Assembly (NCBI RefSeq): GCF_014203425.1
Contig: NZ_JACHJC010000001.1
Coordinates: forward strand, 6,403,501 to 6,467,500
Length of the DNA: 64,000 bases
Origin: Micromonospora echinospora
Lineage (GTDB): Bacteria; Actinomycetota; Actinomycetes; Mycobacteriales; Micromonosporaceae
Direction: 5' to 3'
How positions within the stretch are numbered: position 1 is the stretch's first letter; the number at the start of each line of letters is the position of its first letter. The notes beneath the pieces were generated by a model. That model was given only the letters and a program-made list of their open reading frames with translations, did no database searches and was not told the DNA's origin. The position numbers and the translations under genes are program-made. Below are positions 1 through 64,000 of the stretch, piece by piece.

Positions 1-105
1 GTCGTCGTACTGCCCGGCGAGGATGGCGTCCTCGAGCCCCGTGATGATCTGCTCGTAGAGCGGAACCGTGCTCTGCGGGTTGACCGGCAGCAGAAAATCC
101 GCCAT
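1..105 (-). CDS. GntR-family transcriptional regulator, N-terminal fragment
   Basis: The first 35 codons of a minus-strand gene that runs off the left edge. The ATG is at 105 and is preceded by a purine-rich GGTGGGGAGG stretch. The peptide contains PLYEQIITGLEDAILAGQY, which matches the first helix of GntR winged-helix domains (pattern P-x-Y-x-Q-I-x-x-x-L-x-x-x-I-x-x-G-x-Y). The recognition helix and effector domain lie outside the window, so the subfamily cannot be told. It is divergent from the dehydrogenase at 292, and the 186-nt gap probably holds both promoters. Confidence 0.45.
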   Translation of the reverse strand, partial: MADFLLPVNPQSTVPLYEQIITGLEDAILAGQYDD

Positions 106-291
106 CTCGACCTCCCCACCTCTCGCGGGGATCTCGCCTCGTCCCGTCGTCGCACTCCTGTGCACACCATCCGCGTCCCGCTGGTACTAGCCTAGCCGGA
201 GACCTGGACCTGTTGCGGAGGGCCCGATCCCGCCACTCTTGGCCGGGCGATGGCAGGTGACGGTCTCCTGCACGCGGACAGGGGTGGACTA

Positions 292-1380
292 ATGAGCGCC
301 CAGCGAATCGCGCTGGTGCCCGGCGACGGCATCGGGCCCGAGGTCACCGCGCAGGCGGTCAAGGCGTGCGACGCCGCCGCCCAACGGTTCGGGCTGGACC
401 TGGTGTGGGAAGACTACGAACTCGGCGCGGACTACTGGCGGATCACCGGCCAGGTCGTGCCGCCGGACGTGGAGCAGGAACTGGCCAAGGCGGACGCCAT
501 TCTCTTCGGCGCCGTCGGCGACCCGTCGGTGCCACCCGGCGTGCTCGAACGCGGCCTGGTCATCCACCTGCGGACCGCCTTCGACCAGTACGTCAACCTG
601 CGGCCGGTCAAGCTGCTGCCCGGCGTGCCCTCGCCCATCGGCGGGCTGCGTCCCGAGCAGTGCGACCTGGTGATCCTGCGGGAGAACACCGAGGGCGCCT
701 ACGTCGGCGCCGGCGGCTTCATCCACCGGGGCAGCCCGGACGAGATCGCCACCCAGGAATCGGTCAACACGCGCAAGGGGGTCGAACGCCTCATCCGGCA
801 CGGTTTCCGGCTGGCCCTGACCCGCCGCAAGCACGTGACACTTGTGCACAAGGCGAACATCCTCACCTACGCCGGTGACCTGTGGCAGCGGACCTTCGAG
901 GAGGTCGCGGCGGAGTACCCGGAGATCGCGGTGGACTACGTGCACGTCGACGCGATGTGCCTCTACCTGGTCACCCAGCCGGAGCGGTTCGACGTGGTGG
1001 TCACCGACAACCTGTTCGGCGACATCATCACCGACCTCGGCGCGGCCGTGCAGGGCGGTCTCGGCCTGGCCGCGAGCGGCAACCTCAACCCGACCGGGTC
1101 GGCGCCGAGCATGTTCGAGCCGGTGCACGGCTCCGCGCCCGACATCGCGGGCCGGGGCTGGGCCAACCCCGCCGGCTCGATCCTCAGCGCCGCGCTGATG
1201 CTGGAGCACCTGGGCCACCCGGAGGCGGCCCGCAGCCTGGAGGACGGGGTGAAGGCGGTGCTGCCGCGCCTGGGCGCCATGCGCGGGCCGGAGATGGGCA
1301 TGTCGACGGAGGACTTCGGGGACGCCGTCGCCGCCGCCATCAGCGAGGACGCGTACCAGGCGGACGCCCTGCCGGCGTAA
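292..1380 (+). CDS. Isocitrate/isopropylmalate-family dehydrogenase (IPMDH or tartrate/D-malate type)
   Basis: A 362-residue NAD-dependent beta-decarboxylating dehydrogenase. Visible family signatures are GDGIGPEV near the N-terminus, RENTEG, and the Mg-binding DNLFGDIITDLGAA segment followed by GSAPDIAGRGWANP. The start is taken at the ATG at 292, because an in-frame ATG at 250 would add 14 residues ahead of the conserved beta strand. The substrate-recognition stretch reads LRTAFDQYVNLRPVKLLPGV. Classical LeuB has an ANLRP context there, whereas tartrate/D-malate dehydrogenases carry FDQYVNLRP. I therefore see this as family-certain but substrate-uncertain. No other leucine-biosynthesis gene is adjacent; the next gene (FGE) starts 7 nt downstream, so they are probably cotranscribed. 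Confidence 0.85.
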   Translation: MSAQRIALVPGDGIGPEVTAQAVKACDAAAQRFGLDLVWEDYELGADYWRITGQVVPPDVEQELAKADAILFGAVGDPSVPPGVLERGLVIHLRTAFDQYVNLRPVKLLPGVPSPIGGLRPEQCDLVILRENTEGAYVGAGGFIHRGSPDEIATQESVNTRKGVERLIRHGFRLALTRRKHVTLVHKANILTYAGDLWQRTFEEVAAEYPEIAVDYVHVDAMCLYLVTQPERFDVVVTDNLFGDIITDLGAAVQGGLGLAASGNLNPTGSAPSMFEPVHGSAPDIAGRGWANPAGSILSAALMLEHLGHPEAARSLEDGVKAVLPRLGAMRGPEMGMSTEDFGDAVAAAISEDAYQADALPA

Positions 1381-1387
1381 CACGGAT

Positions 1388-2341
1388 GTGAGCGCCGAAT
1401 CGGCTGAACCGGACGACGGCGGGGGCCTCACCCCGCCGTCGCCGTGTTGCGCGCCCAAACGCCCGCCCGCTCCCGGCACCGGCGCGCCCTCGGGTGCGAG
1501 CGCCGTCCGCTCGGGGGGTACGGACGGCCTCATCGCGCTGCCCGGCGGCGCCTTCCTCATGGGCACCGACGATCCGGAGGGCTTCCCGGATGACCTGGAG
1601 GGGCCGGTCCGCCCGGTGACGGTGGCCCCGTTCGAGATCGCCGCGACACCCGTGACGAACCGGCAGTTCGCCCGCTTCGTCGAGTCGGCCGGCTACCGCA
1701 CCGACGCGGAACGGTACGGCTGGTCCTTCGTCTTCCACCTGCTGCTGGCGCCGTCCGCACGCCCGTACGTGCTCGACGCCACAGTGCCGGGGGCGCCCTG
1801 GTGGCTGGCGGTCGAGGGCGCGCACTGGGCGGCCCCGGACGGGCCCGGCTCGGACCTGTCGGGACGCGAGCAGCATCCGGTCGTCCATGTCTCCCACCGG
1901 GACGCCGAGGCGTACTGCGCGTGGTCCGGGACGCGGCTGCCGGCCGAGGCCGAGTGGGAGTACGCGGCACGCGGCGGGCTGTCCCAGGCGCGCTTCGCCT
2001 GGGGCGACGAGCTGACTCCGGACGGGCGGCACCGGTGCAACATCTGGCAGGGCGCCTTCCCTGCCGTCAACACCGCGGACGACGGTTTCGTGGGCACCTC
2101 TCCGGTGATCGCGTTTCCGCCGAACGGCTACGGGTTGTACGACGTCGCGGGCAACGTTTGGGAACTCACGGCCGAACCCTGGCGCGACCGCCGAGGACGC
2201 ATCTCACCAGGTGAGAGCGTCATCCGGGGCGGTTCGTACCTCTGCCACGACTCCTACTGCAACCGTTACCGCGTGGCCGCACGGAGTCGGACCACCGTTG
2301 ACTCCTCAAGTGGCAACACCGGATTCCGGGTGGCACGGTAG
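1388..2341 (+). CDS. Formylglycine-generating enzyme (sulfatase-modifying factor)
   Basis: 317 residues, GTG start 7 nt after the upstream stop. The SUMF1/FGE fold is recognisable from LPGGAFLMGTDDPEGF, the PVTNRQFARFV segment, RLPAEAEWEYAARGG, GYGLYDVAGNVWELT and the C-terminal GFRVAR. The decisive feature is GGSYLCHDSYCNRYR: both copper-binding active-site cysteines (C-x4-C, as Cys336/Cys341 of human FGE) are present. This is therefore likely a functional enzyme that oxidises Cys to C-alpha-formylglycine in sulfatase CxPxR motifs, rather than an EgtB- or PvdO-like relative. The first 45 residues are Pro/Gly-rich, contain a CC pair and are not part of the catalytic fold. No sulfatase is encoded in the window, so the client is elsewhere. 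Confidence 0.92.
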   Translation: MSAESAEPDDGGGLTPPSPCCAPKRPPAPGTGAPSGASAVRSGGTDGLIALPGGAFLMGTDDPEGFPDDLEGPVRPVTVAPFEIAATPVTNRQFARFVESAGYRTDAERYGWSFVFHLLLAPSARPYVLDATVPGAPWWLAVEGAHWAAPDGPGSDLSGREQHPVVHVSHRDAEAYCAWSGTRLPAEAEWEYAARGGLSQARFAWGDELTPDGRHRCNIWQGAFPAVNTADDGFVGTSPVIAFPPNGYGLYDVAGNVWELTAEPWRDRRGRISPGESVIRGGSYLCHDSYCNRYRVAARSRTTVDSSSGNTGFRVAR

Positions 2342-2384
2342 CCAGACACCGATTGGTACCTGCCGACCCCGCTGAACTGGCCCT

Positions 2385-2412
2385 TTTGCATTGGGTACCA
2401 CGCTCCTAGTGT
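2385..2412 (+). promoter_or_regulatory. Candidate promoter for the solute-binding lipoprotein gene
   Basis: TTGCAT at 2386-2391 and TAGTGT at 2407-2412, 15 nt apart, sit about 54 nt ahead of the ATG at 2466. They are in a short AT-richer patch of an otherwise GC-rich region. The -10 fits the actinobacterial TANNNT pattern but the spacing is short. A GGTACC pair (2355-2360 and 2394-2399) flanks the -35. Confidence 0.3.
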
Positions 2413-2465
2413 CCCGCCTCACAGGCTACGAGCGCCCTTGGCGTTCTTCGCGATGGGACACACGA

Positions 2466-3986
2466 ATGAATCGGCTGAAGATAACGCTGCCCGCCGTGCT
2501 GCTCGCCACGGCGCTGGCTCTGACCGCGTGCAGTAGCGATGGTGACTCCGAGACCACGACCGGCGGTGGCGGTTCCGGCAACGGTACGGTCACCCTCGGT
2601 GCCTACCTCGAGCCGGTGAGCCTCGACCTGACCGCCGAGGCCGGCGCCGCGATCCCGCAGGTCCTGCTCTACAACGTGTACGAGGGCCTGGTGCGCCAGA
2701 ACGCGGACACCGGTGAGGTGGAGCCGCTGCTGGCCAGCGAATGGAAGATGTCCGACGACGGCACCAAGTACACGTTCAAGCTCCGCGACGGCGTGACCTT
2801 CCACGACGGCCAGAAGCTGACCGCGCAGGACGTGGTGTGGAGCTTCAAGCGGGTGACCGCGGAGGGCTCGACGAACCCGTTCAAGTCGCAGATGACGGTC
2901 GTGAAGACCGTCGAGTCGCCGGACGCCTCCACGGTGGAGGTGACGCTGTCGCGGCCGAGCCAGAGCTGGCTGTTCGACGTCGCCGGCCGCGTCGGCGTGG
3001 TGCTCAAGGAGAACGCCACCGACCTGGGGACGAAGCCGAACGGCACCGGCCCCTTCAAGTTCGACAAGTGGAACCGGGGCGACAGCATCACCCTGGTGCG
3101 CAACGACGGCTACTGGGGTGACAAGGCGAAGGTCGCCACCGCCGTCTTCCGGTACATCACCGACGCCAACGCGCTGAACAACGCGATGCTCTCCGGCCAG
3201 CTCGACATCGTGGCGAACATCCAGGCGCCGCAGCTGCTCGAGGTGTTCAAGGGCAACAAGCAGTTCGAGGTGGTCGAGGGCAAGACGACCGGTGAGGTCG
3301 TCCTGGCGATGAACAACGGCAAGGGCCCGCTGGCCGACGTCCGGGTGCGCCAGGCCATCCGCCACGCGATCGACCACGACGCGCTCATCAAGACCGTCTG
3401 GTCCGGGTACGGGACGAAGATCGGCAGCATGGTGCCGCCGAGCGACCCGTGGTACGAGGACCGCAACGGCGACTTCCCGCACGACCCCGCCAAGGCCAAG
3501 CAGCTGCTCGCCGACGCCGGTCACGCCAACGGGCTCACCCTGACCATGGACGTCCCGCCGCCGGGGTACGCCCGCGCGTCGGCGCAGTTCGTCGCCTCGC
3601 AGCTCGCCGAGGTCGGCATCAAGGTGACCCAGAACAACGTCGAGATGCCGCAGTGGCTCGACAAGGTGCTCAGCAAGGCCAACTACGACCTGTCGATCAT
3701 CGCGCACGTCGAGCCCCGTGACCTGGTTCGCTACGGCCAGCCGGAGTACTACTACCGCTACAAGAACCCGGCCGTCACGCAGCTCATGAACGAGGCCGAC
3801 ACGGCCCTGGACGCGGCGACCCGGGACAAGAAGTTCGCCGAGGCCGCGAAGGTCATCTCGCAGGAGGCCGCCAGCGACTGGCTCTTCCTGCTGCCGAACC
3901 TGGCGGTGATCCGCGACGGCGTCGAGGGCTACCCGAAGGACGCGGTGACCCAGTCCTTCGACGTCACCAAGGTGTCGAAGAAGTAA
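2466..3986 (+). CDS. ABC transporter substrate-binding lipoprotein, family 5 (oligopeptide/nickel type)
   Basis: 506 residues from the ATG at 2466. A longer reading from 2391 would put 25 unlikely residues before a perfect signal peptide. Residues 1-21 (MNRLKITLPAVLLATALALT) lead to the lipobox L-T-A-C, so the mature protein is lipidated and tethered outside the membrane. The SBP_bac_5 fold shows in YEGLVRQNADTGEVEPLLASEW, KYTFKLRDGVTFHDG and the ADVRVRQAIRHAIDHDALI region. No permease or ATPase gene follows; the gene ends in its own terminator, so the rest of the transporter is encoded elsewhere. The substrate is likely a peptide, but this family also carries nickel and other solutes. Confidence 0.9.
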   Translation: MNRLKITLPAVLLATALALTACSSDGDSETTTGGGGSGNGTVTLGAYLEPVSLDLTAEAGAAIPQVLLYNVYEGLVRQNADTGEVEPLLASEWKMSDDGTKYTFKLRDGVTFHDGQKLTAQDVVWSFKRVTAEGSTNPFKSQMTVVKTVESPDASTVEVTLSRPSQSWLFDVAGRVGVVLKENATDLGTKPNGTGPFKFDKWNRGDSITLVRNDGYWGDKAKVATAVFRYITDANALNNAMLSGQLDIVANIQAPQLLEVFKGNKQFEVVEGKTTGEVVLAMNNGKGPLADVRVRQAIRHAIDHDALIKTVWSGYGTKIGSMVPPSDPWYEDRNGDFPHDPAKAKQLLADAGHANGLTLTMDVPPPGYARASAQFVASQLAEVGIKVTQNNVEMPQWLDKVLSKANYDLSIIAHVEPRDLVRYGQPEYYYRYKNPAVTQLMNEADTALDAATRDKKFAEAAKVISQEAASDWLFLLPNLAVIRDGVEGYPKDAVTQSFDVTKVSKK

Positions 3987-4005
3987 TCCAGCTCCACGCA
4001 CCACA

Positions 4006-4042
4006 GAAGGACCTGGTTGGGCCCCGGCCCACCAGGTCCTTC
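4006..4042 (+). terminator. Rho-independent-type terminator after the binding-protein gene
   Basis: Perfect 12-bp stem GAAGGACCTGGT / ACCAGGTCCTTC around a 13-nt GC-rich loop, beginning 20 nt after the stop at 3986 and followed by TTC. Confidence 0.85.
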
Positions 4043-4540
4043 TTCATGTCCCGCCACCCCTCGGGCCTCGGGCCCTGCCCCGCGCCCCCCGGGCCGGCCC
4101 GGCCCCCGCGATCTTGCAGTTGCGGCCCTCGGTGCGGGCGATCCACCCCTTTCGTCGGGGCGCGAAGTGCAAGATCGCCGAGTGTGGACGGCGACTGTGG
4201 ATCCCTGAGGCTCGGGAGCGGCTCGCACTGCCGGACGGGGCGTTGGCCGTCGTGGTGCGAAGTACGGGTCGGTGGCGCCGTCGGGCGAGGTCGAGCGGTC
4301 TCCTCCGGCGCGGCGTCCGGCCATGTCACACGGCGTGGAAGACCGCGTCCGCCGGCCAGGGCGGCCCCTCCATGGCAGCAGTCCCGGACTGCAGGCCACG
4401 TAAGGCGGAGGCGCCTCTGGAGCCTGGAGGGTTTCCTCAGCTCCGCACAGGAACTGCGCTCCCCCGCCGACGACAGCGGCAGCGGCGGGACGCGGTCCGG
4501 AGAGCTGTCTGCTGGGGACGAAAGGCAAAGCGAACGCAGC
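4043..4540. other. About 500-nt gene-free interval
   Basis: Between two terminators of convergent genes. Several open frames cross it, but none has a plausible start, family resemblance or consistent codon bias. The only structure I can point to is the inverted repeat at 4108-4178. Confidence 0.6.
4108..4178. repeat. GATC-type intergenic palindrome, copy 1
   Basis: Arms GCGATCTTGCAGTT (4108-4121) and AAGTGCAAGATCGC (4165-4178) are complementary except for one position, around a 43-nt spacer. The left arm continues GCGGC, giving the pattern GATC-TTG-xxGTT-GCGGC. The same pattern recurs at 26251, 44796, 44888 and 45027. Confidence 0.7.
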
Positions 4541-4577
4541 GAGGCGGGTCCCGTCCGGTGTGGACGGAACCCGCCTC
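4541..4577 (-). terminator. Terminator of the P1 peptidase gene
   Basis: 16-bp stem (4541-4556 with 4562-4577, one mismatch; arms begin GAGGCGGGT and end ACCCGCCTC) around a 5-nt loop, 51 nt beyond the stop of the minus-strand gene at 4629. The minus strand then runs into a T-richer stretch. Confidence 0.75.
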
Positions 4578-4628
4578 GATCGTTCACGCGCGCCTAGCTA
4601 CCGGCGCGACGGTGAGACAGGGTGCGTG

Positions 4629-6083
4629 TCAGGCGAGCCGGTCGGAAGCCTGCCCCCGGCGGCGACCCCGCAGGTGCATGCCCAGCAGGCCGACGCCCAG
4701 GATGCCCGCGGCCAGCAGGCCCGTGGTCACGCCGGTCGGGACGCTGGGGCCACCGGCGTTACCGGAGGCGAGAACCATGCCGTTCTGCGAGTCCTGCTGA
4801 GTGGTGTTGCCCGCCGGAGCAGCCTTCGGCTTCGGCTTGGGCTTGCCGTTGTCGGCAGCGGGCGGCGCGGGGACCGGGGTCTGCGCCAGCGCCTGCGACG
4901 CCTGGGCGAAGGTCTCCGGGGTCACGGTCGGGGCGTTGCCCTGGGTACGCCACTGCTTCAGCTGCTTCATGCCCTTGCAGGCCGAGGGGTAGCGGTCGCA
5001 GTAGCTGGTGGTGTTGCCGATGCTCTCGGACGAGAGGACGGCCTTGGCGATGGCACGGGCCAGCGTGCTGGCGCCGGCGTTGAAGATGGCGTTCAGCTGA
5101 CGGGTGTCGGCCGGGTCGTTGATCTGCAGCGCCTCGCCCTTGCCGGTGGAGACGGCGAAGACGGTGTCACCGTCGCCCAGGGTGTGGATCGGGCTGATCG
5201 CGCGGGCCATGCCGTCGTGCGCGTTGCCGGACATCCGCTGGGCGGCGGCCTTCTCCAGCGGCGCGTTGGTGGCGACCACGGCGATAGTGGTGTTCGCCGG
5301 CTGCTGGGCGGCGGTGCTCGGCGGGTTGCACTCCTTCTTCTTGGGAGCCTTGTAGCCGGCGAACTCGTTGCCGATGCCGAACTTGACGCCGTACAGGGTG
5401 CAGTCGGCCGGGTCGACCGGGGAGCCGGCCGGGTTGACGATCACCATGGCGCCGACGTAGATGCCGTCACCGAGGTGAACGCTGGCGGTGCCGACGCCGC
5501 CGCGCAGGCCGCCGCCGCGGGCGCCGGTGCCGCCGCCGACGCCGCCCTGACGAACCGGACCGTCCGAAGTGGCCTGCGCCGCGAGGTAACCCCACTCGGC
5601 GGAGGTACGCGCCTTCGGGTCACCGCCGCGGCCGAGGTCGAAGATGTCCGCAGCCGGGACGATCGGGGCCACGCCGCCGGCGCCGACGCGTACGCCCTCG
5701 CCACGGTCCTCGAGCCAGCGGATGATGCCGTTGGTGGCGGACAGCCCGTACATGCTGCTGCCGCCGAGCTGGATCGCGTTGACGCCCGGGTTCGAGTTGA
5801 GCGGGCTGAGGAGGTCGGTCTCCTTGGTGGCGGGGGCACCGCCACGCTGGTCCACGCTGGCCACCGACATCTGCGGCATGTACACGACCGAGGTGCCGGT
5901 CAGGTACGGGGCGATGTCGGACTGAACCTGGCCGACCTGGATTCCGGGAACGTCGGTGATGGCGTTGTGGGCACCCGGCGCGCCGGCGGCGGGATTGGCC
6001 GACGCGGGCGAGCCGCTGACGAGCACGAGTCCCGGACAGACCAGGGCAGCCGCGGCGAGCGCGGCAAATCTGGACGACTTCAT
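4629..6083 (-). CDS. Secreted, membrane-anchored P1/S58-family (DmpA/NylC-like) peptidase
   Basis: 484 residues. The start at 6083 (MKSSRFAALAAAALV) is chosen because it opens a signal peptide (cleavage near SPASA-NP) and has GGGAG about 9 nt upstream. Family features are DVPGIQVGQV, GGAPATKETDLL, AIQLGGSSMYGLSATNGI, and NTTIAVVATNAPL followed by HDGMARAISPIHTLGDGDTV. In S58 N-terminal-nucleophile hydrolases autocleavage before the Ser/Thr creates the active residue; here N-T-T is the likely site, as in NylC-type enzymes. After a Pro/Lys-rich linker (PKPKPKAAP) there is a C-terminal membrane helix (GLLAAGILGVGLLGM) and an Arg-rich tail, which is unusual because DmpA itself is soluble. The substrate is unknown. 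Confidence 0.85.
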   Translation of the reverse strand: MKSSRFAALAAAALVCPGLVLVSGSPASANPAAGAPGAHNAITDVPGIQVGQVQSDIAPYLTGTSVVYMPQMSVASVDQRGGAPATKETDLLSPLNSNPGVNAIQLGGSSMYGLSATNGIIRWLEDRGEGVRVGAGGVAPIVPAADIFDLGRGGDPKARTSAEWGYLAAQATSDGPVRQGGVGGGTGARGGGLRGGVGTASVHLGDGIYVGAMVIVNPAGSPVDPADCTLYGVKFGIGNEFAGYKAPKKKECNPPSTAAQQPANTTIAVVATNAPLEKAAAQRMSGNAHDGMARAISPIHTLGDGDTVFAVSTGKGEALQINDPADTRQLNAIFNAGASTLARAIAKAVLSSESIGNTTSYCDRYPSACKGMKQLKQWRTQGNAPTVTPETFAQASQALAQTPVPAPPAADNGKPKPKPKAAPAGNTTQQDSQNGMVLASGNAGGPSVPTGVTTGLLAAGILGVGLLGMHLRGRRRGQASDRLA

Positions 6084-6274
6084 GGAGCTTCTCCCATGCG
6101 AAGCACTGCGACTCCCGCCCAGCTTGGGACGGTCGCGGCATTGGTCAACTGCGGAGTCCCCCGTGTACACCTCGGTGATGTGGGGGAGGCTACTGGTCAG
6201 ACCAGTTGAAGGGAAGGGCTGCTCAGTTAATGGCCGATCTTGCATCATCCGAGGTCAGGCCACATCGGGCTGTT

Positions 6275-7027
6275 TCAGAGCAATACGTCCACCATCGAGC
6301 GCCGGGGCTCCGGCACGTACTCGGCGTAGTAGCGGTGCAGCTCCTCGCGGGTCAGCCGGGCGACCTCGTCGGCCTCGCCGGCCCGCATCGCGTCGAGGAC
6401 GCGACGGTGATGGGCGAGCGTGCGCTCCATCAGCGCCTCGCGGTCCGGAGCCTCGGCGAGCTTCGTGGAGATGAGGTCCAGCACCATGCTGCGGACCGCG
6501 TCGAGGCAGAGCACGAGCAGCTCGTTGCCCGACAGGCGGGCGACGTGCTCGTGGAAGCGGACGTCCGCGGCGCTGAAGGCCTCGTAACCGTCGGCCATGG
6601 CGTCCCTCATCCCGGCCAGCGCCTGCTCCAGCTCGTCCAGCTCGGGCGGGGACGCCAGCCGGGCCGCGACGGAACCGGCAGCCGACTCGATGATCATCCG
6701 GAACTGGAGCAGCTCCGCCACGCCCAGCCGCCGGCTGTCCACGACCCGGGCGAACAGCTTGCGCATCGCCGAGGCGGTCGACGCGATCACCTGGGGCCCG
6801 AGCGGGTCACCCGGGCGGGAACGGATCAGGCCGCTGCTCTCCAGCACGCGCAGCGCCTCGCGCACGGTGGACCTGCTGACGTCGAACTGGGTCGTCAGCT
6901 CGCGCTCGCTGGGCAGCCGGTCCCCCGGCCGCAGGTCCCCGGCGGCGATCCGCTCCTCGACCTGCCGGACGATCCCCTCGTACGCCCTCACGGTGCGCAC
7001 TGGAGCGAACGAGACACCCTTCGGCAT
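6275..7027 (-). CDS. FadR-type (GntR/FCD) transcriptional regulator
   Basis: 250 residues. The N-terminal winged helix (about residues 12-80) carries GDRLPSERELTTQFDVSRST followed by VREALRVLESSGLI. The C-terminal all-helical FCD domain has FRMIIESAAGSVAARLA, the metal/ligand-binding DVRFHEHVARLSGN segment and LAHHRRVLDAMRAGEADE. FCD regulators usually sense carboxylic acids or acyl-CoAs. The P1 peptidase starts about 190 nt downstream on the same strand and the Asp23 gene lies upstream. No catabolic operon is attached, so the regulon cannot be read from context. Confidence 0.9.
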   Translation of the reverse strand: MPKGVSFAPVRTVRAYEGIVRQVEERIAAGDLRPGDRLPSERELTTQFDVSRSTVREALRVLESSGLIRSRPGDPLGPQVIASTASAMRKLFARVVDSRRLGVAELLQFRMIIESAAGSVAARLASPPELDELEQALAGMRDAMADGYEAFSAADVRFHEHVARLSGNELLVLCLDAVRSMVLDLISTKLAEAPDREALMERTLAHHRRVLDAMRAGEADEVARLTREELHRYYAEYVPEPRRSMVDVLL

Positions 7028-7105
7028 GGCGAACCTCCCGACGCACGGCGGCCTCGCGCCGCTAAGAACAACGGTACGGGTCGTTGGCCCGTCGGGCGGG
7101 GAGGG

Positions 7106-7516
7106 TCAGGCCGCGGGAGGCGGCGAGCCCATCGACACGTCGTCGACCTTGATGTTGATCTCATCGACCCGCAGCCCGTACGCCTCGACGGCGGACACGA
7201 CAGCGGCCCGTACCGCGTCGGTCACCTGCGGAACCGGGTGACCGGCCTCGATCACGAGAACCAGATTGATCACCGCCGCGCCGTTCGTGACATGGGCCGA
7301 GCAGCCCCGGCGGGCGTCGCCGACCTGGTCGAGCCCGACCCGGTCGAGCACCGCGTTGAAGAACCGGGCCACGTCACCGCCCAGCTCGGCCACCCCGGGC
7401 ACCCCGCGGGTGGCGGCCACCGCGATCTTCTCCACCACCTCGTCGGAGACATGCGTGGTCCCGCCCGCCACCGCGTCCGGCGTGATCGACAGTTCCTGGG
7501 TCGCCTCGTCAGCCAT
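7106..7516 (-). CDS. Asp23/Gls24 family envelope-stress protein
   Basis: 136 residues, ATG at 7516. The domain spans about residues 20-125, with HVSDEVVEKIAVAATRGVPG at its start, an INLVLVIEAGHPVPQVTDAV centre and VDEINIKVDDVSM near the end. Alternating hydrophilic helix and amphipathic strand fit the DUF322/Asp23 fold. Homologues in Gram-positives attach to the membrane through partners and are induced by cell-wall or alkaline stress. It lacks a transmembrane helix. It stands between a membrane protein and a regulator on the same strand with gaps of about 90 nt, so it may have its own promoter. Confidence 0.85.
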   Translation of the reverse strand: MADEATQELSITPDAVAGGTTHVSDEVVEKIAVAATRGVPGVAELGGDVARFFNAVLDRVGLDQVGDARRGCSAHVTNGAAVINLVLVIEAGHPVPQVTDAVRAAVVSAVEAYGLRVDEINIKVDDVSMGSPPPAA

Positions 7517-7608
7517 GCTCTCCCACCCGTCGCACCGCCCCGCGCCGACGGCGTGGGGCGGTGCGAGCGTACTGGACGGAGGCGGTCCGCAGTGGACGGC
7601 CGCGCGGT

Positions 7609-9747
7609 TCAGCGCGCCCCGGCCGACTCCAGCTCGCCGACCCCGTCCAGCCCGCCGGAGGCGCCCGGCACCGGGTGCGGCCCGGCGTCACCCGCTGCCT
7701 GCTCGCGGTGCCGCAACCACCGGTCGACGCCGAGGTTGAGCAGCAGGCCGACCGCGGCCCAGACCGCCACGACGGCCAGGTTCCGCCCGACGCCGACCCC
7801 GCCGAAGTAGACGAGCGACCGGGCCGTGTCCACAGCGGCGGGCAGCGGTAGGACGCCCTGGAGCGTCCGGAAGAACTCCGGCACCATGTAGACCGACAGG
7901 CCGCCGCCGGACGCGGGCACCCCGGCCATCATCAGCACCACCATCATCGGGATGATCGCGGCGAGGCCGAAGGTACGGGTGAACACGGCGGTCACCAGCG
8001 ACACGGCGAAGATGGTGAGCGCGCCGAAGCCGATCATCTCCGGGGCGTGCCCGTTGACCGCGCCGATGATCACGTCGAACAGCAGCCACAGCCAGGCGGA
8101 CATGCCGATCGCCCATCCGCCGAGGATCGGCAGGAACTGGCGCAGCCGCCGGATGTGCGGCGCTCCGCCGCGGAGCACTGCCAGCATCAGGAAGCCAGAC
8201 ATGATCCAGGACATGCCGACGTACAGGCTGTTGCTGCCCATCGTGTCGGTCCTGCTGAGCGGCGCCACGTCGGTGACCGCCAGCGGCGTCTGCTGCCCGG
8301 CGGCGACCTGGCGGAACATGGTCTGCACCATCATGTGCTGGCTGGACCCGGCGGCCGACGACGAGTACAGGGTGGCCTCGCCGCCCGGCGTCGCGGGCAG
8401 CACGTACGCGGCGACCAGGTCCTGGGCGAGGATGCGCTCCCTCGCCTCGTCCACCGACGCGGCCACGGAGATGTCGGCGACCCCGCCGAGACCGGCCCGC
8501 AGGCCGGCGGCGACCTGCTCCGCCTGCTCGGGGACCGCGGCGACCACCGCCACCGGGATGTCGTGCGGCTCGGGCTTGTGCATGGAGAAGCTCATCAGGC
8601 CCACCACGGCGACCAGGATGCTCAGCGGGAACGCCGCCACCGTCACGTACCGGAACCGCTTGGACCGCGGCGGGCCGCCGGCGAGCGCGGGCAGCGGCGT
8701 GTCCGGACCATCGACCTGCGGCGCCTGCGGGATCGGCGCCCCGCCGCGCTCCTTGAGCAGGCAGAGCAGCACGGCGGCGACGATCCAGGCGGCGAGCGTC
8801 AGCAGGTGGACGCCGATGCCCCGACCGTCGAAGTAGAGCGCCGACCGCAGCGCCTCACCCGCCGCCGGCAGGGGCAGCACCCCGTGCAGGAACTGGAAGA
8901 AACCAGGCATCGTGTCGACCGGCAGCGCCAGGTTCGACGCGGGCATGCCCAGCACGACGAAGAACAGCATTCCGAGCAGGACCGCCAGCGGCCCCATCAC
9001 CTTGGTGAAGAGCAGCTGGGCGAGACCGACGGCACCGGTCGTGAGCATGCCGACGCCGAGGAACGTGAGGTAGTGGCCGTCGACCGCGCCCACACCGGGT
9101 CCGAGGATCAACCAGATGACCGTGCTGGTCAGCGCCGACCAGCCGGCCGCCAGCGGAACGAACCGCCGCAGGCGCAGCAGGTGCGGGGTGGCCATCAGGA
9201 GCATGCTCAGCGGTACGTAGCCGGCGAGCATCATGCCCATCGCGGCGAACAGCACCGAGATCCCGGCCCGGTCGTCGTCGGGCAGCGGCGCGACGTCCTC
9301 GGTCGTGGACGCCCACTGCTGCTGCATGGCGACCGGGGCGAGGAGCTGTTGCGCGGTGGCAGCGCGGGAGGCGCCGGCCGCCGACGCGGTGATGATCGTC
9401 GCCTGGTCCGACCCCGCGGCCGGGAGCTGCAACGCCCCGCTGATCTCCCGGTCCCGCAGGAGTTCCACGGCGGCGTCCCGGGACGCGACCAGCCGGGCCT
9501 CGACCGGATCGCCGGTAGTGGCGTTGAGCGCGTCCACGACGCCCTGCGCCTGGGCGCCGCTGCCGACCACCGCCACCGGCATCTGCCGGGGGTGCGGCGA
9601 GTGCATCGTCGCCATGTAGGTCGCGAACATCATCGTGACCATGAGGAACGGCATGACGAAGAGGGCGACCGAGCGGACGATCCGCTCCTTGCGGTCGGCG
9701 GCGTTCGGCTCGGCGGTCGCCGGGTCGGTGGTGGGCTGCACAGGCAT
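7609..9747 (-). CDS. Large ABC-2/YhgE-like membrane protein with internal duplication
   Basis: 712 residues built as two homologous halves. Each half has an N-terminal membrane helix, an extracytoplasmic domain beginning with an IPVAVV or MPVAVVGSG strand, then four to five membrane helices and the repeated landmark VLPLPAA. The halves join near residue 340 through a Pro-rich linker (APIPQAPQVDGPDTPLP). The layout resembles permeases of the ABC-2/Pip/DUF3533 type that act without a fixed ATPase. No ATPase gene is adjacent. The gene is divergent from a TetR regulator and the shared 146-nt gap holds a palindromic operator, which suggests an efflux or lipid-export role under TetR repression. That role is inference. 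Confidence 0.75.
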   Translation of the reverse strand: MPVQPTTDPATAEPNAADRKERIVRSVALFVMPFLMVTMMFATYMATMHSPHPRQMPVAVVGSGAQAQGVVDALNATTGDPVEARLVASRDAAVELLRDREISGALQLPAAGSDQATIITASAAGASRAATAQQLLAPVAMQQQWASTTEDVAPLPDDDRAGISVLFAAMGMMLAGYVPLSMLLMATPHLLRLRRFVPLAAGWSALTSTVIWLILGPGVGAVDGHYLTFLGVGMLTTGAVGLAQLLFTKVMGPLAVLLGMLFFVVLGMPASNLALPVDTMPGFFQFLHGVLPLPAAGEALRSALYFDGRGIGVHLLTLAAWIVAAVLLCLLKERGGAPIPQAPQVDGPDTPLPALAGGPPRSKRFRYVTVAAFPLSILVAVVGLMSFSMHKPEPHDIPVAVVAAVPEQAEQVAAGLRAGLGGVADISVAASVDEARERILAQDLVAAYVLPATPGGEATLYSSSAAGSSQHMMVQTMFRQVAAGQQTPLAVTDVAPLSRTDTMGSNSLYVGMSWIMSGFLMLAVLRGGAPHIRRLRQFLPILGGWAIGMSAWLWLLFDVIIGAVNGHAPEMIGFGALTIFAVSLVTAVFTRTFGLAAIIPMMVVLMMAGVPASGGGLSVYMVPEFFRTLQGVLPLPAAVDTARSLVYFGGVGVGRNLAVVAVWAAVGLLLNLGVDRWLRHREQAAGDAGPHPVPGASGGLDGVGELESAGAR

Positions 9748-9784
9748 GCTCCGGAGTGGTTCGCGGCTGCGTCGGCAGCCAGTT

Positions 9785-9802
9785 GTAAGTCAGATGACTT
9801 AC
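9785..9802. promoter_or_regulatory. Palindromic TetR operator
   Basis: GTAAGTCA-GA-TGACTTAC is a perfect inverted repeat (8-bp half-sites, 2-bp centre) and AT-rich against its surroundings. It lies 38 nt upstream of the membrane-protein start (9747) and 92 nt upstream of the tetR start (9894), placed to control both. Confidence 0.7.
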
Positions 9803-9893
9803 GTAGTGTAGGTGACGCCGGCGCCGGACCACGAAACGACTAGGTTTGGCCTGCGCCACAGTCGGCGCGCGAGCCACGAGGAGAGGTGCGTTC

Positions 9894-10538
9894 ATGGCAC
9901 GGTCGGAGGCAGCCCGCGCCGCCCTGCTCGACGCCGCGGAACGCCTGTTCGCCGAGGAGGGGATCGCTCAGATCTCCGACCGCCGGGTGGCCGAGGTGGC
10001 GGGCAACACCAACCACTCCGCGGTGCGCTACTACTTCGGCGGGCGGGAGGGTCTACTGCGGGCACTGGTCGCCCGGCACGTGGACGCCCTCGCCGAACCC
10101 CGCCGGGCGATGCCCGAGCAGCCCGACTCCGTCCTCGGCGACGTACGCAGTCTCGTGCAGCCGTCCATGGCTGTGCTCGCGAGCCTGCCCAGGCCGAGCT
10201 GGCGGGCCCGCTTCCTCGCCCAGGCCCTGCACGACCCGACGCTGCGGGTGCTGATGCGCGAGGCGTTCGAGTCGGCCTTCGTCGACCTGCCGGCCCGCGC
10301 GTCGCTGGCGTCGCGCCTGGCGCACCTCGACCGTGGGGTGGTGGCCGGCCGGTCGGCGCTGATCGCCCGCATCGTCATGACCGCCACCGCCGAGGTCGAG
10401 GCCCGGGCCGAGCAGGAGGGGCAGGACCCGCACTGGCTGGACGTCGGCGACTTCCTCGCCGACGCCATCGCCGGCATGCTGGCGGCTCCGGTCAGCCGAC
10501 CCGGAGCCGCCAATCCGCTCACCGACGCGGAGCTCTGA
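9894..10538 (+). CDS. TetR-family repressor, divergent from membrane-protein gene
   Basis: 214 residues. The ATG at 9894 is chosen over an in-frame one at 9846 because GAGGAGAGG lies 8 nt upstream and the HTH begins directly after it. The DNA-binding domain (residues 1-55) contains ARAALLDAAERLFAEEG, then RRVAEVAGNTNHSAVRYYFG. The ligand domain follows, with LAQALHDPTLRVLMREAF and a terminal segment rich in Ala. It probably represses the neighbouring duplicated membrane protein, and itself, through the 18-bp palindrome at 9785. The inducing ligand is not predictable from sequence. Confidence 0.88.
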   Translation: MARSEAARAALLDAAERLFAEEGIAQISDRRVAEVAGNTNHSAVRYYFGGREGLLRALVARHVDALAEPRRAMPEQPDSVLGDVRSLVQPSMAVLASLPRPSWRARFLAQALHDPTLRVLMREAFESAFVDLPARASLASRLAHLDRGVVAGRSALIARIVMTATAEVEARAEQEGQDPHWLDVGDFLADAIAGMLAAPVSRPGAANPLTDAEL

Positions 10539-10577
10539 GCCCGGAGGCGGACCGGCGGAACCCGGCGGCCCGAGCCT

Positions 10578-11579
10578 TCAGGAGCCGAGCTGCGCGAGCA
10601 GGTCCTCGGCTGCGGCGTACGGGTCCAGGGCACCCTCGGCCACCTTGGCGGCGAGCGTCGGGAGCTGCGTACCGTCGCGCAGCGAGCCGATCCGGGCGCG
10701 CAGCACGCCCAGCGCGATCGCCTCGATCTCGGCGGCGGCCCGCGTCTCCCGGCGGCGGCGCAGTTCGCCGTGGCGCTCCAGCCAGTCGCGGTGCTTGTCG
10801 ATCGCGGCGGCGATGTCGTCGATGCCCTCGGCGCGGGCGGCGATCGACCGCACCACCTGCGGACGCCACTCCCCCGGCCCGCGCTCGCCGAGCGCGATCA
10901 TGCCCTGGATGTCGCGGACCGTGGCGTCGGCGCCGTCCCGGTCGGCCTTGTTGACCACGAAGACATCGGCGATCTCCAGGATGCCGGCCTTGACGGCCTG
11001 GATCGCGTCACCCATGCCCGGCGCGAGCAGCACCAGCGTGGTGTCGGCGAGCGAGGCCACCTCCACCTCGGCCTGCCCGACGCCGACGGTCTCGACGAGC
11101 ACCACGTCGCAGCCCGCGCCCTCCAGCACCCGCACCGCCTGCGGCGTGGCGGCGGAGAGCCCGCCCAGGTGGCCCCGGCTGGACATCGAGCGGATGTAGA
11201 CGCCCGGGTCCGTCGCGTGGTCCTGCATCCGGACCCGGTCGCCGAGGATGGCCCCGCCGGTGAACGGGCTGGACGGGTCGATCGCCAGCACGCCGACCCG
11301 GTGACCGCGCGCCCGCAGCGCCCGGACCAGCTCGTTGGTGGTGGTCGACTTGCCCACCCCGGGCGAGCCGGTCAGGCCGACGACCTGGGCCTGCCCGCCG
11401 TACGGCGCGAGCGCCGCCGCGACCTGCGGCAACACCTCGTCGCCGGACTCGACCAGGGTGATCAGCCGGGCCACCGCGCGGGGGTCACCCGCGCGGGCCC
11501 GCTCGACAAGCATGGGTACGTCCCGGCTGCGGCGCACCGGGCCGGTGGCCGCCGCCGGGGCGTTCTGTACGTCACTCAC
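10578..11579 (-). CDS. meaB: MeaB-type GTPase chaperone of the B12-dependent acyl-CoA mutases
   Basis: 333 residues. The G1/P-loop is GSPGVGKS at 71-78, followed by the MeaB/ArgK-typical LAIDPSSPFTGGAILGDRVR, the G3-region VETVGVGQAEVEVA segment and the G4 motif VVNKAD. G3E-family GTPases of this type gate adenosylcobalamin loading and protect or reactivate methylmalonyl-CoA mutase; ethylmalonyl-CoA mutase is also a client in organisms with that pathway. The gene follows the thiolase gene with a 12-nt gap, so the two form one minus-strand transcript. Ecm (30343) and the adenosyltransferase (43065) in this window are logical partners. Confidence 0.93.
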   Translation of the reverse strand: MSDVQNAPAAATGPVRRSRDVPMLVERARAGDPRAVARLITLVESGDEVLPQVAAALAPYGGQAQVVGLTGSPGVGKSTTTNELVRALRARGHRVGVLAIDPSSPFTGGAILGDRVRMQDHATDPGVYIRSMSSRGHLGGLSAATPQAVRVLEGAGCDVVLVETVGVGQAEVEVASLADTTLVLLAPGMGDAIQAVKAGILEIADVFVVNKADRDGADATVRDIQGMIALGERGPGEWRPQVVRSIAARAEGIDDIAAAIDKHRDWLERHGELRRRRETRAAAEIEAIALGVLRARIGSLRDGTQLPTLAAKVAEGALDPYAAAEDLLAQLGS

Positions 11580-11591
11580 AGGTATCAGCTA

Positions 11592-12785
11592 TCAGCTCTC
11601 GTCGCCGTTCGGCACATGGATGATCAGCGCGTCGCCCTGCCCGCCACCGCCGCAGAGCGCCGCCGCGCCGGTGCCACCGCCCCGGCGCTTCAGCTCCATC
11701 GCCAGCGTGAGCACGAGCCGGGCGCCGGACATGCCGATCGGGTGGCCGAGCGCGATCGCGCCGCCGTTGACGTTCACCTTGTCGGTGCCGACCCCGAGGT
11801 CACGGGCGGACTGGATGCCGACTGCCGCGAACGCCTCGTTGATCTCGATGAGGTCGAGGTCGTCGACGCTCAGGCCGCCCTTCTTCAGGGCGTGGTTGAT
11901 CGCGTTGGACGGCTGCGAGTGCAGGGAGTTGTCGGGGCCGGCCACGTTGCCGTGGGCGCCGATCTCGGCCAGCCAGGTGAGCCCCAGCTCCTTGGCCTTG
12001 GCCTTGCTCATGACCACGACGGCGGCGGCGCCGTCGGAGATCGGCGAGGAGCTGCCGGCGGTGATGGTCCCGTCCTTGGCGAAGGCGGGGCGCAGCTTCC
12101 CGAGCGACTCGGTGGTGGTGTCCGGCCGGATGCCCTCGTCCTCGCTGATCACCAGCGGCTCGCCCTTGCGCTGCGGAATGACCACCGGGGTGATCTCGTC
12201 GGCGAAGTGCCCGTTCTTCTGCGCGGCGGCGGCGCGCTGGTGGCTGGCCGCGGCGAACGCGTCCTGCTCCTCACGGGTGATGCCGTGCTTCGCGCCGTGC
12301 CGCTCGGTGGACTCGCCCATCGAGCAGCAGTCCCAGGCGTCGGTGAGGCCGTCCAGGGCCATGTGGTCCTTGACCGCCACGTCGCCGTACTTGTAGCCCG
12401 AACGCTGGCCGAGCAGCAGGTGCGGGGCGTTTGTCATCGACTCCATGCCGCCGGCCACCACGACGTCGAACTCGCCGGCCCGGATGAGCTGGTCGGCCAG
12501 CGCGATCGCGTCCAGCCCGGAGAGGCAGACCTTGTTGATGGTCAGCGCCGGGGTGGACATCGGGATGCCGGCCTCGACGGCGGCCTGCCGGGCCGGGATC
12601 TGTCCGGCGCCGGCCTGGAGCACCTGCCCCATGATCACGTACTGGACCTGCTCGGGCGCGACGCCGGCGCGCTCCAGGGCCGCCTTGATCGCGATGCCAC
12701 CGAGCCTGGTCGCGGGGAGGTCCTTGAGGTTGCCCAGCAGGCGCCCCATCGGGGTCCGCGCGCCGCTGACGATCACCGAAGCCAT
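11592..12785 (-). CDS. Acetyl-CoA C-acetyltransferase (thiolase)
   Basis: 397 residues, the usual length of biosynthetic thiolases. The nucleophilic Cys87 is in [12 protein letters not shown], His348 is in [12 protein letters not shown] and the acid/base Cys378 is in [12 protein letters not shown]. The enzyme condenses two acetyl-CoA to acetoacetyl-CoA, or the reverse. Beside meaB and the epimerase, and with ccr 1 kb away, it fits the first step of the ethylmalonyl-CoA route or butyrate-unit supply for polyketides. A cttaacg string at 12818 (CGTTAAG in gene sense) lies 33 nt before the ATG, recalling the strings upstream of ccr and the 3-hydroxybutyryl-CoA dehydrogenase gene. Confidence 0.93.
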
Positions 12786-12846
12786 TGCCTGCCTCCGAGG
12801 GGTGCCGACCTGTACGCCTTAACGATTGTTCGGTCAGACTAGCGTC

Positions 12847-13311
12847 ATGGCTGAGAACTCCCCCGTCGAGCCCGCTGCCGAGTTTGTCACAGACATCGGC
12901 CTGCGCCGCATCGACCACGTCGGGATCGCCGTTGGCGACCTGGACGCCGCGATCGACTTCTACCAGCGCACGTTCGGCATGCGCTGCGTGCACACCGAGA
13001 CCAACGCCGAGCAGGGCGTACGCGAGGCGATGCTGGCGGTCGGGCCGGACGCCTCCGGCGGCATGGTGCAGTTGCTCGCGCCGCTGTCCCCGGACACCAC
13101 GATCGGCAAGTTCCTGGACAAGCGCGGCCCGGGCATCCAGCAGGTCGCGTACACGGTGGCGGACATCGACGCGGCCTGCGCGGCGCTGCGCGAGCGCGGC
13201 GTGCGGCTGCTGTACGACGCCCCCCGGCGCGGCACGTCGAACTCCCGGGTCAACTTCGTGCACCCGAAGGACGCCGGCGGCGTGCTGATCGAACTGGTCC
13301 AGCCCGCCTGA
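12847..13311 (+). CDS. mce: Methylmalonyl-CoA (ethylmalonyl-CoA) epimerase
   Basis: 154 residues from the ATG at 12847. A vicinal-oxygen-chelate fold is evident from LRRIDHVGIAVGDLDAAIDF, GMVQLLAPLSPDTTIGKFLD, GIQQVAYTVADIDAA and VNFVHPKDAGGVLIELVQP, which hold the expected metal-binding His/Gln/Glu positions. It racemises (2R)/(2S)-methylmalonyl-CoA, and in ethylmalonyl-CoA pathway organisms the same enzyme epimerises ethylmalonyl-CoA. It is divergent from the thiolase gene across 61 nt and followed by a 48-bp perfect palindrome. Confidence 0.92.
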   Translation: MAENSPVEPAAEFVTDIGLRRIDHVGIAVGDLDAAIDFYQRTFGMRCVHTETNAEQGVREAMLAVGPDASGGMVQLLAPLSPDTTIGKFLDKRGPGIQQVAYTVADIDAACAALRERGVRLLYDAPRRGTSNSRVNFVHPKDAGGVLIELVQPA

Positions 13312-13317
13312 GGCGCA

Positions 13318-13365
13318 AGGAAGGGCCCCTTCTTAACAGACGTCTGTTAAGAAGGGGCCCTTCCT
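13318..13365. repeat. 48-bp perfect palindrome (GTTAAGAAGGGGCCC element, copy 1)
   Basis: Two 24-nt arms, perfectly complementary with no spacer, centred on GAC|GTC at 13341/13342. Each arm contains GTTAAGAAGGGGCCCTTCC or its complement. The same 19-mer occurs at 30322-30340. It begins 7 nt after the epimerase stop and could act as a terminator in RNA, but the exact symmetry and the second locus argue for a repeat family. Confidence 0.85.
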
Positions 13366-13370
13366 AACCA

Positions 13371-13410
13371 GTGGGAACGCGCGCGGCAGTGCGCGCTTGC
13401 GCGTTCCCAC
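13371..13410. repeat. Second hairpin next to the 48-bp palindrome
   Basis: Arms GTGGGAACGCGC (13371-13382) and GCGCGTTCCCAC (13399-13410) are perfect over 12 bp, with a 16-nt loop that can itself pair partly. It starts 6 nt after the palindrome at 13318-13365. The rest of the 300-nt gap before ccr holds the motif at 13468. Confidence 0.65.
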
Positions 13411-13467
13411 GGACACCTCCACTCATCGGCCGATGCAGTTTTTCACAGAGGGCTTCCCGCTTTAGCT

Positions 13468-13481
13468 ACCGTTAAGTAACG
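13468..13481. promoter_or_regulatory. AT-rich motif upstream of ccr, shared with ecm
   Basis: CTACCGTTAAGTAA, 131 nt before the ccr start. The region upstream of ecm has TTACCGTTCAGTAA (32361-32374), identical at 12 of 14 positions. The outer TAC...GTA symmetry suggests a dimeric regulator site. This is inference from two sites. Confidence 0.45.
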
Positions 13482-13611
13482 TCCGCCCGAACAGCAGCGG
13501 CGACCGGTGCCGAATGTGTCGATTGCCGACATGGCGGTCCCGTCGCACCGGCGCCGACGATGGCAGCACCCCTGCCCGCGGTGTGCGGGTGCGGACTAAC
13601 GGGAGGTCACC

Positions 13612-14967
13612 GTGCAGGACATCCTCGAAGCGATCATGGCGGCGGAGGGTTCGTCGCAGCCGGAGCGGGAGCTCGCCAGGCTCGCCGGCCTGCCCGTGCC
13701 GGAGAGCTACCGGGGCGTGGTGGTGCGCGCCGAGGACACCCGCATGTTCGACGGCATGGCCACCCGCGACAAGGACCCGCGCAAGGCGCTGCACGTCCAG
13801 GAGGTGCCCACCCCGGAGCTGGGCCCGGGTGAGGCCCTGGTCGCGGTGATGGCCAGCGCGATCAACTACAACACGGTGTGGACCAGCATCTTCGAGCCGC
13901 TGCCCACGTTCAAGTTCCTCCAGCGCTACGGCCGGCTCTCCGAGCTGACCCGCCGCCACGACCTGCCGTACCACGTGGTCGGCTCGGACGCCGCCGGCGT
14001 GGTGCTGCGTACCGGGCCGGGCGTGACCAAGTGGAAGGCCGGCGACGAGGTGGTCGCGCACTGCCTCTCGGTCGAGCTGGAGGACTCCGCCGGCCACGAC
14101 GACACGATGCTCGACCCGCAGCAGCGGATCTGGGGCTTCGAGACCAACTTCGGCGGCCTGGCCGAGCTGGCGATCGTCAAGGCCAACCAGCTGATGCCGA
14201 AGCCGCGCCACCTGAGCTGGGAGGAGGCGGCCAGCCCAGGGCTGGTCAACTCCACCGCGTACCGGCAGCTCGTCTCGCACCACGGCGCGAACATGAAGCA
14301 GGGTGACGTGGTGCTGATCTGGGGCGCCTCCGGCGGCCTCGGCGGCTACGCCACCCAGATGGCGCTCAACGGCGGCGCGATCCCGGTCTGCGTGGTCTCC
14401 TCCCCCGAGAAGGCCGAGCTGTGCCGCAAGATGGGCGCCGAGCTGGTCATCGACCGCACCGCCGAGGGGTTCAAGTTCTGGTCCGACGAGCACACCCAGG
14501 ACCAGGACGAGTGGCGCCGCTTCGGTGAGCGCATCCGCCAGCTGACCGGCGGCGAGGACCCGGACATCGTCTTCGAGCACCCGGGCCGGGAGACGTTCGG
14601 CGCCAGCGTCTACGTCGCCAAGAAGGGCGGCACGATCGTCACCTGCGCCTCCACCAGCGGCTACATGCACCAGTACGACAACCGCTACCTGTGGATGCAC
14701 CTCAAGCGGATCGTCGGCAGCCACTTCGCCAACTACCACGAGGCGTGGCAGGCCAACCGGCTGGTCGCGCTCGGCAAGGTGCACCCGACCGTGTCGAAGA
14801 CGTACGCGCTGGAGCAGACCGGCCAGGCCGCGTACGAGGTGCACCGCAACGCGCACCAGGGCAAGGTCGGCGTCCGGTGCCTGGCCCCCACCGACGGGCT
14901 CGGCGTCCGCGACACCGAGATGCGCTCGCGGCATGAAAGCGCGATCAACCGCTTCCGCGGTCACTGA
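13612..14967 (+). CDS. ccr: Crotonyl-CoA carboxylase/reductase
   Basis: 451 residues, GTG start at 13612 with GGGAGGT about 6 nt upstream. It is an MDR-superfamily enzyme that reductively carboxylates crotonyl-CoA to (2S)-ethylmalonyl-CoA with NADPH and CO2. Residues known to bind CO2 in the Kitasatospora enzyme are all present: Asn87 (INYNTVW), Phe176-Glu177 (WGFETNFGG) and His371 (GSHFANYHEA). The Rossmann motif is IWGASGGLGGYATQM. Full length and intact, it is the defining enzyme of the ethylmalonyl-CoA pathway and a source of ethylmalonyl extender units. It sits between the epimerase gene and the coiled-coil genes and ends in its own terminator. Confidence 0.96.
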   Translation: MQDILEAIMAAEGSSQPERELARLAGLPVPESYRGVVVRAEDTRMFDGMATRDKDPRKALHVQEVPTPELGPGEALVAVMASAINYNTVWTSIFEPLPTFKFLQRYGRLSELTRRHDLPYHVVGSDAAGVVLRTGPGVTKWKAGDEVVAHCLSVELEDSAGHDDTMLDPQQRIWGFETNFGGLAELAIVKANQLMPKPRHLSWEEAASPGLVNSTAYRQLVSHHGANMKQGDVVLIWGASGGLGGYATQMALNGGAIPVCVVSSPEKAELCRKMGAELVIDRTAEGFKFWSDEHTQDQDEWRRFGERIRQLTGGEDPDIVFEHPGRETFGASVYVAKKGGTIVTCASTSGYMHQYDNRYLWMHLKRIVGSHFANYHEAWQANRLVALGKVHPTVSKTYALEQTGQAAYEVHRNAHQGKVGVRCLAPTDGLGVRDTEMRSRHESAINRFRGH

Positions 14968-15030
14968 CCGTACGGTCGTCCCGGATTGCCTTTCCGGCCG
15001 ACCCGGGCGCCATTCGACCGGCGTACGCAC

Positions 15031-15063
15031 AAAGGGCCGCGGGTACCGACCCGCGGCCCTTTT
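15031..15063 (+). terminator. Terminator after ccr
   Basis: Perfect 14-bp stem AAAGGGCCGCGGGT / ACCCGCGGCCCTTT with a 4-nt loop, ending in TTTT. It starts 64 nt after the ccr stop and precedes the coiled-coil genes. Confidence 0.85.
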
Positions 15064-15230
15064 CGCGCCGCCTTCCCCGGAGAAGCCCGACCCGCCCGAC
15101 CCGCCCGGGAGCTGCCAAGATCGCCAATTGGTCCGGTCCCACCGGCCGACCGAGTTGACCATGTAAACAGGACGCGAAAGGTGCCGACCGCTCTTGCGAA
15201 CCACCCTGGGGCGTCTGCCAGTATGTCCCA

Positions 15231-16481
15231 ATGCCCCAGCAGCAGTCCTCCCCTCTTGCGTTCTTCGATAACGCGAACTCGCAGCCCGATTTCACCGTCG
15301 GCCTGCGCGGTTACAACACCAACCAGGTCGACGACTTCATCGGCCGCCTCACCGCCGCCCTGAGCCAGTCCGAGCAGGCCCGCGCCGAGGCCGAGCAGCG
15401 GATGAACGACGCTCAGCGCCGGCTGCGGCAGGCCGAGCAGCGCCAGAGCGCGCTCGAGCAGAAGCTCACCGAGACCAACAAGCAGCTCGAGGAGAACAGC
15501 CGGCCGACCCTGTCCGGCCTGGGCACTCGCGTCGAGCAGATCCTGCGGCTGGCCGAGGAGCAGGCCAACGACCACCGCAACGAGGCCAAGCGCGAGTCGG
15601 AGGGCATCCTCTCCGCCGCCCGCCTCGAAGCGCGGGAGATCACCGACAAGGCACGCGCCGAGGCGGCCGCCATGAAGGCCACCGCCGAGCGCGAGGCCGG
15701 CAGCGTCCGTACCGCCGCCGAGCGGGAGGCCGCCGAGGTCCGGGTGCAGGCCCGCCGCGAGGCCGACACGCTGCGCGCCGACGCCGACCGGGAGACCAAG
15801 CAGCTGCGTACGGTCACCGCGCACGAGGTGGCTGAGCTGAAGTCGACAGTCGAGCGGGAGGTCGCCACGCTGCGCGCCACCGCCGAGCGGGAGATCACCC
15901 AGCAGCGGGCCAAGGCTGGCCGGGAGGCCGAGGAGAAGCGCGCCGAGGCGACGAAGCTGCTCACCGACGCCCGCGACAAGCGCGACAAGGACCTGCAGGC
16001 GCTGGAGCTCCAGCTCGCCGAGCGGCGGGAGAAGGCCGAGCGCGAGGAGTCGGAGCGGCACGCCGCCCAGGTCTCGCAGACCCAGAAGCTGGTGAACGAG
16101 GCCGAGCAGCGGGCGCGCGCCGCGCAGGAGCGGGCCAAGGAGATCGAGCAGCGGGCCGAGGCCCGCCGGGTCGAGTCCGAGCGCACCGCCAACGAGACCG
16201 TCGACAAGGCCAAGGCGCTGGCCGACAAGACGCTCAACGAGGCGCGTGCCGAGGCGCAGCGGGTGCTCAACGAGGCCCGTACCGAGGCCGAGCTGACCAC
16301 GCAGGCGGCGCGCCGCGAGGTCGACGACCTCACCCGCCAGAAGGACGCGGTCACCTCGCAGCTCGGGCAGATGCTGTCCGGCCTGGCCGGCATCGTGCCG
16401 GGCGTCCCGGCCGCCGGCAAGAGCGAGACCCCGAAGGCCGACGCCTCCGGGCAGAAGGTGACGGCCGAGTCGGCCGGCTGA
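15231..16481 (+). CDS. DivIVA/FilP-like coiled-coil protein
   Basis: 416 residues. Residues about 18-45 (FTVGLRGYNTNQVDDFIGRL) match the membrane-curvature-sensing N-terminal motif of DivIVA-type proteins. From about 45 to 370 the chain is almost uninterrupted Ala/Glu/Arg-rich heptad repeat, with an RPTLSGLGTRVEQILRLAEE insert near residue 90 that recurs in the next gene. The tail is short and Gly/Pro-rich. In Streptomyces, FilP and Scy are paired with DivIVA at growing hyphal tips and their genes lie beside the same epimerase/thiolase/meaB genes. I infer a tip-cytoskeleton role. Assigning it as FilP rather than Scy is uncertain. Confidence 0.8.
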   Translation: MPQQQSSPLAFFDNANSQPDFTVGLRGYNTNQVDDFIGRLTAALSQSEQARAEAEQRMNDAQRRLRQAEQRQSALEQKLTETNKQLEENSRPTLSGLGTRVEQILRLAEEQANDHRNEAKRESEGILSAARLEAREITDKARAEAAAMKATAEREAGSVRTAAEREAAEVRVQARREADTLRADADRETKQLRTVTAHEVAELKSTVEREVATLRATAEREITQQRAKAGREAEEKRAEATKLLTDARDKRDKDLQALELQLAERREKAEREESERHAAQVSQTQKLVNEAEQRARAAQERAKEIEQRAEARRVESERTANETVDKAKALADKTLNEARAEAQRVLNEARTEAELTTQAARREVDDLTRQKDAVTSQLGQMLSGLAGIVPGVPAAGKSETPKADASGQKVTAESAG

Positions 16482-16511
16482 TCGATTCACCCGCTGTCGG
16501 GGGCATGAGCC

Positions 16512-16555
16512 ACGGCGCGGGGTGACGCCGGGTGACCGGTGTCGCCTCGCGCCGT
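16512..16555 (+). terminator. Possible terminator/hairpin between the two coiled-coil genes
   Basis: 15-nt arms ACGGCGCGGGGTGAC and GTCGCCTCGCGCCGT pair fully in RNA if two G-U wobbles are allowed; the loop is 14 nt. It lies 31 nt after the first gene's stop. There is no T-tract. Confidence 0.45.
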
Positions 16556-16653
16556 CATGCTGTGCGGGCCCGTTTCGCCAGGAGGGTGAAGTAGCTCCCA
16601 GAAGGGGCGTCCGTATCGCCCCAGCAGAACCGGATGCGTGTGAGGATGGGGTC

Positions 16654-18753
16654 ATGTCGCACGGCGAGGAACTGTTCGCGCTCGGCGGGGACGTGACGAC
16701 GGAGCCCAGCTTCGAGTCCGCCCTGCGGGGGTACGAGAAACGACAGGTCGACCGCTACGTCGCTCGCGCGGAGCACGAGATCGCGGCGCTGACCACCGAG
16801 CGGGAACAGGCGTATACGCAGATCCACAAACTGGCCGGTCAGGTCGAGGTGCTCCAGCGCGACCTGGCCCAGGTGCGTAAGCAGGCGGCGGTGGTGGACC
16901 GGGCGTCGTTCCGGCACCTGGGTCCGCGTGTCGAGCAGATCCTCACCATGGCCGAGGAGCAGGCCGACGAGATCCTCGCCGCCGCCAACGAGGAGATCGA
17001 GGCCCGCCGGGCCGCCGCCGAGCACATCGTCGAGGAGGCCCGGGAGCAGGCCGCCCAGGCGCTGAAGGACTTCGAGATCGCGCTGGCCGCCCGCCGGTCC
17101 GAGGAGGAGCGGCACACCGCCGCCCGCAAGGCCGAGGCCGAGGCCACGCTCAAGGCCGCCAAGGACGAGTCGGCGACGCTGCGCAAGAGCGCGCAGGACG
17201 AGTCGGAGAAGCTGCGCGCCGCCGCCCAGGACGAGGCCGAGAAGCTGCGCCGGACCGCCCAGGACGCGCTGGCGAAGGCCCAGCAGGAGGCCACCCAGCT
17301 GCGCGACACCGCCAAGGAGATCCACTCCCGGGCCCAGCAGGAGGCCGCCCGGCTGCGCGAGACGGCCAAGGAGGCGCTGGCCAAGGCCCAGCAGGAGGCG
17401 AGCCAGCTCCGCGAGGCGGCCAAGGAGGTGCACGCCAAGGGCCAGCAGGAGGCCAAGCGGCTCACCGACGCCGCCGCCGAGGCCGGCCGGGCCTCGCACG
17501 CCAAGGCGCTGGCCGAGGCCAAGAAGATCGTGGACGACGCGGAGGAGGCCGCCAAGGCCACCCGCGGCCGGGCGCGCACGGAGGCCAACCGGCTCACCAG
17601 CGAGGCCGCCGAGGCGGGCAAGCGCAACCGCGCCGAGGTCGAGGCGTACGTGCAGCGCATGCGCACCGAGACCGAGACGTACGTGCAGCAGTCCCGCGCC
17701 CAGACCCAGCAGGAGCTGGGCGCCTGGCGAGCCGGGGTGGAGAAGGAGGTCGCCGAGCTGCGGGACAGCGCCGGGCGTGAGCTGGCCCAGCGCCGGGCCG
17801 CCGCCGAGCAGGAGTTCGCCAAGCGCCGCGACGAGCTGGACAAGCAGCACGCCAAGCGGCAGGAGGAGCTGGAGCAGGCGTACACGACCCGCCGCGACGA
17901 GATCGAGCGCACCGCCGCCGAGGTCCGGCAGGCCGCCGAGGCCGACGCGTTGAGCATGCGGCAGCAGGCCGAGCTGGAGGCCGCCGAGCTGCTGCGCCGG
18001 GCCGAGGAGGACGCCACCGCGCAGCGCCGCAAGGCCGACGAGCACGTCGCGGCCTCGCGCCGCCAGTTCGAGGAGTACGCGGCCACTACCCAGCAGCACC
18101 TCGCCACCACCCAGCAGCACCTGGCCGCGACCCAGCAGGAGGTGGCCGCCGGCCGGCAGCAGCTCGCCGGCGTGATGCTGGAGATCGCCAAGGCGCAGCA
18201 GGAGCTGGCCGACCTGCGCACCGAGACGTGGAAGTCCCGGCAGGAGTCCGACGACCTGGAGCGGCAGCTCACGGACCTGCGGCGCGAGGCCGGCTCGGCC
18301 GGCATCACGGCCACCCCGGTCGACCCGGACGACCTAGCCACCGCCGCCTCCACCGGCCGGTCCACTGACGAAGGCAAGCCGGCGGGCGAGGGCACGCCGG
18401 TCGGCAGCGGCGCGGAGACCGTCGGCGACACCCCGGCCGGCGGCGGTGCGGCGGTGGCCGCGAAGGGCACCGCCACCGCCGTCCCCAACGGCGCCGGGCC
18501 GACCAAGGGTGACGGCGAGCCAGTCGATGCGGGCAAGGCGAAGCCGGTCGGCGAGCCGGTGACCACCATGGACTCCCCGGCCGGCGCGGGCGTCGACGGA
18601 GAGCCCACGGTGGCCGCCGTACCGGGTGAGGGCGGGCGCGGCGCCACCCCCACGAAGATCACCAGCACCGGTGAGAACGGCAAGCGCCCGACCAAGCCGA
18701 CCACCGACGAGCGCAGCGCCAAGCCCAGCACGGTGACTGTCGACAAGGACTGA
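16654..18753 (+). CDS. Scy-like long coiled-coil polarity protein
   Basis: 699 residues. The ATG at 16654 is preceded by GAGGATGGGGTC; a reading from 16522 would add a basic Cys-rich leader with no family resemblance. Residues 18-40 (SFESALRGYEKRQVDRYVAR) repeat the DivIVA-like motif of the upstream gene, and FRHLGPRVEQILTMAEEQAD repeats its inter-coil segment, so the two are paralogues. Residues about 170-300 are tandem short repeats (AQQEAxxLRExAKE type), and coiled coil continues to about 545. The last 150 residues are a Gly/Pro/Thr-rich, probably disordered tail. A scaffold at the hyphal tip is inferred from the family and from synteny. Confidence 0.8.
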   Translation: MSHGEELFALGGDVTTEPSFESALRGYEKRQVDRYVARAEHEIAALTTEREQAYTQIHKLAGQVEVLQRDLAQVRKQAAVVDRASFRHLGPRVEQILTMAEEQADEILAAANEEIEARRAAAEHIVEEAREQAAQALKDFEIALAARRSEEERHTAARKAEAEATLKAAKDESATLRKSAQDESEKLRAAAQDEAEKLRRTAQDALAKAQQEATQLRDTAKEIHSRAQQEAARLRETAKEALAKAQQEASQLREAAKEVHAKGQQEAKRLTDAAAEAGRASHAKALAEAKKIVDDAEEAAKATRGRARTEANRLTSEAAEAGKRNRAEVEAYVQRMRTETETYVQQSRAQTQQELGAWRAGVEKEVAELRDSAGRELAQRRAAAEQEFAKRRDELDKQHAKRQEELEQAYTTRRDEIERTAAEVRQAAEADALSMRQQAELEAAELLRRAEEDATAQRRKADEHVAASRRQFEEYAATTQQHLATTQQHLAATQQEVAAGRQQLAGVMLEIAKAQQELADLRTETWKSRQESDDLERQLTDLRREAGSAGITATPVDPDDLATAASTGRSTDEGKPAGEGTPVGSGAETVGDTPAGGGAAVAAKGTATAVPNGAGPTKGDGEPVDAGKAKPVGEPVTTMDSPAGAGVDGEPTVAAVPGEGGRGATPTKITSTGENGKRPTKPTTDERSAKPSTVTVDKD

Positions 18754-18770
18754 CCCACCCGCCTCCGCCG

Positions 18771-18907
18771 CGCCACCTCGGGGAAGTGGTGCCATCCGCC
18801 GACCCGGACCACGCCACTTCCCCGAACTGGCGGGCCCAGCGCCACGTCGGCGAAGTGGCGGCATCCCACCCACCCGGACCACACCACCTCCCCGAACTGG
18901 CGGGCGA
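18771..18907. repeat. Tandem pair of 69-nt palindromic units (CCACTTCCCCGAA element)
   Basis: Two head-to-tail units (18771-18839 and 18840-18907). Each has a left arm CGCCAC-TCGGSGAAGTGG and a right arm CCACYTCCCCGAACTGGCG, complementary at about 17 of 19 positions in the first unit. They fill the gap between the coiled-coil gene and the permease gene. Related half-units (GCCACTTCGGSGAGGT) recur twice near 45205-45270. Confidence 0.75.
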
Positions 18908-19056
18908 CCCGCGCCAGGGCGGCCCGCCGGGACGGCCGGCGGGTGGCGGGTGATGGGATGGCCGGGGCCGGGCGGTGGCGACTACCCTGCGGGCAGACGG
19001 CCGCGCGGCGGTCGCGGACGTCAACGGCGGGCGAGCAGGGCAGCGGGGAGGCACGG

Positions 19057-20301
19057 GTGTCACAGGAGGGTTCCGCCGCCCGGGACGACGAGGCCGCTAA
19101 CGTGAACACCTCCGGGTTCCCCGTCGGCGACGCGAAGCCCGCAAGCGACACCACGGGCACCGCGGGTGAGACCACGCGCACCGCGGAGCACGCGCGGACC
19201 GGCACGAGCGGCGGACGGCCCGTCGACGTCGACCCGGGCGAGTTCGAGCCGAGCGGCCGGTTCGGCGTGCCGGGGCGTCCACTACGGCGCAGCGCATTCC
19301 TGATCGGCTTCACCGGCGCGCTCGGCGTGCTGCTGGCGTACGCGCTGTTCCTGGGCGTGCGCAACGCCGCCGGCATCCTGGTGCTCGTGGTGATCGCGCT
19401 GTTCCTCGCGGTCGGCCTGCACCCGGCGGTGGTCCGGTTGCGCCGCTGGGGCATGCCGCGCGGGCTGGCGGTGGCGGTGGTGACACTCACCCTGCTGCTG
19501 CTGATCGTCGCCGGCCTGCTGGCCCTGGTGCCGCCGGTGGTGACCCAGTCCGGCCAGTTCGTGCAGCAGTTGCCCGGCTACGTCGAGGAGCTGCGGCGCA
19601 ATGAAACTGTCAACGACCTCGTGGTCCGCTACGACGTGATGGAACGGGTCCAGGCGGCGGCGAACGCGGACAACGTCGAGCGGGCCCTCGGCGGTGTGCT
19701 CGGCGGGGCGCAACTGATCTTCGGCACGCTGTTCCGCCTGCTGACCGTGCTGGTGCTGACGATCTACTTCCTGGCGTACTTCGACAAGCTGCGCGAACTC
19801 GGGTACGCGCTGGTGCCGCGCACCCGCCGGGAGCGGGTCCAGCTGATCGGCGACGAGATCCTGACCCGGGTCGGCGCGTACATGGTCGGCGCGCTCGCCA
19901 TCGCGGTGATGGCCGGGGTGAGCACGTTCGTGTTCGCGCTCGCGGTCGGCCTGCCGTACCCGTTCGCGCTCGCCGTGGTGGTCGCGGTGACCGACCTGAT
20001 CCCGCAGATCGGGGCGACGCTGGGCGCGGTGGTGGTGACGCTCGTCGGGCTCGCCACCGACCTGCCGGTGGGCATCGCCTGCCTGGTGTTCTTCGTGATC
20101 TACCAGCAGATCGAGAACTACCTGATCTACCCGAAGATCATGCGCCGGGCGGTGTCGGTGAACGAGGTGGCCGCGTTGCTCGCCGCGCTGCTCGGGGTGT
20201 CACTGCTGGGCGTGGTGGGCGCGCTCATCGCGATTCCCACGGTGGCCGCGTTGCAGCTGATCCTGCGCGAGGTGGTGATACCCCGCCAGGACGCCCGCTG
20301 A
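19057..20301 (+). CDS. AI-2E family (YdiK/PerM-like) membrane permease
   Basis: 414 residues from the GTG at 19057, chosen because GGGGAGG lies 5 nt upstream; an ATG at 18943 would add 38 residues inside the repeat-flanking DNA. A hydrophilic N-terminus of about 75 residues is followed by eight membrane helices. AI-2E family landmarks are the LTIYFLAYFDKLRELGYALV loop, VGLPYPFALAVVVAVTDLIP, and QQIENYLIYPKIM followed by VSVNEVAALLAALLG. The family includes transporters for autoinducer-2 and for Na+/H+, so the substrate cannot be assigned here. Confidence 0.88.
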   Translation: MSQEGSAARDDEAANVNTSGFPVGDAKPASDTTGTAGETTRTAEHARTGTSGGRPVDVDPGEFEPSGRFGVPGRPLRRSAFLIGFTGALGVLLAYALFLGVRNAAGILVLVVIALFLAVGLHPAVVRLRRWGMPRGLAVAVVTLTLLLLIVAGLLALVPPVVTQSGQFVQQLPGYVEELRRNETVNDLVVRYDVMERVQAAANADNVERALGGVLGGAQLIFGTLFRLLTVLVLTIYFLAYFDKLRELGYALVPRTRRERVQLIGDEILTRVGAYMVGALAIAVMAGVSTFVFALAVGLPYPFALAVVVAVTDLIPQIGATLGAVVVTLVGLATDLPVGIACLVFFVIYQQIENYLIYPKIMRRAVSVNEVAALLAALLGVSLLGVVGALIAIPTVAALQLILREVVIPRQDAR

Positions 20302-20305
20302 GCGG

Positions 20306-21115
20306 CTACTCGGCGCTCCGCTGGGCCGGGCCGGGCACCGGGGTGTCGGCGAACGCGGCGACAGTGCGGTCCGCGTACGCGCTGACGTCGCCGGTCTCCA
20401 TCGGGCCGTCCCAGGTGGTCGGCAGCGGCAGCGGTACGCCGGGGGCGACCCGCCGGACGATCTCGTCCAGCACCTTCTCCGCGTCGCCGACCCAGAGGTG
20501 CTTGGCGCCGTCCACGCCCACCACCTCGGCCTGCGGCACGGCGGCGAACCGCTCCCGGGCCTCCTCCGGCCGCAGGTAGTCGTCGAACTCGGGGACCAGC
20601 GCGGTGAGCGGCTTGCCCGACTCGGCCCAGACCGCCAGGTCCTCCGGGGCGGAGAAACGCAGCGGCGGGGAGAGCAGGATCGCGCCGGCCACCGCCGGGT
20701 CACAGCCGTACTTCAACGCCAGGTCGGTGCCGAACGACCACCCGACCAGCCAGATGTTCGGCAGCTCGTGGAACTCGGCGTACTCGATCGCGGCGGCCAC
20801 GTCGAACCGCTCGCCCACCGCACCGTCGAAGGCGCCCTCGCTGGTGCCGCGGACGCTGCTGGTCCCACGGGTGTTGAACCGGAGCACTGCCAGGTCGGCG
20901 AGCGCGGGCAGCCGCCAGGCCGCCTTGCGGAACACGTGGCTGTCCATCATCCCGCCGTGGGTGGGCAGCGGGTGCAGGCAGACCAGGGTGGCGGACGGCT
21001 CGCCCTCCAGCGGCCGGGCCAGCTCACCGACGAGCGTCAGCCCGTCGGCGGTGTGCAGCTCGATGTCCTCCCGGCGGCCGGGCAGGATCGACGACGCGCG
21101 AATCGGAGTGCTCAC
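20306..21115 (-). CDS. Alpha/beta hydrolase
   Basis: 269 residues. The serine-hydrolase elbow is VGWSFGTDLALKYG, the oxyanion-side loop is LVCLHPLPTHGGMMDS, and the probable catalytic His is in VDGAKHLWVGD. The L-H-P-L-P-T-H-G-G start and NTRGTSSVRG segment recall the CocE-like/dienelactone-hydrolase-type KANL3/Tex30 group. There is no signal peptide, so it is cytoplasmic. It converges with the AI-2E permease gene, with stops 4 nt apart. The substrate is unknown. Confidence 0.82.
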   Translation of the reverse strand: MSTPIRASSILPGRREDIELHTADGLTLVGELARPLEGEPSATLVCLHPLPTHGGMMDSHVFRKAAWRLPALADLAVLRFNTRGTSSVRGTSEGAFDGAVGERFDVAAAIEYAEFHELPNIWLVGWSFGTDLALKYGCDPAVAGAILLSPPLRFSAPEDLAVWAESGKPLTALVPEFDDYLRPEEARERFAAVPQAEVVGVDGAKHLWVGDAEKVLDEIVRRVAPGVPLPLPTTWDGPMETGDVSAYADRTVAAFADTPVPGPAQRSAE

Positions 21116-21182
21116 GCCTGCCAGTCTCCCGTGTCGGCGGTCCTACCGCCCAGTGGGACGGGAACCGGGTGATCCAGATCGC

Positions 21183-21515
21183 TCAGCCGTAGCGCGGCGC
21201 GCCCCGGCCGCGCTGGAGGTTGGGGCCGCGCCGGTCCCGGGCCCGCCAGCAGCCGGAGTGCCAGTGCCGGCGGTCGGTCAGGTCACCCCGGTCGTCGGCC
21301 GGCCAGGCCACCAGGTGCGCCACCCCCGGCCGAATCTCCTGGTCACAGCCGGGACAACGGTACGTCTTGACTGATGCGCCGCCGCTGATCGCGCGTATCT
21401 GCCAGTCGCCGTCGCGCCACTGCTGCACGGTCGGCACGCCGTGGCGGGCACGCTCGGCGTCCACGGCGGCGATCTCGTCCCGGCGGGGGCGGTTGCGACG
21501 AGGGCTCACGGTCAC
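21183..21515 (-). CDS. Small Cys/His-rich (zinc-finger-like) actinobacterial protein
   Basis: About 110 residues. A TTG at 21518 and GTGs at 21515 and 21509 are all possible starts, with no clear ribosome-binding site; I use 21515. A basic N-terminus is followed by YRCPGCDQEIRPGVAHLVAW and RRHWHSGCWRARDRRGP, a CxxC...H...HxxC arrangement that could hold one zinc. It ends in an Arg/Gly-rich tail. I recognise it only as a conserved actinobacterial type without assigned function. Confidence 0.65.
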   Translation of the reverse strand: MTVSPRRNRPRRDEIAAVDAERARHGVPTVQQWRDGDWQIRAISGGASVKTYRCPGCDQEIRPGVAHLVAWPADDRGDLTDRRHWHSGCWRARDRRGPNLQRGRGAPRYG

Positions 21516-21572
21516 CAAGCGTACGGGCCGCCGGCCGGACCGGCCCGGGTCGGGCGGCCCGGCCGACGGGCG

Positions 21573-22649
21573 TCAGCGCCAGGTCTCCGGGTCGGTCAGG
21601 TCCTGCGCCACCCGTGTCCCGGCCAGCACGCTCGCCGCCTCCGTCTCGGTGAAGTCGATCTGCCCCTTGGGCGGGGCCTCCGGCCACTGCCAGCCGAACG
21701 TGGCGGTCAGGTGCGCCTTCGGGATGCCGAGCAGTTCGAGCTGGTGTCCGTCCGGATAGAGGTAGGCGGGACGACCGCCCACCGTCCGGTCGGCCCGGGT
21801 GACGTCCCGGGCGATCTGCGCCCCGTAGACCAGTCTCACCTCCATCGTCGCCGCCGGCGACCGCACGAACGTGAGCACGACGGTGAGGCCGCCTGGGAAG
21901 GCGCCGGCTTCGACCTCGCAGGTTGCCACCCGGGCGTCCTGCGGCACGGCGCCCAACCGCAGGGGCGCGTCGCACCGGCGTGCCTCGTTCCAGCGGATGG
22001 CGCGCACCGCCTCGGCCAGCGCGTTCCGGTCGCCGCCGAGCATGCTCGCCCGGGCGTACAGGCCGGGAACCGGCTGCCATGCCCGGACCACGCCGCCGGC
22101 CCCGACCCGGAACTCCCGGACCTTGCCGTCGAACGTCACCGGGATCGCTCCCTCGGCGCCGGGAAGGCCGTCGAGCAGGAGTTCGTCCACCGCCCGGGCG
22201 TCCGGGCTCACCTCGACGAGCACCGGTTTCCCGCCACCGACGCGGTACCGGATCGACTCGGTCCGGTTCGAGCCGAAGACGGCCCACCGCAGGTAGCGGG
22301 CCCGGCTGGTGTCCACCCCCAGGTGCAGCACCTGCGGGTCGGTGCCGACGAGTTCGGGACGCTGGTCGGCGCCCGGCACCCCGTCGGCCTTCGGCGGCAC
22401 CGGCGCGCCGGCTGTCGGCGTCGCGGCCGTCCAGGGCATCCGCCCGGCCAGCCCGCCCACGTCAGCGCGGATCGCGCCGGTGAAGCCGAGCACGCCGACC
22501 AGGGCGAGCGCGGTGCCGGCGACGGCCCGGCGGCGTACCTGCCGGCGTCTGCCGAGCGCGCGCGAGCCGCGCAGCAGGCGTCCGGTGTCGATCTCCCCCT
22601 CGGCCTGCTCCCGCAGCACCGAGGCGATCCGCTGGTCGAGGTCGGTCAC
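21573..22649 (-). CDS. Membrane protein coupled to the ECF sigma gene (possible anti-sigma)
   Basis: 358 residues. The GTG at 22647-22649 overlaps the sigma-factor TGA, so translation is coupled. A short cytoplasmic part (TDLDQRIASVLREQAEGEI) and an Arg-rich stretch precede one membrane helix (AVAGTALALVGVLGFTGAI, about residues 41-59). The remaining 300 residues are extracytoplasmic, with two Cys in NEARRCDAPL and VATCEVEAGAF. Position and topology are those of anti-sigma or sigma-associated sensors of SigE-type ECF factors, but I see no zinc-binding anti-sigma motif, so the regulatory role is inference. Confidence 0.65.
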   Translation of the reverse strand: MTDLDQRIASVLREQAEGEIDTGRLLRGSRALGRRRQVRRRAVAGTALALVGVLGFTGAIRADVGGLAGRMPWTAATPTAGAPVPPKADGVPGADQRPELVGTDPQVLHLGVDTSRARYLRWAVFGSNRTESIRYRVGGGKPVLVEVSPDARAVDELLLDGLPGAEGAIPVTFDGKVREFRVGAGGVVRAWQPVPGLYARASMLGGDRNALAEAVRAIRWNEARRCDAPLRLGAVPQDARVATCEVEAGAFPGGLTVVLTFVRSPAATMEVRLVYGAQIARDVTRADRTVGGRPAYLYPDGHQLELLGIPKAHLTATFGWQWPEAPPKGQIDFTETEAASVLAGTRVAQDLTDPETWR

Positions 22650-23140
22650 GGCCGGCTCCCCTTTGTCGTCGGGACGCCGCAGCGCTCCCGGAGGTGGGCG
22701 AGCGCCCGCATCGCGTGGGTGCGGACGGTGACCGGGGAGCAGTCGAGGATCTGGGCGATCGTGGCGTCGTCCAGGTCCTCGTAGTAGCGCAGCACCAGCA
22801 CGGCGCGCTGACGGTCGGGCAGGGCGCGGATCAGCCGCCACATCTCGTCCCGGTCCGCCGCCTCGCCACCGAGGTCGCCGCGCTGGGGCCGGTCGGCGAA
22901 CGTGTCCACCGCCAGCTCGCGGCTGGACCGGCGCCGCCACCAGGACGTATTCGCGTTGACCAACATCCGGCGCACGTACACGTCGGGCCGGTCGACCCGG
23001 GCGATCTTCCGCCAGTGCACGTACGCGCGGGCCAGCACGTCCTGCGTGAGGTCCTCGGCCCGGTGCGCGTCGCCGGTGAGCAGCCGGGCCAGGCGCAACA
23101 GCGCCGGGCCGCGGCTGCCGACGTACTCCTCGAATGTCAC
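22646..23140 (-). CDS. SigE-family ECF RNA polymerase sigma factor
   Basis: 164 residues. Region 2 runs from MTFEEYVGSRGPALLRLARL through AEDLTQDVLARAYVHWRKIA and the WWRRR stretch. Region 4 contains LPDRQRAVLVLRYYEDLDDA, then IAQILDCSPVTVRTHAMRAL. This is the compact SigE-type ECF class common in actinomycetes, distinct from mycobacterial SigE. Its stop overlaps the start of a single-pass membrane protein, the likely partner that controls it. The promoter it recognises is not evident. Confidence 0.9.
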   Translation of the reverse strand: MTFEEYVGSRGPALLRLARLLTGDAHRAEDLTQDVLARAYVHWRKIARVDRPDVYVRRMLVNANTSWWRRRSSRELAVDTFADRPQRGDLGGEAADRDEMWRLIRALPDRQRAVLVLRYYEDLDDATIAQILDCSPVTVRTHAMRALAHLRERCGVPTTKGSRP

Positions 23141-23181
23141 ACCCGGAAGACGCCGTCACCGCCGCCGGGCGTTGACCGGGA

Positions 23182-24972
23182 TCAGCGCCGGGTGTGGTCG
23201 CGGAAGCCGCGGCCGGTCTTGCGGCCCAGGTAGCCGGCCGTGACCAGGTGCTCCAGCAGCGGCGCCGGGGCGAAGCCGGGCTCGCGCAGCTCCAGGTACA
23301 GCTCCCGCTGGATGGCCAGCGAGACGTCCAGGCCGACCACGTCGAGCAGCTCGAACGGGCCCATCGGGTAGCCGCAGCCGAGCTTCATCGCGTAGTCGAT
23401 GTCGTCGGCGGTCGAGTAGCTGGCCTCCAGCATCTTCACCGCGTCGTTCAGGTACGGGAAGAGCAGCGCGTTGACGATGAAGCCGGACCGGTCGCCGCAG
23501 ACGACGCCGGTCTTGCCGAGCTTCGCGCAGACCGCGCGAGCGGTGGCCGACGTCTCGGCGGAGGTGCGGATGGTCTGCACGATCTCCACCAGCGGCATGA
23601 TCGGCGCCGGGTTGAAGAAGTGCAGGCCGATCACGTCGGCCGGACGCTGGGTCGCCATCGCCACGTCGATCACCGGCAGCGACGAGGTGGTGGTGGCGAG
23701 CACGACGCCCGGCTTGCAGATCTCGTCGAGGCTGGCGAACAGCGCCTTCTTGACGCTCAACTCCTCGATCACGGCCTCGACCACCAGGTCGACGTCGGCC
23801 AGGTGATCCAGCGTCGCGGACCAGGTGATCCGGCCGAGCGCGGCGTCCCGGTCGGTCTCGCTGAGCTTGCCCCGCACCACGCCCTTGTTGAGCGAGGTCT
23901 TGACCGCCTCGCAGACCTTCGCGGACTTCTCCGCGCCCCGGGTCACCGAGATGATCTCGTAGCCGGCCTTCGCGAAGACCTCGATGATGCCGGTGGCCAT
24001 GGTTCCGGAGCCGACCACGCCGACCTTCGCGATGCCCCGGGCACCGTCCGCGAGCGCGGCGTCCCCGGCCGGCGGCGTGTACTCGTCGGGTACGACCTTC
24101 GGCGAGCCCGGCCGCTCGTAGGTGTAGAAACCGCGACCGGACTTCCGGCCGAGCAGCCCGGCGGTGACCATCTGCTTGAGCAGCGGGGCCGGGGCGTGCC
24201 GGCGGTCCCGGCCGCCGCGCCGGTACATCGTGTCGAGGATCTCGTACGCGGTGTCCAGGCCGATCAGGTCCATCAGCGCCAGCGGGCCCATCGGCAGGCC
24301 GCAGCCGAGCTTCATGGCGGCGTCGATGTCCTCGCGGGTGGCGTAGCGGGCCTCGAACATGCCGACCGCGTGGTTCAGGTAGCCGAACAGCAGCGCGTTG
24401 GCGATGAATCCGGCCCGGTCGCTGATCGTCACGTCGACCTTGCCGAGCCGCTCGCAGAGCGCCTCCACGTCGGCGACCACGTCGGCGGAGGTGACCACCG
24501 TGCGGACCACCTCGACCAGCTTCATCACCGGCGCCGGGTTGAAGAAGTGGATGCCGATGACCTGGTTGGGCCGGGTGGTGGCGACGGAGATCTCGGTGAC
24601 GCTCAGCGAGGACGTGTTGGTGGCGAGGATCGCCTCGGGCTTGCAGACCCGGTCCAGCTCGGCGAAGATCCGCTGCTTGAGGTCCAGGTGCTCGGGCACC
24701 GCCTCGATCACCAGGTCCACGTCGTGCAGCGCGTCCAGCCCGACCCGGAAGTCGACCCGCGCGAGCAGCGCGTCCCGCTCGGCCTCGGCGAGCTTGCCCT
24801 TGGCGACGGCCCGGTCCGTGGAGCCGGTGAGCGTGACCCGGCCCCGCTCCACCGCGGCCTCGGAGATCTCCACAGCTGTGACGTCCAGGCCGTTGCGGGC
24901 GAACACCTCCACGATGCCGGCACCCATGGTGCCCAGACCCACCACGCCTACCCTGGTGAACTCCCGCGCCAC
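23182..24972 (-). CDS. Double-domain 3-hydroxyacyl-CoA dehydrogenase
   Basis: 596 residues from the GTG at 24972, chosen because GGGGAGG lies 7 nt upstream; an ATG at 25011 is in frame. Two complete HCDH units are fused. The first has VGVVGLGTMGAGIVEVF and GIHFFNPAPVMKLVEVV; the second has VGVVGSGTMATGIIEVF and GLHFFNPAPIMPLVEIV. Each unit also carries its own C-terminal domain ending LGRKSGRGFYTY or LGRKTGRGF. No crotonase domain is attached, so it is a tandem dehydrogenase rather than FadB. It oxidises 3-hydroxyacyl-CoA with NAD in beta-oxidation, or works in reverse. The two units differ enough to suggest different chain-length preference. Confidence 0.9.
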   Translation of the reverse strand: MAREFTRVGVVGLGTMGAGIVEVFARNGLDVTAVEISEAAVERGRVTLTGSTDRAVAKGKLAEAERDALLARVDFRVGLDALHDVDLVIEAVPEHLDLKQRIFAELDRVCKPEAILATNTSSLSVTEISVATTRPNQVIGIHFFNPAPVMKLVEVVRTVVTSADVVADVEALCERLGKVDVTISDRAGFIANALLFGYLNHAVGMFEARYATREDIDAAMKLGCGLPMGPLALMDLIGLDTAYEILDTMYRRGGRDRRHAPAPLLKQMVTAGLLGRKSGRGFYTYERPGSPKVVPDEYTPPAGDAALADGARGIAKVGVVGSGTMATGIIEVFAKAGYEIISVTRGAEKSAKVCEAVKTSLNKGVVRGKLSETDRDAALGRITWSATLDHLADVDLVVEAVIEELSVKKALFASLDEICKPGVVLATTTSSLPVIDVAMATQRPADVIGLHFFNPAPIMPLVEIVQTIRTSAETSATARAVCAKLGKTGVVCGDRSGFIVNALLFPYLNDAVKMLEASYSTADDIDYAMKLGCGYPMGPFELLDVVGLDVSLAIQRELYLELREPGFAPAPLLEHLVTAGYLGRKTGRGFRDHTRR

Positions 24973-25095
24973 GACCGGCCTCCCCTGGCTCGACTCCGCC
25001 GTCCGCGACATGAACGGCCGCTAAGGTTATGGGCCGGAGTCTGCCACGTGACGCTGTGTTGTCGAGACGCCGTGGGATATTTCACGCACCGCGCC

Positions 25096-26160
25096 TCAGC
25101 CGGTGGCGTTCTCCCCGGTCAGCGCCAGCAGTTCGGCGACGAATTCCGCCGGCCGCTCCAGGTGCGGGCTGTGCCCGCAGTCCGGCAGCACCACCTCCCG
25201 GTACGTCCCGCCGGCCGCCGCGTACCGCTCCAGCACCGCGCGGGTCTGCCCGACCATCGGCTGCGGCGGGCACTCCTGCGCGCCCGGCCAGCCGGGCACC
25301 ACACCGAGCTGGCCGAGGTACGCCAGGTCGAACAGTGAGGTGTCCGAGACGATCACGTCGACGTCGCCGCGTACCCAGGTCACCGGCGGCCTGACCGGCG
25401 CGGCGACCAGCTCGTCGGCGAGCCGGAAGTGGGCCGGGGCCAGCGCGTTGAGCACGCCGCGCCGCCCGGCGGCGGTCCCCGGCCAGTGATCCGACGCGAC
25501 AGCGGTGCCCGGATAGTTGTCGTCCCCGGTGGCGGTGGTCAGCATGCTCTCCAGCAGCAGGTCCTCGTGCTCGCCCAGCGTGGCCGGGTCGGCCACGTAC
25601 GCGGCACGCAGCACCGCGCGCGGGCTGGTCGGGCCGTCCGCGCCCCGGTCACCGGCGGCGAGCCGGGCCACGAAGTCGGGGTTCGCGCCCCCGGCGCCGG
25701 TGCCGGCGAAGTCGGGCGTGGTCGGGGTGCCGTCGAGGTCCCGGGTGCCGCCGAAGCCGTACGGGGACACCGGCGCCTCCAGCAGCAGCCCGGACACCCG
25801 CTCGGGGTGGCCGACGAGCAGCCGCATCGCCACCCCGCCGCCGAGCGAGTGCCCGACCACCACCGGCCGGGCGCCGGGCGGGAACAGCCCTGGCGTGTCC
25901 AGCAGCGCGGCCACGTCGTCGGCGAAGTCGTCGAGCCCTCGGGTGGCGTCGACGGGCGCGGTGTCCGTCTCGCCGTAGCCGCGCAGGTCGGGGGCGACCA
26001 CCCGCAGCGTCTCCGGCAGGCGGGCCAGCAGCGGTTCCCAGAAGGCGGAGGAGGAGACGTTGCCGTGCACCAGCAGGACCGGTACGCCGTCCGGTGGACC
26101 GGCCACGCGGACCGCCTGGGTGATGCCGTTGGCCTGGACCGTCTGCCGTGCGCTGCGCAT
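25096..26160 (-). CDS. Alpha/beta hydrolase
   Basis: 354 residues from the ATG at 26160; upstream in-frame codons lie in the gap that holds a palindrome. Motifs are LLVHGNVSSSAFWEPLLARL (oxyanion), DLRGYGETD, the nucleophile elbow VVGHSLGGGVAMRL and the catalytic His in PDCGHSPHLERP. These are typical of the haloalkane dehalogenase/epoxide hydrolase/esterase group. A long insertion (about residues 150-240) forms the cap. No signal peptide. No neighbours on the strand suggest a pathway. Confidence 0.85.
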   Translation of the reverse strand: MRSARQTVQANGITQAVRVAGPPDGVPVLLVHGNVSSSAFWEPLLARLPETLRVVAPDLRGYGETDTAPVDATRGLDDFADDVAALLDTPGLFPPGARPVVVGHSLGGGVAMRLLVGHPERVSGLLLEAPVSPYGFGGTRDLDGTPTTPDFAGTGAGGANPDFVARLAAGDRGADGPTSPRAVLRAAYVADPATLGEHEDLLLESMLTTATGDDNYPGTAVASDHWPGTAAGRRGVLNALAPAHFRLADELVAAPVRPPVTWVRGDVDVIVSDTSLFDLAYLGQLGVVPGWPGAQECPPQPMVGQTRAVLERYAAAGGTYREVVLPDCGHSPHLERPAEFVAELLALTGENATG

Positions 26161-26250
26161 CCGCGCATGCTGGCACGCGCGGGTGGGCCCGGTCCATGTG
26201 GCCGGCCGACACTTCGGACCGCCGGAGCGTGGCGCACGCCCTATTGCCGC

Positions 26251-26311
26251 GTCGATCATGACGTTGGCGGCGACAAATCAGACGCACAACGCCGCCAACG
26301 TCATGATCGAC
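26251..26311. repeat. GATC-type intergenic palindrome, copy 2
   Basis: Perfect 22-bp inverted repeat (26251-26272 with 26290-26311) around a 17-nt loop. The arm starts GTCGATCATGACGTTGGCGG. A diverged copy lies at 44888-44952. It is located in the gap between the FHA gene and the hydrolase gene, both on the minus strand. Confidence 0.85.
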
Positions 26312-26363
26312 GGGGGGCCGAGCGCCGGGGGCGCGTGCCGGAGGGCGGCGGGGTGACGGGGGT

Positions 26364-26810
26364 CTAGCGGGCGTCGGCCGGCTGCGTCTCGCGCGCCTCG
26401 ATCGGCTGGCGGGGCGCCGGGACCGGCAGCGGCAGGGTCGGGCGCTGGTCGCGGCGCATCGCGCCGAAGCTCATCCCGACCGGGTCGGTCCGGGCCACGC
26501 CCGGGTCGTAGAGGCGCAGGTCGGTGCGGCCCAGCCGGACCACGTCCCCGTCGGCGATCGGCACGCTGCCGGTGATCCGGGTGTCGTTGAGCCAGGTGCC
26601 GTTCGTCGAGCCGAGGTCGGTGAGCAGCACCCCCTCGGGCGTGGCCCGGACGGTGGCGTGCCGACGGCTCAGGTGCGGATCGGCGAGCACGATGTCGGCG
26701 GTCGGCGCGCGGCCGATCACCTGCGCGTCCCGGCCGACCCTGAAGGTGAGCCCTCGCATCGCCCCGCCGGACACCGTCAGCAACGGCATCAGCTCCGGAT
26801 GCTCCTCCAT
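26364..26810 (-). CDS. FHA-domain protein
   Basis: 148 residues from the ATG at 26810, with GGAGG about 11 nt upstream. One forkhead-associated domain covers residues 8-105: AQVIGRAPTADIVLADPHLS, RRHATVRATPEG and DLGSTNGTWLNDTRI contain the Arg, Ser-Arg-Arg-His and Asn-Gly residues that bind phosphothreonine. A Pro-rich tail follows. It probably reads Ser/Thr-kinase output. No kinase gene is in the window. Confidence 0.88.
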   Translation of the reverse strand: MEEHPELMPLLTVSGGAMRGLTFRVGRDAQVIGRAPTADIVLADPHLSRRHATVRATPEGVLLTDLGSTNGTWLNDTRITGSVPIADGDVVRLGRTDLRLYDPGVARTDPVGMSFGAMRRDQRPTLPLPVPAPRQPIEARETQPADAR

Positions 26811-27028
26811 GGACAGTCGACCTCCACCCCACATCGCCCCGCGGCGTCAGCCTGCCACCTCACCGTAGTGGCTTGCACCACCGCGCGGTCACCCCCGCGA
26901 CCCCGGCCGGTCATCTCCCGTTCGCCGTTTCGGACGGCACCTCCGTCGATGCGACGGGCTGATCGTCCGCGCAGCGTACGGGCCGTCCGCACCTACCGGC
27001 GAGTAATGTTCGGGTCTAGACTTCGGCC

Positions 27029-28531
27029 ATGACCGCAGTGCATGTGCCGGGCGCCCCGCTCATCTCCGAGGGTCGACTGGTGTCGACCAGCCCGGCCACC
27101 GGCGCTGAGGCCGGTCGATTCCCGCTGGCGGCCGAGGCGGACGTGCGTGCCGCCGTCGACCGCGCCCGGGAGGCCGGCAACTGGTGGGCCGGGCTCGGCT
27201 TCGCCGGCCGGCGGGACCGGCTCCAGCGCTGGCGCGGCGTGCTCGCCCGGCGGATCGAGGAACTGGCCGACCTGATGCACACCGAGGGCGGCAAGCCGGT
27301 CGGTGATGCAGTCGTGGAGATCCTCACCGCGCTGGAGCACATCGACTGGGCGGCCCGCAACGCGCAGCGGGTGCTCGGACCGCGCCGGGTCCGCTCCCGC
27401 CTGGTCCTCGCCGAGTTCACCGGTCACCTGGAATACCAGCCGTACGGCGTGGTGGGCGTGATCGGCCCGTGGAACTACCCGGTCTTCACACCGATCGGCT
27501 CCGCCGCGTACGCGCTCGCGGCCGGCAACGCCGTGGTGTTCAAGCCGAGCGAGTACACCCCGGCGGTCGGTCAGTGGCTGGTCGACCGGTTCGCCGAGGT
27601 GGTGCCGGAGCAGCCGGTGTTCCAGGCGGTGCACGGCTTCGGCGCGGTCGGCGCGGCGCTGTGCCGCTCCGGCGTCGGCAAGGTGGCCTTCACCGGCTCC
27701 ACCGCCACCGCGAAGCGGGTGATGGCCGCCTGCGCGGAGACGCTCACCCCGGTGCTGCTGGAGGCCGGCGGCAAGGACGCCATGATCGTGGACACCGACG
27801 CCGACCTGGACGCCGCGGCGGAGGCGTGCGTCTGGGGCGGGATGACGAACGCCGGTCAGACCTGCATCGGCATCGAGCGGGTCTACGCGGTCGACCAGGT
27901 CTTCGACGCCTTCGTGGAGAAGGTGGTGGCGAAGGCCGGACGGCTCACGGTCGGCGCCGACGGGACCGACCTCGGCCCGATCACCATGCCGTCGCAGATC
28001 GACATCATCCGCCGGCACATCGACGACGCGCTGAGCCGGGGCGGCCGGGCGGTGCTCGGCGGCCCGGAGGCGGTCCAGCCGCCGTACGTGCACCCGACGG
28101 TGCTCGTCGACGTGCCGGAGGACTCGGCCGCCGTGCAGGAGGAGACGTTCGGCCCGACGCTCGTCGTGAACCGGGTCCGCGACGTGGACGAGGCGGTCGA
28201 GCGGGCCAACGCGCTGCCGTACGGGCTCGGGGGTTCGGTCTTCGGCCGGGCGCGGGCGGTGGCGGTCGCGCGGCGGCTGCGCTCCGGCATGGCCTCGGTC
28301 AACTCGGCGCTGACCTTCGCCGGCATGTCGACGCTGCCGTTCGGCGGCACCGGCGAGTCCGGCTTCGGCCGCATCCACGGCGAGGAGGGGCTGCGCGAGT
28401 TCGGCCGCCCGAAGTCGGTCACCCGCCGCCGGGCCCGCTCGCTGCTGCCGGCGATGACGTTCGAGCGCACCCCGGCCGACATCGCCCGCATCGTCAAGAT
28501 CGCCAAGCTGATGTACGGCCGGGGCCGCTGA
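27029..28531 (+). CDS. Aldehyde dehydrogenase (NAD(P)-dependent)
   Basis: 500 residues. Catalytic Cys279 is in NAGQTCIGIERV and the general base Glu245 is in LLEAGGKD. The cofactor site is GVIGPWNYPVFTPI with FTGSTATAKRV. The C-terminus continues past the catalytic fold with a basic segment (KSVTRRRARSLLPAM) and is longer than ALDH3-type enzymes. The substrate is not predictable. It stands alone, convergent with nucS (stops 9 nt apart). Confidence 0.9.
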   Translation: MTAVHVPGAPLISEGRLVSTSPATGAEAGRFPLAAEADVRAAVDRAREAGNWWAGLGFAGRRDRLQRWRGVLARRIEELADLMHTEGGKPVGDAVVEILTALEHIDWAARNAQRVLGPRRVRSRLVLAEFTGHLEYQPYGVVGVIGPWNYPVFTPIGSAAYALAAGNAVVFKPSEYTPAVGQWLVDRFAEVVPEQPVFQAVHGFGAVGAALCRSGVGKVAFTGSTATAKRVMAACAETLTPVLLEAGGKDAMIVDTDADLDAAAEACVWGGMTNAGQTCIGIERVYAVDQVFDAFVEKVVAKAGRLTVGADGTDLGPITMPSQIDIIRRHIDDALSRGGRAVLGGPEAVQPPYVHPTVLVDVPEDSAAVQEETFGPTLVVNRVRDVDEAVERANALPYGLGGSVFGRARAVAVARRLRSGMASVNSALTFAGMSTLPFGGTGESGFGRIHGEEGLREFGRPKSVTRRRARSLLPAMTFERTPADIARIVKIAKLMYGRGR

Positions 28532-28540
28532 GGCAGCGCC

Positions 28541-29200
28541 TCAGAACAGCGTCAGCTCGTCGCGCTCGATGCCGCGCAGCTTGTCGTAGTCGACCACCAC
28601 GCAGCGGATGCCCCGGTCGGTGGCGAGCACCCGCGCCTGCGGCTTGATCTCCTGCGCGGCGAACACGCCGGCCACCGGCGCGAGCAGCGGATCGCGGTTC
28701 ATCAGCTCCAGGTAGCGGGTGAGCTGCTCCACGCCGTCGATCTCGCCGCGCCGCTTCACCTCGACCGCCACCGCGCCGCCGGTCGCGTCCCGGCAGAGCA
28801 GGTCGACCGGCCCGATCGCGGTCATGTACTCCCGCCGGACCAGCGTGTAGCCCTCCCCCAGCGTCTCCGGGTTCGCGGCCAGCAGTTCCTGCAGGTGCGC
28901 CTCGACGCCGTCCTTGCGCAGGCCCGGGTCCACGCCCAGCTCGTACGACGTGTCCTGGAAGATCTCCTCCAGGGTGATGCGCAGCTCCTCGCCGGCCTTG
29001 TTGACCACCCGCCACACGCCGGGCGCCTCCTCCAGCCGGCAGGGCGGGCTCATCCAGTTCAACGGCTTGTACGCCCGGTCGTCCGCGTGGATCGACACCG
29101 AGCCGTCCGCCTTCACCATGAGCAACCGGGTGGCCGGCGGCAGGTGAGCCGAGAGCCGTCCGACGTAGTCCACAGAGCACTTCGCAATCACCAACCGCAC
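28541..29200 (-). CDS. nucS: NucS/EndoMS mismatch-specific endonuclease
   Basis: 219 residues from the GTG at 29200, which gives [20 protein letters not shown], the usual NucS opening. The N-terminal DNA-binding domain includes [20 protein letters not shown]. The C-terminal RecB-like nuclease has GPVDLLCRD and [13 protein letters not shown], supplying the Asp/Glu/Lys catalytic set. Actinobacteria lack MutS/MutL and use NucS to cut mismatched DNA. The last residues, DELTLF, resemble a sliding-clamp-binding peptide, as known for this family. Confidence 0.95.
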
Positions 29201-29271
29201 CCGACGAGGGTAGCCGAGCCCTCGGCGGACGCCGACGAGCGCCACTGGCGTACCGGTGCCATATTGAGATC

Positions 29272-29889
29272 GTGCTCGAAGTCCTCACCGGTTCCGGTCT
29301 CGCCGCCTCGGCGGGCCTGAACGCCTACATCCCCCTCCTGCTGATGGGTCTGCTGTCCCGCTACACCGACCTGGTCGAGCTGCCCAGCGGCTGGCAGTGG
29401 CTCGGCAACGGCTGGGTGGTGCTGATCCTCGCCGTCCTGCTCGTGGTCGAGACGGTGGCCGACAAGGTGCCGGTGGTCGACCACGTCAACGACGTGGTGC
29501 AGACGGTGGTCCGGCCGACCGCCGGCGGGCTCGCGTTCGGCGCGGGCGCCGGCTCGGAGACGGTCACCGTCAGCGACCCGGACACGTTCTTCTCCACGCA
29601 CCAGTGGGTGCCGGTGGTGGTCGGCGTGCTCATCGCGCTCGGCGTGCACCTGCTCAAGGCCGCCGCCCGGCCGGTCATCAACGCGACCACGGCCGGGGTG
29701 GGCGCGCCGGTGGCCAGCACCGCCGAGGACGCGACGAGCGTGGTCATGTCGGTGGTGGCGCTGCTGCTGCCGGTGCTGGTGCTGGTGTTCCTGCTCGGCC
29801 TGGTGTTCTTCGTACCCTGGCTGTTCCGCCGCCGCCGGGAGCGGCGACGGGAGCGCGCCGCCGCCCGGGCGGCCGGCTTCCGCGTCTGA
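29272..29889 (+). CDS. DUF4126 membrane protein
   Basis: 205 residues, GTG start. It opens with a small-residue-rich helix ([20 protein letters not shown]). Further membrane helices follow at about residues 45-60, 85-95, 120-135 and 160-185, and the protein ends in a strongly basic cytoplasmic tail ([16 protein letters not shown]). The DUF4126 signature includes [20 protein letters not shown] and [12 protein letters not shown]. No function is established. The Cys-rich protein gene follows 60 nt later. Confidence 0.82.
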
Positions 29890-29933
29890 CCCGCGCCGGC
29901 TCCCGAAACCTCTAAAATCAGGGCAAGACACCC

Positions 29934-29941
29934 AAGGAGGT
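29934..29941 (+). promoter_or_regulatory. Consensus Shine-Dalgarno of the DUF1540 gene
   Basis: AAGGAGGT, a full anti-16S match, lies 8 nt before the ATG at 29950. An AT-rich TAAAAT (about 29913-29918), a possible -10, lies some 16 nt upstream. The signals suggest strong expression of this small protein. Confidence 0.6.
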
Positions 29942-29949
29942 ACGGGAAC

Positions 29950-30246
29950 ATGACCGCGTCGTTGGAGATGCCCCGGGTCCAGGAGTGCGCCGTCCGATCC
30001 TGCGCCTACAACCACACGAACGACTGCCACGCCTTCGCCATCACGATCGGCAGCAGCGACCACGCCCACTGCCACACGTTCGTGGAGATGCCGGTGCGCG
30101 GCGGCCTCGACCAGTTGGTCGCCCAGGTGGGGGCGTGTTCGCGCGCCGACTGCCGGCACAACGCCGACCTGGAGTGTCACGCCCCGGCCATCACCGTCGG
30201 CCCCGACATGGACATGGCCGACTGCATGACCTACCAGAGCCGCTGA
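29950..30246 (+). CDS. DUF1540 Cys-rich protein, two domains
   Basis: 98 residues containing two DUF1540 units. The first is CAVRSCAYNHTNDCHAFAIT with HCHTFVEMP; the second is CSRADCRHNADLECHAPAIT with DCMTY. Each has four Cys in a C-x4-C-x7-C-x(14-15)-C pattern plus His residues, which suggests metal binding. The function of DUF1540 is not established. Its strong ribosome-binding site stands out. It converges with ecm across a repeat element. Confidence 0.85.
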   Translation: MTASLEMPRVQECAVRSCAYNHTNDCHAFAITIGSSDHAHCHTFVEMPVRGGLDQLVAQVGACSRADCRHNADLECHAPAITVGPDMDMADCMTYQSR

Positions 30247-30288
30247 CCCACCCGCGCCACGCGCTGGCGAGGCGCTGCTTCCGCGCCG

Positions 30289-30340
30289 GCGTTAAGAAGG
30301 GGCCCCTTCTCTACCGGAGGCGTTAAGAAGGGGCCCTTCC
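30289..30340. repeat. GTTAAGAAGGGGCCC element, copies 2 and 3
   Basis: Direct repeats GCGTTAAGAAGGGGCCCCTTC (written in two parts: GCGTTAAGAAGG then GGCCCCTTC, 30289-30309) and GCGTTAAGAAGGGGCCCTTC (30320-30339), 31 nt apart. The first contains the 14-bp palindrome GAAGGGGCCCCTTC. The second shares 19 identical bases with each arm of the palindrome at 13318-13365. It fills the gap between convergent genes and may double as a terminator. Confidence 0.8.
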
Positions 30341-30342
30341 TT

Positions 30343-32346
30343 TCACCCCAGCGCGTTGGCCTCGCGGATCACCGTGACCAGCTCGTCGATGATGCCGGTG
30401 AGCGCGAAGTCCTTCGGCGTGAACACCCGGGCCACCCCGGCCGCCCGCAGTGTCTCGGCGTCGGCGGCCGGGATGATCCCGCCCACCACCACCGGCAGGT
30501 CGCCCCGCCCGGCCGCACGCAGCCCGTCCAGCACCGCCGGCACGGCGGCCAGGTGCGAGCCGGAGAGCACGGAGAGCCCGACGAGGTCGACGTCCTCCTC
30601 CACGGCGGCCGCCACGATCTGCCCGGCGGTCAGCCGGATGCCCTGGTAGACCACCTCGAACCCGGCGTCGCGGGCGCGTACCGCGATCTGCTCCGCGCCG
30701 TTGGAGTGCCCGTCCAGCCCCGGCTTGCCGACCAGCAGCCGCAGCCGGCCGCTGCCCAGCTCCCGGGCGGTCGCGGCGACCCGCTCGCGGACCCCGGCGA
30801 GGGTCGCGTCACCGGCTGCGCCGGCTGCCCCGGCCAGGCCGGTCGGCGCGCGGTACTCGCCGTACACCTGGCGCAGCGCGCCCGCCCACTCGCCGGTGGT
30901 GACGCCGGCCCGGACGCATCCGAGCGTCGCCGGCATCAGGTTCGCCGTGGTGGCGGCGTCCGCGCGCAGCTTCGCCAGCGCCTCCTCCACCGCCGCCGCG
31001 TCCCGGCCGGCCCGCCATTCGCGTACGCCCGCGGTGGCCGCCTCCTCGACGGCCGGGTCCACCTGCTCGATCGCCTCGGCGCCCGCTGCGGTGAGCGGGG
31101 ACGACTCGGTCTCGGTGAACCGGTTGACGCCGACCACCACGTCCGAGCCGGACTCCATCCGGCGGCGCCGGTCGGCGAGCGAGGCCACCAGCGCGCTCTT
31201 GAGGTAGCCGGACTCGACGGCGGTGACCACGCCGCCCATCTCCAGCACCTTCTCCAGCTCGACGCGGGCGCCGGAGACGATGTCCTCGACCAGCGCGGTC
31301 ATCACGTGCGAGCCGGCGAACAGGTCCGGGTACTCCAGCAGGTCCGACTCGTACGCCAGCACCTGCTGCATGCGCAGCGACCACTGCTGGTCCCACGGGC
31401 GGGGCAGGCCCAGCGCCTCGTTCCAGGCGGGCAGCTGCACGGCGCGGGCGCGGGCGTCGCGGGACAGCGTGACGCCGAGCATCTCCAGCACGATCCGCTG
31501 GATGTTGTTCTCCGGCTGCGCCTCGGTCAGGCCCAGCGAGTTGACCTGGACGCCGTAGCGGAACCGGCGCTGCTTCTCCTCGGTCACGCCGTAGCGGTCG
31601 CGGGTGATCTCGTCCCAGAGCGCGCTGAACGCGCGCATCTTGGCGATCTCCTCGACGAACCGCACCCCGGCGTTGACGAAGAACGAGATCCGCTGGACCA
31701 CGTCGCCCATCCGCTCGGGCGGCACCTGGCCGGAGTCGCGCACGGTGTCCAGCACGGCGACGGCGGTGGCCAGCGCGAAGCCGACCTCCTGCACCGGCGT
31801 GGCGCCGGCCTCCTGGAGGTGGTACGAGCAGATGTTCACCGGGTTCCACCGGGGCATCTCGCGCAGCGTGTACGCGATCACGTCGGCGGTCAGCCGCAGC
31901 GACGCCGCCGGCGGGAAGATGTACGTCCCCCGGGACAGGTACTCCTTGATGATGTCGTTCTGGGTGGTGCCGGCGCAGCGGCTCAGCTCGGCGCCCTGCT
32001 CGGCGGCGACGGTGCCGTACAGGCCGAGCAGCCACATGGCCGGGGCGTTGATGGTCATCGAGGTGTTCATCTCGGCGAGCGGGATGCCCTCGAACAGCGC
32101 CCGCATGTCGCCCAGGTGCGCCACCGGCACGCCGACCCGGCCCACCTCGCCGGAGGCCAGCTCGTGGTCCGGGTCGTACCCCGTCTGGGTGGGCAGGTCG
32201 AAGGCGACCGACAGGCCGGTCTGCCCCTTCGCCAGGTTGCGGCGGAAGAGCGCGTTGGTGGCCGCGGCGGAGGAGTGCCCGGCGTACGTGCGCATCACCC
32301 ACGGGCGGTCCCGCTCGGGCAGCCGTCCCGGCATCGCGTCGTCCAT
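30343..32346 (-). CDS. ecm: Ethylmalonyl-CoA mutase (MeaA/Ecm type, B12-dependent)
   Basis: 667 residues. The single chain has an N-terminal TIM barrel (RTYAGHSSAAATNALFRRNL, AKGQTGLSVAFDLPTQTGYD, NICSYHLQEAGATPVQEVGF) and a C-terminal cobalamin domain with the DxHxxG motif in GLDGHSNGAEQIAV, then LSVLSGSH and VVGGIIP. The PWVMRTYAGHS opening and GYDPDH with GEVGRVGVPV resemble Streptomyces MeaA/Ecm rather than McmA, so it likely converts (2R)-ethylmalonyl-CoA to methylsuccinyl-CoA. Ccr, epimerase, MeaB and the adenosyltransferase in the same window agree. Methylmalonyl-CoA mutase remains the alternative. Confidence 0.88.
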   Translation of the reverse strand: MDDAMPGRLPERDRPWVMRTYAGHSSAAATNALFRRNLAKGQTGLSVAFDLPTQTGYDPDHELASGEVGRVGVPVAHLGDMRALFEGIPLAEMNTSMTINAPAMWLLGLYGTVAAEQGAELSRCAGTTQNDIIKEYLSRGTYIFPPAASLRLTADVIAYTLREMPRWNPVNICSYHLQEAGATPVQEVGFALATAVAVLDTVRDSGQVPPERMGDVVQRISFFVNAGVRFVEEIAKMRAFSALWDEITRDRYGVTEEKQRRFRYGVQVNSLGLTEAQPENNIQRIVLEMLGVTLSRDARARAVQLPAWNEALGLPRPWDQQWSLRMQQVLAYESDLLEYPDLFAGSHVMTALVEDIVSGARVELEKVLEMGGVVTAVESGYLKSALVASLADRRRRMESGSDVVVGVNRFTETESSPLTAAGAEAIEQVDPAVEEAATAGVREWRAGRDAAAVEEALAKLRADAATTANLMPATLGCVRAGVTTGEWAGALRQVYGEYRAPTGLAGAAGAAGDATLAGVRERVAATARELGSGRLRLLVGKPGLDGHSNGAEQIAVRARDAGFEVVYQGIRLTAGQIVAAAVEEDVDLVGLSVLSGSHLAAVPAVLDGLRAAGRGDLPVVVGGIIPAADAETLRAAGVARVFTPKDFALTGIIDELVTVIREANALG

Positions 32347-32360
32347 GGCCGGAGTTTAAG

Positions 32361-32374
32361 TTACCGTTCAGTAA
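32361..32374. promoter_or_regulatory. AT-rich motif upstream of ecm, shared with ccr
   Basis: TTACCGTTCAGTAA, 14 nt upstream of the ecm ATG, matches the ccr upstream motif at 12 of 14 positions. It is set in an AT-rich patch (TTTAAG before it, AAAAGAG after it) that is unusual for this genome. The position suggests promoter overlap and repression, or a -10 region. Confidence 0.45.
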
Positions 32375-32447
32375 AAGAGAGTGTGGAAAACCACACAACC
32401 CGAGGCCCGCGACGGTGGGCCGACGTGCGGCCGGCCCACCGTAGGGG

Positions 32448-34601
32448 TCACTCGCTGCGGGCGGTCTCCGGGCCGGTGATCCGTTCCAGCAGCGGCAGGG
32501 TGGCGGCGACGACGGCCAGGCAGCCCAGGACGCCGAGCGCCACCACCGCCGCGAACCCGGCCCCCGGCATGCGCAGGTCGTAGTGCATCTGCGCGCGCAG
32601 GAACAGGTGCGCGGTGACCAGTCCCATCCCGACCGCCACCACGGCGACGGTCAGCAGCGGCACCACGCTCTCCAGGGCCACCACCCGGCGCAGCAGCCGT
32701 ACCGGGGCGCCACTGAGCCGCAGCAGGCTGAACGGCCGTTTCCGTTCGCTGAGGCCGGCCGCCACCGCCACGGCCAGGCTGCACCCGGCGAGCACGAGAC
32801 CGGCCACCACGACGATGTCGGCCAGCCGCTGCCAGCCCCGCATCGTGTCGGCGAAGTCGGCCTCGAAGTCGCCCGGCACGTTCGGCGCCACGAAGAAGCC
32901 CGGGAAGGCGGCTTCGAGGATCGTGCGGGCGCGCTCGACAGCGGCCGGGTCCTCCGCCTCGACCGCCACCGACCCCGCCGGCAGCCTTGGGAGGGCGGCC
33001 GGGTCCACCGGGGACGACGGCCAGATCCGGTCGGCCGAGGCGGACTCCCGCCAGGGGATCAGGTCCGGCGGCACCTCGGCGACGCTCGCCCCGGCTGCGC
33101 ACCGCCCGTAGGCGGGCGGGATGTCCGCGCAGGCGATCACACCGGAGTCGCGGCCGTCACCGCGTACCGGGTTCTCCCGGACGAGCACCGGGTTGCGTAC
33201 GCCGGGGACGGCGGCGAGGTCGGCCAGCAGCGTGCCCGGCGCCGGGGCGTCGTCCGTCAGCACCATCGACAACCGGCCGGCCTCCAGGGAACCCCGGGGC
33301 GCGGGACCACGCTCGTACGTGATCGTCCCCATCACGCCGACCGCCACCGTCGTGACGAACAGCGCGAGCATCACCCCGCCCACCGCGCGGAACCCGGCGG
33401 CCGGATTGTCGGCGAGCCGGCGCGCGGCGATGAGCGCGGCAGGCCGGCTGGCGCGAGCGGCCATCGCCCGGGCGCCGACCATGGTCAGCCACGGGCCACC
33501 CGTGATCAGCCCGACCATGACCAGCAGCAGCGCGGGCAGGAACAGCGCGGTCTGACCGTCCGACGTGGGGGGCCGGTACACCAGGGCGAAGCCCAGCCCG
33601 GCCAGGCCGAGCGCGAGCGGGATCAGCCGGTACACCCGGGGCGGCCGGGGCGTGACCCGGCGGGTGACGCCGAGCGGGGAGATCCGGACCCGGCGCAGCG
33701 CGAGCCAGGCCGCGGCCGCCGCGCCCGCCGGCACGCCGAGCGCCACCAGGGCGGCCTCCGGCACGCCGAGGGCCATGTCGCCGGGGAAGAACGGCATGCC
33801 GGTGAGCGGGATGCCGGCGAGCTGCCCACGGAACGCGAAGAACAAGGCGAAGCCGGCCGCCGCGCCGGCCGCCGCCGCGAGCGCGGCCTCGACGGCCGCG
33901 ACCGCCGAGATCTGCCGGGGCGTGGCCCCGACCAGCCGCATCGCGGCGAACCGTTGCTCCCGGCGGGCGGCGCCGAGCCGGGTCGCCGTGCCGATGAAGA
34001 CGAGTACGGGGAACAGCAGCCCGCCCGCGACCACGCCGAGGATGAGGTCCACAGCCGCCCCCGGCAGCGAGGCGACGTTGCCGTCGAGCCGGGTGATTTT
34101 CCGGACCTGGTCCAGCCTCCCGACCTGCTCCGGGGTGCCGCCGACCAGGACGAGCAGCGTGTCCGGCGAGGTGAGCGCCGCCGGCCCGACCTCGCCGAGG
34201 TCCCGGCCCGGGTAGCGGTCGGCGAGCTGGTCGGCGGGGGCGGTCGCCAGCAGCTTCCGCAGCGCCGGGGAGGCGTAGAACTCGCCCGGCCCCGGGACGC
34301 GGGGAACGCCGATCGGGGTGGGCGCGTCCGGGCCGGTCGCGGCGACGTCGACGCGGATGATCTGATCGCCCCGGAAGTAGTCGGTCCGGGTGGACCAGAG
34401 CAGCGGGTCGGCGGACCCGTCGGCCGTCTCCTGCGGGTACATCGACGCGTACCGGGTGAGCTGGGCGTCGGCGGCGTGCACACCGGCGAGCGTGGTGAGC
34501 AGCAGCCCGGTGCCGACCGCGACGGCGGCGGCGATGGCGACCAGCCGGAGCAGCGCCTCCCGGCCACCGGCGACGGCGAGCCGGAGCGCCAGCCCGATCA
34601 C
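32448..34601 (-). CDS. FtsX-like ABC transporter permease
   Basis: 717 residues. The GTG at 34599-34601 overlaps the TGA of the ATPase gene. The N-terminal membrane helix is followed by an extracytoplasmic region of about 150 residues. Helices then cluster at about 195-360 and 400-440, with a second extracytoplasmic domain and three C-terminal helices. The FtsX/MacB signature is RREQRFAAMRLVGATPRQIS, and a second copy reads [20 protein letters not shown]. This gives a duplicated FtsX unit in one chain, as in BceB-like or lipoprotein-exporting systems. It ends the padR-ATPase-permease operon. The cargo is unknown. Confidence 0.88.
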   Translation of the reverse strand: MIGLALRLAVAGGREALLRLVAIAAAVAVGTGLLLTTLAGVHAADAQLTRYASMYPQETADGSADPLLWSTRTDYFRGDQIIRVDVAATGPDAPTPIGVPRVPGPGEFYASPALRKLLATAPADQLADRYPGRDLGEVGPAALTSPDTLLVLVGGTPEQVGRLDQVRKITRLDGNVASLPGAAVDLILGVVAGGLLFPVLVFIGTATRLGAARREQRFAAMRLVGATPRQISAVAAVEAALAAAAGAAAGFALFFAFRGQLAGIPLTGMPFFPGDMALGVPEAALVALGVPAGAAAAAWLALRRVRISPLGVTRRVTPRPPRVYRLIPLALGLAGLGFALVYRPPTSDGQTALFLPALLLVMVGLITGGPWLTMVGARAMAARASRPAALIAARRLADNPAAGFRAVGGVMLALFVTTVAVGVMGTITYERGPAPRGSLEAGRLSMVLTDDAPAPGTLLADLAAVPGVRNPVLVRENPVRGDGRDSGVIACADIPPAYGRCAAGASVAEVPPDLIPWRESASADRIWPSSPVDPAALPRLPAGSVAVEAEDPAAVERARTILEAAFPGFFVAPNVPGDFEADFADTMRGWQRLADIVVVAGLVLAGCSLAVAVAAGLSERKRPFSLLRLSGAPVRLLRRVVALESVVPLLTVAVVAVGMGLVTAHLFLRAQMHYDLRMPGAGFAAVVALGVLGCLAVVAATLPLLERITGPETARSE

Positions 34602-35278
34602 GAGAGGACCCCGGCGGGCGCGTTGACCCGGCCGTCCCGCACCATGACCTCCCGGTCGGCGTACGCGGCGATGCGCGCCTCGTGAGTGACCAGGACGACA
34701 GTGGTGCCGCGCTCGCGGGCGGCGTCCATCAGCAGCGCCATCACCTCCTCGCCGGTGAGCGAGTCGAGCGCGCCGGTGGGCTCGTCGGCGAACAGCACCC
34801 GCGGCTCGGCCACCAGGCCGCGAGCCAGCGCGACCCGCTGGGCCTGCCCGCCGGACAGCTCGCCGGAGCGGCGGTGCTCCAGGCCGGCCAGCCCGAGGCG
34901 CTCGAACCAGCCCTGCGCCGCGCGCAGCGCCGGGGTGCGGCGGACGCCGCGCAGCAGCAGCGGCAACGCCACGTTCTCGGCCGCGGTGAGTTCCGGCACG
35001 AGCTGGCCGAACTGGAAGACGAAGCCGAAGCTGTCCCGGCGCAACGTGCTCCGGTCGGCCTCGCCGAGCGTGTCGATCCGGGTGCCGTCGAACCGGATCT
35101 CACCGGAGTCGGGGCGCAGGATGCCGGCCAGGCAGTGCAGCAACGTCGACTTGCCGGAGCCGCTCGGTCCCATCACGGCGACGACCTCACCGGCCGCCAC
35201 GGCGAGGCTCGCGCCGCGCAGGGCGGGTGTCTCGCCGAACGCGTACGTGACGTCGCGTGCCTCGATCATCGGGCTCAT
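34598..35278 (-). CDS. ABC transporter ATP-binding protein (LolD/MacB type)
   Basis: 226 residues from the ATG at 35278, which overlaps the padR stop (ATGA). Walker A is GPSGSGKST, the signature is LSGGQAQRVALARGL, Walker B is VLFADEPTGALDS and the switch His is in VLVTHEARIAA. The sequence is of the LolD/MacB/BceA class that pairs with FtsX-type permeases, consistent with the next gene. Four-base overlaps on both sides show tight translational coupling. The same frame stays open upstream into the padR region, but that part is not this protein. Confidence 0.92.
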   Translation of the reverse strand: MSPMIEARDVTYAFGETPALRGASLAVAAGEVVAVMGPSGSGKSTLLHCLAGILRPDSGEIRFDGTRIDTLGEADRSTLRRDSFGFVFQFGQLVPELTAAENVALPLLLRGVRRTPALRAAQGWFERLGLAGLEHRRSGELSGGQAQRVALARGLVAEPRVLFADEPTGALDSLTGEEVMALLMDAARERGTTVVLVTHEARIAAYADREVMVRDGRVNAPAGVLS

Positions 35279-35799
35279 GGCCGTACCGCCTTTCCCAGGG
35301 CGTCCAGTCGGGCGCCTGTCGTCTCGATCCACCGCAGGTCCGCCTCCAGGTGGTAGAGGCCGTGGTCGGCGAGCATCACGTCGACGAGTTCGCCGTTGCG
35401 TTTGATCTCGGTGAGTTCGCGCATCCGGCGCAGGTGGGCGGCGCGCTGGGTGTCCAGGTACTCCTCGGCCGGGCGGTCGAGCATCAGCGCGAGCACGACC
35501 TTGGTGAACAGCAGGGTCTGCAGGTGCGGTTCCGGCTCGACCGGCTCGGTCAGCCAGTGCTCCACCTCGGTGGCGCCCAGGTCGGTGATGACGTAGCGCT
35601 TGCGGTCCGGCCCCGCGCCGGGAGCGACGTCGCCGACCACCACCTTGCCGTCGCGGGCCAGCCGGCTCAGCGTCGAGTAGACCTGCCCGTACGGCAGCGG
35701 CTTGCCGCGCCCGAAGAAGGTGTCGTAGTCGCGCTTGAGGTCGTAGCCGTGGCTCGGTTCGCGTTCGAGCAGCCCGAGCAGGGTCAGGGGAACCGTCAT
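35275..35799 (-). CDS. PadR-family regulator of the ABC operon
   Basis: 174 residues. The winged helix (residues 1-85) has TLLGLLEREPSHGYDLKRDY followed by PLPYGQVYSTLSRLARDGKV. A C-terminal helical dimerisation domain (PF10400-like, VLALMLDRPAEEYLDTQRAA) follows. PadR proteins of this size commonly repress a linked drug-export operon and themselves. It is first in the operon padR-ATPase-permease, with a TATAC-N5-GTATA inverted repeat 22 nt upstream of its start. Confidence 0.9.
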   Translation of the reverse strand: MTVPLTLLGLLEREPSHGYDLKRDYDTFFGRGKPLPYGQVYSTLSRLARDGKVVVGDVAPGAGPDRKRYVITDLGATEVEHWLTEPVEPEPHLQTLLFTKVVLALMLDRPAEEYLDTQRAAHLRRMRELTEIKRNGELVDVMLADHGLYHLEADLRWIETTGARLDALGKAVRP

Positions 35800-35820
35800 G
35801 ACCGGAGACTACACCGGGTG

Positions 35821-35835
35821 TATACCTCGCGTATA
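35821..35835. promoter_or_regulatory. Likely PadR operator in a divergent intergenic region
   Basis: TATACCTCGCGTATA: inverted half-sites TATAC / GTATA with a 5-nt spacer, AT-rich in a GC-rich context. It lies between padR (start 35799) and the second ABC operon (start 35886), so it could control both directions. Confidence 0.6.
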
Positions 35836-35885
35836 TAGCTGACCCGGCAGTGGAACGGGCGACCGCACGACGCACACTTGACGGC

Positions 35886-36734
35886 ATGGAGAACGAGCTC
35901 GCGATTTCCGTGCGAGGGCTGCGCAAGGCGTACGGCGACAACGTCGCCGTGGCCGGGGTGGACCTGGACGTCCACCGGGGCGAGGTGTTCGCCCTGCTCG
36001 GCCCGAACGGCGCCGGCAAGACCACCACGGTCGAGATCCTGGAGGGCTACCGGCAGCGCGACGCCGGCGAGGTACGCGTCCTCGGCGCCGACCCCGCCCA
36101 CCCCGACGCCGGCTGGCGCTCCCGGGTCGGCATCGTGCTCCAGGGCACCGGCGAGTTCGACGAGCTCAGCGTCATCGAGGTGGTCCGCCACTTCTCCGGC
36201 TTCTACCCGGGCGCCGACGACCCGGACAAGGTGGTCGAGCGGGTCGGGCTGGGCGCCAAGGCCAGGGCGCGTACGCACACGCTCTCCGGCGGGCAGAAGC
36301 GCCGCCTCGACGTGGCGCTGGGCATCATCGGCCGCCCCGAGCTGCTCTTCCTCGACGAGCCGACCACCGGCTTCGACCCGGAGGCCCGGCGCGAGTTCTG
36401 GGAGCTGATCCGGGACCTGTCCGCCGCCGGCACCACGATCGTGCTCACCACCCACTACCTGGACGAGGCCGAGGCGCTCGCCGACCGGGTCGGCGTGATC
36501 GCCGCCGGCCGGGTGATCGAGGTCGCGCCGCCGAACCGGCTGGGCAACCGGCAGGAGTCGCTGGCGACCGTCTCCTGGCGTACCCCGGACGGAACGCCGG
36601 CCTCGGCGGAGACCGCGACGCCGACGGCGCTGGTGGCCGACCTGGCCGCGCGCTTCGGCGGCGAGGTACCCGGCCTCACCGTGACCCGGCCGACCCTGGA
36701 AGACGTCTACCTGCGGATGATCGGACACTCATGA
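35886..36734 (+). CDS. ABC transporter ATP-binding protein (drug/antibiotic type)
   Basis: 282 residues from the ATG at 35886. Walker A is GPNGAGKTTTVEIL, the signature is TLSGGQKRRLDVALGI, Walker B is LLFLDEPTTGFDP and the switch His is in VLTTHYLDEAEALADR. The C-terminal 60 residues form the regulatory extension seen in DrrA/CcmA-type exporters. It overlaps the permease gene by four bases (ATGA). It is divergent from the PadR operon, so one PadR operator may regulate two separate exporters. Confidence 0.93.
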   Translation: MENELAISVRGLRKAYGDNVAVAGVDLDVHRGEVFALLGPNGAGKTTTVEILEGYRQRDAGEVRVLGADPAHPDAGWRSRVGIVLQGTGEFDELSVIEVVRHFSGFYPGADDPDKVVERVGLGAKARARTHTLSGGQKRRLDVALGIIGRPELLFLDEPTTGFDPEARREFWELIRDLSAAGTTIVLTTHYLDEAEALADRVGVIAAGRVIEVAPPNRLGNRQESLATVSWRTPDGTPASAETATPTALVADLAARFGGEVPGLTVTRPTLEDVYLRMIGHS

Positions 36735-37576
36735 CCACCACGACGAACCCCGCGGCGCCGGTCACCGCCGCCGCGGCCCGGCGGCCCGGCGCCGGCGCGC
36801 TGGCGCTGCGCCAGGGGCGGCTGGAAATCACCCAGTTCCTGCGCAGCCGGGAGTCCGTCGTGTTCACGATGGGCTTCCCGATCATCATGATCCTGATCTT
36901 CGCGGCGATCTTCAGCGACGAGATCGCGCCCGGGGTCAGCTACACGCAGTACTTCATCACCGGCATGATCGCGACGGGCCTGATGACCGTCAGCTTCCAG
37001 AACCTCGGCATCTGGATCCCGATCGAGCGGGACCGGGGCGTACTCAAGCGCTACCGCGGTACGCCGATGCCGAAGTGGGTCTGGTTCGCCGGCAAGGTGA
37101 TCATGGTGGTGGCCATCGGCATCGCCGAGACCGTGCTGCTGCTCGCCGTCTCGGTGGCGATGTTCGACCTGGACCTGCCGCAGACCACCGCCAAGTGGCT
37201 GACGTTCGCCTGGGTCTCAGTCCTCGGCGTCACCGCCTGCACGCTCTGCGGCATCGCCATCTCGTCGCTGGCCCGCACCGCCCGCAGCGGCTCGGCAGTG
37301 GTCACCCCGGTCGCGCTGGTGCTTCAGTTCATCTCCGGCGTGTTCTTCGTCTTCACCAGCCTGCCCACCTGGATGCAGCAGGTCGCGGCGATCTTCCCGC
37401 TCAAGTGGATGTGCCAGGGGCTGCGCTCGGTCTTCCTGCCGGACAGCTTCGGCGCGCGGGAGCCGGGCGGCTCGTTCGAGCTGGGCACCGTCGCGCTGGT
37501 GCTGGGCGCCTGGTGCGTCATCGGCCTGGTGCTCTGCCTGACCACGTTCCGCTGGACCACCAAGCGCGACGGCTGA
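36731..37576 (+). CDS. ABC-2 type permease
   Basis: 281 residues, start overlapping the ATPase stop. Six membrane helices follow a basic N-terminus: VFTMGFPIIMILIFAAIF, YFITGMIATGLMTVSFQNLG, VIMVVAIGIAETVLLLAVSV, WLTFAWVSVLGVTACTLCGI, PVALVLQFISGVFFVFTSLP and VALVLGAWCVIGLVLCL. ABC-2 landmarks are IERDRGVLKRYRGTPMP and QQVAAIFPLKWMCQGLRSVF. With the upstream ATPase it forms a complete two-gene exporter of the DrrAB kind. The substrate is unknown. Confidence 0.92.
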   Translation: MTTTTNPAAPVTAAAARRPGAGALALRQGRLEITQFLRSRESVVFTMGFPIIMILIFAAIFSDEIAPGVSYTQYFITGMIATGLMTVSFQNLGIWIPIERDRGVLKRYRGTPMPKWVWFAGKVIMVVAIGIAETVLLLAVSVAMFDLDLPQTTAKWLTFAWVSVLGVTACTLCGIAISSLARTARSGSAVVTPVALVLQFISGVFFVFTSLPTWMQQVAAIFPLKWMCQGLRSVFLPDSFGAREPGGSFELGTVALVLGAWCVIGLVLCLTTFRWTTKRDG

Positions 37577-37594
37577 CCACCGGGCCGCCCTCGC

Positions 37595-38548
37595 TCATCC
37601 GCCGTCGACCAGCGCCGCACCCAGCGGCGTACGCCAGTAGAGCACCTCGCGCCCGGACCGCCGCTTGCCGACCGCGCCCGCATCGAGCAGCACGCGCAGG
37701 TGATCGCTGACAGTGCCGAGGGACAGCCCGGTCACCACCACGAGCTGCGACGTGCTCAACGGCGCGTCCAGCCGGGCCAGGATCTCCGCCCGGTTCGCGC
37801 CGATCAGCCGGGCCAGGCCGTCCGGCGCCGGTGAGGTCGGGTCGACCAGGATCCCGCGCGCCGGATAGACCATCCCGAACCGGGTCGGCGCGTCCCAGAC
37901 CACCCAGCCGCGGCGGCAGTGGGCCGGCACGAACACCAGCTGCTCGGCCGCGTGCAGGGACAGCGGCGGCTCCGGGTAGTCGTTCACCTGGAGGCGGCCG
38001 TCGCCCAGCCACCGCACGTTGCGGTTGATGTCGGCGATCGCCCCGGCCAGGCCGCGCGTGCTCAGGGCGGCGGTGCGGGCCACGATGTCCGCCCGCAGCC
38101 GGCGTTCCCGCTCCGGCCACTCCGGCGCGACGGTGTGGGCCCAGATCCAGTCGAGGAGTTCCACGACCTGCCCGGTGAGCCCGTCCGCCAGCAGTTCGGC
38201 CGCCAGCGGGCCCGGCCGGGTCGCACGCAGGTCGGCCCGGATCCGCTCGTCGGACAACCGCTCGACGGCCGCCAGCTCCTCGGCGAACGTCGGGTCCCCC
38301 GAGGCGGGCGCGATGGTGAGGAAGTCCGCGACCCACCTGAGGTTGAACGACGCCGCCACCAGCGCCCGGACCACCGGCCGGGCGGCCAGCATCCGCCGGA
38401 ACGCGTCCACGTGCGGCCGTCGCCAGGCCTGCTCCCAGGGGACGTGCGGATGGCGCAGCGCCTTCAGCGCGCCGACGGTCTCGGCCATCGGCGACACCGT
38501 AAAACGACTCCGCGCGACCAGATCGGACGGCACCTGCCAGACGCCCAC
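37595..38548 (-). CDS. DUF5937/ArsR-like winged-helix regulator
   Basis: 317 residues. A large N-terminal domain of unknown fold (DUF5937-like, with WEQAWRRPHVDAFRRMLAAR and FNLRWVADFLTIAP) precedes a C-terminal ArsR helix-turn-helix: RAEILARLDAPLSTSQLVVV, then TGLSLGTVSDHLRVLLDAGA with VGKRRSGREVLYWRT. There are no metal-binding Cys clusters, so metal sensing is unlikely. It is divergent from an MFS gene across only 58 nt, which suggests it controls that transporter. Confidence 0.82.
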   Translation of the reverse strand: MGVWQVPSDLVARSRFTVSPMAETVGALKALRHPHVPWEQAWRRPHVDAFRRMLAARPVVRALVAASFNLRWVADFLTIAPASGDPTFAEELAAVERLSDERIRADLRATRPGPLAAELLADGLTGQVVELLDWIWAHTVAPEWPERERRLRADIVARTAALSTRGLAGAIADINRNVRWLGDGRLQVNDYPEPPLSLHAAEQLVFVPAHCRRGWVVWDAPTRFGMVYPARGILVDPTSPAPDGLARLIGANRAEILARLDAPLSTSQLVVVTGLSLGTVSDHLRVLLDAGAVGKRRSGREVLYWRTPLGAALVDGG

Positions 38549-38606
38549 GTTTCGCCTCCAGACGTAACTCTAGGGATTCCACCGACGGCCCACCGACCAT
38601 GCCCGG

Positions 38607-39824
38607 GTGAGAACGTACGCAGAACTGTTCGCGGTCCGGGAGTTCCGCAACCTGTTCCTGGCGAACTGCGCCGGGATCGCCGCACACACCACGTCGGCGC
38701 TCGCCCTGGGCGCCCTGACCTACGCGTCGACCGGCTCGGCGCTGCTCACCGCGCTGAGCATGTTCGGGGCGCCGCTGGCCGGTGTCCTCGGCAGCCTGAC
38801 GCTGCTGTCCGCCGCGGACAGCGTGCCGCCGCGCCGGGCGATGACGTTCGCCGCCCTGCTCGCCACCGCCGCGGCGGCGCTCCAGGCGATACCCGGACTG
38901 CCGCTGTGGGCCCGCTTCGCGATCATCTTCGTCAACGCGTACGTGGGCTCCGTCGCCGGCGGCGCCAAATGGGCGCTGCTCACCGACATCGTGCCGGTGA
39001 ACGCCTACGTGCTGGCCCGGGCCACCATGAACACGAGCGTCGGCGTCATGCAGATCGCCGGGTTCGGGCTGGCCGGCGTCCTGCTCGTCTGGCTGAGCCC
39101 GTACCAGGTGTTCCTGCTCGCCCTGACCCTGCGGGCGGTGTCCGCCGCGGTGGGATGGTTCGGGCTCACCGAGCGTCCGGCCCGGACCACCGAGCGGGTC
39201 ACTGTCGCGCGCACCCTGCACGTGAACCGGATGCTCTGGGCCCACCCCGGCCGCCGGTCGCTCCTGCTCAACCTCTGGGTACCGGGCGGCCTGATCGTCG
39301 GCTGCGAGGCGCTGTTCGTCCCGTACGCGGCCGGCCGCGCCGGCTTCCTGCTCGCCGCTGCCGCCCTCGGCATGCTGGCCGGGGACGTGGTGGTCGGGCG
39401 GTTCCTGACCCCGGCCCACCGCGAGCGGTGGCTCCACCCGCTGCGGGTGCTGCTCCCCCTGCCGTACCTGCTCATCCTGCTGTCGCCGCCGCTGCCGGTG
39501 GCCATGGCCGTCGCGCTCGTCGCCTCGGTCGGCTACGCCTCCACCCTGCCCATGCAGGAACGGCTGATCGCCCACTCACCGCCCGAGAGCCGGGGCCAGG
39601 TGCTCGGCCTGCACGGCAACGGCATGCTCGCCGGGCAGGCGGTGTGCGCCGCGCTCGCCGGGGCGCTCGCCGACCTGACCACCCCGGCGCACGCCGTCGC
39701 GTTGCTCGCCGCCGTGGCCCTGGCCGCCACCGTCGCGCTCACCCCCGGACTGCGGCGCACCACCCCGGGTCGTTACGGCGGCGAGCCGAGCAGCAGACCC
39801 GCGACGGCCAGCCCGGCCCCGTGA
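38607..39824 (+). CDS. MFS transporter
   Basis: 405 residues, GTG start. Around 11-12 hydrophobic segments can be counted, starting with FLANCAGIAAHTTSALALGA and ending VALLAAVALAATVALTPGL. The layout is that of MFS drug-efflux-type proteins with two six-helix bundles and a short central loop (GLTERPARTTERVTVARTL). No substrate motif is visible. Pairing with the divergent DUF5937/ArsR regulator suggests inducible efflux. Confidence 0.85.
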   Translation: MRTYAELFAVREFRNLFLANCAGIAAHTTSALALGALTYASTGSALLTALSMFGAPLAGVLGSLTLLSAADSVPPRRAMTFAALLATAAAALQAIPGLPLWARFAIIFVNAYVGSVAGGAKWALLTDIVPVNAYVLARATMNTSVGVMQIAGFGLAGVLLVWLSPYQVFLLALTLRAVSAAVGWFGLTERPARTTERVTVARTLHVNRMLWAHPGRRSLLLNLWVPGGLIVGCEALFVPYAAGRAGFLLAAAALGMLAGDVVVGRFLTPAHRERWLHPLRVLLPLPYLLILLSPPLPVAMAVALVASVGYASTLPMQERLIAHSPPESRGQVLGLHGNGMLAGQAVCAALAGALADLTTPAHAVALLAAVALAATVALTPGLRRTTPGRYGGEPSSRPATASPAP

Positions 39825-39879
39825 ACCGGAGGCGGCGCGCGGCTCCCCGCGGCGCGTACCGGATGGCACACTCGCCCGC

Positions 39880-40686
39880 ATGGCACACACGCTGACCCGG
39901 CGGGCGGCGCTCACCGCCGCCGGGCTCGCCGGGGTCGGCCTGGTCGGCGGCCTGGCCGCCCGGCAACTGTCCGGCCCCCGACCGGGTCCGGCACCGGCCC
40001 TGCCGGACGCGCCCGCCGGTGACGAGCGGATGATCCGCATCGCCTCCGCCGCCCGCGGCCGCGAGGTGGACTTCTGGACGGCGGTGCCCGACGGGTACGG
40101 CGACGGCCGCGGCCTGCCCGTCTGCCTGGTGCTGCACGGCGCGTCGGCCACCCCGCGCGACTACGGCCGGTTCGGGCTGGCCCGCTTCCTCACCGACGCG
40201 GTACGCCGGGGCGCCCCACCGTTCGCGCTCGCCGGCGCCACCGGCGGGCGGCTGTCCTGGCGTGCCTCGGGCGACGACGACCCGCAGCGGATGGTGCGCG
40301 AGGAGGTGCCCACCTGGTGCGCCCGGCGCGGCTTCGACAGCAGCCGGCTGGCCGTGTGGGGCTGGTCGATGGGCGGCTTCGGCGCGTTGCTGCTCGCCGA
40401 GGCGTACCCGAAGTGGCTGCGGATGGCGGCGGCCTTCTCCCCCGCGGTGAGCCCCGGCGACGCGGTCTTCACCGGCGTCGGGAAGGTGCGCGGCACCCCG
40501 GTCGGGCTGTGGTGCGGGCGGCAGGACAACTTCCTCAAGGATGTCCGGGCGCTGGCCCGGGCGCTGCCCGAGGAGCCGGTACGCGCCGCCTGGGCCGACG
40601 GGCGGCACAACTTCGGCTACTGGGGCACCGTCATCCCGGACGCGTTCGCGCTGCTCGGCGCCGCGCTCAGCCCGCCCCGGACGTGA
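39880..40686 (+). CDS. Tat-exported esterase of the alpha/beta hydrolase superfamily
   Basis: 268 residues. The twin-arginine signal is LTRRAALTAAGLAGVGLVGG, with the mature region starting after an Ala/Pro-rich stretch. The catalytic fold shows PVCLVLHGASATPRDYG, the nucleophile elbow WGWSMGGFGALLLAEAY and a probable acid/His pair in WCGRQDNFL and WADGRHNFGYW. The resemblance is to the esterase D/antigen-85-like group. The mycolyl-transferase function of antigen 85 should not be assumed, because this organism type lacks mycolates. Confidence 0.85.
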   Translation: MAHTLTRRAALTAAGLAGVGLVGGLAARQLSGPRPGPAPALPDAPAGDERMIRIASAARGREVDFWTAVPDGYGDGRGLPVCLVLHGASATPRDYGRFGLARFLTDAVRRGAPPFALAGATGGRLSWRASGDDDPQRMVREEVPTWCARRGFDSSRLAVWGWSMGGFGALLLAEAYPKWLRMAAAFSPAVSPGDAVFTGVGKVRGTPVGLWCGRQDNFLKDVRALARALPEEPVRAAWADGRHNFGYWGTVIPDAFALLGAALSPPRT

Positions 40687-40687
40687 A

Positions 40688-40716
40688 CCGCCCCCGGCCG
40701 CGCGGGCCGGGGGCGG
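40688..40716. terminator. Bidirectional terminator
   Basis: Perfect 12-bp GC stem CCGCCCCCGGCC / GGCCGGGGGCGG with a 5-nt loop, lying in the 40-nt gap between the convergent esterase and 3-hydroxybutyryl-CoA dehydrogenase genes. Confidence 0.75.
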
Positions 40717-40726
40717 GACGGCCCGG

Positions 40727-41575
40727 TCAGTACGAGTAGAAGCCCTGGCCGGTCTTGCGGCCCAGGTCGCCGGCGGTGGCCATGCGCTGCAGCAGCTCCG
40801 GCGGGAAGAACTTCTCGTCGGCGGTGTCGGTGTAGATGTTGCGGGTCGCGTTCAGGAGCACGTCCACGCCGGTCAGGTCGACGGTGGCCAGCGGGCCCAT
40901 GGCGTGGCCGAAGCCCAGCTTGCAGGCGGTGTCCAGGTCCTCGGCGGAGATCACGCCGGACTCGACGAGCTTGACCGCCTCCATCGCCAGCGCGCAGATC
41001 AGCCGGGTGGTGACGAAACCGGCGATGTCCCGGTTGACCACCACCACCGTCTTGCCGATCTCCTCGGCGAACGACTTGACGGTGTCCATCGTCGCGTCGC
41101 TGGTCTTGTAGCCGCGTACCAGCTCGCAGAGCTTCATCATCGGCACCGGCGAGAAGAAGTGCGTGCCGACGACCGACTCCGGGCGCTCGGTGGCGGTGGC
41201 GATCTGGGTCACCGGGATGGCCGAGGTGTTGGTGGCCAGCACCGCGTCCGCCTTGCAGATCTTGTCCAGCGCGCGGAACACCTCGTGCTTGATCTCGATC
41301 TTCTCGAAGACCGCCTCGACCACGATGTCCGCGTCGGCGGCCGCCTCCAGGTCGGTGGTCGGGGTGATCCGGCCCAGCGTCGCCTCGACGTCGGACGCCT
41401 CGATCTTGCCCTTCTCGGCGAACTTCGTCAGCGACTTCCGGATGCCGTCCACGCCCCGCTTCGTGGCCGCGTCGTCGATGTCGCGCAGCGTCACCTGCCA
41501 GCCCGCCTGCGCCGCCACCTGGGCGATGCCCGAGCCCATCAGCCCGGCACCGACGACCGCGAGTCGACCCGCCAT
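40727..41575 (-). CDS. 3-Hydroxybutyryl-CoA dehydrogenase
   Basis: 282 residues from the ATG at 41575, preceded by GAGGGAGAAG at a good distance; an ATG at 41602 is in frame but lacks such a site. The Rossmann motif is LAVVGAGLMGSGIAQVAAQ, followed by LATNTSAIPVTQIA and the catalytic His-Glu region GTHFFSPVPMMKLCELV, and it ends in LGRKTGQGFYSY. This size and motif set is typical of Hbd/FadB2 enzymes that interconvert acetoacetyl-CoA and 3-hydroxybutyryl-CoA. It would feed crotonyl-CoA to Ccr. A TACTTAACG string 43-52 nt upstream matches part of the ccr upstream motif. Confidence 0.93.
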   Translation of the reverse strand: MAGRLAVVGAGLMGSGIAQVAAQAGWQVTLRDIDDAATKRGVDGIRKSLTKFAEKGKIEASDVEATLGRITPTTDLEAAADADIVVEAVFEKIEIKHEVFRALDKICKADAVLATNTSAIPVTQIATATERPESVVGTHFFSPVPMMKLCELVRGYKTSDATMDTVKSFAEEIGKTVVVVNRDIAGFVTTRLICALAMEAVKLVESGVISAEDLDTACKLGFGHAMGPLATVDLTGVDVLLNATRNIYTDTADEKFFPPELLQRMATAGDLGRKTGQGFYSY

Positions 41576-41644
41576 CTGCTTCTCCCTCGCCGTGTTCTGC
41601 AACGTCTGCCAGAACCCTACTTAACGACGGATAAGCACCGGCTG

Positions 41645-43066
41645 TCAGATGGCCAGGTCCGGCTCCTCCGGCGCGGTGCCGCGTTCCACCTCGACGCCGA
41701 GCGCCCGCAGGTCCGCCACGAAGTCCGGGTAGCCCCGGTCGACGTGGTGCACGTGCGAGACCTCGGTCAGCCCGTCCGCGCAGAGCCCGGCGATGATCAG
41801 GCCGGCGCCGGCCCGGATGTCGGTCGCGCGTACCGGGGCGCCGGACAGCCGCTCCCGGCCGCACACCAGCGCGTGGTGGCCGTCGGTACGGATCTCCGCG
41901 CCCAGCCGCATCATCTCGTTGGCGAACATGAACCGGCCGTCGAAGATGTTCTCGGTGATCAGCGAGCCGCCCTCGCTGACCGCCGCCAGCCCGATCGCCA
42001 TCGGCAGCAGGTCGGTGGCGAAGCCCGGGTACGGCAGCGTCACCACGTCCACCGCCCGGGGGCGGTCGTCCATCCGTACCCGGAAGGCGTCGCCCCGGGT
42101 CTCCACCAGGCCGCCGGCCGCGACAAGCTTGTCCAGCGCGACCTCCAGGTACGCCGGGTCCAGGCCGGTCACCGTCACGTCGCCGCGGGTCATCGCGGCG
42201 GCGAACGCCCAGGTGCCGGCCACGATCCGGTCCCCCACCGTGGCGTGCCGGACCGGCCGCAGCTCGGGTACGCCGACGATGTGCAGCGTCGACGTGCCGG
42301 CCCCTTCGATCCGGGCGCCCATGTTGTTCAGCATCGTGCAGATGTCGACGATCTCCGGCTCCCGGGCCGCGTTGTCGATCGTCGTGGCGCCCCGGGCCAG
42401 CACCGCCGCCATGACCAGGTTCTCGGTCGCGCCCACGCTCGGGAAGTCCAGCAGGATGTCGGCGCCGTGCAGCCCGTCCGGGGCCTCGGCGATGACGAAG
42501 CCGTGCTCACCGGAGATCTCCGCGCCCATCCGGGCCAGCCCGGCGATGTGCATGTCCAGGCCGCGTGAGCCGATCGCGTCGCCGCCCGGGTGGGCCACCC
42601 GGACGTACCCCCGGCGGGCCAACAGCGGGCCGAGCACGCAGATCGACGCGCGCAGCCGCCGCACCAGGTCGTAGTCGGCCTCCGCGCCCGGCCGTTCCGG
42701 CACGTCGATGAGCACCGAGCGGGACCGCTCCACACCGCCGTGGGCCACCATCGGGTCGACCGGGTCGTCCGGGCCGAAACGTACGCCGCAGCCGAGCCGC
42801 CGCAGCACCTCGCCCATGATCGCGATGTCGGTGATCCGGGGCACGTTGGTGATCAGGCTGCGGCCGGGCGCGAGCAACGCGGCGGCCATCAGCTTCAGCG
42901 CGGAGTTCTTCGCACCCACCACGTGCACGGCACCGGCGAGCCGGGCGTCACCGCGTACCCGGATGACGTCGACGTCGTTGAGGGCCGGATCTCCCGCGTC
43001 CCCCGGCCCTACCGGGCTCGGCCGGGCCGGGATGGTCAGGTCGGGTATCCGTAGGCTGTGCGTCAT
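41645..43066 (-). CDS. murA: UDP-GlcNAc 1-carboxyvinyltransferase (MurA) with Asp at the Cys115 position
   Basis: 473 residues. The ATG at 43066 has AGGTGG 8 nt upstream. An N-terminal extension of about 30 residues precedes the EPSP-synthase-like fold, recognised by [55 protein letters not shown] and [20 protein letters not shown]. The catalytic loop reads [15 protein letters not shown]: Asp163 replaces the Cys found at position 115 in E. coli. As known for mycobacterial and chlamydial MurA, Asp keeps the enolpyruvyl transfer but removes the fosfomycin target. The role is the first committed step of peptidoglycan synthesis, unless it is a second MurA-like copy. Confidence 0.9.
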
Positions 43067-43637
43067 GGCCGTCCACCTCACGCGCATCTACACCAAGGCC
43101 GGCGACGCCGGCATGACCAGGCTGAGCAACAACGAGCAGGTGCCGAAGACCGATCCGCGCATCGCCGCGTACGCGGACGTGGACGAGTGCAACGCCTCGA
43201 TCGGCGTCGCGCTCGCCCTGGGGCAGCTCTCCGACGAGCTGCGAGCTGTGCTGGAATCCGTGCAGAACGACATGTTCGACGTCGGCGCGGACCTGGCGAC
43301 GCCGGTGGAGCCGGACCCGAAGTACCCGCCGCTGCGGGTGACCGAGGAGTACGTCGAGTGCCTCGAGGGCTGGTGCGACGAGTACAACGCGCGCCTGAGC
43401 AAGCTCGACTCCTTCATCCTCCCCGGCGGCACCGCGGGCGCGGCACTGCTGCACGTGGCACGGACGACCGCCCGGCGCGCCGAGCGTGCGGCATGGGCGC
43501 TGGTCGCACACGACCCCGATCGGACCAGTCCCCTGCCGGCCAAGTATCTCAACCGGCTCTCCGATTTGCTCTTTATCCTGTCAAGAACGGCAAATCCGGA
43601 CGGCGACGTGCTATGGGTTCCGGGCGGGAAGCGCTGA
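43065..43637 (+). CDS. PduO-type cob(I)alamin adenosyltransferase
   Basis: 190 residues, ATG at 43065. Motifs are [18 protein letters not shown] (ATP site), [40 protein letters not shown] and [14 protein letters not shown]. The enzyme adenosylates cob(I)alamin to coenzyme B12, which the mutase encoded at 30343 needs, with MeaB (10578) as the loading chaperone. Its start codon overlaps the murA start on the other strand by two bases. It ends in a strong bidirectional terminator. Confidence 0.93.
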
Positions 43638-43722
43638 TCATCCGCATCACGTGGAGGGCTGGGTACCCGGCCTGACGCCGGCCAGTCCTTCGCGGGGCCG
43701 GCTTCTCGCCGAGCTTTTGGAT

Positions 43723-43768
43723 ACGTGAAAGGCCGGCACCCCGTCTTGGGGGTGCCGGCCTTTCACGT
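43723..43768. terminator. Bidirectional terminator
   Basis: Perfect 20-bp stem (43723-43742 with 43749-43768) and a 6-nt loop. The stem centre is GGCCGGCACCCC / GGGGTGCCGGCC, flanked by AAA and TTT runs that serve both directions. It lies between the convergent adenosyltransferase and lysozyme-like genes. Confidence 0.92.
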
Positions 43769-43775
43769 GTGTCTG

Positions 43776-44351
43776 TTACTTGTTCCAGTGTGCGGCGACG
43801 AGGTCGGCGGCCTGCTGCTCCCACTGGGCGTAGTGGTCGGGGTAGGCGGAGACCTGGACGGTCTGGGCGGCCTTGGTCAGTGGCATGTCCTGCCAGCCGT
43901 CGACCTGCTTCAGACCCTTCAGGAACGCGGTGGTGGAGTATTCGGGGTCGGTGATCTGCTCGACCGTGCCCCACCCGCTGGAGGGGCGCTGCTGGAACAG
44001 GCCCTGCGAGTCGTGGTCGTTGCGGTCACCGAGGTGGCCGAGGTTCTCCAGCTTCGACTCCTGCAACGCGGTGGCGATGGAGACGACGGCGGCGCGTTCG
44101 TCCATGCCGGCCTTCTTCGTGGCCGCGATGATCGCCTTCACATTCGCGGTCTGCTCGTCGTTCAACTCGATGCGCGACTGGTTGCCCTGCACACCGTGCG
44201 GGATCAGCTTGTCCGACTGGACGGTGGCCGTGACCGGCTTGGCGTTGGCCGTGGTGTCAGCCGCGTGCGCGGCGACCGGGCCGGCGAACACGCCACCGGT
44301 GAAGGCCAGACCAGCAATACCCAGGACGCTCTTACGCAGAATCGTGTTCAT
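43776..44351 (-). CDS. Secreted lysozyme-like (transglycosylase-fold) protein
   Basis: 191 residues. The signal peptide MNTILRKSVLGIAGLAFTGG is cleaved near AAHA-AD. The mature part has a region of about 40 residues of unknown function, then KAIIAATKKAGMDERAAVVS, ATALQESKLENLGHLGDRND and DSQGLFQQRPSSGWGTVEQI. These match the actinobacterial lysozyme-like family in which the Glu of QES is catalytic. It probably cuts or binds peptidoglycan. The upstream gap is the 1-kb repeat island; I looked for a c-di-AMP riboswitch there and could not support one. Confidence 0.8.
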   Translation of the reverse strand: MNTILRKSVLGIAGLAFTGGVFAGPVAAHAADTTANAKPVTATVQSDKLIPHGVQGNQSRIELNDEQTANVKAIIAATKKAGMDERAAVVSIATALQESKLENLGHLGDRNDHDSQGLFQQRPSSGWGTVEQITDPEYSTTAFLKGLKQVDGWQDMPLTKAAQTVQVSAYPDHYAQWEQQAADLVAAHWNK

Positions 44352-44490
44352 GATGGGGCTCCATTCGGGGGATCGACGCCCACACCGACAGGGGGTTCGG
44401 CGCGGGTGCGAGCACCGTCAGGCGCTCAACAGAAGTCTTCGCGGGGGATCTCGGCTGCTCGCGGGGCGCGGGGGGCCTCGGCGCGGCGCC

Positions 44491-44615
44491 GGAAGGATGT
44501 CCAACGACCGGCGGCCCGGCGTCATTCCCGGGCACCTCGCGCCACCGGCGGGGCGGCGCGGGTTCACGTCGTCGGAACCATGCTCAACGACCGACCGGGC
44601 GAGATGATTCCCGGC
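44491..44615. repeat. Imperfect direct repeat with 83-nt period
   Basis: Two 42-nt units, 44491-44532 and 44574-44615, agree at about 29 of 42 positions. Shared blocks are GGAA, ATG, CAACGACCG and ATTCCCGG. The segment between them is GC-rich. I do not recognise the element. Confidence 0.6.
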
Positions 44616-44795
44616 TTGCGGATGCCGCCTCGCTCGGGGAGCGAGCCGTTGCTCGGTCGTTCACCCGGTTACAACGCCCCGCACCTGCCCACGATTCCGC
44701 CACCAGAGTGCCGCCCACCACCCCCCGAACCGGACACCCACCCCACACACGCCAGATCTTCACCGCGCCCAGCCGGGCACCTCACTCTGCGCTCC

Positions 44796-44854
44796 GTGAT
44801 CAAGGAGATTGCGGCACCTCCAGCGACCACGAGGGCCACAAACTCCTTGATCAC
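44796..44854. repeat. GATC-type intergenic palindrome, copy 3
   Basis: Arms GTGATCAAGGAGATTGCGGC (44796-44815) and GCCACAAACTCCTTGATCAC (44835-44854) are complementary at 17 of 20 positions, including a perfect outer 12 bp, around a 19-nt spacer. Confidence 0.75.
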
Positions 44855-44887
44855 CCCTGAAGAGGCCCTCTCCCGGCACCCACCACA

Positions 44888-44952
44888 GGGTTGATCATGA
44901 GGTTAGCGGCGACAAAACGGACACCGAGCGCCGCCAAGTTCATGATCAACCC
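44888..44952. repeat. GATC-type intergenic palindrome, copy 4
   Basis: The left arm GGGTTGATCATGAGGTTAGC continues GGCG (44888-44911), and the right arm 44929-44952 complements it except at three positions. Loop start GACAAAA and arm sequence match copy 2 at 26251 (GATCATGACGTTGGCGGCG, loop ACAAAT). Confidence 0.8.
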
Positions 44953-45026
44953 GGCCGGGCGAGAGCAGGTCGGGGCGTAGCGGGCATCGGGAGCCACCCG
45001 AGCCTTCCGATCCCGTGGCGACTCAA

Positions 45027-45096
45027 CGATCTTGGAGTTGTGGCACCTCGCGAACCTCGCTAAACCGGCATCGCGGGCGCCACAACTCCAAGATCG
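45027..45096. repeat. GATC-type intergenic palindrome, copy 5
   Basis: Perfect 18-bp arms CGATCTTGGAGTTGTGGC (45027-45044) and GCCACAACTCCAAGATCG (45079-45096) with a 34-nt loop. It is close in sequence to copy 1 at 4108. Confidence 0.85.
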
Positions 45097-45355
45097 ACGC
45101 TCAGAAGAGGGCTGCCCAGCACGCGCAGCCGAACTGGACGGGACCCGGGCAGCGGGTCCAACCGAGGATCAAAAGCTCGCCAGGCCCCACCAAGGTGTGG
45201 GAGCGCCGCCACTTCGGGGAGGTAGGCGTATCCCAGGCGCTGCGACACCGCCACTTCGGCGAGGTGGAGTCGATCAAGGAGCGGGGACCGCGGGGAGCCC
45301 GGCGACTCAGGGCCGAACGACGGCCAGGCGAACAGGCGAAAGCGTGAGGCCAGGG

Positions 45356-45811
45356 TCAGGCGGCGGGCCAGTCCTGGGAGGCCAGACGCGGCGAGGCCGC
45401 CCCGGGTGGGGCGGCCTCGAGCCAGGACAGGAATCCGGTGACCGTGGAACGCGCCATGGCGATCTCGACCGGCGCGTGGTGGCTGGTACAGCGCAGGATC
45501 ACCCACTCGGCGGGCATCGACATGCGCTCCTGGCCCTCGGGCAGCCGGCGTCGCTCGACCGCCAACCCTTCGCGGGAGAGCACCCGCTTGGGGCGCAGCG
45601 CGAAGCTGAACATGCGGTACCAGCGAAGTTCGTCGCCGACGAAGCGACCGAACCCGGGCGACCAGCCACGACCGTCGAGCATCGTGGAGACGCGGACGCT
45701 CAGCCGGATGGTGCCACCACTACGGGTGAACAGTGCCCGCCGGATGAAGAGGATCAGAATGGCGACGACGATTACCGCTACGCCGATTCCGAACCCTTCG
45801 ACGATCTCCAT
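45356..45811 (-). CDS. DUF2550 membrane protein
   Basis: 151 residues. A single N-terminal membrane helix (FGIGVAVIVVAILILFI) is followed by a cytoplasmic domain with SVRVSTMLDGRGWSPGFGRF, ELRWYRMFSFALRPKRVLSR and EWVILRCTSHHAPVEIAMAR. DUF2550 genes typically sit directly after atpC in actinobacteria, as here with a 12-nt gap. The function is unknown. Linkage to the ATP synthase genes is conserved, but no role in the complex has been shown to my knowledge. Confidence 0.88.
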   Translation of the reverse strand: MEIVEGFGIGVAVIVVAILILFIRRALFTRSGGTIRLSVRVSTMLDGRGWSPGFGRFVGDELRWYRMFSFALRPKRVLSREGLAVERRRLPEGQERMSMPAEWVILRCTSHHAPVEIAMARSTVTGFLSWLEAAPPGAASPRLASQDWPAA

Positions 45812-45823
45812 CGGCGGGTCGGC

Positions 45824-46102
45824 TCAGCGGGCCGGAGTGGCGGGGGTCGCGCTCTCGGCGAGCACCGTGACGCCCTCGCCGGTCACCGACAGGAAGCCGC
45901 CGGGTACGTCGTAGACGACCTGCTGGCCACCGGCCTGCTTGATGCGTACCTGGCTGGGCTCCGCGAGCTGGCCGAGCAGCGGTGCGTGCCCCGGCAGCAC
46001 ACCGAGCTCACCCTCGGTCGTCCGCGCGACGACCATTTCGGCCTCGCCGGTCCAGACCTTCTCCTCGACGGCTACGAGCTCGACGTGAAGCTGCTGTGCC
46101 AC
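45824..46102 (-). CDS. atpC: ATP synthase F1 epsilon subunit, short form
   Basis: 92 residues. The N-terminal beta-sandwich is intact: LHVELVAVEEKVWTGEAEMV, VARTTEGELGVLPGHAPLLG and VPGGFLSVTGEGVTVLAES. The usual C-terminal two-helix domain (about 35-45 residues), which inhibits ATP hydrolysis in other bacteria, is absent; the stop follows ATPATPAR and the next gene starts 12 nt later. The gene is separated from atpD by an LCP gene and a terminator and so must be transcribed from another promoter. Confidence 0.93.
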   Translation of the reverse strand: MAQQLHVELVAVEEKVWTGEAEMVVARTTEGELGVLPGHAPLLGQLAEPSQVRIKQAGGQQVVYDVPGGFLSVTGEGVTVLAESATPATPAR

Positions 46103-46211
46103 GCTGTCTCCTTGCTGCGGCGGCGGATTGCCGAAAGTCTAGTCGCGCCCCCGCGGCCCACCCAACGCGGGTGGTGAGACCCGGACCACCACGGCCCCGC
46201 ACCCGCTCAGG

Positions 46212-47351
46212 CTACTTGGTCTTCTGAATGAAGTCGGGGTGCTCCAGGAGGAAAGCGTCGAGCTGTTCGGTACGCAGAGCGGTGAAGAAGTCCTCCGCCG
46301 GTTCGAGCAGCTGCTCACCCCGGTACGCGTTGCCGGTGCCGATCGACCCACCCGGCAGCTTGATCGTCTCGATCGCGTTGGGGCGGATGTCCTTGAGCGC
46401 CAGCCCGAAGTCCACCACGCTGTTGCCGCGCCCGTTGAAGACCAGCGACTTGCCGGCCGCCCGCAACACCCGGTCGAGCTTGACCGGGTTGGTCACCACG
46501 TCGGCGCTGAACGCCTGGCTCGCCATCGCCTTGACGAACTGCTGCTGGTGCCGCTGCCGGCCGTAGTCGCCGTCGGGCACGCCGTTCTTCGGGTAGCGCT
46601 GCCGGACGTAGTCCAGCGCCTGCCAGCCTTCGAGGTGGGCGTTGCCCTTCTTGTACACCGCCTGCGGCCCGAGGTAGCCGCCGCCACCGGGCCTGAGCTG
46701 GCGGGGCGTGCCGTCCGGCTGGAGGTGTTCGGAGCGCACCTCCCGCTCGATGTACATGTCGACGCCGCCCATGGCGTCGACGATCTTCTTGAAGCCACTG
46801 AAGTTGATGATCGCGCCGGCGTCGAAGCGCTTGATGCCGGTGACCCCCTGCACGGTCTTGCCGAGCAGCTCGAAGCCCTGCGCGGTGCTCGGGTTCTGCC
46901 CCGGCACGTTGCTGCCGTGCGACATGGCGGCGTTGAGCCGGTCGTTGCCGCCGGAGTAGTCGGCCTTCGGGAAGGCCGGGATGTCCACCCGCAGGTCGCG
47001 CGGGAGCGAGAAGAGGTAACCCCGGTCCATGCTGGTTGGCACGTGCAGCACCATGATCGAGTCGGCGAGCGGCCGGGCGGTCGACGTACGCGGGTCGACG
47101 CCGACGAGCAGGATGTTGAGCGGGCCCTTGATGTTGCTCTTCTTCTCGTTGGCGCCGGCGGCCTGGTCGCCGAAGAGGTCAGCCTTGCCGACCGATCCCT
47201 CGTAGCGGGCGACCAGGGCGCGGGAGCCGATCAGCACGGAGCCGCTGAGCACCACCATGACGATGCCCAGGATCGTGCAGACGCGGGCCCACCGGGGCAC
47301 GCCGCGCCATCGGGACCGCTTGCCGCGGTCAGTGCCGCCCTTACCGCCCAC
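46212..47351 (-). CDS. LytR-CpsA-Psr (LCP) family cell-wall glycopolymer ligase
   Basis: 379 residues. I take the GTG at 47351, because TTGGAG lies 6 nt upstream of it; for the in-frame ATG at 47357 the same TTGGAG would be immediately adjacent. A basic cytoplasmic start and one membrane helix (VCTILGIVMVVLSGSVLIGS) precede the LCP domain. That domain shows NILLVGVDPRTSTARPLADS, GYLFSLPRDLRVDIPAF, FDAGAIINFSGFKKIVDAMG and ALDYVRQRYPKNGVPDGDYG, which include the Arg/Asp residues that hold the polyprenyl pyrophosphate. LCP enzymes attach teichoic acid or polysaccharide to peptidoglycan. It lies inside the ATP synthase locus between atpD and atpC. Confidence 0.9.
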   Translation of the reverse strand: MGGKGGTDRGKRSRWRGVPRWARVCTILGIVMVVLSGSVLIGSRALVARYEGSVGKADLFGDQAAGANEKKSNIKGPLNILLVGVDPRTSTARPLADSIMVLHVPTSMDRGYLFSLPRDLRVDIPAFPKADYSGGNDRLNAAMSHGSNVPGQNPSTAQGFELLGKTVQGVTGIKRFDAGAIINFSGFKKIVDAMGGVDMYIEREVRSEHLQPDGTPRQLRPGGGGYLGPQAVYKKGNAHLEGWQALDYVRQRYPKNGVPDGDYGRQRHQQQFVKAMASQAFSADVVTNPVKLDRVLRAAGKSLVFNGRGNSVVDFGLALKDIRPNAIETIKLPGGSIGTGNAYRGEQLLEPAEDFFTALRTEQLDAFLLEHPDFIQKTK

Positions 47352-47516
47352 GAGCATCTCCAATCGTCGCGCCCACGGGTAAGAGACGGGCGCGGGGGTC
47401 CGTTTGGTTGCAGAGATCAACGGCCGGGATGTGAAGTCGTGTCAGGAACGGTACCGCGCGATCCGGCGAACCGCTTGCCGGAGAACCGGGCATCTGGTAG
47501 TGCAGTGGCCCGAAAC

Positions 47517-47556
47517 GGCGAGGGCCGCCCCGGCTTTCGCCGGGACGGCCCTCGCC
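47517..47556 (-). terminator. Terminator after atpD
   Basis: 18-bp stem (47517-47534 with 47539-47556; one mismatch; arm begins GGCGAGGGCCG) with a 4-nt loop, 16 nt beyond the atpD stop. The minus strand then reads GTTTCG. It marks the end of the main atp transcript before the LCP gene and atpC. Confidence 0.85.
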
Positions 47557-47571
47557 TGTGTGAGCGGGCTC

Positions 47572-49946
<2,375 letters not shown>

Positions 49947-49950
49947 CGGA

Positions 49951-51600
49951 TCAGCTCTCGGCCGGGCGGTCGACGCCGTCGCGCAGGCGGGTCACCGTCT
50001 CGCGGGACTGCTCACCCTCCAACGGCTTGGCCGGCGCCTCGTTGATCCGGACCTCGTCCTCCTTGCCCAGGAAGAGCTGCTTGAACTCGGCGATGGCCGA
50101 GTCGAGCGAGGCGATGATGTCGTCGCCCCACTTGTGGTCGGCGATCGAGGCCAGGACGCCCTCGTGCTTGTGCCGCAGGTACTGCAGGAACTCCGACTCG
50201 AAGCGGCGGACCTCGCCGACCGGGACGTCGTCCAGCTTGCCCTCGGTGCCGGCCCAGACGGAGACGACCTGCTCCTGCACCGGGTACGGCGAGTAGTTCG
50301 GCTGCTTGAGCAGCTCGACCAGCCGGGAACCGCGGTCCAGCTGGGCCCGGGAGGCCCGGTCCAGGTCGGAGGCGAAGGCGGCGAACGCCTCCAGCTCGCG
50401 GTACTGGGCCAGGTTCAGCCGCAGCGAGCCGGCGACCTTCTTCATCGGCTTCACCTGCGCGGCGCCACCGACCCGGGAGACCGAGGTGCCGACGTTGATG
50501 GCCGGCCGGACGCCCTGGTTGAACAGGTCGGTCTCGAGGAAGATCTGGCCGTCGGTGATGGAGATGACGTTGGTCGGGATGAACGCCGAGATGTCGTTCG
50601 CCTTGGTCTCGATGATCGGCAGGCCGGTCATCGAGCCGCCACCCAGCTCGTCGGAGAGCTTGGCGCAGCGCTCCAGCAGACGCGAGTGCAGGTAGAAGAC
50701 GTCACCCGGGTAGGCCTCACGGCCCGGCGGGCGGCGCAGCAGCAGCGACACGGCCCGGTACGCCTCGGCCTGCTTGCTCAGGTCGTCGAAGACGATCAGG
50801 ACGTGCTTGCCGCCGTACATCCAGTGCTGCCCGATGGACGAGCCGGTGTACGGGGCGAGGTACTTGAAGCCGGCCGGGTCGGAGGCCGGGGAGGCGACGA
50901 TGGTGGTGTACTCCATCGCGCCCGCCGCCTCCAGCGTCCCCTTGATGGAGGCGATGGTGGAGGCCTTCTGGCCGATCGCGACGTAGATGCAGCGGACCTG
51001 CTTCTTCGGGTCGCCGGAGCGCCAGTTCTCGCGCTGGTTGAGGATCGTGTCCAGCGCGACAGTGGTCTTGCCGGTCTTCCGGTCACCGATGATCAGCTGA
51101 CGCTGGCCGCGGCCGATCGGGGTCATCGCGTCGATGGCCTTGATGCCGGTCTGCAGCGGCTCGTCGACCGACTTGCGGGACATCACGTTCGGGGCCTGGA
51201 GTTCCAGCTCGCGGTAGCCCTCGTTGGCGATGTCACCGATGCCGTCGATGGGCTCGCCGAGCGCGTTGACCACGCGGCCGAGGAACGCGTCACCGACCGG
51301 CACGGAGAGCACCCGGCCGGTGCGCTTGACGCGCTGACCCTCTTCGATCCCGCCGAAGTCACCGAGGACGACGACACCGATCTCCCGGACGTCGAGGTTC
51401 AGCGCCACACCGAGCGTGCCGTCCTCGAACTCCAGGAGCTCGTTGGTCATGGTCGAGGGGAGCCCCTCGACGTGGGCAATGCCGTCGCCGGCATCGGCGA
51501 CGGTGCCGACCTCCTCGCGGGAGACGTCGGCCGTGTAGGAGGAGACGTAGCGCTCCAGGGCGCCGCGGATCTCCTCCGTCGAGATGGTCAGCTCGGCCAT
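49951..51600 (-). CDS. atpA: ATP synthase F1 alpha subunit
   Basis: 549 residues. The nucleotide-binding loop is [16 protein letters not shown], preceded by [40 protein letters not shown] is the Walker B region and [20 protein letters not shown] carries the alpha arginine finger. The C-terminal extension (about 30 residues past the E. coli end) is typical of actinobacteria, where it helps suppress ATP hydrolysis. It lies between atpH (85-nt gap) and atpG (4-nt gap). Confidence 0.97.
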
Positions 51601-51685
51601 CCTCTGCTTCCTTAAGTATCAGGGGCCCGGGATACCTAGTACCGACCGGTCCGATGGCGTCGAATCAGGGCTGCTAAGACGCTGG

Positions 51686-52507
51686 TCAGCGCTTCGCGAG
51701 CGCGTTGCGGGTCTCGTTGATGCGGCGCAGGACGGTGCCGTCGTACAGGTCGGAGCCGACCTGTACGCGCGCTCCGCCGAGCACGTCGGGGTCGACCGTC
51801 TGCTTGACGGAGACCTCCCGACCGTACATCTCCGAGAGGCGGGCACCGAGGCGTCGCTCCTCGTCCTCGGTCAGCGCGGCCGCCACGGTCACGTACGCGA
51901 CCTGACGGTCCCGCCGGTCGGCGGCCAGCTCGACGAGCCGGGTGAGCGCACCGGTGAAGGAACGTCCCCCGAAACCGGCGAGCGCGGCCTCGACGAGGCT
52001 GACGGTGACCGGCTGGGCCTTGCCGGAGAGCAACTGCCGGGCCAGTTCGGCCCGGCGCTCGACCGAGGCCATCGGGTCGGAGAGCGCGTTCGACAGCTCG
52101 GCGGAACCACCGACGACCTGCCCGAAGCGGAACAGCTCGTCCTCCACCTCGCCCAGGTCTCCGGACAGGTCCGCGCTGGCGAGCAGCGCTTCCACGCCGA
52201 GGCGCTCGACACCGTCGAGCAGCTCGGACGGGACCGACCAGCGGCCGGAGACCAGCGTGGCGAGCAGGTCGAGCGCTTCCGCGCCGATCCGGCCGCGCAG
52301 CATGTCACCGAGCAGGCCGGACCGGTCGGCGCCGGTCCGGGCCGGGTCGGAGAGCGCCCGGCGCAGCCGCGGCTCACGCCGCAGCAGGGTGGCGACGGAG
52401 AGGATGTCGTCGGCGGTGGAGGCCACCGCCGACGGCTCCGCGCCGCGGACGTACGCGTCGAGGCGCTCGGCCCCGGCCCGGTACGACTCCCGGCTGGCGG
52501 CCTGCAT
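51686..52507 (-). CDS. atpH: ATP synthase F1 delta subunit
   Basis: 273 residues, longer than the roughly 180 of E. coli, as usual in actinobacteria. An N-terminal helical part (ASRESYRAGAERLDAYVRGA) is followed by the OSCP-like domain. The C-terminal signature is VAYVTVAAALTEDEERRLGA with VKQTVDPDVLGGARVQVGSD. The ATG overlaps the atpF stop by one base (TGATG). It is not fused to a b-type membrane segment, unlike the mycobacterial b-delta protein. Confidence 0.94.
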   Translation of the reverse strand: MQAASRESYRAGAERLDAYVRGAEPSAVASTADDILSVATLLRREPRLRRALSDPARTGADRSGLLGDMLRGRIGAEALDLLATLVSGRWSVPSELLDGVERLGVEALLASADLSGDLGEVEDELFRFGQVVGGSAELSNALSDPMASVERRAELARQLLSGKAQPVTVSLVEAALAGFGGRSFTGALTRLVELAADRRDRQVAYVTVAAALTEDEERRLGARLSEMYGREVSVKQTVDPDVLGGARVQVGSDLYDGTVLRRINETRNALAKR

Positions 52508-53034
52508 CAGCGGGCCCCCGTGCTCTCGAGATCGCTCAGGAACCGGTCGACGGTGCCCTTGCGACGCGCCTCGTCGGCGAGCGACTCACCGACGATCTTG
52601 CTGGCCAGGTCCACCGCGATGGTGCCCACCTCGGTGCGCAGCTCGCGCACGATGGTGGCCCGCTCGGCGGCGAGCTGCTCCTTGCCGGCGGCGATGATCC
52701 GGTCGGACTCCTCACGCGCCTTGGCGAGGATGTCCTGCCGGATGCCGTCGGCGTCGGCCCGCGCGTCGTCGCGGATCTTGGCGGCGTCGGTACGCGCCTC
52801 CGCGAGCTGGGCCCGGTACTGCTCGAGCAGCTGGTTCGCCTCGGCCTGGGCCGCCTCGGCGCGCTTGATGCCACCCTCGATCGCGTCGACCCGCGCCTGG
52901 TACATCGCCTCCATACGGGGCATGACGAACTTCAGCAGGACGAAGACGAGCAGGGCGAAGGAGATCGTTCCGACGACCATCTCCTGCCAGATCGGCAAGA
53001 TCGGATTGTGCGCGCCTTCGGCGGCGAGATACAT
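52507..53034 (-). CDS. atpF: ATP synthase F0 b subunit
   Basis: 175 residues. One N-terminal membrane helix (MVVGTISFALLVFVLLKFVM) is followed by a long amphipathic stalk helix: ARVDAIEGGIKRAEAAQAEA, then NQLLEQYRAQLAEARTDAAK. It forms the peripheral stalk with delta. The stop overlaps the atpH start by one base. Confidence 0.95.
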   Translation of the reverse strand: MYLAAEGAHNPILPIWQEMVVGTISFALLVFVLLKFVMPRMEAMYQARVDAIEGGIKRAEAAQAEANQLLEQYRAQLAEARTDAAKIRDDARADADGIRQDILAKAREESDRIIAAGKEQLAAERATIVRELRTEVGTIAVDLASKIVGESLADEARRKGTVDRFLSDLESTGAR

Positions 53035-53063
53035 GTCAGACCTCCGGGTCGGGAGAGCTCGCG

Positions 53064-53321
<258 letters not shown>

Positions 53322-53381
53322 TCACGTGTACGCGGTCGGTACCAGATGCTTGGCCGGGCCGGGTGCCCGCCGAGCCGGATC

Positions 53382-54182
53382 TCAGTGCTCGTCGGCCAGC
53401 GACGTGCCGATGTAGTTGGCGCTCAGCGTGACGAAGACGTATGCCTGCAGCACCGCCACCAGCGCCTCGAAGAAGGCCATCACGATCGCCATCGCGAAGG
53501 AGAAGACCGAGGTCGCCTGGACGAAGATGCTGCTCGACCCGAGCATCACGAAGCCGCCGACGGTGAAGACCAGCAGGAGCAGGTGGCCGGCGAACATGTT
53601 GGCGAAGAGCCGCAGTGCCAGGGTGACCGGGCGGACGACGAAGTTCTGCAGGAACTCGATCGGAATCAGCAGGAAGTGCATCGGCCACGGCACGCCGGGC
53701 AGGATGAGGCTCTGCTTGAGGTACTTGCCGAGGCCGTGCTTGCGGATGCCGACGTAGTTGTACATGACGTACGAGATGGCGGCGAGCACGATCGGGAACG
53801 CGATGTGCGAGTTCGGCGAGATCTGCAGGCCGGGCACGATGCTGAAGATGTTGGTCAGCAGGATGAAGCTGAACAGCACGGTGAGGTAGGGCGCGAAGCG
53901 GATGCCAGCGTTGCCCATCTGCTCACGGGCGATGTTGTCCCGGACGAGCCCGTAGACCGCCTCCGCGGCCCACTGGCCCTTGCCCGGCACCAGCTTCGGC
54001 TTCCGGTACGCGGTCACGAAGAAGACGATCAGCAGCGCGACGGCGATCCAGATCATGATGCTGAACTTGGTGACCCAGGGGCCGGCCACGTCCGGCGGGT
54101 AGAAATCCCCGACGCTGGGGGGCCAGGGAAGGTCCTGGGCGACGACCAGCTGTCCGCTCACCGTGTCATCCTCCGCACTCAA
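53382..54182 (-). CDS. atpB: ATP synthase F0 a subunit
   Basis: 266 residues with five to six membrane helices. The essential Arg lies in VTLALRLFANMFAGHLLLL, and FEALVAVLQAYVFVTLSANY forms the last helix with the conserved Gln. The N-terminal soluble stretch ends DFYPPDVAGPWVTKFSI. It heads the core F0 genes, followed by atpE after a 93-nt gap. Confidence 0.96.
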   Translation of the reverse strand: MSAEDDTVSGQLVVAQDLPWPPSVGDFYPPDVAGPWVTKFSIMIWIAVALLIVFFVTAYRKPKLVPGKGQWAAEAVYGLVRDNIAREQMGNAGIRFAPYLTVLFSFILLTNIFSIVPGLQISPNSHIAFPIVLAAISYVMYNYVGIRKHGLGKYLKQSLILPGVPWPMHFLLIPIEFLQNFVVRPVTLALRLFANMFAGHLLLLVFTVGGFVMLGSSSIFVQATSVFSFAMAIVMAFFEALVAVLQAYVFVTLSANYIGTSLADEH

Positions 54183-54203
54183 CAGACCCGCGCGTGCCGG
54201 AAC

Positions 54204-54425
54204 TCAGGCACTGAGCCTCTTCATGATCAGGTAGATCGCCCCGGCCGCGCCGAGCATCATGCCGACGGCGACCCCGATGCCGGCTGGCAGACCGAGGAAC
54301 TGTTCCGCCAACCAGCCGAGGCCACCCCACATCAGAATGCCGGCGAGCAGGTAACCCACGACGGCACCTGCCACACCCTCCGACGAGTGCTCGTCGGACT
54401 TGCGGGAGTGGGGGTCATCGGCCAT
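54204..54425 (-). CDS. atpZ: AtpZ/AtpI-like small membrane protein (F0F1 gene I family)
   Basis: 73 residues from the ATG at 54425. A charged N-terminus (MADDPHSRKSDEHSSEG) precedes two membrane helices, VVGYLLAGILMWGGLGWLAE and GVAVGMMLGAAGAIYLIM. Size, topology and position just ahead of atpB fit PF09527 (AtpZ/ATPase gene 1), linked elsewhere to Mg2+/Ca2+ uptake or F0 assembly. An open frame continues upstream, but that part is Cys/Pro-rich and unlike the family. Confidence 0.78.
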   Translation of the reverse strand: MADDPHSRKSDEHSSEGVAGAVVGYLLAGILMWGGLGWLAEQFLGLPAGIGVAVGMMLGAAGAIYLIMKRLSA

Positions 54426-54584
54426 GACGTGGCGAACAATATCAGCAGGGGCGCGCGGGGATGTGCGGCACCCCCCACACTGCGGACAGCGTGCGGGCCG
54501 TACTGCGGGCGCGTCAACCTCACGCCACGGTACTCCTGTCGCGCCCGTCAGGGCACCCGCCGTACCGGACACGATTCAGCAAAG

Positions 54585-55022
54585 TCACTCGCTGTCGTCG
54601 CGGCGCTCGAATGTGGGCAGCGGGGACCTCATCGCCCAGGTCAGGTGGGCGCCGGTCCACACCACCACGGCCGCGATGATCGCCACGCCCATGTCCGGCA
54701 GGCCGGGCCAGCCGGTGGCCGCCACGGCGGCCATCACCACGCCCAGGATCACGATCTTGGTGGCGTAGGTGACCAGGCCCACCGACATGATCATCCGAGG
54801 GTGGATGGCGTCCGCCCAGGCCACCGAGAGGCTGGAGATCAGGTAGCTGACGATCACCAGCGCCACCCCGGCCGCAAAGCCGGCCGCCCCGGTCGCGCCG
54901 CGCAGCAACGCCGCCGCCGGCACCCCCACCACCGCGAGTGCCGCGCATGCCAGCAACGGTAGCCGCAGATGGTCCAGCCGGGCCCGGATCGCGCCGGGCT
55001 CACCCGCCCGTGGCGCCGTCAT
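54585..55022 (-). CDS. atpI: AtpI-like membrane protein
   Basis: 145 residues. The ATG (55020-55022) overlaps the glyA stop (ATGA). Four membrane helices are visible: [60 protein letters not shown] and [20 protein letters not shown]. The last is followed by an [13 protein letters not shown] tail. Position before atpZ-atpB and topology fit the actinobacterial AtpI (c-ring assembly/accessory) protein. Translation is coupled to glyA. Confidence 0.8.
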
Positions 55023-56305
55023 CGGGGGTACGCCGGGAAGGCGGCGACCAGCTCGGTGACCTCGCGGGCCACCCCGGCCAGCGTGTCGACGCCACCGGGA
55101 GCGCCGGGATCGGTGCGTACCGCGCGCGCGATCAGCCCGGCGATCCGTCCCATCTCCCCCTCGCGCATGCCCTGGGTGGTCACGCTCGGCGTACCCACCC
55201 GGATGCCGGAGGCGACGAGCGGCGGCTGCGGGTCGTACGGGATGGCGTTCTTGTTGAGCGCGATGCCGGCGGCCTCGCAGCGGGCCTCGGCCTCGGCGCC
55301 GGTCACGCCCGTCTCGCGCAGGTCGAGCAGCGCCAGGTGGGTGTCGGTGCCACCGGAGACCGGCCGCAGGCCCTCCGCGGCCAGACCGTCGGCGAGCGCC
55401 CGCGCGTTCGTCACCACCTGGGCGGCGTACGTGCGGAACTCCGGCTGCGCGGCCTCGCGCAGCGCGACCGCCTTGGCCGCCACCGCGTGCATCAGCGGGC
55501 CGCCCTGGGTGAACGGGAAGACCGCCTTGTCGATCCGCGCGGCCAGCGGCTCCCGGCACAGGATCATGCCGCCGCGCGGGCCGCGCAGCACCTTGTGCGT
55601 GGTCGCGGTGACCACGTCGGCGTGCGGCACCGGGGACGGGATCGCGCCGCCGGCCACCAGGCCGACGAAGTGGGCGGCGTCCACCATCAGGTACGCGCCG
55701 ACCTCGTCGGCGATCTCGCGGAACCGGGCGAAGTCGATGAGCCGGGGGTACGCGGTCGCGCCACAGATGATCAGCTTCGGCCGGTGCGCCCGGGCCAGGT
55801 CACGCACCTCGTCGTAGTCGATCGTCTCGGTGTCCGGCCGGACGGTGTAGCCGACCGGGTGGAACCACTTGCCGGAGAAGTTCACCCGGCTGCCGTGCGT
55901 CAGGTGCCCGCCGTGCGGCAGGTCCATGGCCAGCACCGTGTCGCCCGGCTGCGCCAGGGCGGCGTACGCGGCCAGGTTGGCGCTCGCGCCGGAGTGCGGC
56001 TGGAGGTTGGCGTGCTCGGCGCCGAACAGGTCCTTGGCCCGGGCGATGCCCAGCTCCTCGGCGCGGTCCACCTCGGCACAGCCGCCGTAGTAGCGCCGGC
56101 CCGGGTAGCCCTCGGCGTACTTGTTGGTGAGGGTGGAGCCGAGCGCGGCCAGCACCGCGGGCGAGGTGAGGTTCTCGCTGGCGATCAGTTGCAGGCCGCC
56201 GCGCAGCCGGTCCAGCTCCCCCAGCACCACCTCGGCGATCTCCGGGTCGACGGTACTGAGCTGCTGGAAGTCCGGCCCCCAGAAGGTGTCCCTCGCGTTC
56301 TCCAC
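55019..56305 (-). CDS. glyA: Serine hydroxymethyltransferase
   Basis: 428 residues. The PLP lysine is in [57 protein letters not shown] and [15 protein letters not shown] give the folate and cofactor sites. It converts serine and tetrahydrofolate to glycine and 5,10-methylene-tetrahydrofolate. Its stop overlaps atpI, so expression of a one-carbon enzyme is coupled to the ATP synthase operon. The divergent SDR gene starts only 35 nt away. Confidence 0.96.
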
Positions 56306-56340
56306 AGCGAAGGAGTCTACGGAGCCGCAGACTGGAGACC

Positions 56341-57807
56341 GTGAGATGCCTCGTCACCGGCGCGACCGGCTACATCGGCGGGCGCCTCGCGCCCCGGCTG
56401 CTGGCCGAGGGCCACACCGTACGCTGCCTGGCCCGCACGGCCGGGCGGCTGCGGGACGTGCCCTGGGCGGCCGACGCGGAGGTCGTCGAGGGCGACCTGC
56501 GCCGCCCGGAGACGCTGCCGTCCGCGTTCGAGGGCGTGGAGGTCGCGTACTACCTGGTCCACTCGCTCGGGCAGCGCGGCTTCGAGGCGGCCGACCGGGA
56601 GGCGGCGACCAACTTCGCCGAGGCGGCGCGCGCCGCGGGCGTACGCCGGATCGTGTACCTCGGCGGGCCGGAGCCGGCGGAGCGCGACGGCCTGCCGTCG
56701 GCGCACCTGCGCTCCCGGGCGGAGGTCGCGCGGATCCTGCTGGACAGCGGCGTGCCGACGGCGGTGCTGCGCGCCGCGGTGATCATCGGATCCGGCTCGG
56801 CCTCGTTCGAGATGCTGCGGTACCTGACCGAGCGGCTGCCGGCGATGGTCACACCACGCTGGGTACGCAACCGGATCCAGCCGATCGCGGTCCGGGACGT
56901 GCTGCGCTACCTGGCCGGATGCGCGCACCTGCCGCCGGAGGTGAACCGGGCCTTCGACATCGGCGGCCCGGACGTGCTGACCTTCACCGAGATGATGCAG
57001 CGCTACGCCCGGGTGGCCGGGCTGCGGCACCGGGTCATCCTGCCGGTACGCCCGCTCACGCCGTCGCTCTCCTCGCACTGGGTCGGCCTGATCACGCCGG
57101 TGCCGAACGCGATCGCCCGGCCGCTGGTGGAGAGCCTGGTGCACGAGGCGGTGGCGCACGAGCACGACATCGCGGCGTACGTGCCGGACCCGCCCGAGGG
57201 GCTGACCGGCTTCGACCAGGCGGTCGCGCTGGCGCTGACGAAGGTACGCGACGCGCAGGTGGAGACGCGCTGGTCGAACGCGAGCGGCCCGGACGCGCCC
57301 GCCGAGCCGCTGCCCTCGGACCCGCGCTGGTCCGGTGGCACCGCCTACACCGACCTGCGGGAGCGGGCGGTGGACGCGCCACCGGAGGCGCTGTGGCGGG
57401 TCATCGAGGGCGTCGGCGGCGAGAACGGCTGGTACTCGTTCCCGCTCGCCTGGTCGGTGCGCGGCTGGATGGACCGGCTGATCGGCGGCGTCGGGCTGCG
57501 CCGGGGCCGGCGCGACCCGCACCGGCTCCAGGTCGGCGAGGCGCTGGACTTCTGGCGGGTCGAGGAGATCGTCCCGGGCGAACTGCTCCGGCTGCGCGCC
57601 GAGATGCGACTGCCCGGCCGGGCCTGGCTGGAGATGCGCGCCGAGCCGGACGGGGACGGCGGCAGCCGCTACGTCCAGCGCGCCGTGTTCCTTCCGCGCG
57701 GCCTGCCCGGCCATCTCTACTGGGCCTCGGTGGCGCCGTTCCACGCCGTCGTCTTCGGCGGCATGGCCCGCAACATCGCCCGGGGGGCCGAAAACCCTGG
57801 CAGTTAG
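56341..57807 (+). CDS. SDR (NmrA-like) protein fused to a DUF2867 domain
   Basis: 488 residues, GTG start. Residues 1-290 are an NAD(P)-binding atypical [23 protein letters not shown], with [20 protein letters not shown] and IVYLGGPEP. Residues about 330-480 are DUF2867, with [40 protein letters not shown] and [20 protein letters not shown]. This two-domain arrangement is known in bacteria, but the substrate is unknown. Its stop overlaps the stop of the convergent SDR gene within TTAG. Confidence 0.85.
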
Positions 57808-58586
57808 GAAGGAGAGCCGTTCTGCAGCGCGGGGCCGAGGAGCAGTCCCCCGTCGATGACGTACTCGGCGCCGGTGATGAAGGCCGCGTCCGGCGACGTG
57901 AGGAACAACAACAGCGCGGTGATGTCGGCGGGCTGCCCGAGTCGCGGGACGGCGAACGGCTCGGGCGAGTAGAAGTCGGCGATCGGGGTGTCGCTGCCGG
58001 CCGCCGGCTCGGTGATGAACGGCGTGGCGATCACGCCCGGGTGGATCGCGTTGACGCGGATGTTGTCGCGGCCCAGCTCAAGGGCGGCGGTCCGGGTGAG
58101 CCCCCGAACCGCCCACTTGCTGGCCACATAGGGCGCGTAGAAGGCGGTACCGCCCATGCCCATTGTGGAGCCGATGTTGACGATCGCTCCTCCCCCCGCC
58201 CGCCGCAGCGCCGGGGCGGCTGCCTTGATGCCGAGGAACGTGCCGGTGAGGTTGACGTCGAGGATGCGAGCCCACGTGGCCCGGTCGGTGGACTCGATGA
58301 GGGCCGGCGGGTTCTGCACCCCGGCGTTGTTGACCAGGATCGTGAGCGCACCGAATGCCTTCTCGGTCTCCGCGACGGCGGCGGCCCACGACTCCTCCCG
58401 GGAGACGTCCAGGCGGACGAACCGTGCCCGGGGTCCCAACTCGGCGGCCAGGTCGGCGCCACGCTCGGCACTTGTGGCGCCGATGACCACATTGGCGCCT
58501 TCGGCGTGCAGGGCGCGTACGTGGCTGGCCCCCTGCCCGCCGGTGCCGCCGGTCACGAGAACGGTCTGATTGGCGAAGCGGGACAT
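57804..58586 (-). CDS. Short-chain dehydrogenase/reductase
   Basis: 260 residues of the classical SDR type. The cofactor motif is LVTGGTGGQGASHVRALHAE (TGxxxGxG), followed by the NNAG motif in ILVNNAGVQNPPA, catalytic Ser in IVNIGSTMG, and Tyr-x3-Lys in YAPYVASKWAVRGLTR. The terminal VIDGGLLLG is typical. It is divergent from a TetR gene across 125 nt with two palindromic operators, so it is probably the regulated target. The substrate is an alcohol or ketone, possibly a steroid-like molecule; this is not determinable. Confidence 0.9.
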   Translation of the reverse strand: MSRFANQTVLVTGGTGGQGASHVRALHAEGANVVIGATSAERGADLAAELGPRARFVRLDVSREESWAAAVAETEKAFGALTILVNNAGVQNPPALIESTDRATWARILDVNLTGTFLGIKAAAPALRRAGGGAIVNIGSTMGMGGTAFYAPYVASKWAVRGLTRTAALELGRDNIRVNAIHPGVIATPFITEPAAGSDTPIADFYSPEPFAVPRLGQPADITALLLFLTSPDAAFITGAEYVIDGGLLLGPALQNGSPS

Positions 58587-58628
58587 CGGATCCTCCGGTA
58601 GGTGCGAGACGACAACCCGGGGACCGGG

Positions 58629-58650
58629 TGGTGAGTCAGGCGACTCACCA
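58629..58650. promoter_or_regulatory. TetR operator 1
   Basis: TGGTGAGTC-AGGC-GACTCACCA: perfect 9-bp half-sites with a 4-nt centre, 43 nt upstream of the SDR start. Confidence 0.75.
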
Positions 58651-58675
58651 CGTCGAAGCTACGCCTCCCGCAAGT

Positions 58676-58695
58676 GGTGAGTCAACCCACTCACC
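58676..58695. promoter_or_regulatory. TetR operator 2
   Basis: GGTGAGT-CAACCC-ACTCACC: 7-bp half-sites identical to the core of operator 1 but with a 6-nt centre, 17 nt upstream of the tetR start. The two palindromes are centred 46 bp apart. Confidence 0.7.
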
Positions 58696-58711
58696 TCGCT
58701 ATGATGGCCGC

Positions 58712-59338
58712 ATGACCCCAGCGCCGTCGGCCTATCACCAGCGCGTGGCGGAGGAAAAGCGCGCGCTGATCGTGCAGGCCGCCACCGAGCTCTTCCTGGA
58801 GTTGGGCTACGACCGGGCATCACTGGCGCGCGTCGCCGCCGGTGCCGGCGTGTCGAAGGCAACGCTGTTCAAGCAGTTTCCGACGAAGGCAGCACTGTTC
58901 GATGCCATCGTCATCGACTCGTGGGCCAGGAACGACGTGGCCGACGTGCCGCCCCCCGGTGACCTGGCGGCGGGCTTGACGGTTCTCGGGCGGCGCTACG
59001 CGACGCTGTTGAGCCAGCCGGAGATGACCGACCTGTTCCGCATCGTGATCGCCGAACTGCCACGCTTTCCCGAACTGGCCAGAGCGCATTTCTCCCAGGG
59101 CAAACTGCCGTACTTCGAGTCCGTCCGGCTCTACCTCGTGACCGAGCACGAGGCGGGAGCCGCGGACATCGCCGACCCGGAGATGGCCGCCACGCAGTTC
59201 CTCGGGATGATCTCCAATTACCTGCTCTGGCCGCGCCTGGTCCTCCCGGACTGGACGGTCACCGCTGACCGCACGACAGCGGTCGTCGACGAAGCCGTCC
59301 GAACCATGGTTGCGCGGTACGGCAGGTCGACGAGCTGA
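58712..59338 (+). CDS. TetR-family repressor, divergent from the SDR gene
   Basis: 208 residues from the ATG at 58712; a start at 58628 would translate the operators. The HTH region is EKRALIVQAATELFLELGYD followed by RVAAGAGVSKATLFKQFPTK. The C-terminal ligand domain of TetR_C type includes TDLFRIVIAELPRFPELARA and MAATQFLGMISNYLLWPRLV. It likely represses the SDR gene and itself through the paired GTGAGTC palindromes. Confidence 0.9.
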   Translation: MTPAPSAYHQRVAEEKRALIVQAATELFLELGYDRASLARVAAGAGVSKATLFKQFPTKAALFDAIVIDSWARNDVADVPPPGDLAAGLTVLGRRYATLLSQPEMTDLFRIVIAELPRFPELARAHFSQGKLPYFESVRLYLVTEHEAGAADIADPEMAATQFLGMISNYLLWPRLVLPDWTVTADRTTAVVDEAVRTMVARYGRSTS

Positions 59339-59341
59339 CTC

Positions 59342-61450
59342 TCAGTCGCCGGTGCGAGGGCTGGTGTGCTGGAAGGCGACGGCCTCGCCGGGCGGGACGA
59401 AGTCGCGTACCGGCTCGTCGCGCAGCGCCCACGCGAGGATGCGGCCCACCGCGGCGATCTGCCGCTTCTGCACGCCGCCGCCGACCGCGTCCCGGGGGTC
59501 GTCCGGGTTCGCGGCGATCGTCGCCACCGAGAGCTGCGGGGTGAACGCGACAACCGTCTCCGTGGCGTTCCGCTCCGAGCTGCCGGTCTTGCCGGCCACC
59601 GGACGGCGCAGGCCCGGGGCCAACTCCTCGGCCGTGCCGCCGTCGCAGCGCCGGTACATGGACTGGTCGCCGACCGGGCAGCGGCTGGCGTCGGCCGCCG
59701 CGCGGGCGACCTCGGTGTCGAGCACCTGCCGGCAGTCGGTGTTCCCGGCGGCGATCTTCCGGCCGGACGGGTCGGCGATGGAGGTGACCGGCGTGGGCCG
59801 GCACCAGGTGCCCTCGGCGGCCACCGCGGCGTACGCGCCGGCCAGGTCGAGCGGCGTGGTGGCGGAGACGCCGAGCGTGAACGGCCCCCAGCTCTTGGCG
59901 CCCTCGCGGGCCATCCGCTCGTCCTGCGGGGCGCGGAACACGATGCCCAGCCGCTGGGCCATCTCGACCACCCGGTCCGCGCCGACCCGCTCGGTCAGCC
60001 AGGCGAAGTACGTGTTCACCGACCGGCCGAACGCGTCCCACATGTCCCGGTCGCCGTCCATCCAGTAGGTGTTGGCGTTCGCCGGGCACCACCGGCCGCC
60101 ACAGCTGGCAGGGCCGGCGCCGACCGGGTACTGGGTGACGTAGACGCGCGGCGCGTCGAACACGGTGTCCAGCGGCAGCCCGGACTCCAGCGCGGCCAGC
60201 AGGGCGAACAGCTTGAACGTCGAGCCCGCCTGGTAGCCGGTGATGCCGCCACCGCCGGCCACCAGCTGGTTGACAGTGTTCGGGTAGTTCTGCTGCCCGT
60301 CCGGGTTCGCGGCCACGCCGTACGTGCGGTTCACCGCCATGGCCAGCACCCGTCCGGTGCCCGGTTGCACCACAGCGGTCGGCGCGGCGCGCGCGATCGT
60401 CTCCGGGTAGACCTCCCGCACCTGCTCACTCGCCTTGGCCTGCACGTCCGGGTCGAGTGAGGACACGATCGACCAGCCGCCGCGGCGCAGCGTGCGCTGC
60501 CGCTCGTCCACGGTCTTGCCGAACGCCGGCTGGGCGTTCCACCACTGGGTGAACCAGTCGCAGAAGAATCCCCAGTCGTTGTGGTCGGCGGGCACCGCGG
60601 CGCAGTCGTTCGGGGTGGTGTTGGGCTTGAGGGCCAGCTCCGTCGCCTTCGCCGCCTCGGCGTCGGCCGCGCTCGCCCGGCCGGTCTCCACCATCCGGTC
60701 CAGCACGTACGCCCGCCGTTGCACCGCCGAGTCGGCGTCGCCGTTGATCGGGTCGTCCGCCGGGGACCGGACCAGCCCGGCGAGCAGGGCGGCCTGGGCC
60801 AGCGTGAGCCGGTCCGGCGTCGTGGCGAAGTAGCGCTTGCTGGCGGCGGCGATGCCGTACGCCCCGGCGCCGAAGTACGCGATGTTCAGGTAGCGCCCGA
60901 GGATCTCGTCCTTGCCGACCTGCCGTTCCAGCGTCAGCGCGTACCGCATCTCGCGGATCTTGCGTCCGACGGTGATCTCGGTGGCGGCGGCGCGCTGCTC
61001 CTCGGTCAGCCGGGGGTCCCCGGCCAGCGCGTTGCGCACGTACTGCATGGTCAGCGTGGAGGCGCCCTGGCGGGTGCCCTCGCGGCGGTTGGCGGTGAAC
61101 GCCCGCGCGACGCCGCGCACGTCGACGCCGTGGTGCTCGTAGAAGCGCACGTCCTCGGCGGCCACGATGGCGTCGCGCATCACCGGCGCCACCTCGGCGA
61201 CCGGCACGTCCACCCGGTCCTCGACGTAGAACGAGGTGATGAGCGTGCGGCCGTCGTTGGCGTACAGGTTGGAGCGCTGCGCCGGCTGTGGCGCCTTGAG
61301 CGCCTCCGGCAGCGCGGTGTACGGCATCAGGTTCTTCAGGCCCAGCCCGAAGACCAGCGCGGCCGGCAGCGCCGCGACGGCCAGGACCAGCCCGGCGAGC
61401 ACGCCGGCGAGCACAACGGTGAACAGCTTGTTGAGATAGGCCCGGTTCAT
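59342..61450 (-). CDS. Class A bifunctional penicillin-binding protein
   Basis: 702 residues. A short cytoplasmic start and one membrane helix (VVLAGVLAGLVLAVAALPAA) precede the GT51 glycosyltransferase, with its catalytic Glu99 in AAEDVRFYEHHGVD, QGASTLTMQYVRN at 128-140 and RKIREMRYALTLER. The transpeptidase has S410-T-F-K (QAGSTFKLF), S477-V-N and K621-T-G. Six Cys between 283 and 602 may form extracytoplasmic disulfides (for example SCGGRWCP). It polymerises and crosslinks peptidoglycan. It converges with tetR (3-nt gap) and follows the phosphatase gene on the same strand. Confidence 0.94.
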   Translation of the reverse strand: MNRAYLNKLFTVVLAGVLAGLVLAVAALPAALVFGLGLKNLMPYTALPEALKAPQPAQRSNLYANDGRTLITSFYVEDRVDVPVAEVAPVMRDAIVAAEDVRFYEHHGVDVRGVARAFTANRREGTRQGASTLTMQYVRNALAGDPRLTEEQRAAATEITVGRKIREMRYALTLERQVGKDEILGRYLNIAYFGAGAYGIAAASKRYFATTPDRLTLAQAALLAGLVRSPADDPINGDADSAVQRRAYVLDRMVETGRASAADAEAAKATELALKPNTTPNDCAAVPADHNDWGFFCDWFTQWWNAQPAFGKTVDERQRTLRRGGWSIVSSLDPDVQAKASEQVREVYPETIARAAPTAVVQPGTGRVLAMAVNRTYGVAANPDGQQNYPNTVNQLVAGGGGITGYQAGSTFKLFALLAALESGLPLDTVFDAPRVYVTQYPVGAGPASCGGRWCPANANTYWMDGDRDMWDAFGRSVNTYFAWLTERVGADRVVEMAQRLGIVFRAPQDERMAREGAKSWGPFTLGVSATTPLDLAGAYAAVAAEGTWCRPTPVTSIADPSGRKIAAGNTDCRQVLDTEVARAAADASRCPVGDQSMYRRCDGGTAEELAPGLRRPVAGKTGSSERNATETVVAFTPQLSVATIAANPDDPRDAVGGGVQKRQIAAVGRILAWALRDEPVRDFVPPGEAVAFQHTSPRTGD

Positions 61451-61562
61451 CAGCTCTCCCCGCAGGAGCCGGCCGTACGGACCTGTTCAGAATGACCGGA
61501 ATGTTCGCTTTTACCGCCACCTTCCGAGAAAGGCGCAGGAAGTTCGCGAGGAAGGATGAATC

Positions 61563-62174
61563 TCAGGGCAACAGCGCGGCAGCCAGCGGCTGCACCGTCT
61601 CCTCGATCTCGTCCGCGACCCGGCTGAAGCACTGGTCGCCCCGGCCCCACGGGTCGTCCAGATCGTCGGTGGGCAGCGCGGAGGCGTTCTGCCGGGCCGC
61701 GTCGGCGGCCGCCACCAGCGCGACGCCGCGCGCGTACACGGCGTCCGGCGTGGGCTCGGCCGGCGGCAGGGCGGACCGGTCCAGCCCGCCGAGCAGGCGG
61801 CCGAACTCACCCAGCACGAACGTGCGCGCGGCGGCGTCCGGCCGCAACGCCACCACGTACTCCTGCTGGTCGGCGGTGGCGGTGAGCACCAGGTCGGCGG
61901 CGTCGATCAGGTCGGAACGCAGCCGCCGGGCGGCGAACCCCTCGGTGTCGCCGCCGCGCGAGATCACCTGGCGGGCGGCCGGCGGATTCATCTCCTCCCC
62001 CGCGTGCCAGCCGCCGGTGCCGGCGCTGTGGCTGTGCACGAGGGCGTCCGACCCGGCCGGTTCGACGTCGAGGCGGGCCAGCCGCTCCCGGACCGCGAGC
62101 AGCAGCAGCCGCTCGGCCATCGGCGACCGGCAGATGTTGCCCATGCAGACGTGCAGGACGGTGAAGGGCGGCAC
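61563..62174 (-). CDS. Low-molecular-weight protein tyrosine phosphatase-like protein
   Basis: 203 residues, GTG start abutting the stop of the upstream gene. The P-loop C-x5-R is VCMGNICRSPMAE, and the general-acid Asp is in DDLDDPWGRGDQCF. The protein is longer than the usual 150 residues because of an insertion (about 115-165) before the DPW motif. Position after the threonylcarbamoyl-AMP synthase gene is conserved in actinobacteria. Targets may be phosphotyrosine or phosphoarginine proteins. Confidence 0.88.
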   Translation of the reverse strand: MPPFTVLHVCMGNICRSPMAERLLLLAVRERLARLDVEPAGSDALVHSHSAGTGGWHAGEEMNPPAARQVISRGGDTEGFAARRLRSDLIDAADLVLTATADQQEYVVALRPDAAARTFVLGEFGRLLGGLDRSALPPAEPTPDAVYARGVALVAAADAARQNASALPTDDLDDPWGRGDQCFSRVADEIEETVQPLAAALLP

Positions 62175-62819
62175 TCAGACCCCCCGCTCGTCGAGGATGT
62201 CCGGCACGACCTCCCGCAGCTTCGCCAGCGTCACCGCGCCCTCGCGCAGCACCCGCGGCACGTCGCCGGTCAGGTCGACGATGGTGCTCGGCACCGGGTC
62301 CACCGCCGGCCCGGCCTCCAGATAGGCCCGGACGCCGTAGCCCAGCTGGTCACGCGCCTCCTCGGCGGTGAGCGCGGCCGGCTGGCCGACCTTGTTGGCC
62401 GACGCCACTGCCATCGGCCCGGTCTCCCGCAGCACCTCCAGCGCCACCGGGTGCAGCGGCATCCGTACCGCCACCGTGCCGCTGCTGTCGCCCAGATCCC
62501 AGGCCAGGCTCGGCGAGTGCTCCACCACGATCGTCAGCGCGCCCGGCCAGAACGCCTCGACCAGGTCGCGGGCCGCGCCGGGCAGCGAGAACACCAGGCC
62601 GTCGAGCGTGTGCCGGGAGCCGATGAGCACCGGGGGCGCCTGCCGGGCGCCGCCCTTGGTGTCCGCCAGGGCCTTCACCGCGTACGGCGTGAACGCGTCC
62701 GCCCCGATGCCGTAGACCGTGTCGGTCGGCAGGACGACGAGTTCCCCGTTCTTGACCGCCTCGATGGCAGCGGCGATGCCGCGGTCCCGGTCGGCGGGCG
62801 ACCGACAGTCGTAGAGCAT
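62175..62819 (-). CDS. L-threonylcarbamoyladenylate synthase (TsaC/Sua5/YwlC family)
   Basis: 214 residues from the ATG at 62819; a GTG at 62822 directly precedes it and either could be used. Family motifs are VVLPTDTVYGIGADAF, AFWPGALTIVVEHS, VAVRMPLHPVALEVL and GPMAVASANKVGQPA, then PSTIVDLTG. It makes threonylcarbamoyl-AMP for the t6A37 modification of ANN-decoding tRNAs. It is the short form without the C-terminal Sua5 domain. Start and the prmC stop overlap. Confidence 0.93.
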   Translation of the reverse strand: MLYDCRSPADRDRGIAAAIEAVKNGELVVLPTDTVYGIGADAFTPYAVKALADTKGGARQAPPVLIGSRHTLDGLVFSLPGAARDLVEAFWPGALTIVVEHSPSLAWDLGDSSGTVAVRMPLHPVALEVLRETGPMAVASANKVGQPAALTAEEARDQLGYGVRAYLEAGPAVDPVPSTIVDLTGDVPRVLREGAVTLAKLREVVPDILDERGV

Positions 62820-63766
62820 CACGAGGAGTCAGTCTGCCACGCCCGGGCGGTCTCGGCGTGGGTGCCGTCCGCCCGCCGGGACGCGCTCGCCCAGCGGGGC
62901 CGCCCGGCCAGGTCCCGGTGCTCCTCGACGCGGTCGTAGCGGCCGTCGCCGCGCAGCAGCGCGGGCACCGCCGTCGCGTGCGTGTCGTCGTGCTCGATCC
63001 CGATCTCGCCGCCCGGGCGCAGCAGCGCGGCGGCCCGGCGCACCACCGGGCGGATCACGTCCAGCCCGTCCGCGCCGCCGAAGACCGCCTCGTCCGGGTC
63101 GTGTCCGGCCACCTCCGGCGGCACCGTCACCGACCTCGGCACGTACGGCGGGTTGCAGAGCAGCACGTCGACCCGCCCGGTCAGGTCGGCCAGCAGCTCC
63201 GGACCGGTCACGTCGGCGGCCACCACCTCGACCGGCCGGTCCCCCGCGGCGGCCCGGTCGGCCGCGTTGCGCCGCAGCCACGCCAGCGCGGCCGGGGACC
63301 GTTCCACAGCCACCACCCGGGCCGAGGGCACCTCCTGCGCCACGGCCAGGGCGATCGCGCCGGAGCCGCTGCACAGGTCGACCACGAGCGGCGCCCGACG
63401 CTCCCGGGCCCGCTCGATCCCCCAGCCGGCCAGCAGTTCGGTCTCCGGGCGGGGCACGAACACGCCCGGCCCGACCGCCAGCTCCAGCAGCCGGAAGCCC
63501 GCCGTGCCGATCAGGTGCTGCAACGGCTCCCGGGTCACCCGCCGTCCGACCAGCGCGTCCAGGCGGTCGCGCTGCGCCGGGGTGAAGCCGTCGGCCAGCG
63601 CCAGCCGGCCGCGCGGCACCTGGAGGACGTACGCGGCCAGCTGCTCGGCCTCGGCGCGCGGCGCCTCGACGCCCGCCGCCGCGAGCGCCCGGGCCACCCG
63701 GGCGATCACCAGCGAGGGCCGTTCGCGTTCTGTCCCTTCGGACGGGTGTTGCGGGAGTGCTGTCAC
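62819..63766 (-). CDS. prmC: Release factor glutamine methyltransferase (PrmC/HemK)
   Basis: 315 residues if the GTG at 63766 is used; no clear ribosome-binding site helps, and an internal GTG about 20 codons on is possible. The N-terminal helical domain binds the release factor (REPLQHLIGTAGFRLLELAV). The methyltransferase has VVDLCSGSGAIALAVAQEV for S-adenosylmethionine and the substrate motif NPPY in VLLCNPPYVPRS. It methylates the Gln of the GGQ motif of RF1/RF2. It heads the prmC-tsaC-phosphatase transcript. Confidence 0.92.
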   Translation of the reverse strand: MTALPQHPSEGTERERPSLVIARVARALAAAGVEAPRAEAEQLAAYVLQVPRGRLALADGFTPAQRDRLDALVGRRVTREPLQHLIGTAGFRLLELAVGPGVFVPRPETELLAGWGIERARERRAPLVVDLCSGSGAIALAVAQEVPSARVVAVERSPAALAWLRRNAADRAAAGDRPVEVVAADVTGPELLADLTGRVDVLLCNPPYVPRSVTVPPEVAGHDPDEAVFGGADGLDVIRPVVRRAAALLRPGGEIGIEHDDTHATAVPALLRGDGRYDRVEEHRDLAGRPRWASASRRADGTHAETARAWQTDSS

Positions 63767-63839
63767 GCAATAATCATGAAGCGTCGCGGCCCACCTCACG
63801 AGCGGGTGCGTCCGGGCGCACACGGCAGGGAGGTCGCGA

Positions 63840-64000
63840 GTGGGCTGGCTCGACCAGGTCGAGGACCAGGTTGACGCTCTCCGACGCGCTCGGTCACTGC
63901 AGGAGGCCAGCCGGTCAGCGGAGGCCTGCGCCCTGCTCGACCGCGTCATCCGCACCACCGACGACCCGTACGCCCGCGCCGACGCGCTCGTGCAGCGGCT
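63840..64000 (+). CDS. Unidentified protein, N-terminal fragment
   Basis: 53 codons up to the right edge, starting at the GTG at 63840 with GGGAGGT 5 nt upstream. It begins MGWLDQVEDQVDALRRARSL and continues as an Ala/Arg-rich helical segment (LLDRVIRTTDDPYARADALV), which would fit a helical-repeat protein. It is divergent from prmC, and the shared gap is short. I do not recognise it. Confidence 0.5.
   Translation, partial: MGWLDQVEDQVDALRRARSLQEASRSAEACALLDRVIRTTDDPYARADALVQR

Follow-up and report, generated by a model that had tools for sequence, protein, structure and literature searches.

A dispersed family of GATC-ended hairpin repeats, probably REPIN-like, in Micromonospora echinospora and other Micromonosporaceae

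Five inverted repeats that begin and end with GATC lie within one 64,000-nucleotide stretch of the genome of Micromonospora echinospora (the window; positions 6,403,501–6,467,500 of a single 7,125,866-base contig, host genome approximately 7.1 Mb). What kind of repeat are they, how were they dispersed and how do they remain palindromic? Measured from GATC to GATC, and listed without strand, they comprise a 67-nt element of type A (4110–4176), two 55-nt elements of the same subtype, type D (26254–26308 and 44893–44947), a 55-nt element of type C (44798–44852) with GATCAAGGAG arms, and a 68-nt element of type B (45028–45095) with GATCTTGGAGTTGTGGC arms. The last three, in the order C, D, B, form a composite stretch at 44330–45100; related stretches occur at three other places in the genome (L037, L110 and L109), with a type A element between D and B.

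The first-pass annotation had reported five inverted repeats of common GATC layout, and all were located. The window contains five palindromes that end in GATC and match at 14 or more of 18 arm bases, while 200 dinucleotide shuffles gave a mean of 0.125 per window and a maximum of 2; the loose one-arm pattern taken alone is weaker evidence (10 matches in the window against 4.5 expected). As had been stated, none of the five lies inside a gene called by a purpose-written gene caller. The arms, described as nearly or fully perfect in three of the five, are perfect in the 26254 element but imperfect in the first, 4110–4176 (14 of 18 bases matching). Among the single half-arms noted earlier, those near 6236 and 15119 have no visible arm partner and may be due to chance, whereas that near 45270 lies among other palindromes. 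The type A element sits in a convergent gap between genes at 2466–3986 (plus strand) and 4629–6026 (minus strand), and orthologous copies are present in the related genomes G079 and G117. A known structured RNA was rejected, since no Rfam family exceeded its gathering score within the window. A mir-1805 match at 45027–45099 (28.7 bits) falls below its cut-off of 64.

Five copies is far below the true genome count. The genome search with covariance models suggested by the annotation was carried out with R1, built from 28 type A and B sequences, and R2, built from 14 type D sequences. Among the best 150 candidates scored with each, R1 (67-nt types) detected at least 80 distinct places in the host genome, all with E values of 3e-6 or lower, and R2 (55-nt types) at least 67, with E values of 1e-4 or lower. 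A partial R1 match (E 0.385) and two R2 matches of low significance (E 0.002) were omitted. The two sets do not overlap, so that at least 147 places are detected in total. Of the twelve R2 places that fall within the extracted sequence, eleven are elements of type D and one is of type C. The places are clustered, with 19 of 146 neighbour distances below 400 bp against 1.3 expected. A replication-strand preference was set aside because R1 had been built from plus-strand matches.

By script, 101 distinct elements were collected from 93 extracted stretches and the window; 97 are intergenic, two lie in called genes and two are undecided at locus edges. This set was gathered around the A/B pattern and the model matches, and types C, D and E are therefore undercounted; its one 108-nt entry joins the arms of two neighbouring elements. 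Type A, with GATCTTGC or GATCTTGT arms, accounts for 54 copies, of which 51 measure 66–68 nt (67 nt in 39 copies, 68 nt in 11), and type B, with GATCTTGG arms, for 19 copies, 11 of them of 68 nt. Two 60-nt copies counted as B resemble E with an internal repeat. Type C (GATCAAG arms) is represented by eight copies, all of 55–56 nt, and type E (GATCTTGGT arms) by six copies of 48 nt. GATCATG arms occur in 14 copies, ten of 55 nt, which constitute type D, and four of 67–68 nt. Type F, with GATCNACNCC arms and a length of 74–75 nt, was seen in larger segments. The subtype lengths are thus almost constant at 48, 55, 67/68 and 74/75 nt. Inspection by eye revealed one consensus among B spacers, found in both orientations, and two lineages among D spacers; the copies therefore probably descend from common ancestors. 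Near-identical copies at separate places were noticed, unsystematically and by eye, inside larger duplications only. The typed elements, together with the model searches of the genome and the family, bear out the earlier view of a dispersed, REP-like family of several subtypes.

REPINs are REP doublets that form hairpins (PMC3116915). As described there, they share with the Micromonospora elements inverted conserved arms at a constant distance (71 bp in Pseudomonas fluorescens GI, 67/68 nt here), a variable spacer, an extragenic location and loss as whole units; a constant-length spacer between inverted conserved arms was also found here in orthologue pairs, which were limited to a length difference of 2. 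They differ in that the Micromonospora arms start with a paired GATC, several fixed lengths exist, the host is an actinobacterium and no RAYT was found in its genome. GTAG REPs and REPINs accompany RAYT transposases (PMC3733652, PMC3116915). The GTAG- and CGTC-tagged REPs are likewise high-copy palindromes, and the CGTC families are likewise described without a dedicated transposase, their mobiliser being left open (PMC3733652); however, they carry an unpaired tag, with a stem of 8–9 bp in the CGTC families, whereas here the GATC ends are paired and the arms are approximately 18 nt. Membership of these tagged groups was rejected: CGTC adjoins the left-hand GATC in 19 of the 101 copies and the right-hand GATC in 21, with both sides flanked in 7, and GTAG is absent from the 12 commonest four-base flanks. 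As in BIMEs (PMC2817692), several palindromes cluster in single gaps, here as whole hairpin elements of more than one type. The main text of PMC3733652 contains no occurrence of actinobacteria, micromonospora or salinispora, and a literature search of titles and abstract openings, mostly outside subscription journals, found no description of a GATC hairpin family. The REP/REPIN kind is already known; the elements described here depart from it in their arm sequence, in belonging to another host group, in their several fixed lengths and in that no RAYT was found.

The reading that we favour, and consider fairly probable, is that the palindromes are non-autonomous hairpin repeats forming a REPIN-like family in the Micromonosporaceae, copied in trans in the past by an enzyme other than a RAYT and subject to template-switch dynamics. 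Each element has two conserved arms in inverted orientation, which enclose a spacer of variable sequence and almost constant length; the arms open with GATC and continue with bases typical of the subtype (GATCAAG in type C; GATCWTG in types A, B, D and E). The copying enzyme would have recognised the arms.

A RAYT (Y1 tyrosine transposase, PF01797), proposed earlier as worth seeking, was not found in the host genome by a PF01797 search. Across 61 Micromonosporaceae genomes PF01797 is present in 3 of the 16 with at least 27 R1 matches and in 10 of the 45 others (Fisher p 1); given its absence from the host and this lack of association with copy number, the RAYT was rejected as mobiliser. No mobilising gene was seen in a search that covered Y1_Tnp as its one candidate enzyme.

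The hairpin family is patchy within the Micromonosporaceae. Because each model search scored a limited number of candidates, its counts are minimum values and an absence carries less weight than it seems to. With the best 77 or 84 candidates per genome scored, R1 matched in 33 of the 61 genomes at E 0.001 (from 1 to at least 77 matches per genome, both strands counted) and gave none in the other 28, and R2 matched in 27. Genomes of the same genus may differ strongly, G031 having at least 54 R1 matches and G057 none. In a sample of 198 genomes from the phylum (1e-5; best 23 candidates per genome) only the host and one of the 197 others, G180, matched; the G180 element likewise starts with GATCATGCAGTT. 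With at least 147 places, no RAYT found and a patchy presence in one actinobacterial family, a presence/absence search for another mobiliser is feasible. A broader proposal, which we regard as doubtful, is that a non-Y1 enzyme that recognises paired GATC arms a defined distance apart would have spread a REPIN-like system family-wide in Actinobacteria, replication template switching at each site then keeping the hairpins and reversing their spacers.

The terminal inverted repeats, high copy number, patchy presence and fixed-length subtypes would also suit MITEs, internally deleted relics of DNA transposons carrying the same terminal inverted repeats. We consider this unlikely. Only two of 52 exact A/B arms in the host genome lie outside model-detected palindromes (50 lie inside), and hence no longer parent with such arms is apparent there; the single clean absence described below carries no target duplication; and among 63 viral contig loci picked up by the arm patterns (59 + 4) the script detected one weak palindrome. 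An 841-base composite query gave no match among 72,556 plasmid records at E 1e-5.

The position of the copies was compared with the gap space open to a 55-mer in three segments of about 460 kb, genes being called with the purpose-written caller and gene ends approximate. Of 97 copies, 35 lie between convergent genes, where the gap space predicts 14% (p 5e-8), 12 between divergent genes, where it predicts 33% (p 4e-6), and 50 between tandem genes, where it predicts 53%. Copies sharing a gap are not independent; counted once per gap (n=69), 31 are convergent, 32 tandem and 6 divergent. The 50 tandem copies are shifted towards the stop codon of the upstream gene (mean relative position 0.33, p 2e-5), the commonest distance from a facing stop codon is 20–30 nt, and in divergent gaps the closest start codon is 71 nt from the element.

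These positions, together with the retention of many copies at orthologous gaps, speak for functional bidirectional 3′-end signals, hairpins that would end or protect transcripts, selected site by site and now immobile. The gap following the DUF2550 gene is another point in favour, being filled by different palindrome families in different species. On the other side, promoter avoidance by itself yields part of the positional bias, 28 of the 61 family genomes lack R1 matches, and the arm sequence appears more conserved than a terminator requires. An intrinsic terminator with a T-run was rejected, as none of 202 element ends carries TTTT within 14 nt. A script detected GATC[AT][AT]G palindromes in 12 of 80 DUF2550 loci of relatives, 11 of the A–E kind and one GATCTAG, eight of the palindromes lying directly downstream of DUF2550, although in some cases the contig stops at that point, and inspection by eye adds about four more degenerate copies; many other loci carry unrelated palindromes at that place. 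Most of these 80 loci carry the label Micromonospora, and the DUF2550 protein encoded in the window shares 97% identity with its M. chalcea counterpart. As a full account of the family, 3′-end signalling is a serious possibility to which we give rather less than even credence; a function at the 3′ ends of transcripts would fit the position and is plausible either as the main rival or as a secondary use. Under the favoured REPIN-like reading, many copies appear now to be vertically inherited, and to be kept or tolerated just 3′ of genes, above all in convergent gaps.

Collinear segments of the host, G079, G117 and G045 were compared (aligned identity 92.5% for host–G079, 92.8% for host–G117 and 94.1% for G079–G117). 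Many copies occupy the same gaps in these species of about 93% identity, and neither recent transposition nor target duplication was seen. Several gaps contain different element types in different species; the DUF2550 gap has C-D-B in the host, D-A-B in G079 and E-D-A in G117. Among 72 orthologous pairs 59 have the same spacer orientation and seven are reversed, six unclear pairs being left out of the orientation count; the clear pairs form 24 groups, with reversal in three of ten D groups and in none of the other 14. The D element at 26254–26308 has a reversed spacer in its G117 orthologue, and the corresponding gap of G045 is without an element. At G117 24450 the reversed spacer is closest to its own orthologues (0.90, against 0.81 for the next match) and the left flank keeps its orientation, which makes inversion in place, within the palindrome, the most likely event. 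At G079 161453 and 317949 the spacer resembles a copy from another place (0.86) more closely than its orthologue (0.81), so replacement of the spacer is as likely as inversion.

Presence and absence at orthologous gaps, a comparison proposed in the annotation, yielded one clean absence. At 301,665 of the joined segment the host and G079 share a type A copy; G117 lacks an 81-bp stretch that takes in this element with 13 flanking bases on its left and a single base on its right, with no target duplication. Because G079 is closer in identity to G117 than to the host, the absence is best read as a deletion, and probably represents a loss in G117.

Template switching between inverted repeats homogenises arms and flips spacers (PMC8604942, PMC8794818), and both effects have been described in yeast (PMC8604942). 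Spacer inversion and arm homogenisation are the same mutational signature as that of the template-switch hairpins of those papers, which concern RNA genes and yeast coding regions and not a bacterial repeat family. The restriction of reversals to D, in small numbers, fits such a process because D arms are among the most perfect and the spacer is short. A DNA strand can fold as a hairpin on which replication would slip; spacers, as in the three reversals seen, would be flipped by template switching or replaced by another copy, and elements would be lost through deletion, as in the one probable loss. The reversed spacers in close-species orthologues bear on how repeat palindromes remain palindromic, and they caution against taking each paired change as RNA selection.

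Between orthologues the arms changed by 8–11% and the flanks by 37–42%, and spacers required a gap in 19 of 70 alignments against 133 of 140 for 40-nt flanks; the requirement for recognisable arms and a length difference of at most 2 inflates both arm conservation and length constancy, and two of the 72 pairs, with spacer identity below 0.55, were dropped from the gap count and from the arm-change counts below. The compensatory changes claimed earlier are present between copies: pairing is 82.9% in A/B copies (78.4% in shuffles; doubly changed pairs 12 against 9.3) and 88.8% in D copies (85.4%; 9 against 3.8). The claim does not extend to close-species orthologues, in which most changes affect one arm and recent compensatory changes are few: D has 59 one-arm and 13 both-arm changes, four of the latter preserving pairing, A has 43 and nine (one preserving), and B has 17 and one (none preserving).

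Positions 1–7 of the A arm match by construction of the search pattern; of 52 copies, 28 have a mismatch at position 10, 26 at position 13 and 31 at position 15, and the remaining positions mostly match. With these three mid-arm positions mismatched in about half of the copies, it seems to be chiefly the arm sequence that is conserved, and not the pairing alone. Conservation of each arm in this manner, and the constant spacing, would be expected of dispersed and selected paired binding sites for a protein, for example a nucleoid or 3′-end factor, whose dimer would explain the palindromy; the spacer consensus shared among B and among D copies (by eye) points instead to copying from common ancestors, and with the patchy presence across the family makes this explanation improbable. 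Type F leans the opposite way to the other orthologues, its three pairs having three one-arm and five both-arm changes, of which three preserve pairing.

Related forms of one multi-palindrome stretch of about 650 bases are present at four places in the M. echinospora genome, namely window 44330–45100 and the loci L037, L110 and L109. Several public contigs stop no more than about 1 kb past the end of the gene for the DUF2550 protein, as if broken at a repeat. Directly 3' of this gene, long palindromes are found in the relatives' loci L131, L135, L136, L139, L142, L181 and L185, among others. Their centre, GGCTCCGGGCGGTCAGGCTTGATCCC, is conserved while the outer stems vary between species, an anatomy opposite to that of the GATC-ended family.

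The window contains further inverted repeats. The sequence at 13318–13365 is a perfect 48-nt palindrome with 24-nt arms (AGGAAGGGCCCCTTCTTAACAGAC) and no loop, and is of a different kind from the GATC-ended family. Intergenic palindromes of the CGCCACTTCGG type lie at 18771–18860, a stretch which 45180–45280 resembles. A perfect inverted repeat of 20 nt with a 6-nt loop (43723–43768) directly follows the cobalamin adenosyltransferase gene.

Outside the family Micromonosporaceae, one GATCATGCAGTT palindrome was observed in locus L335 of G180, a genome from a different family of the same class, and its right half recurs close by.
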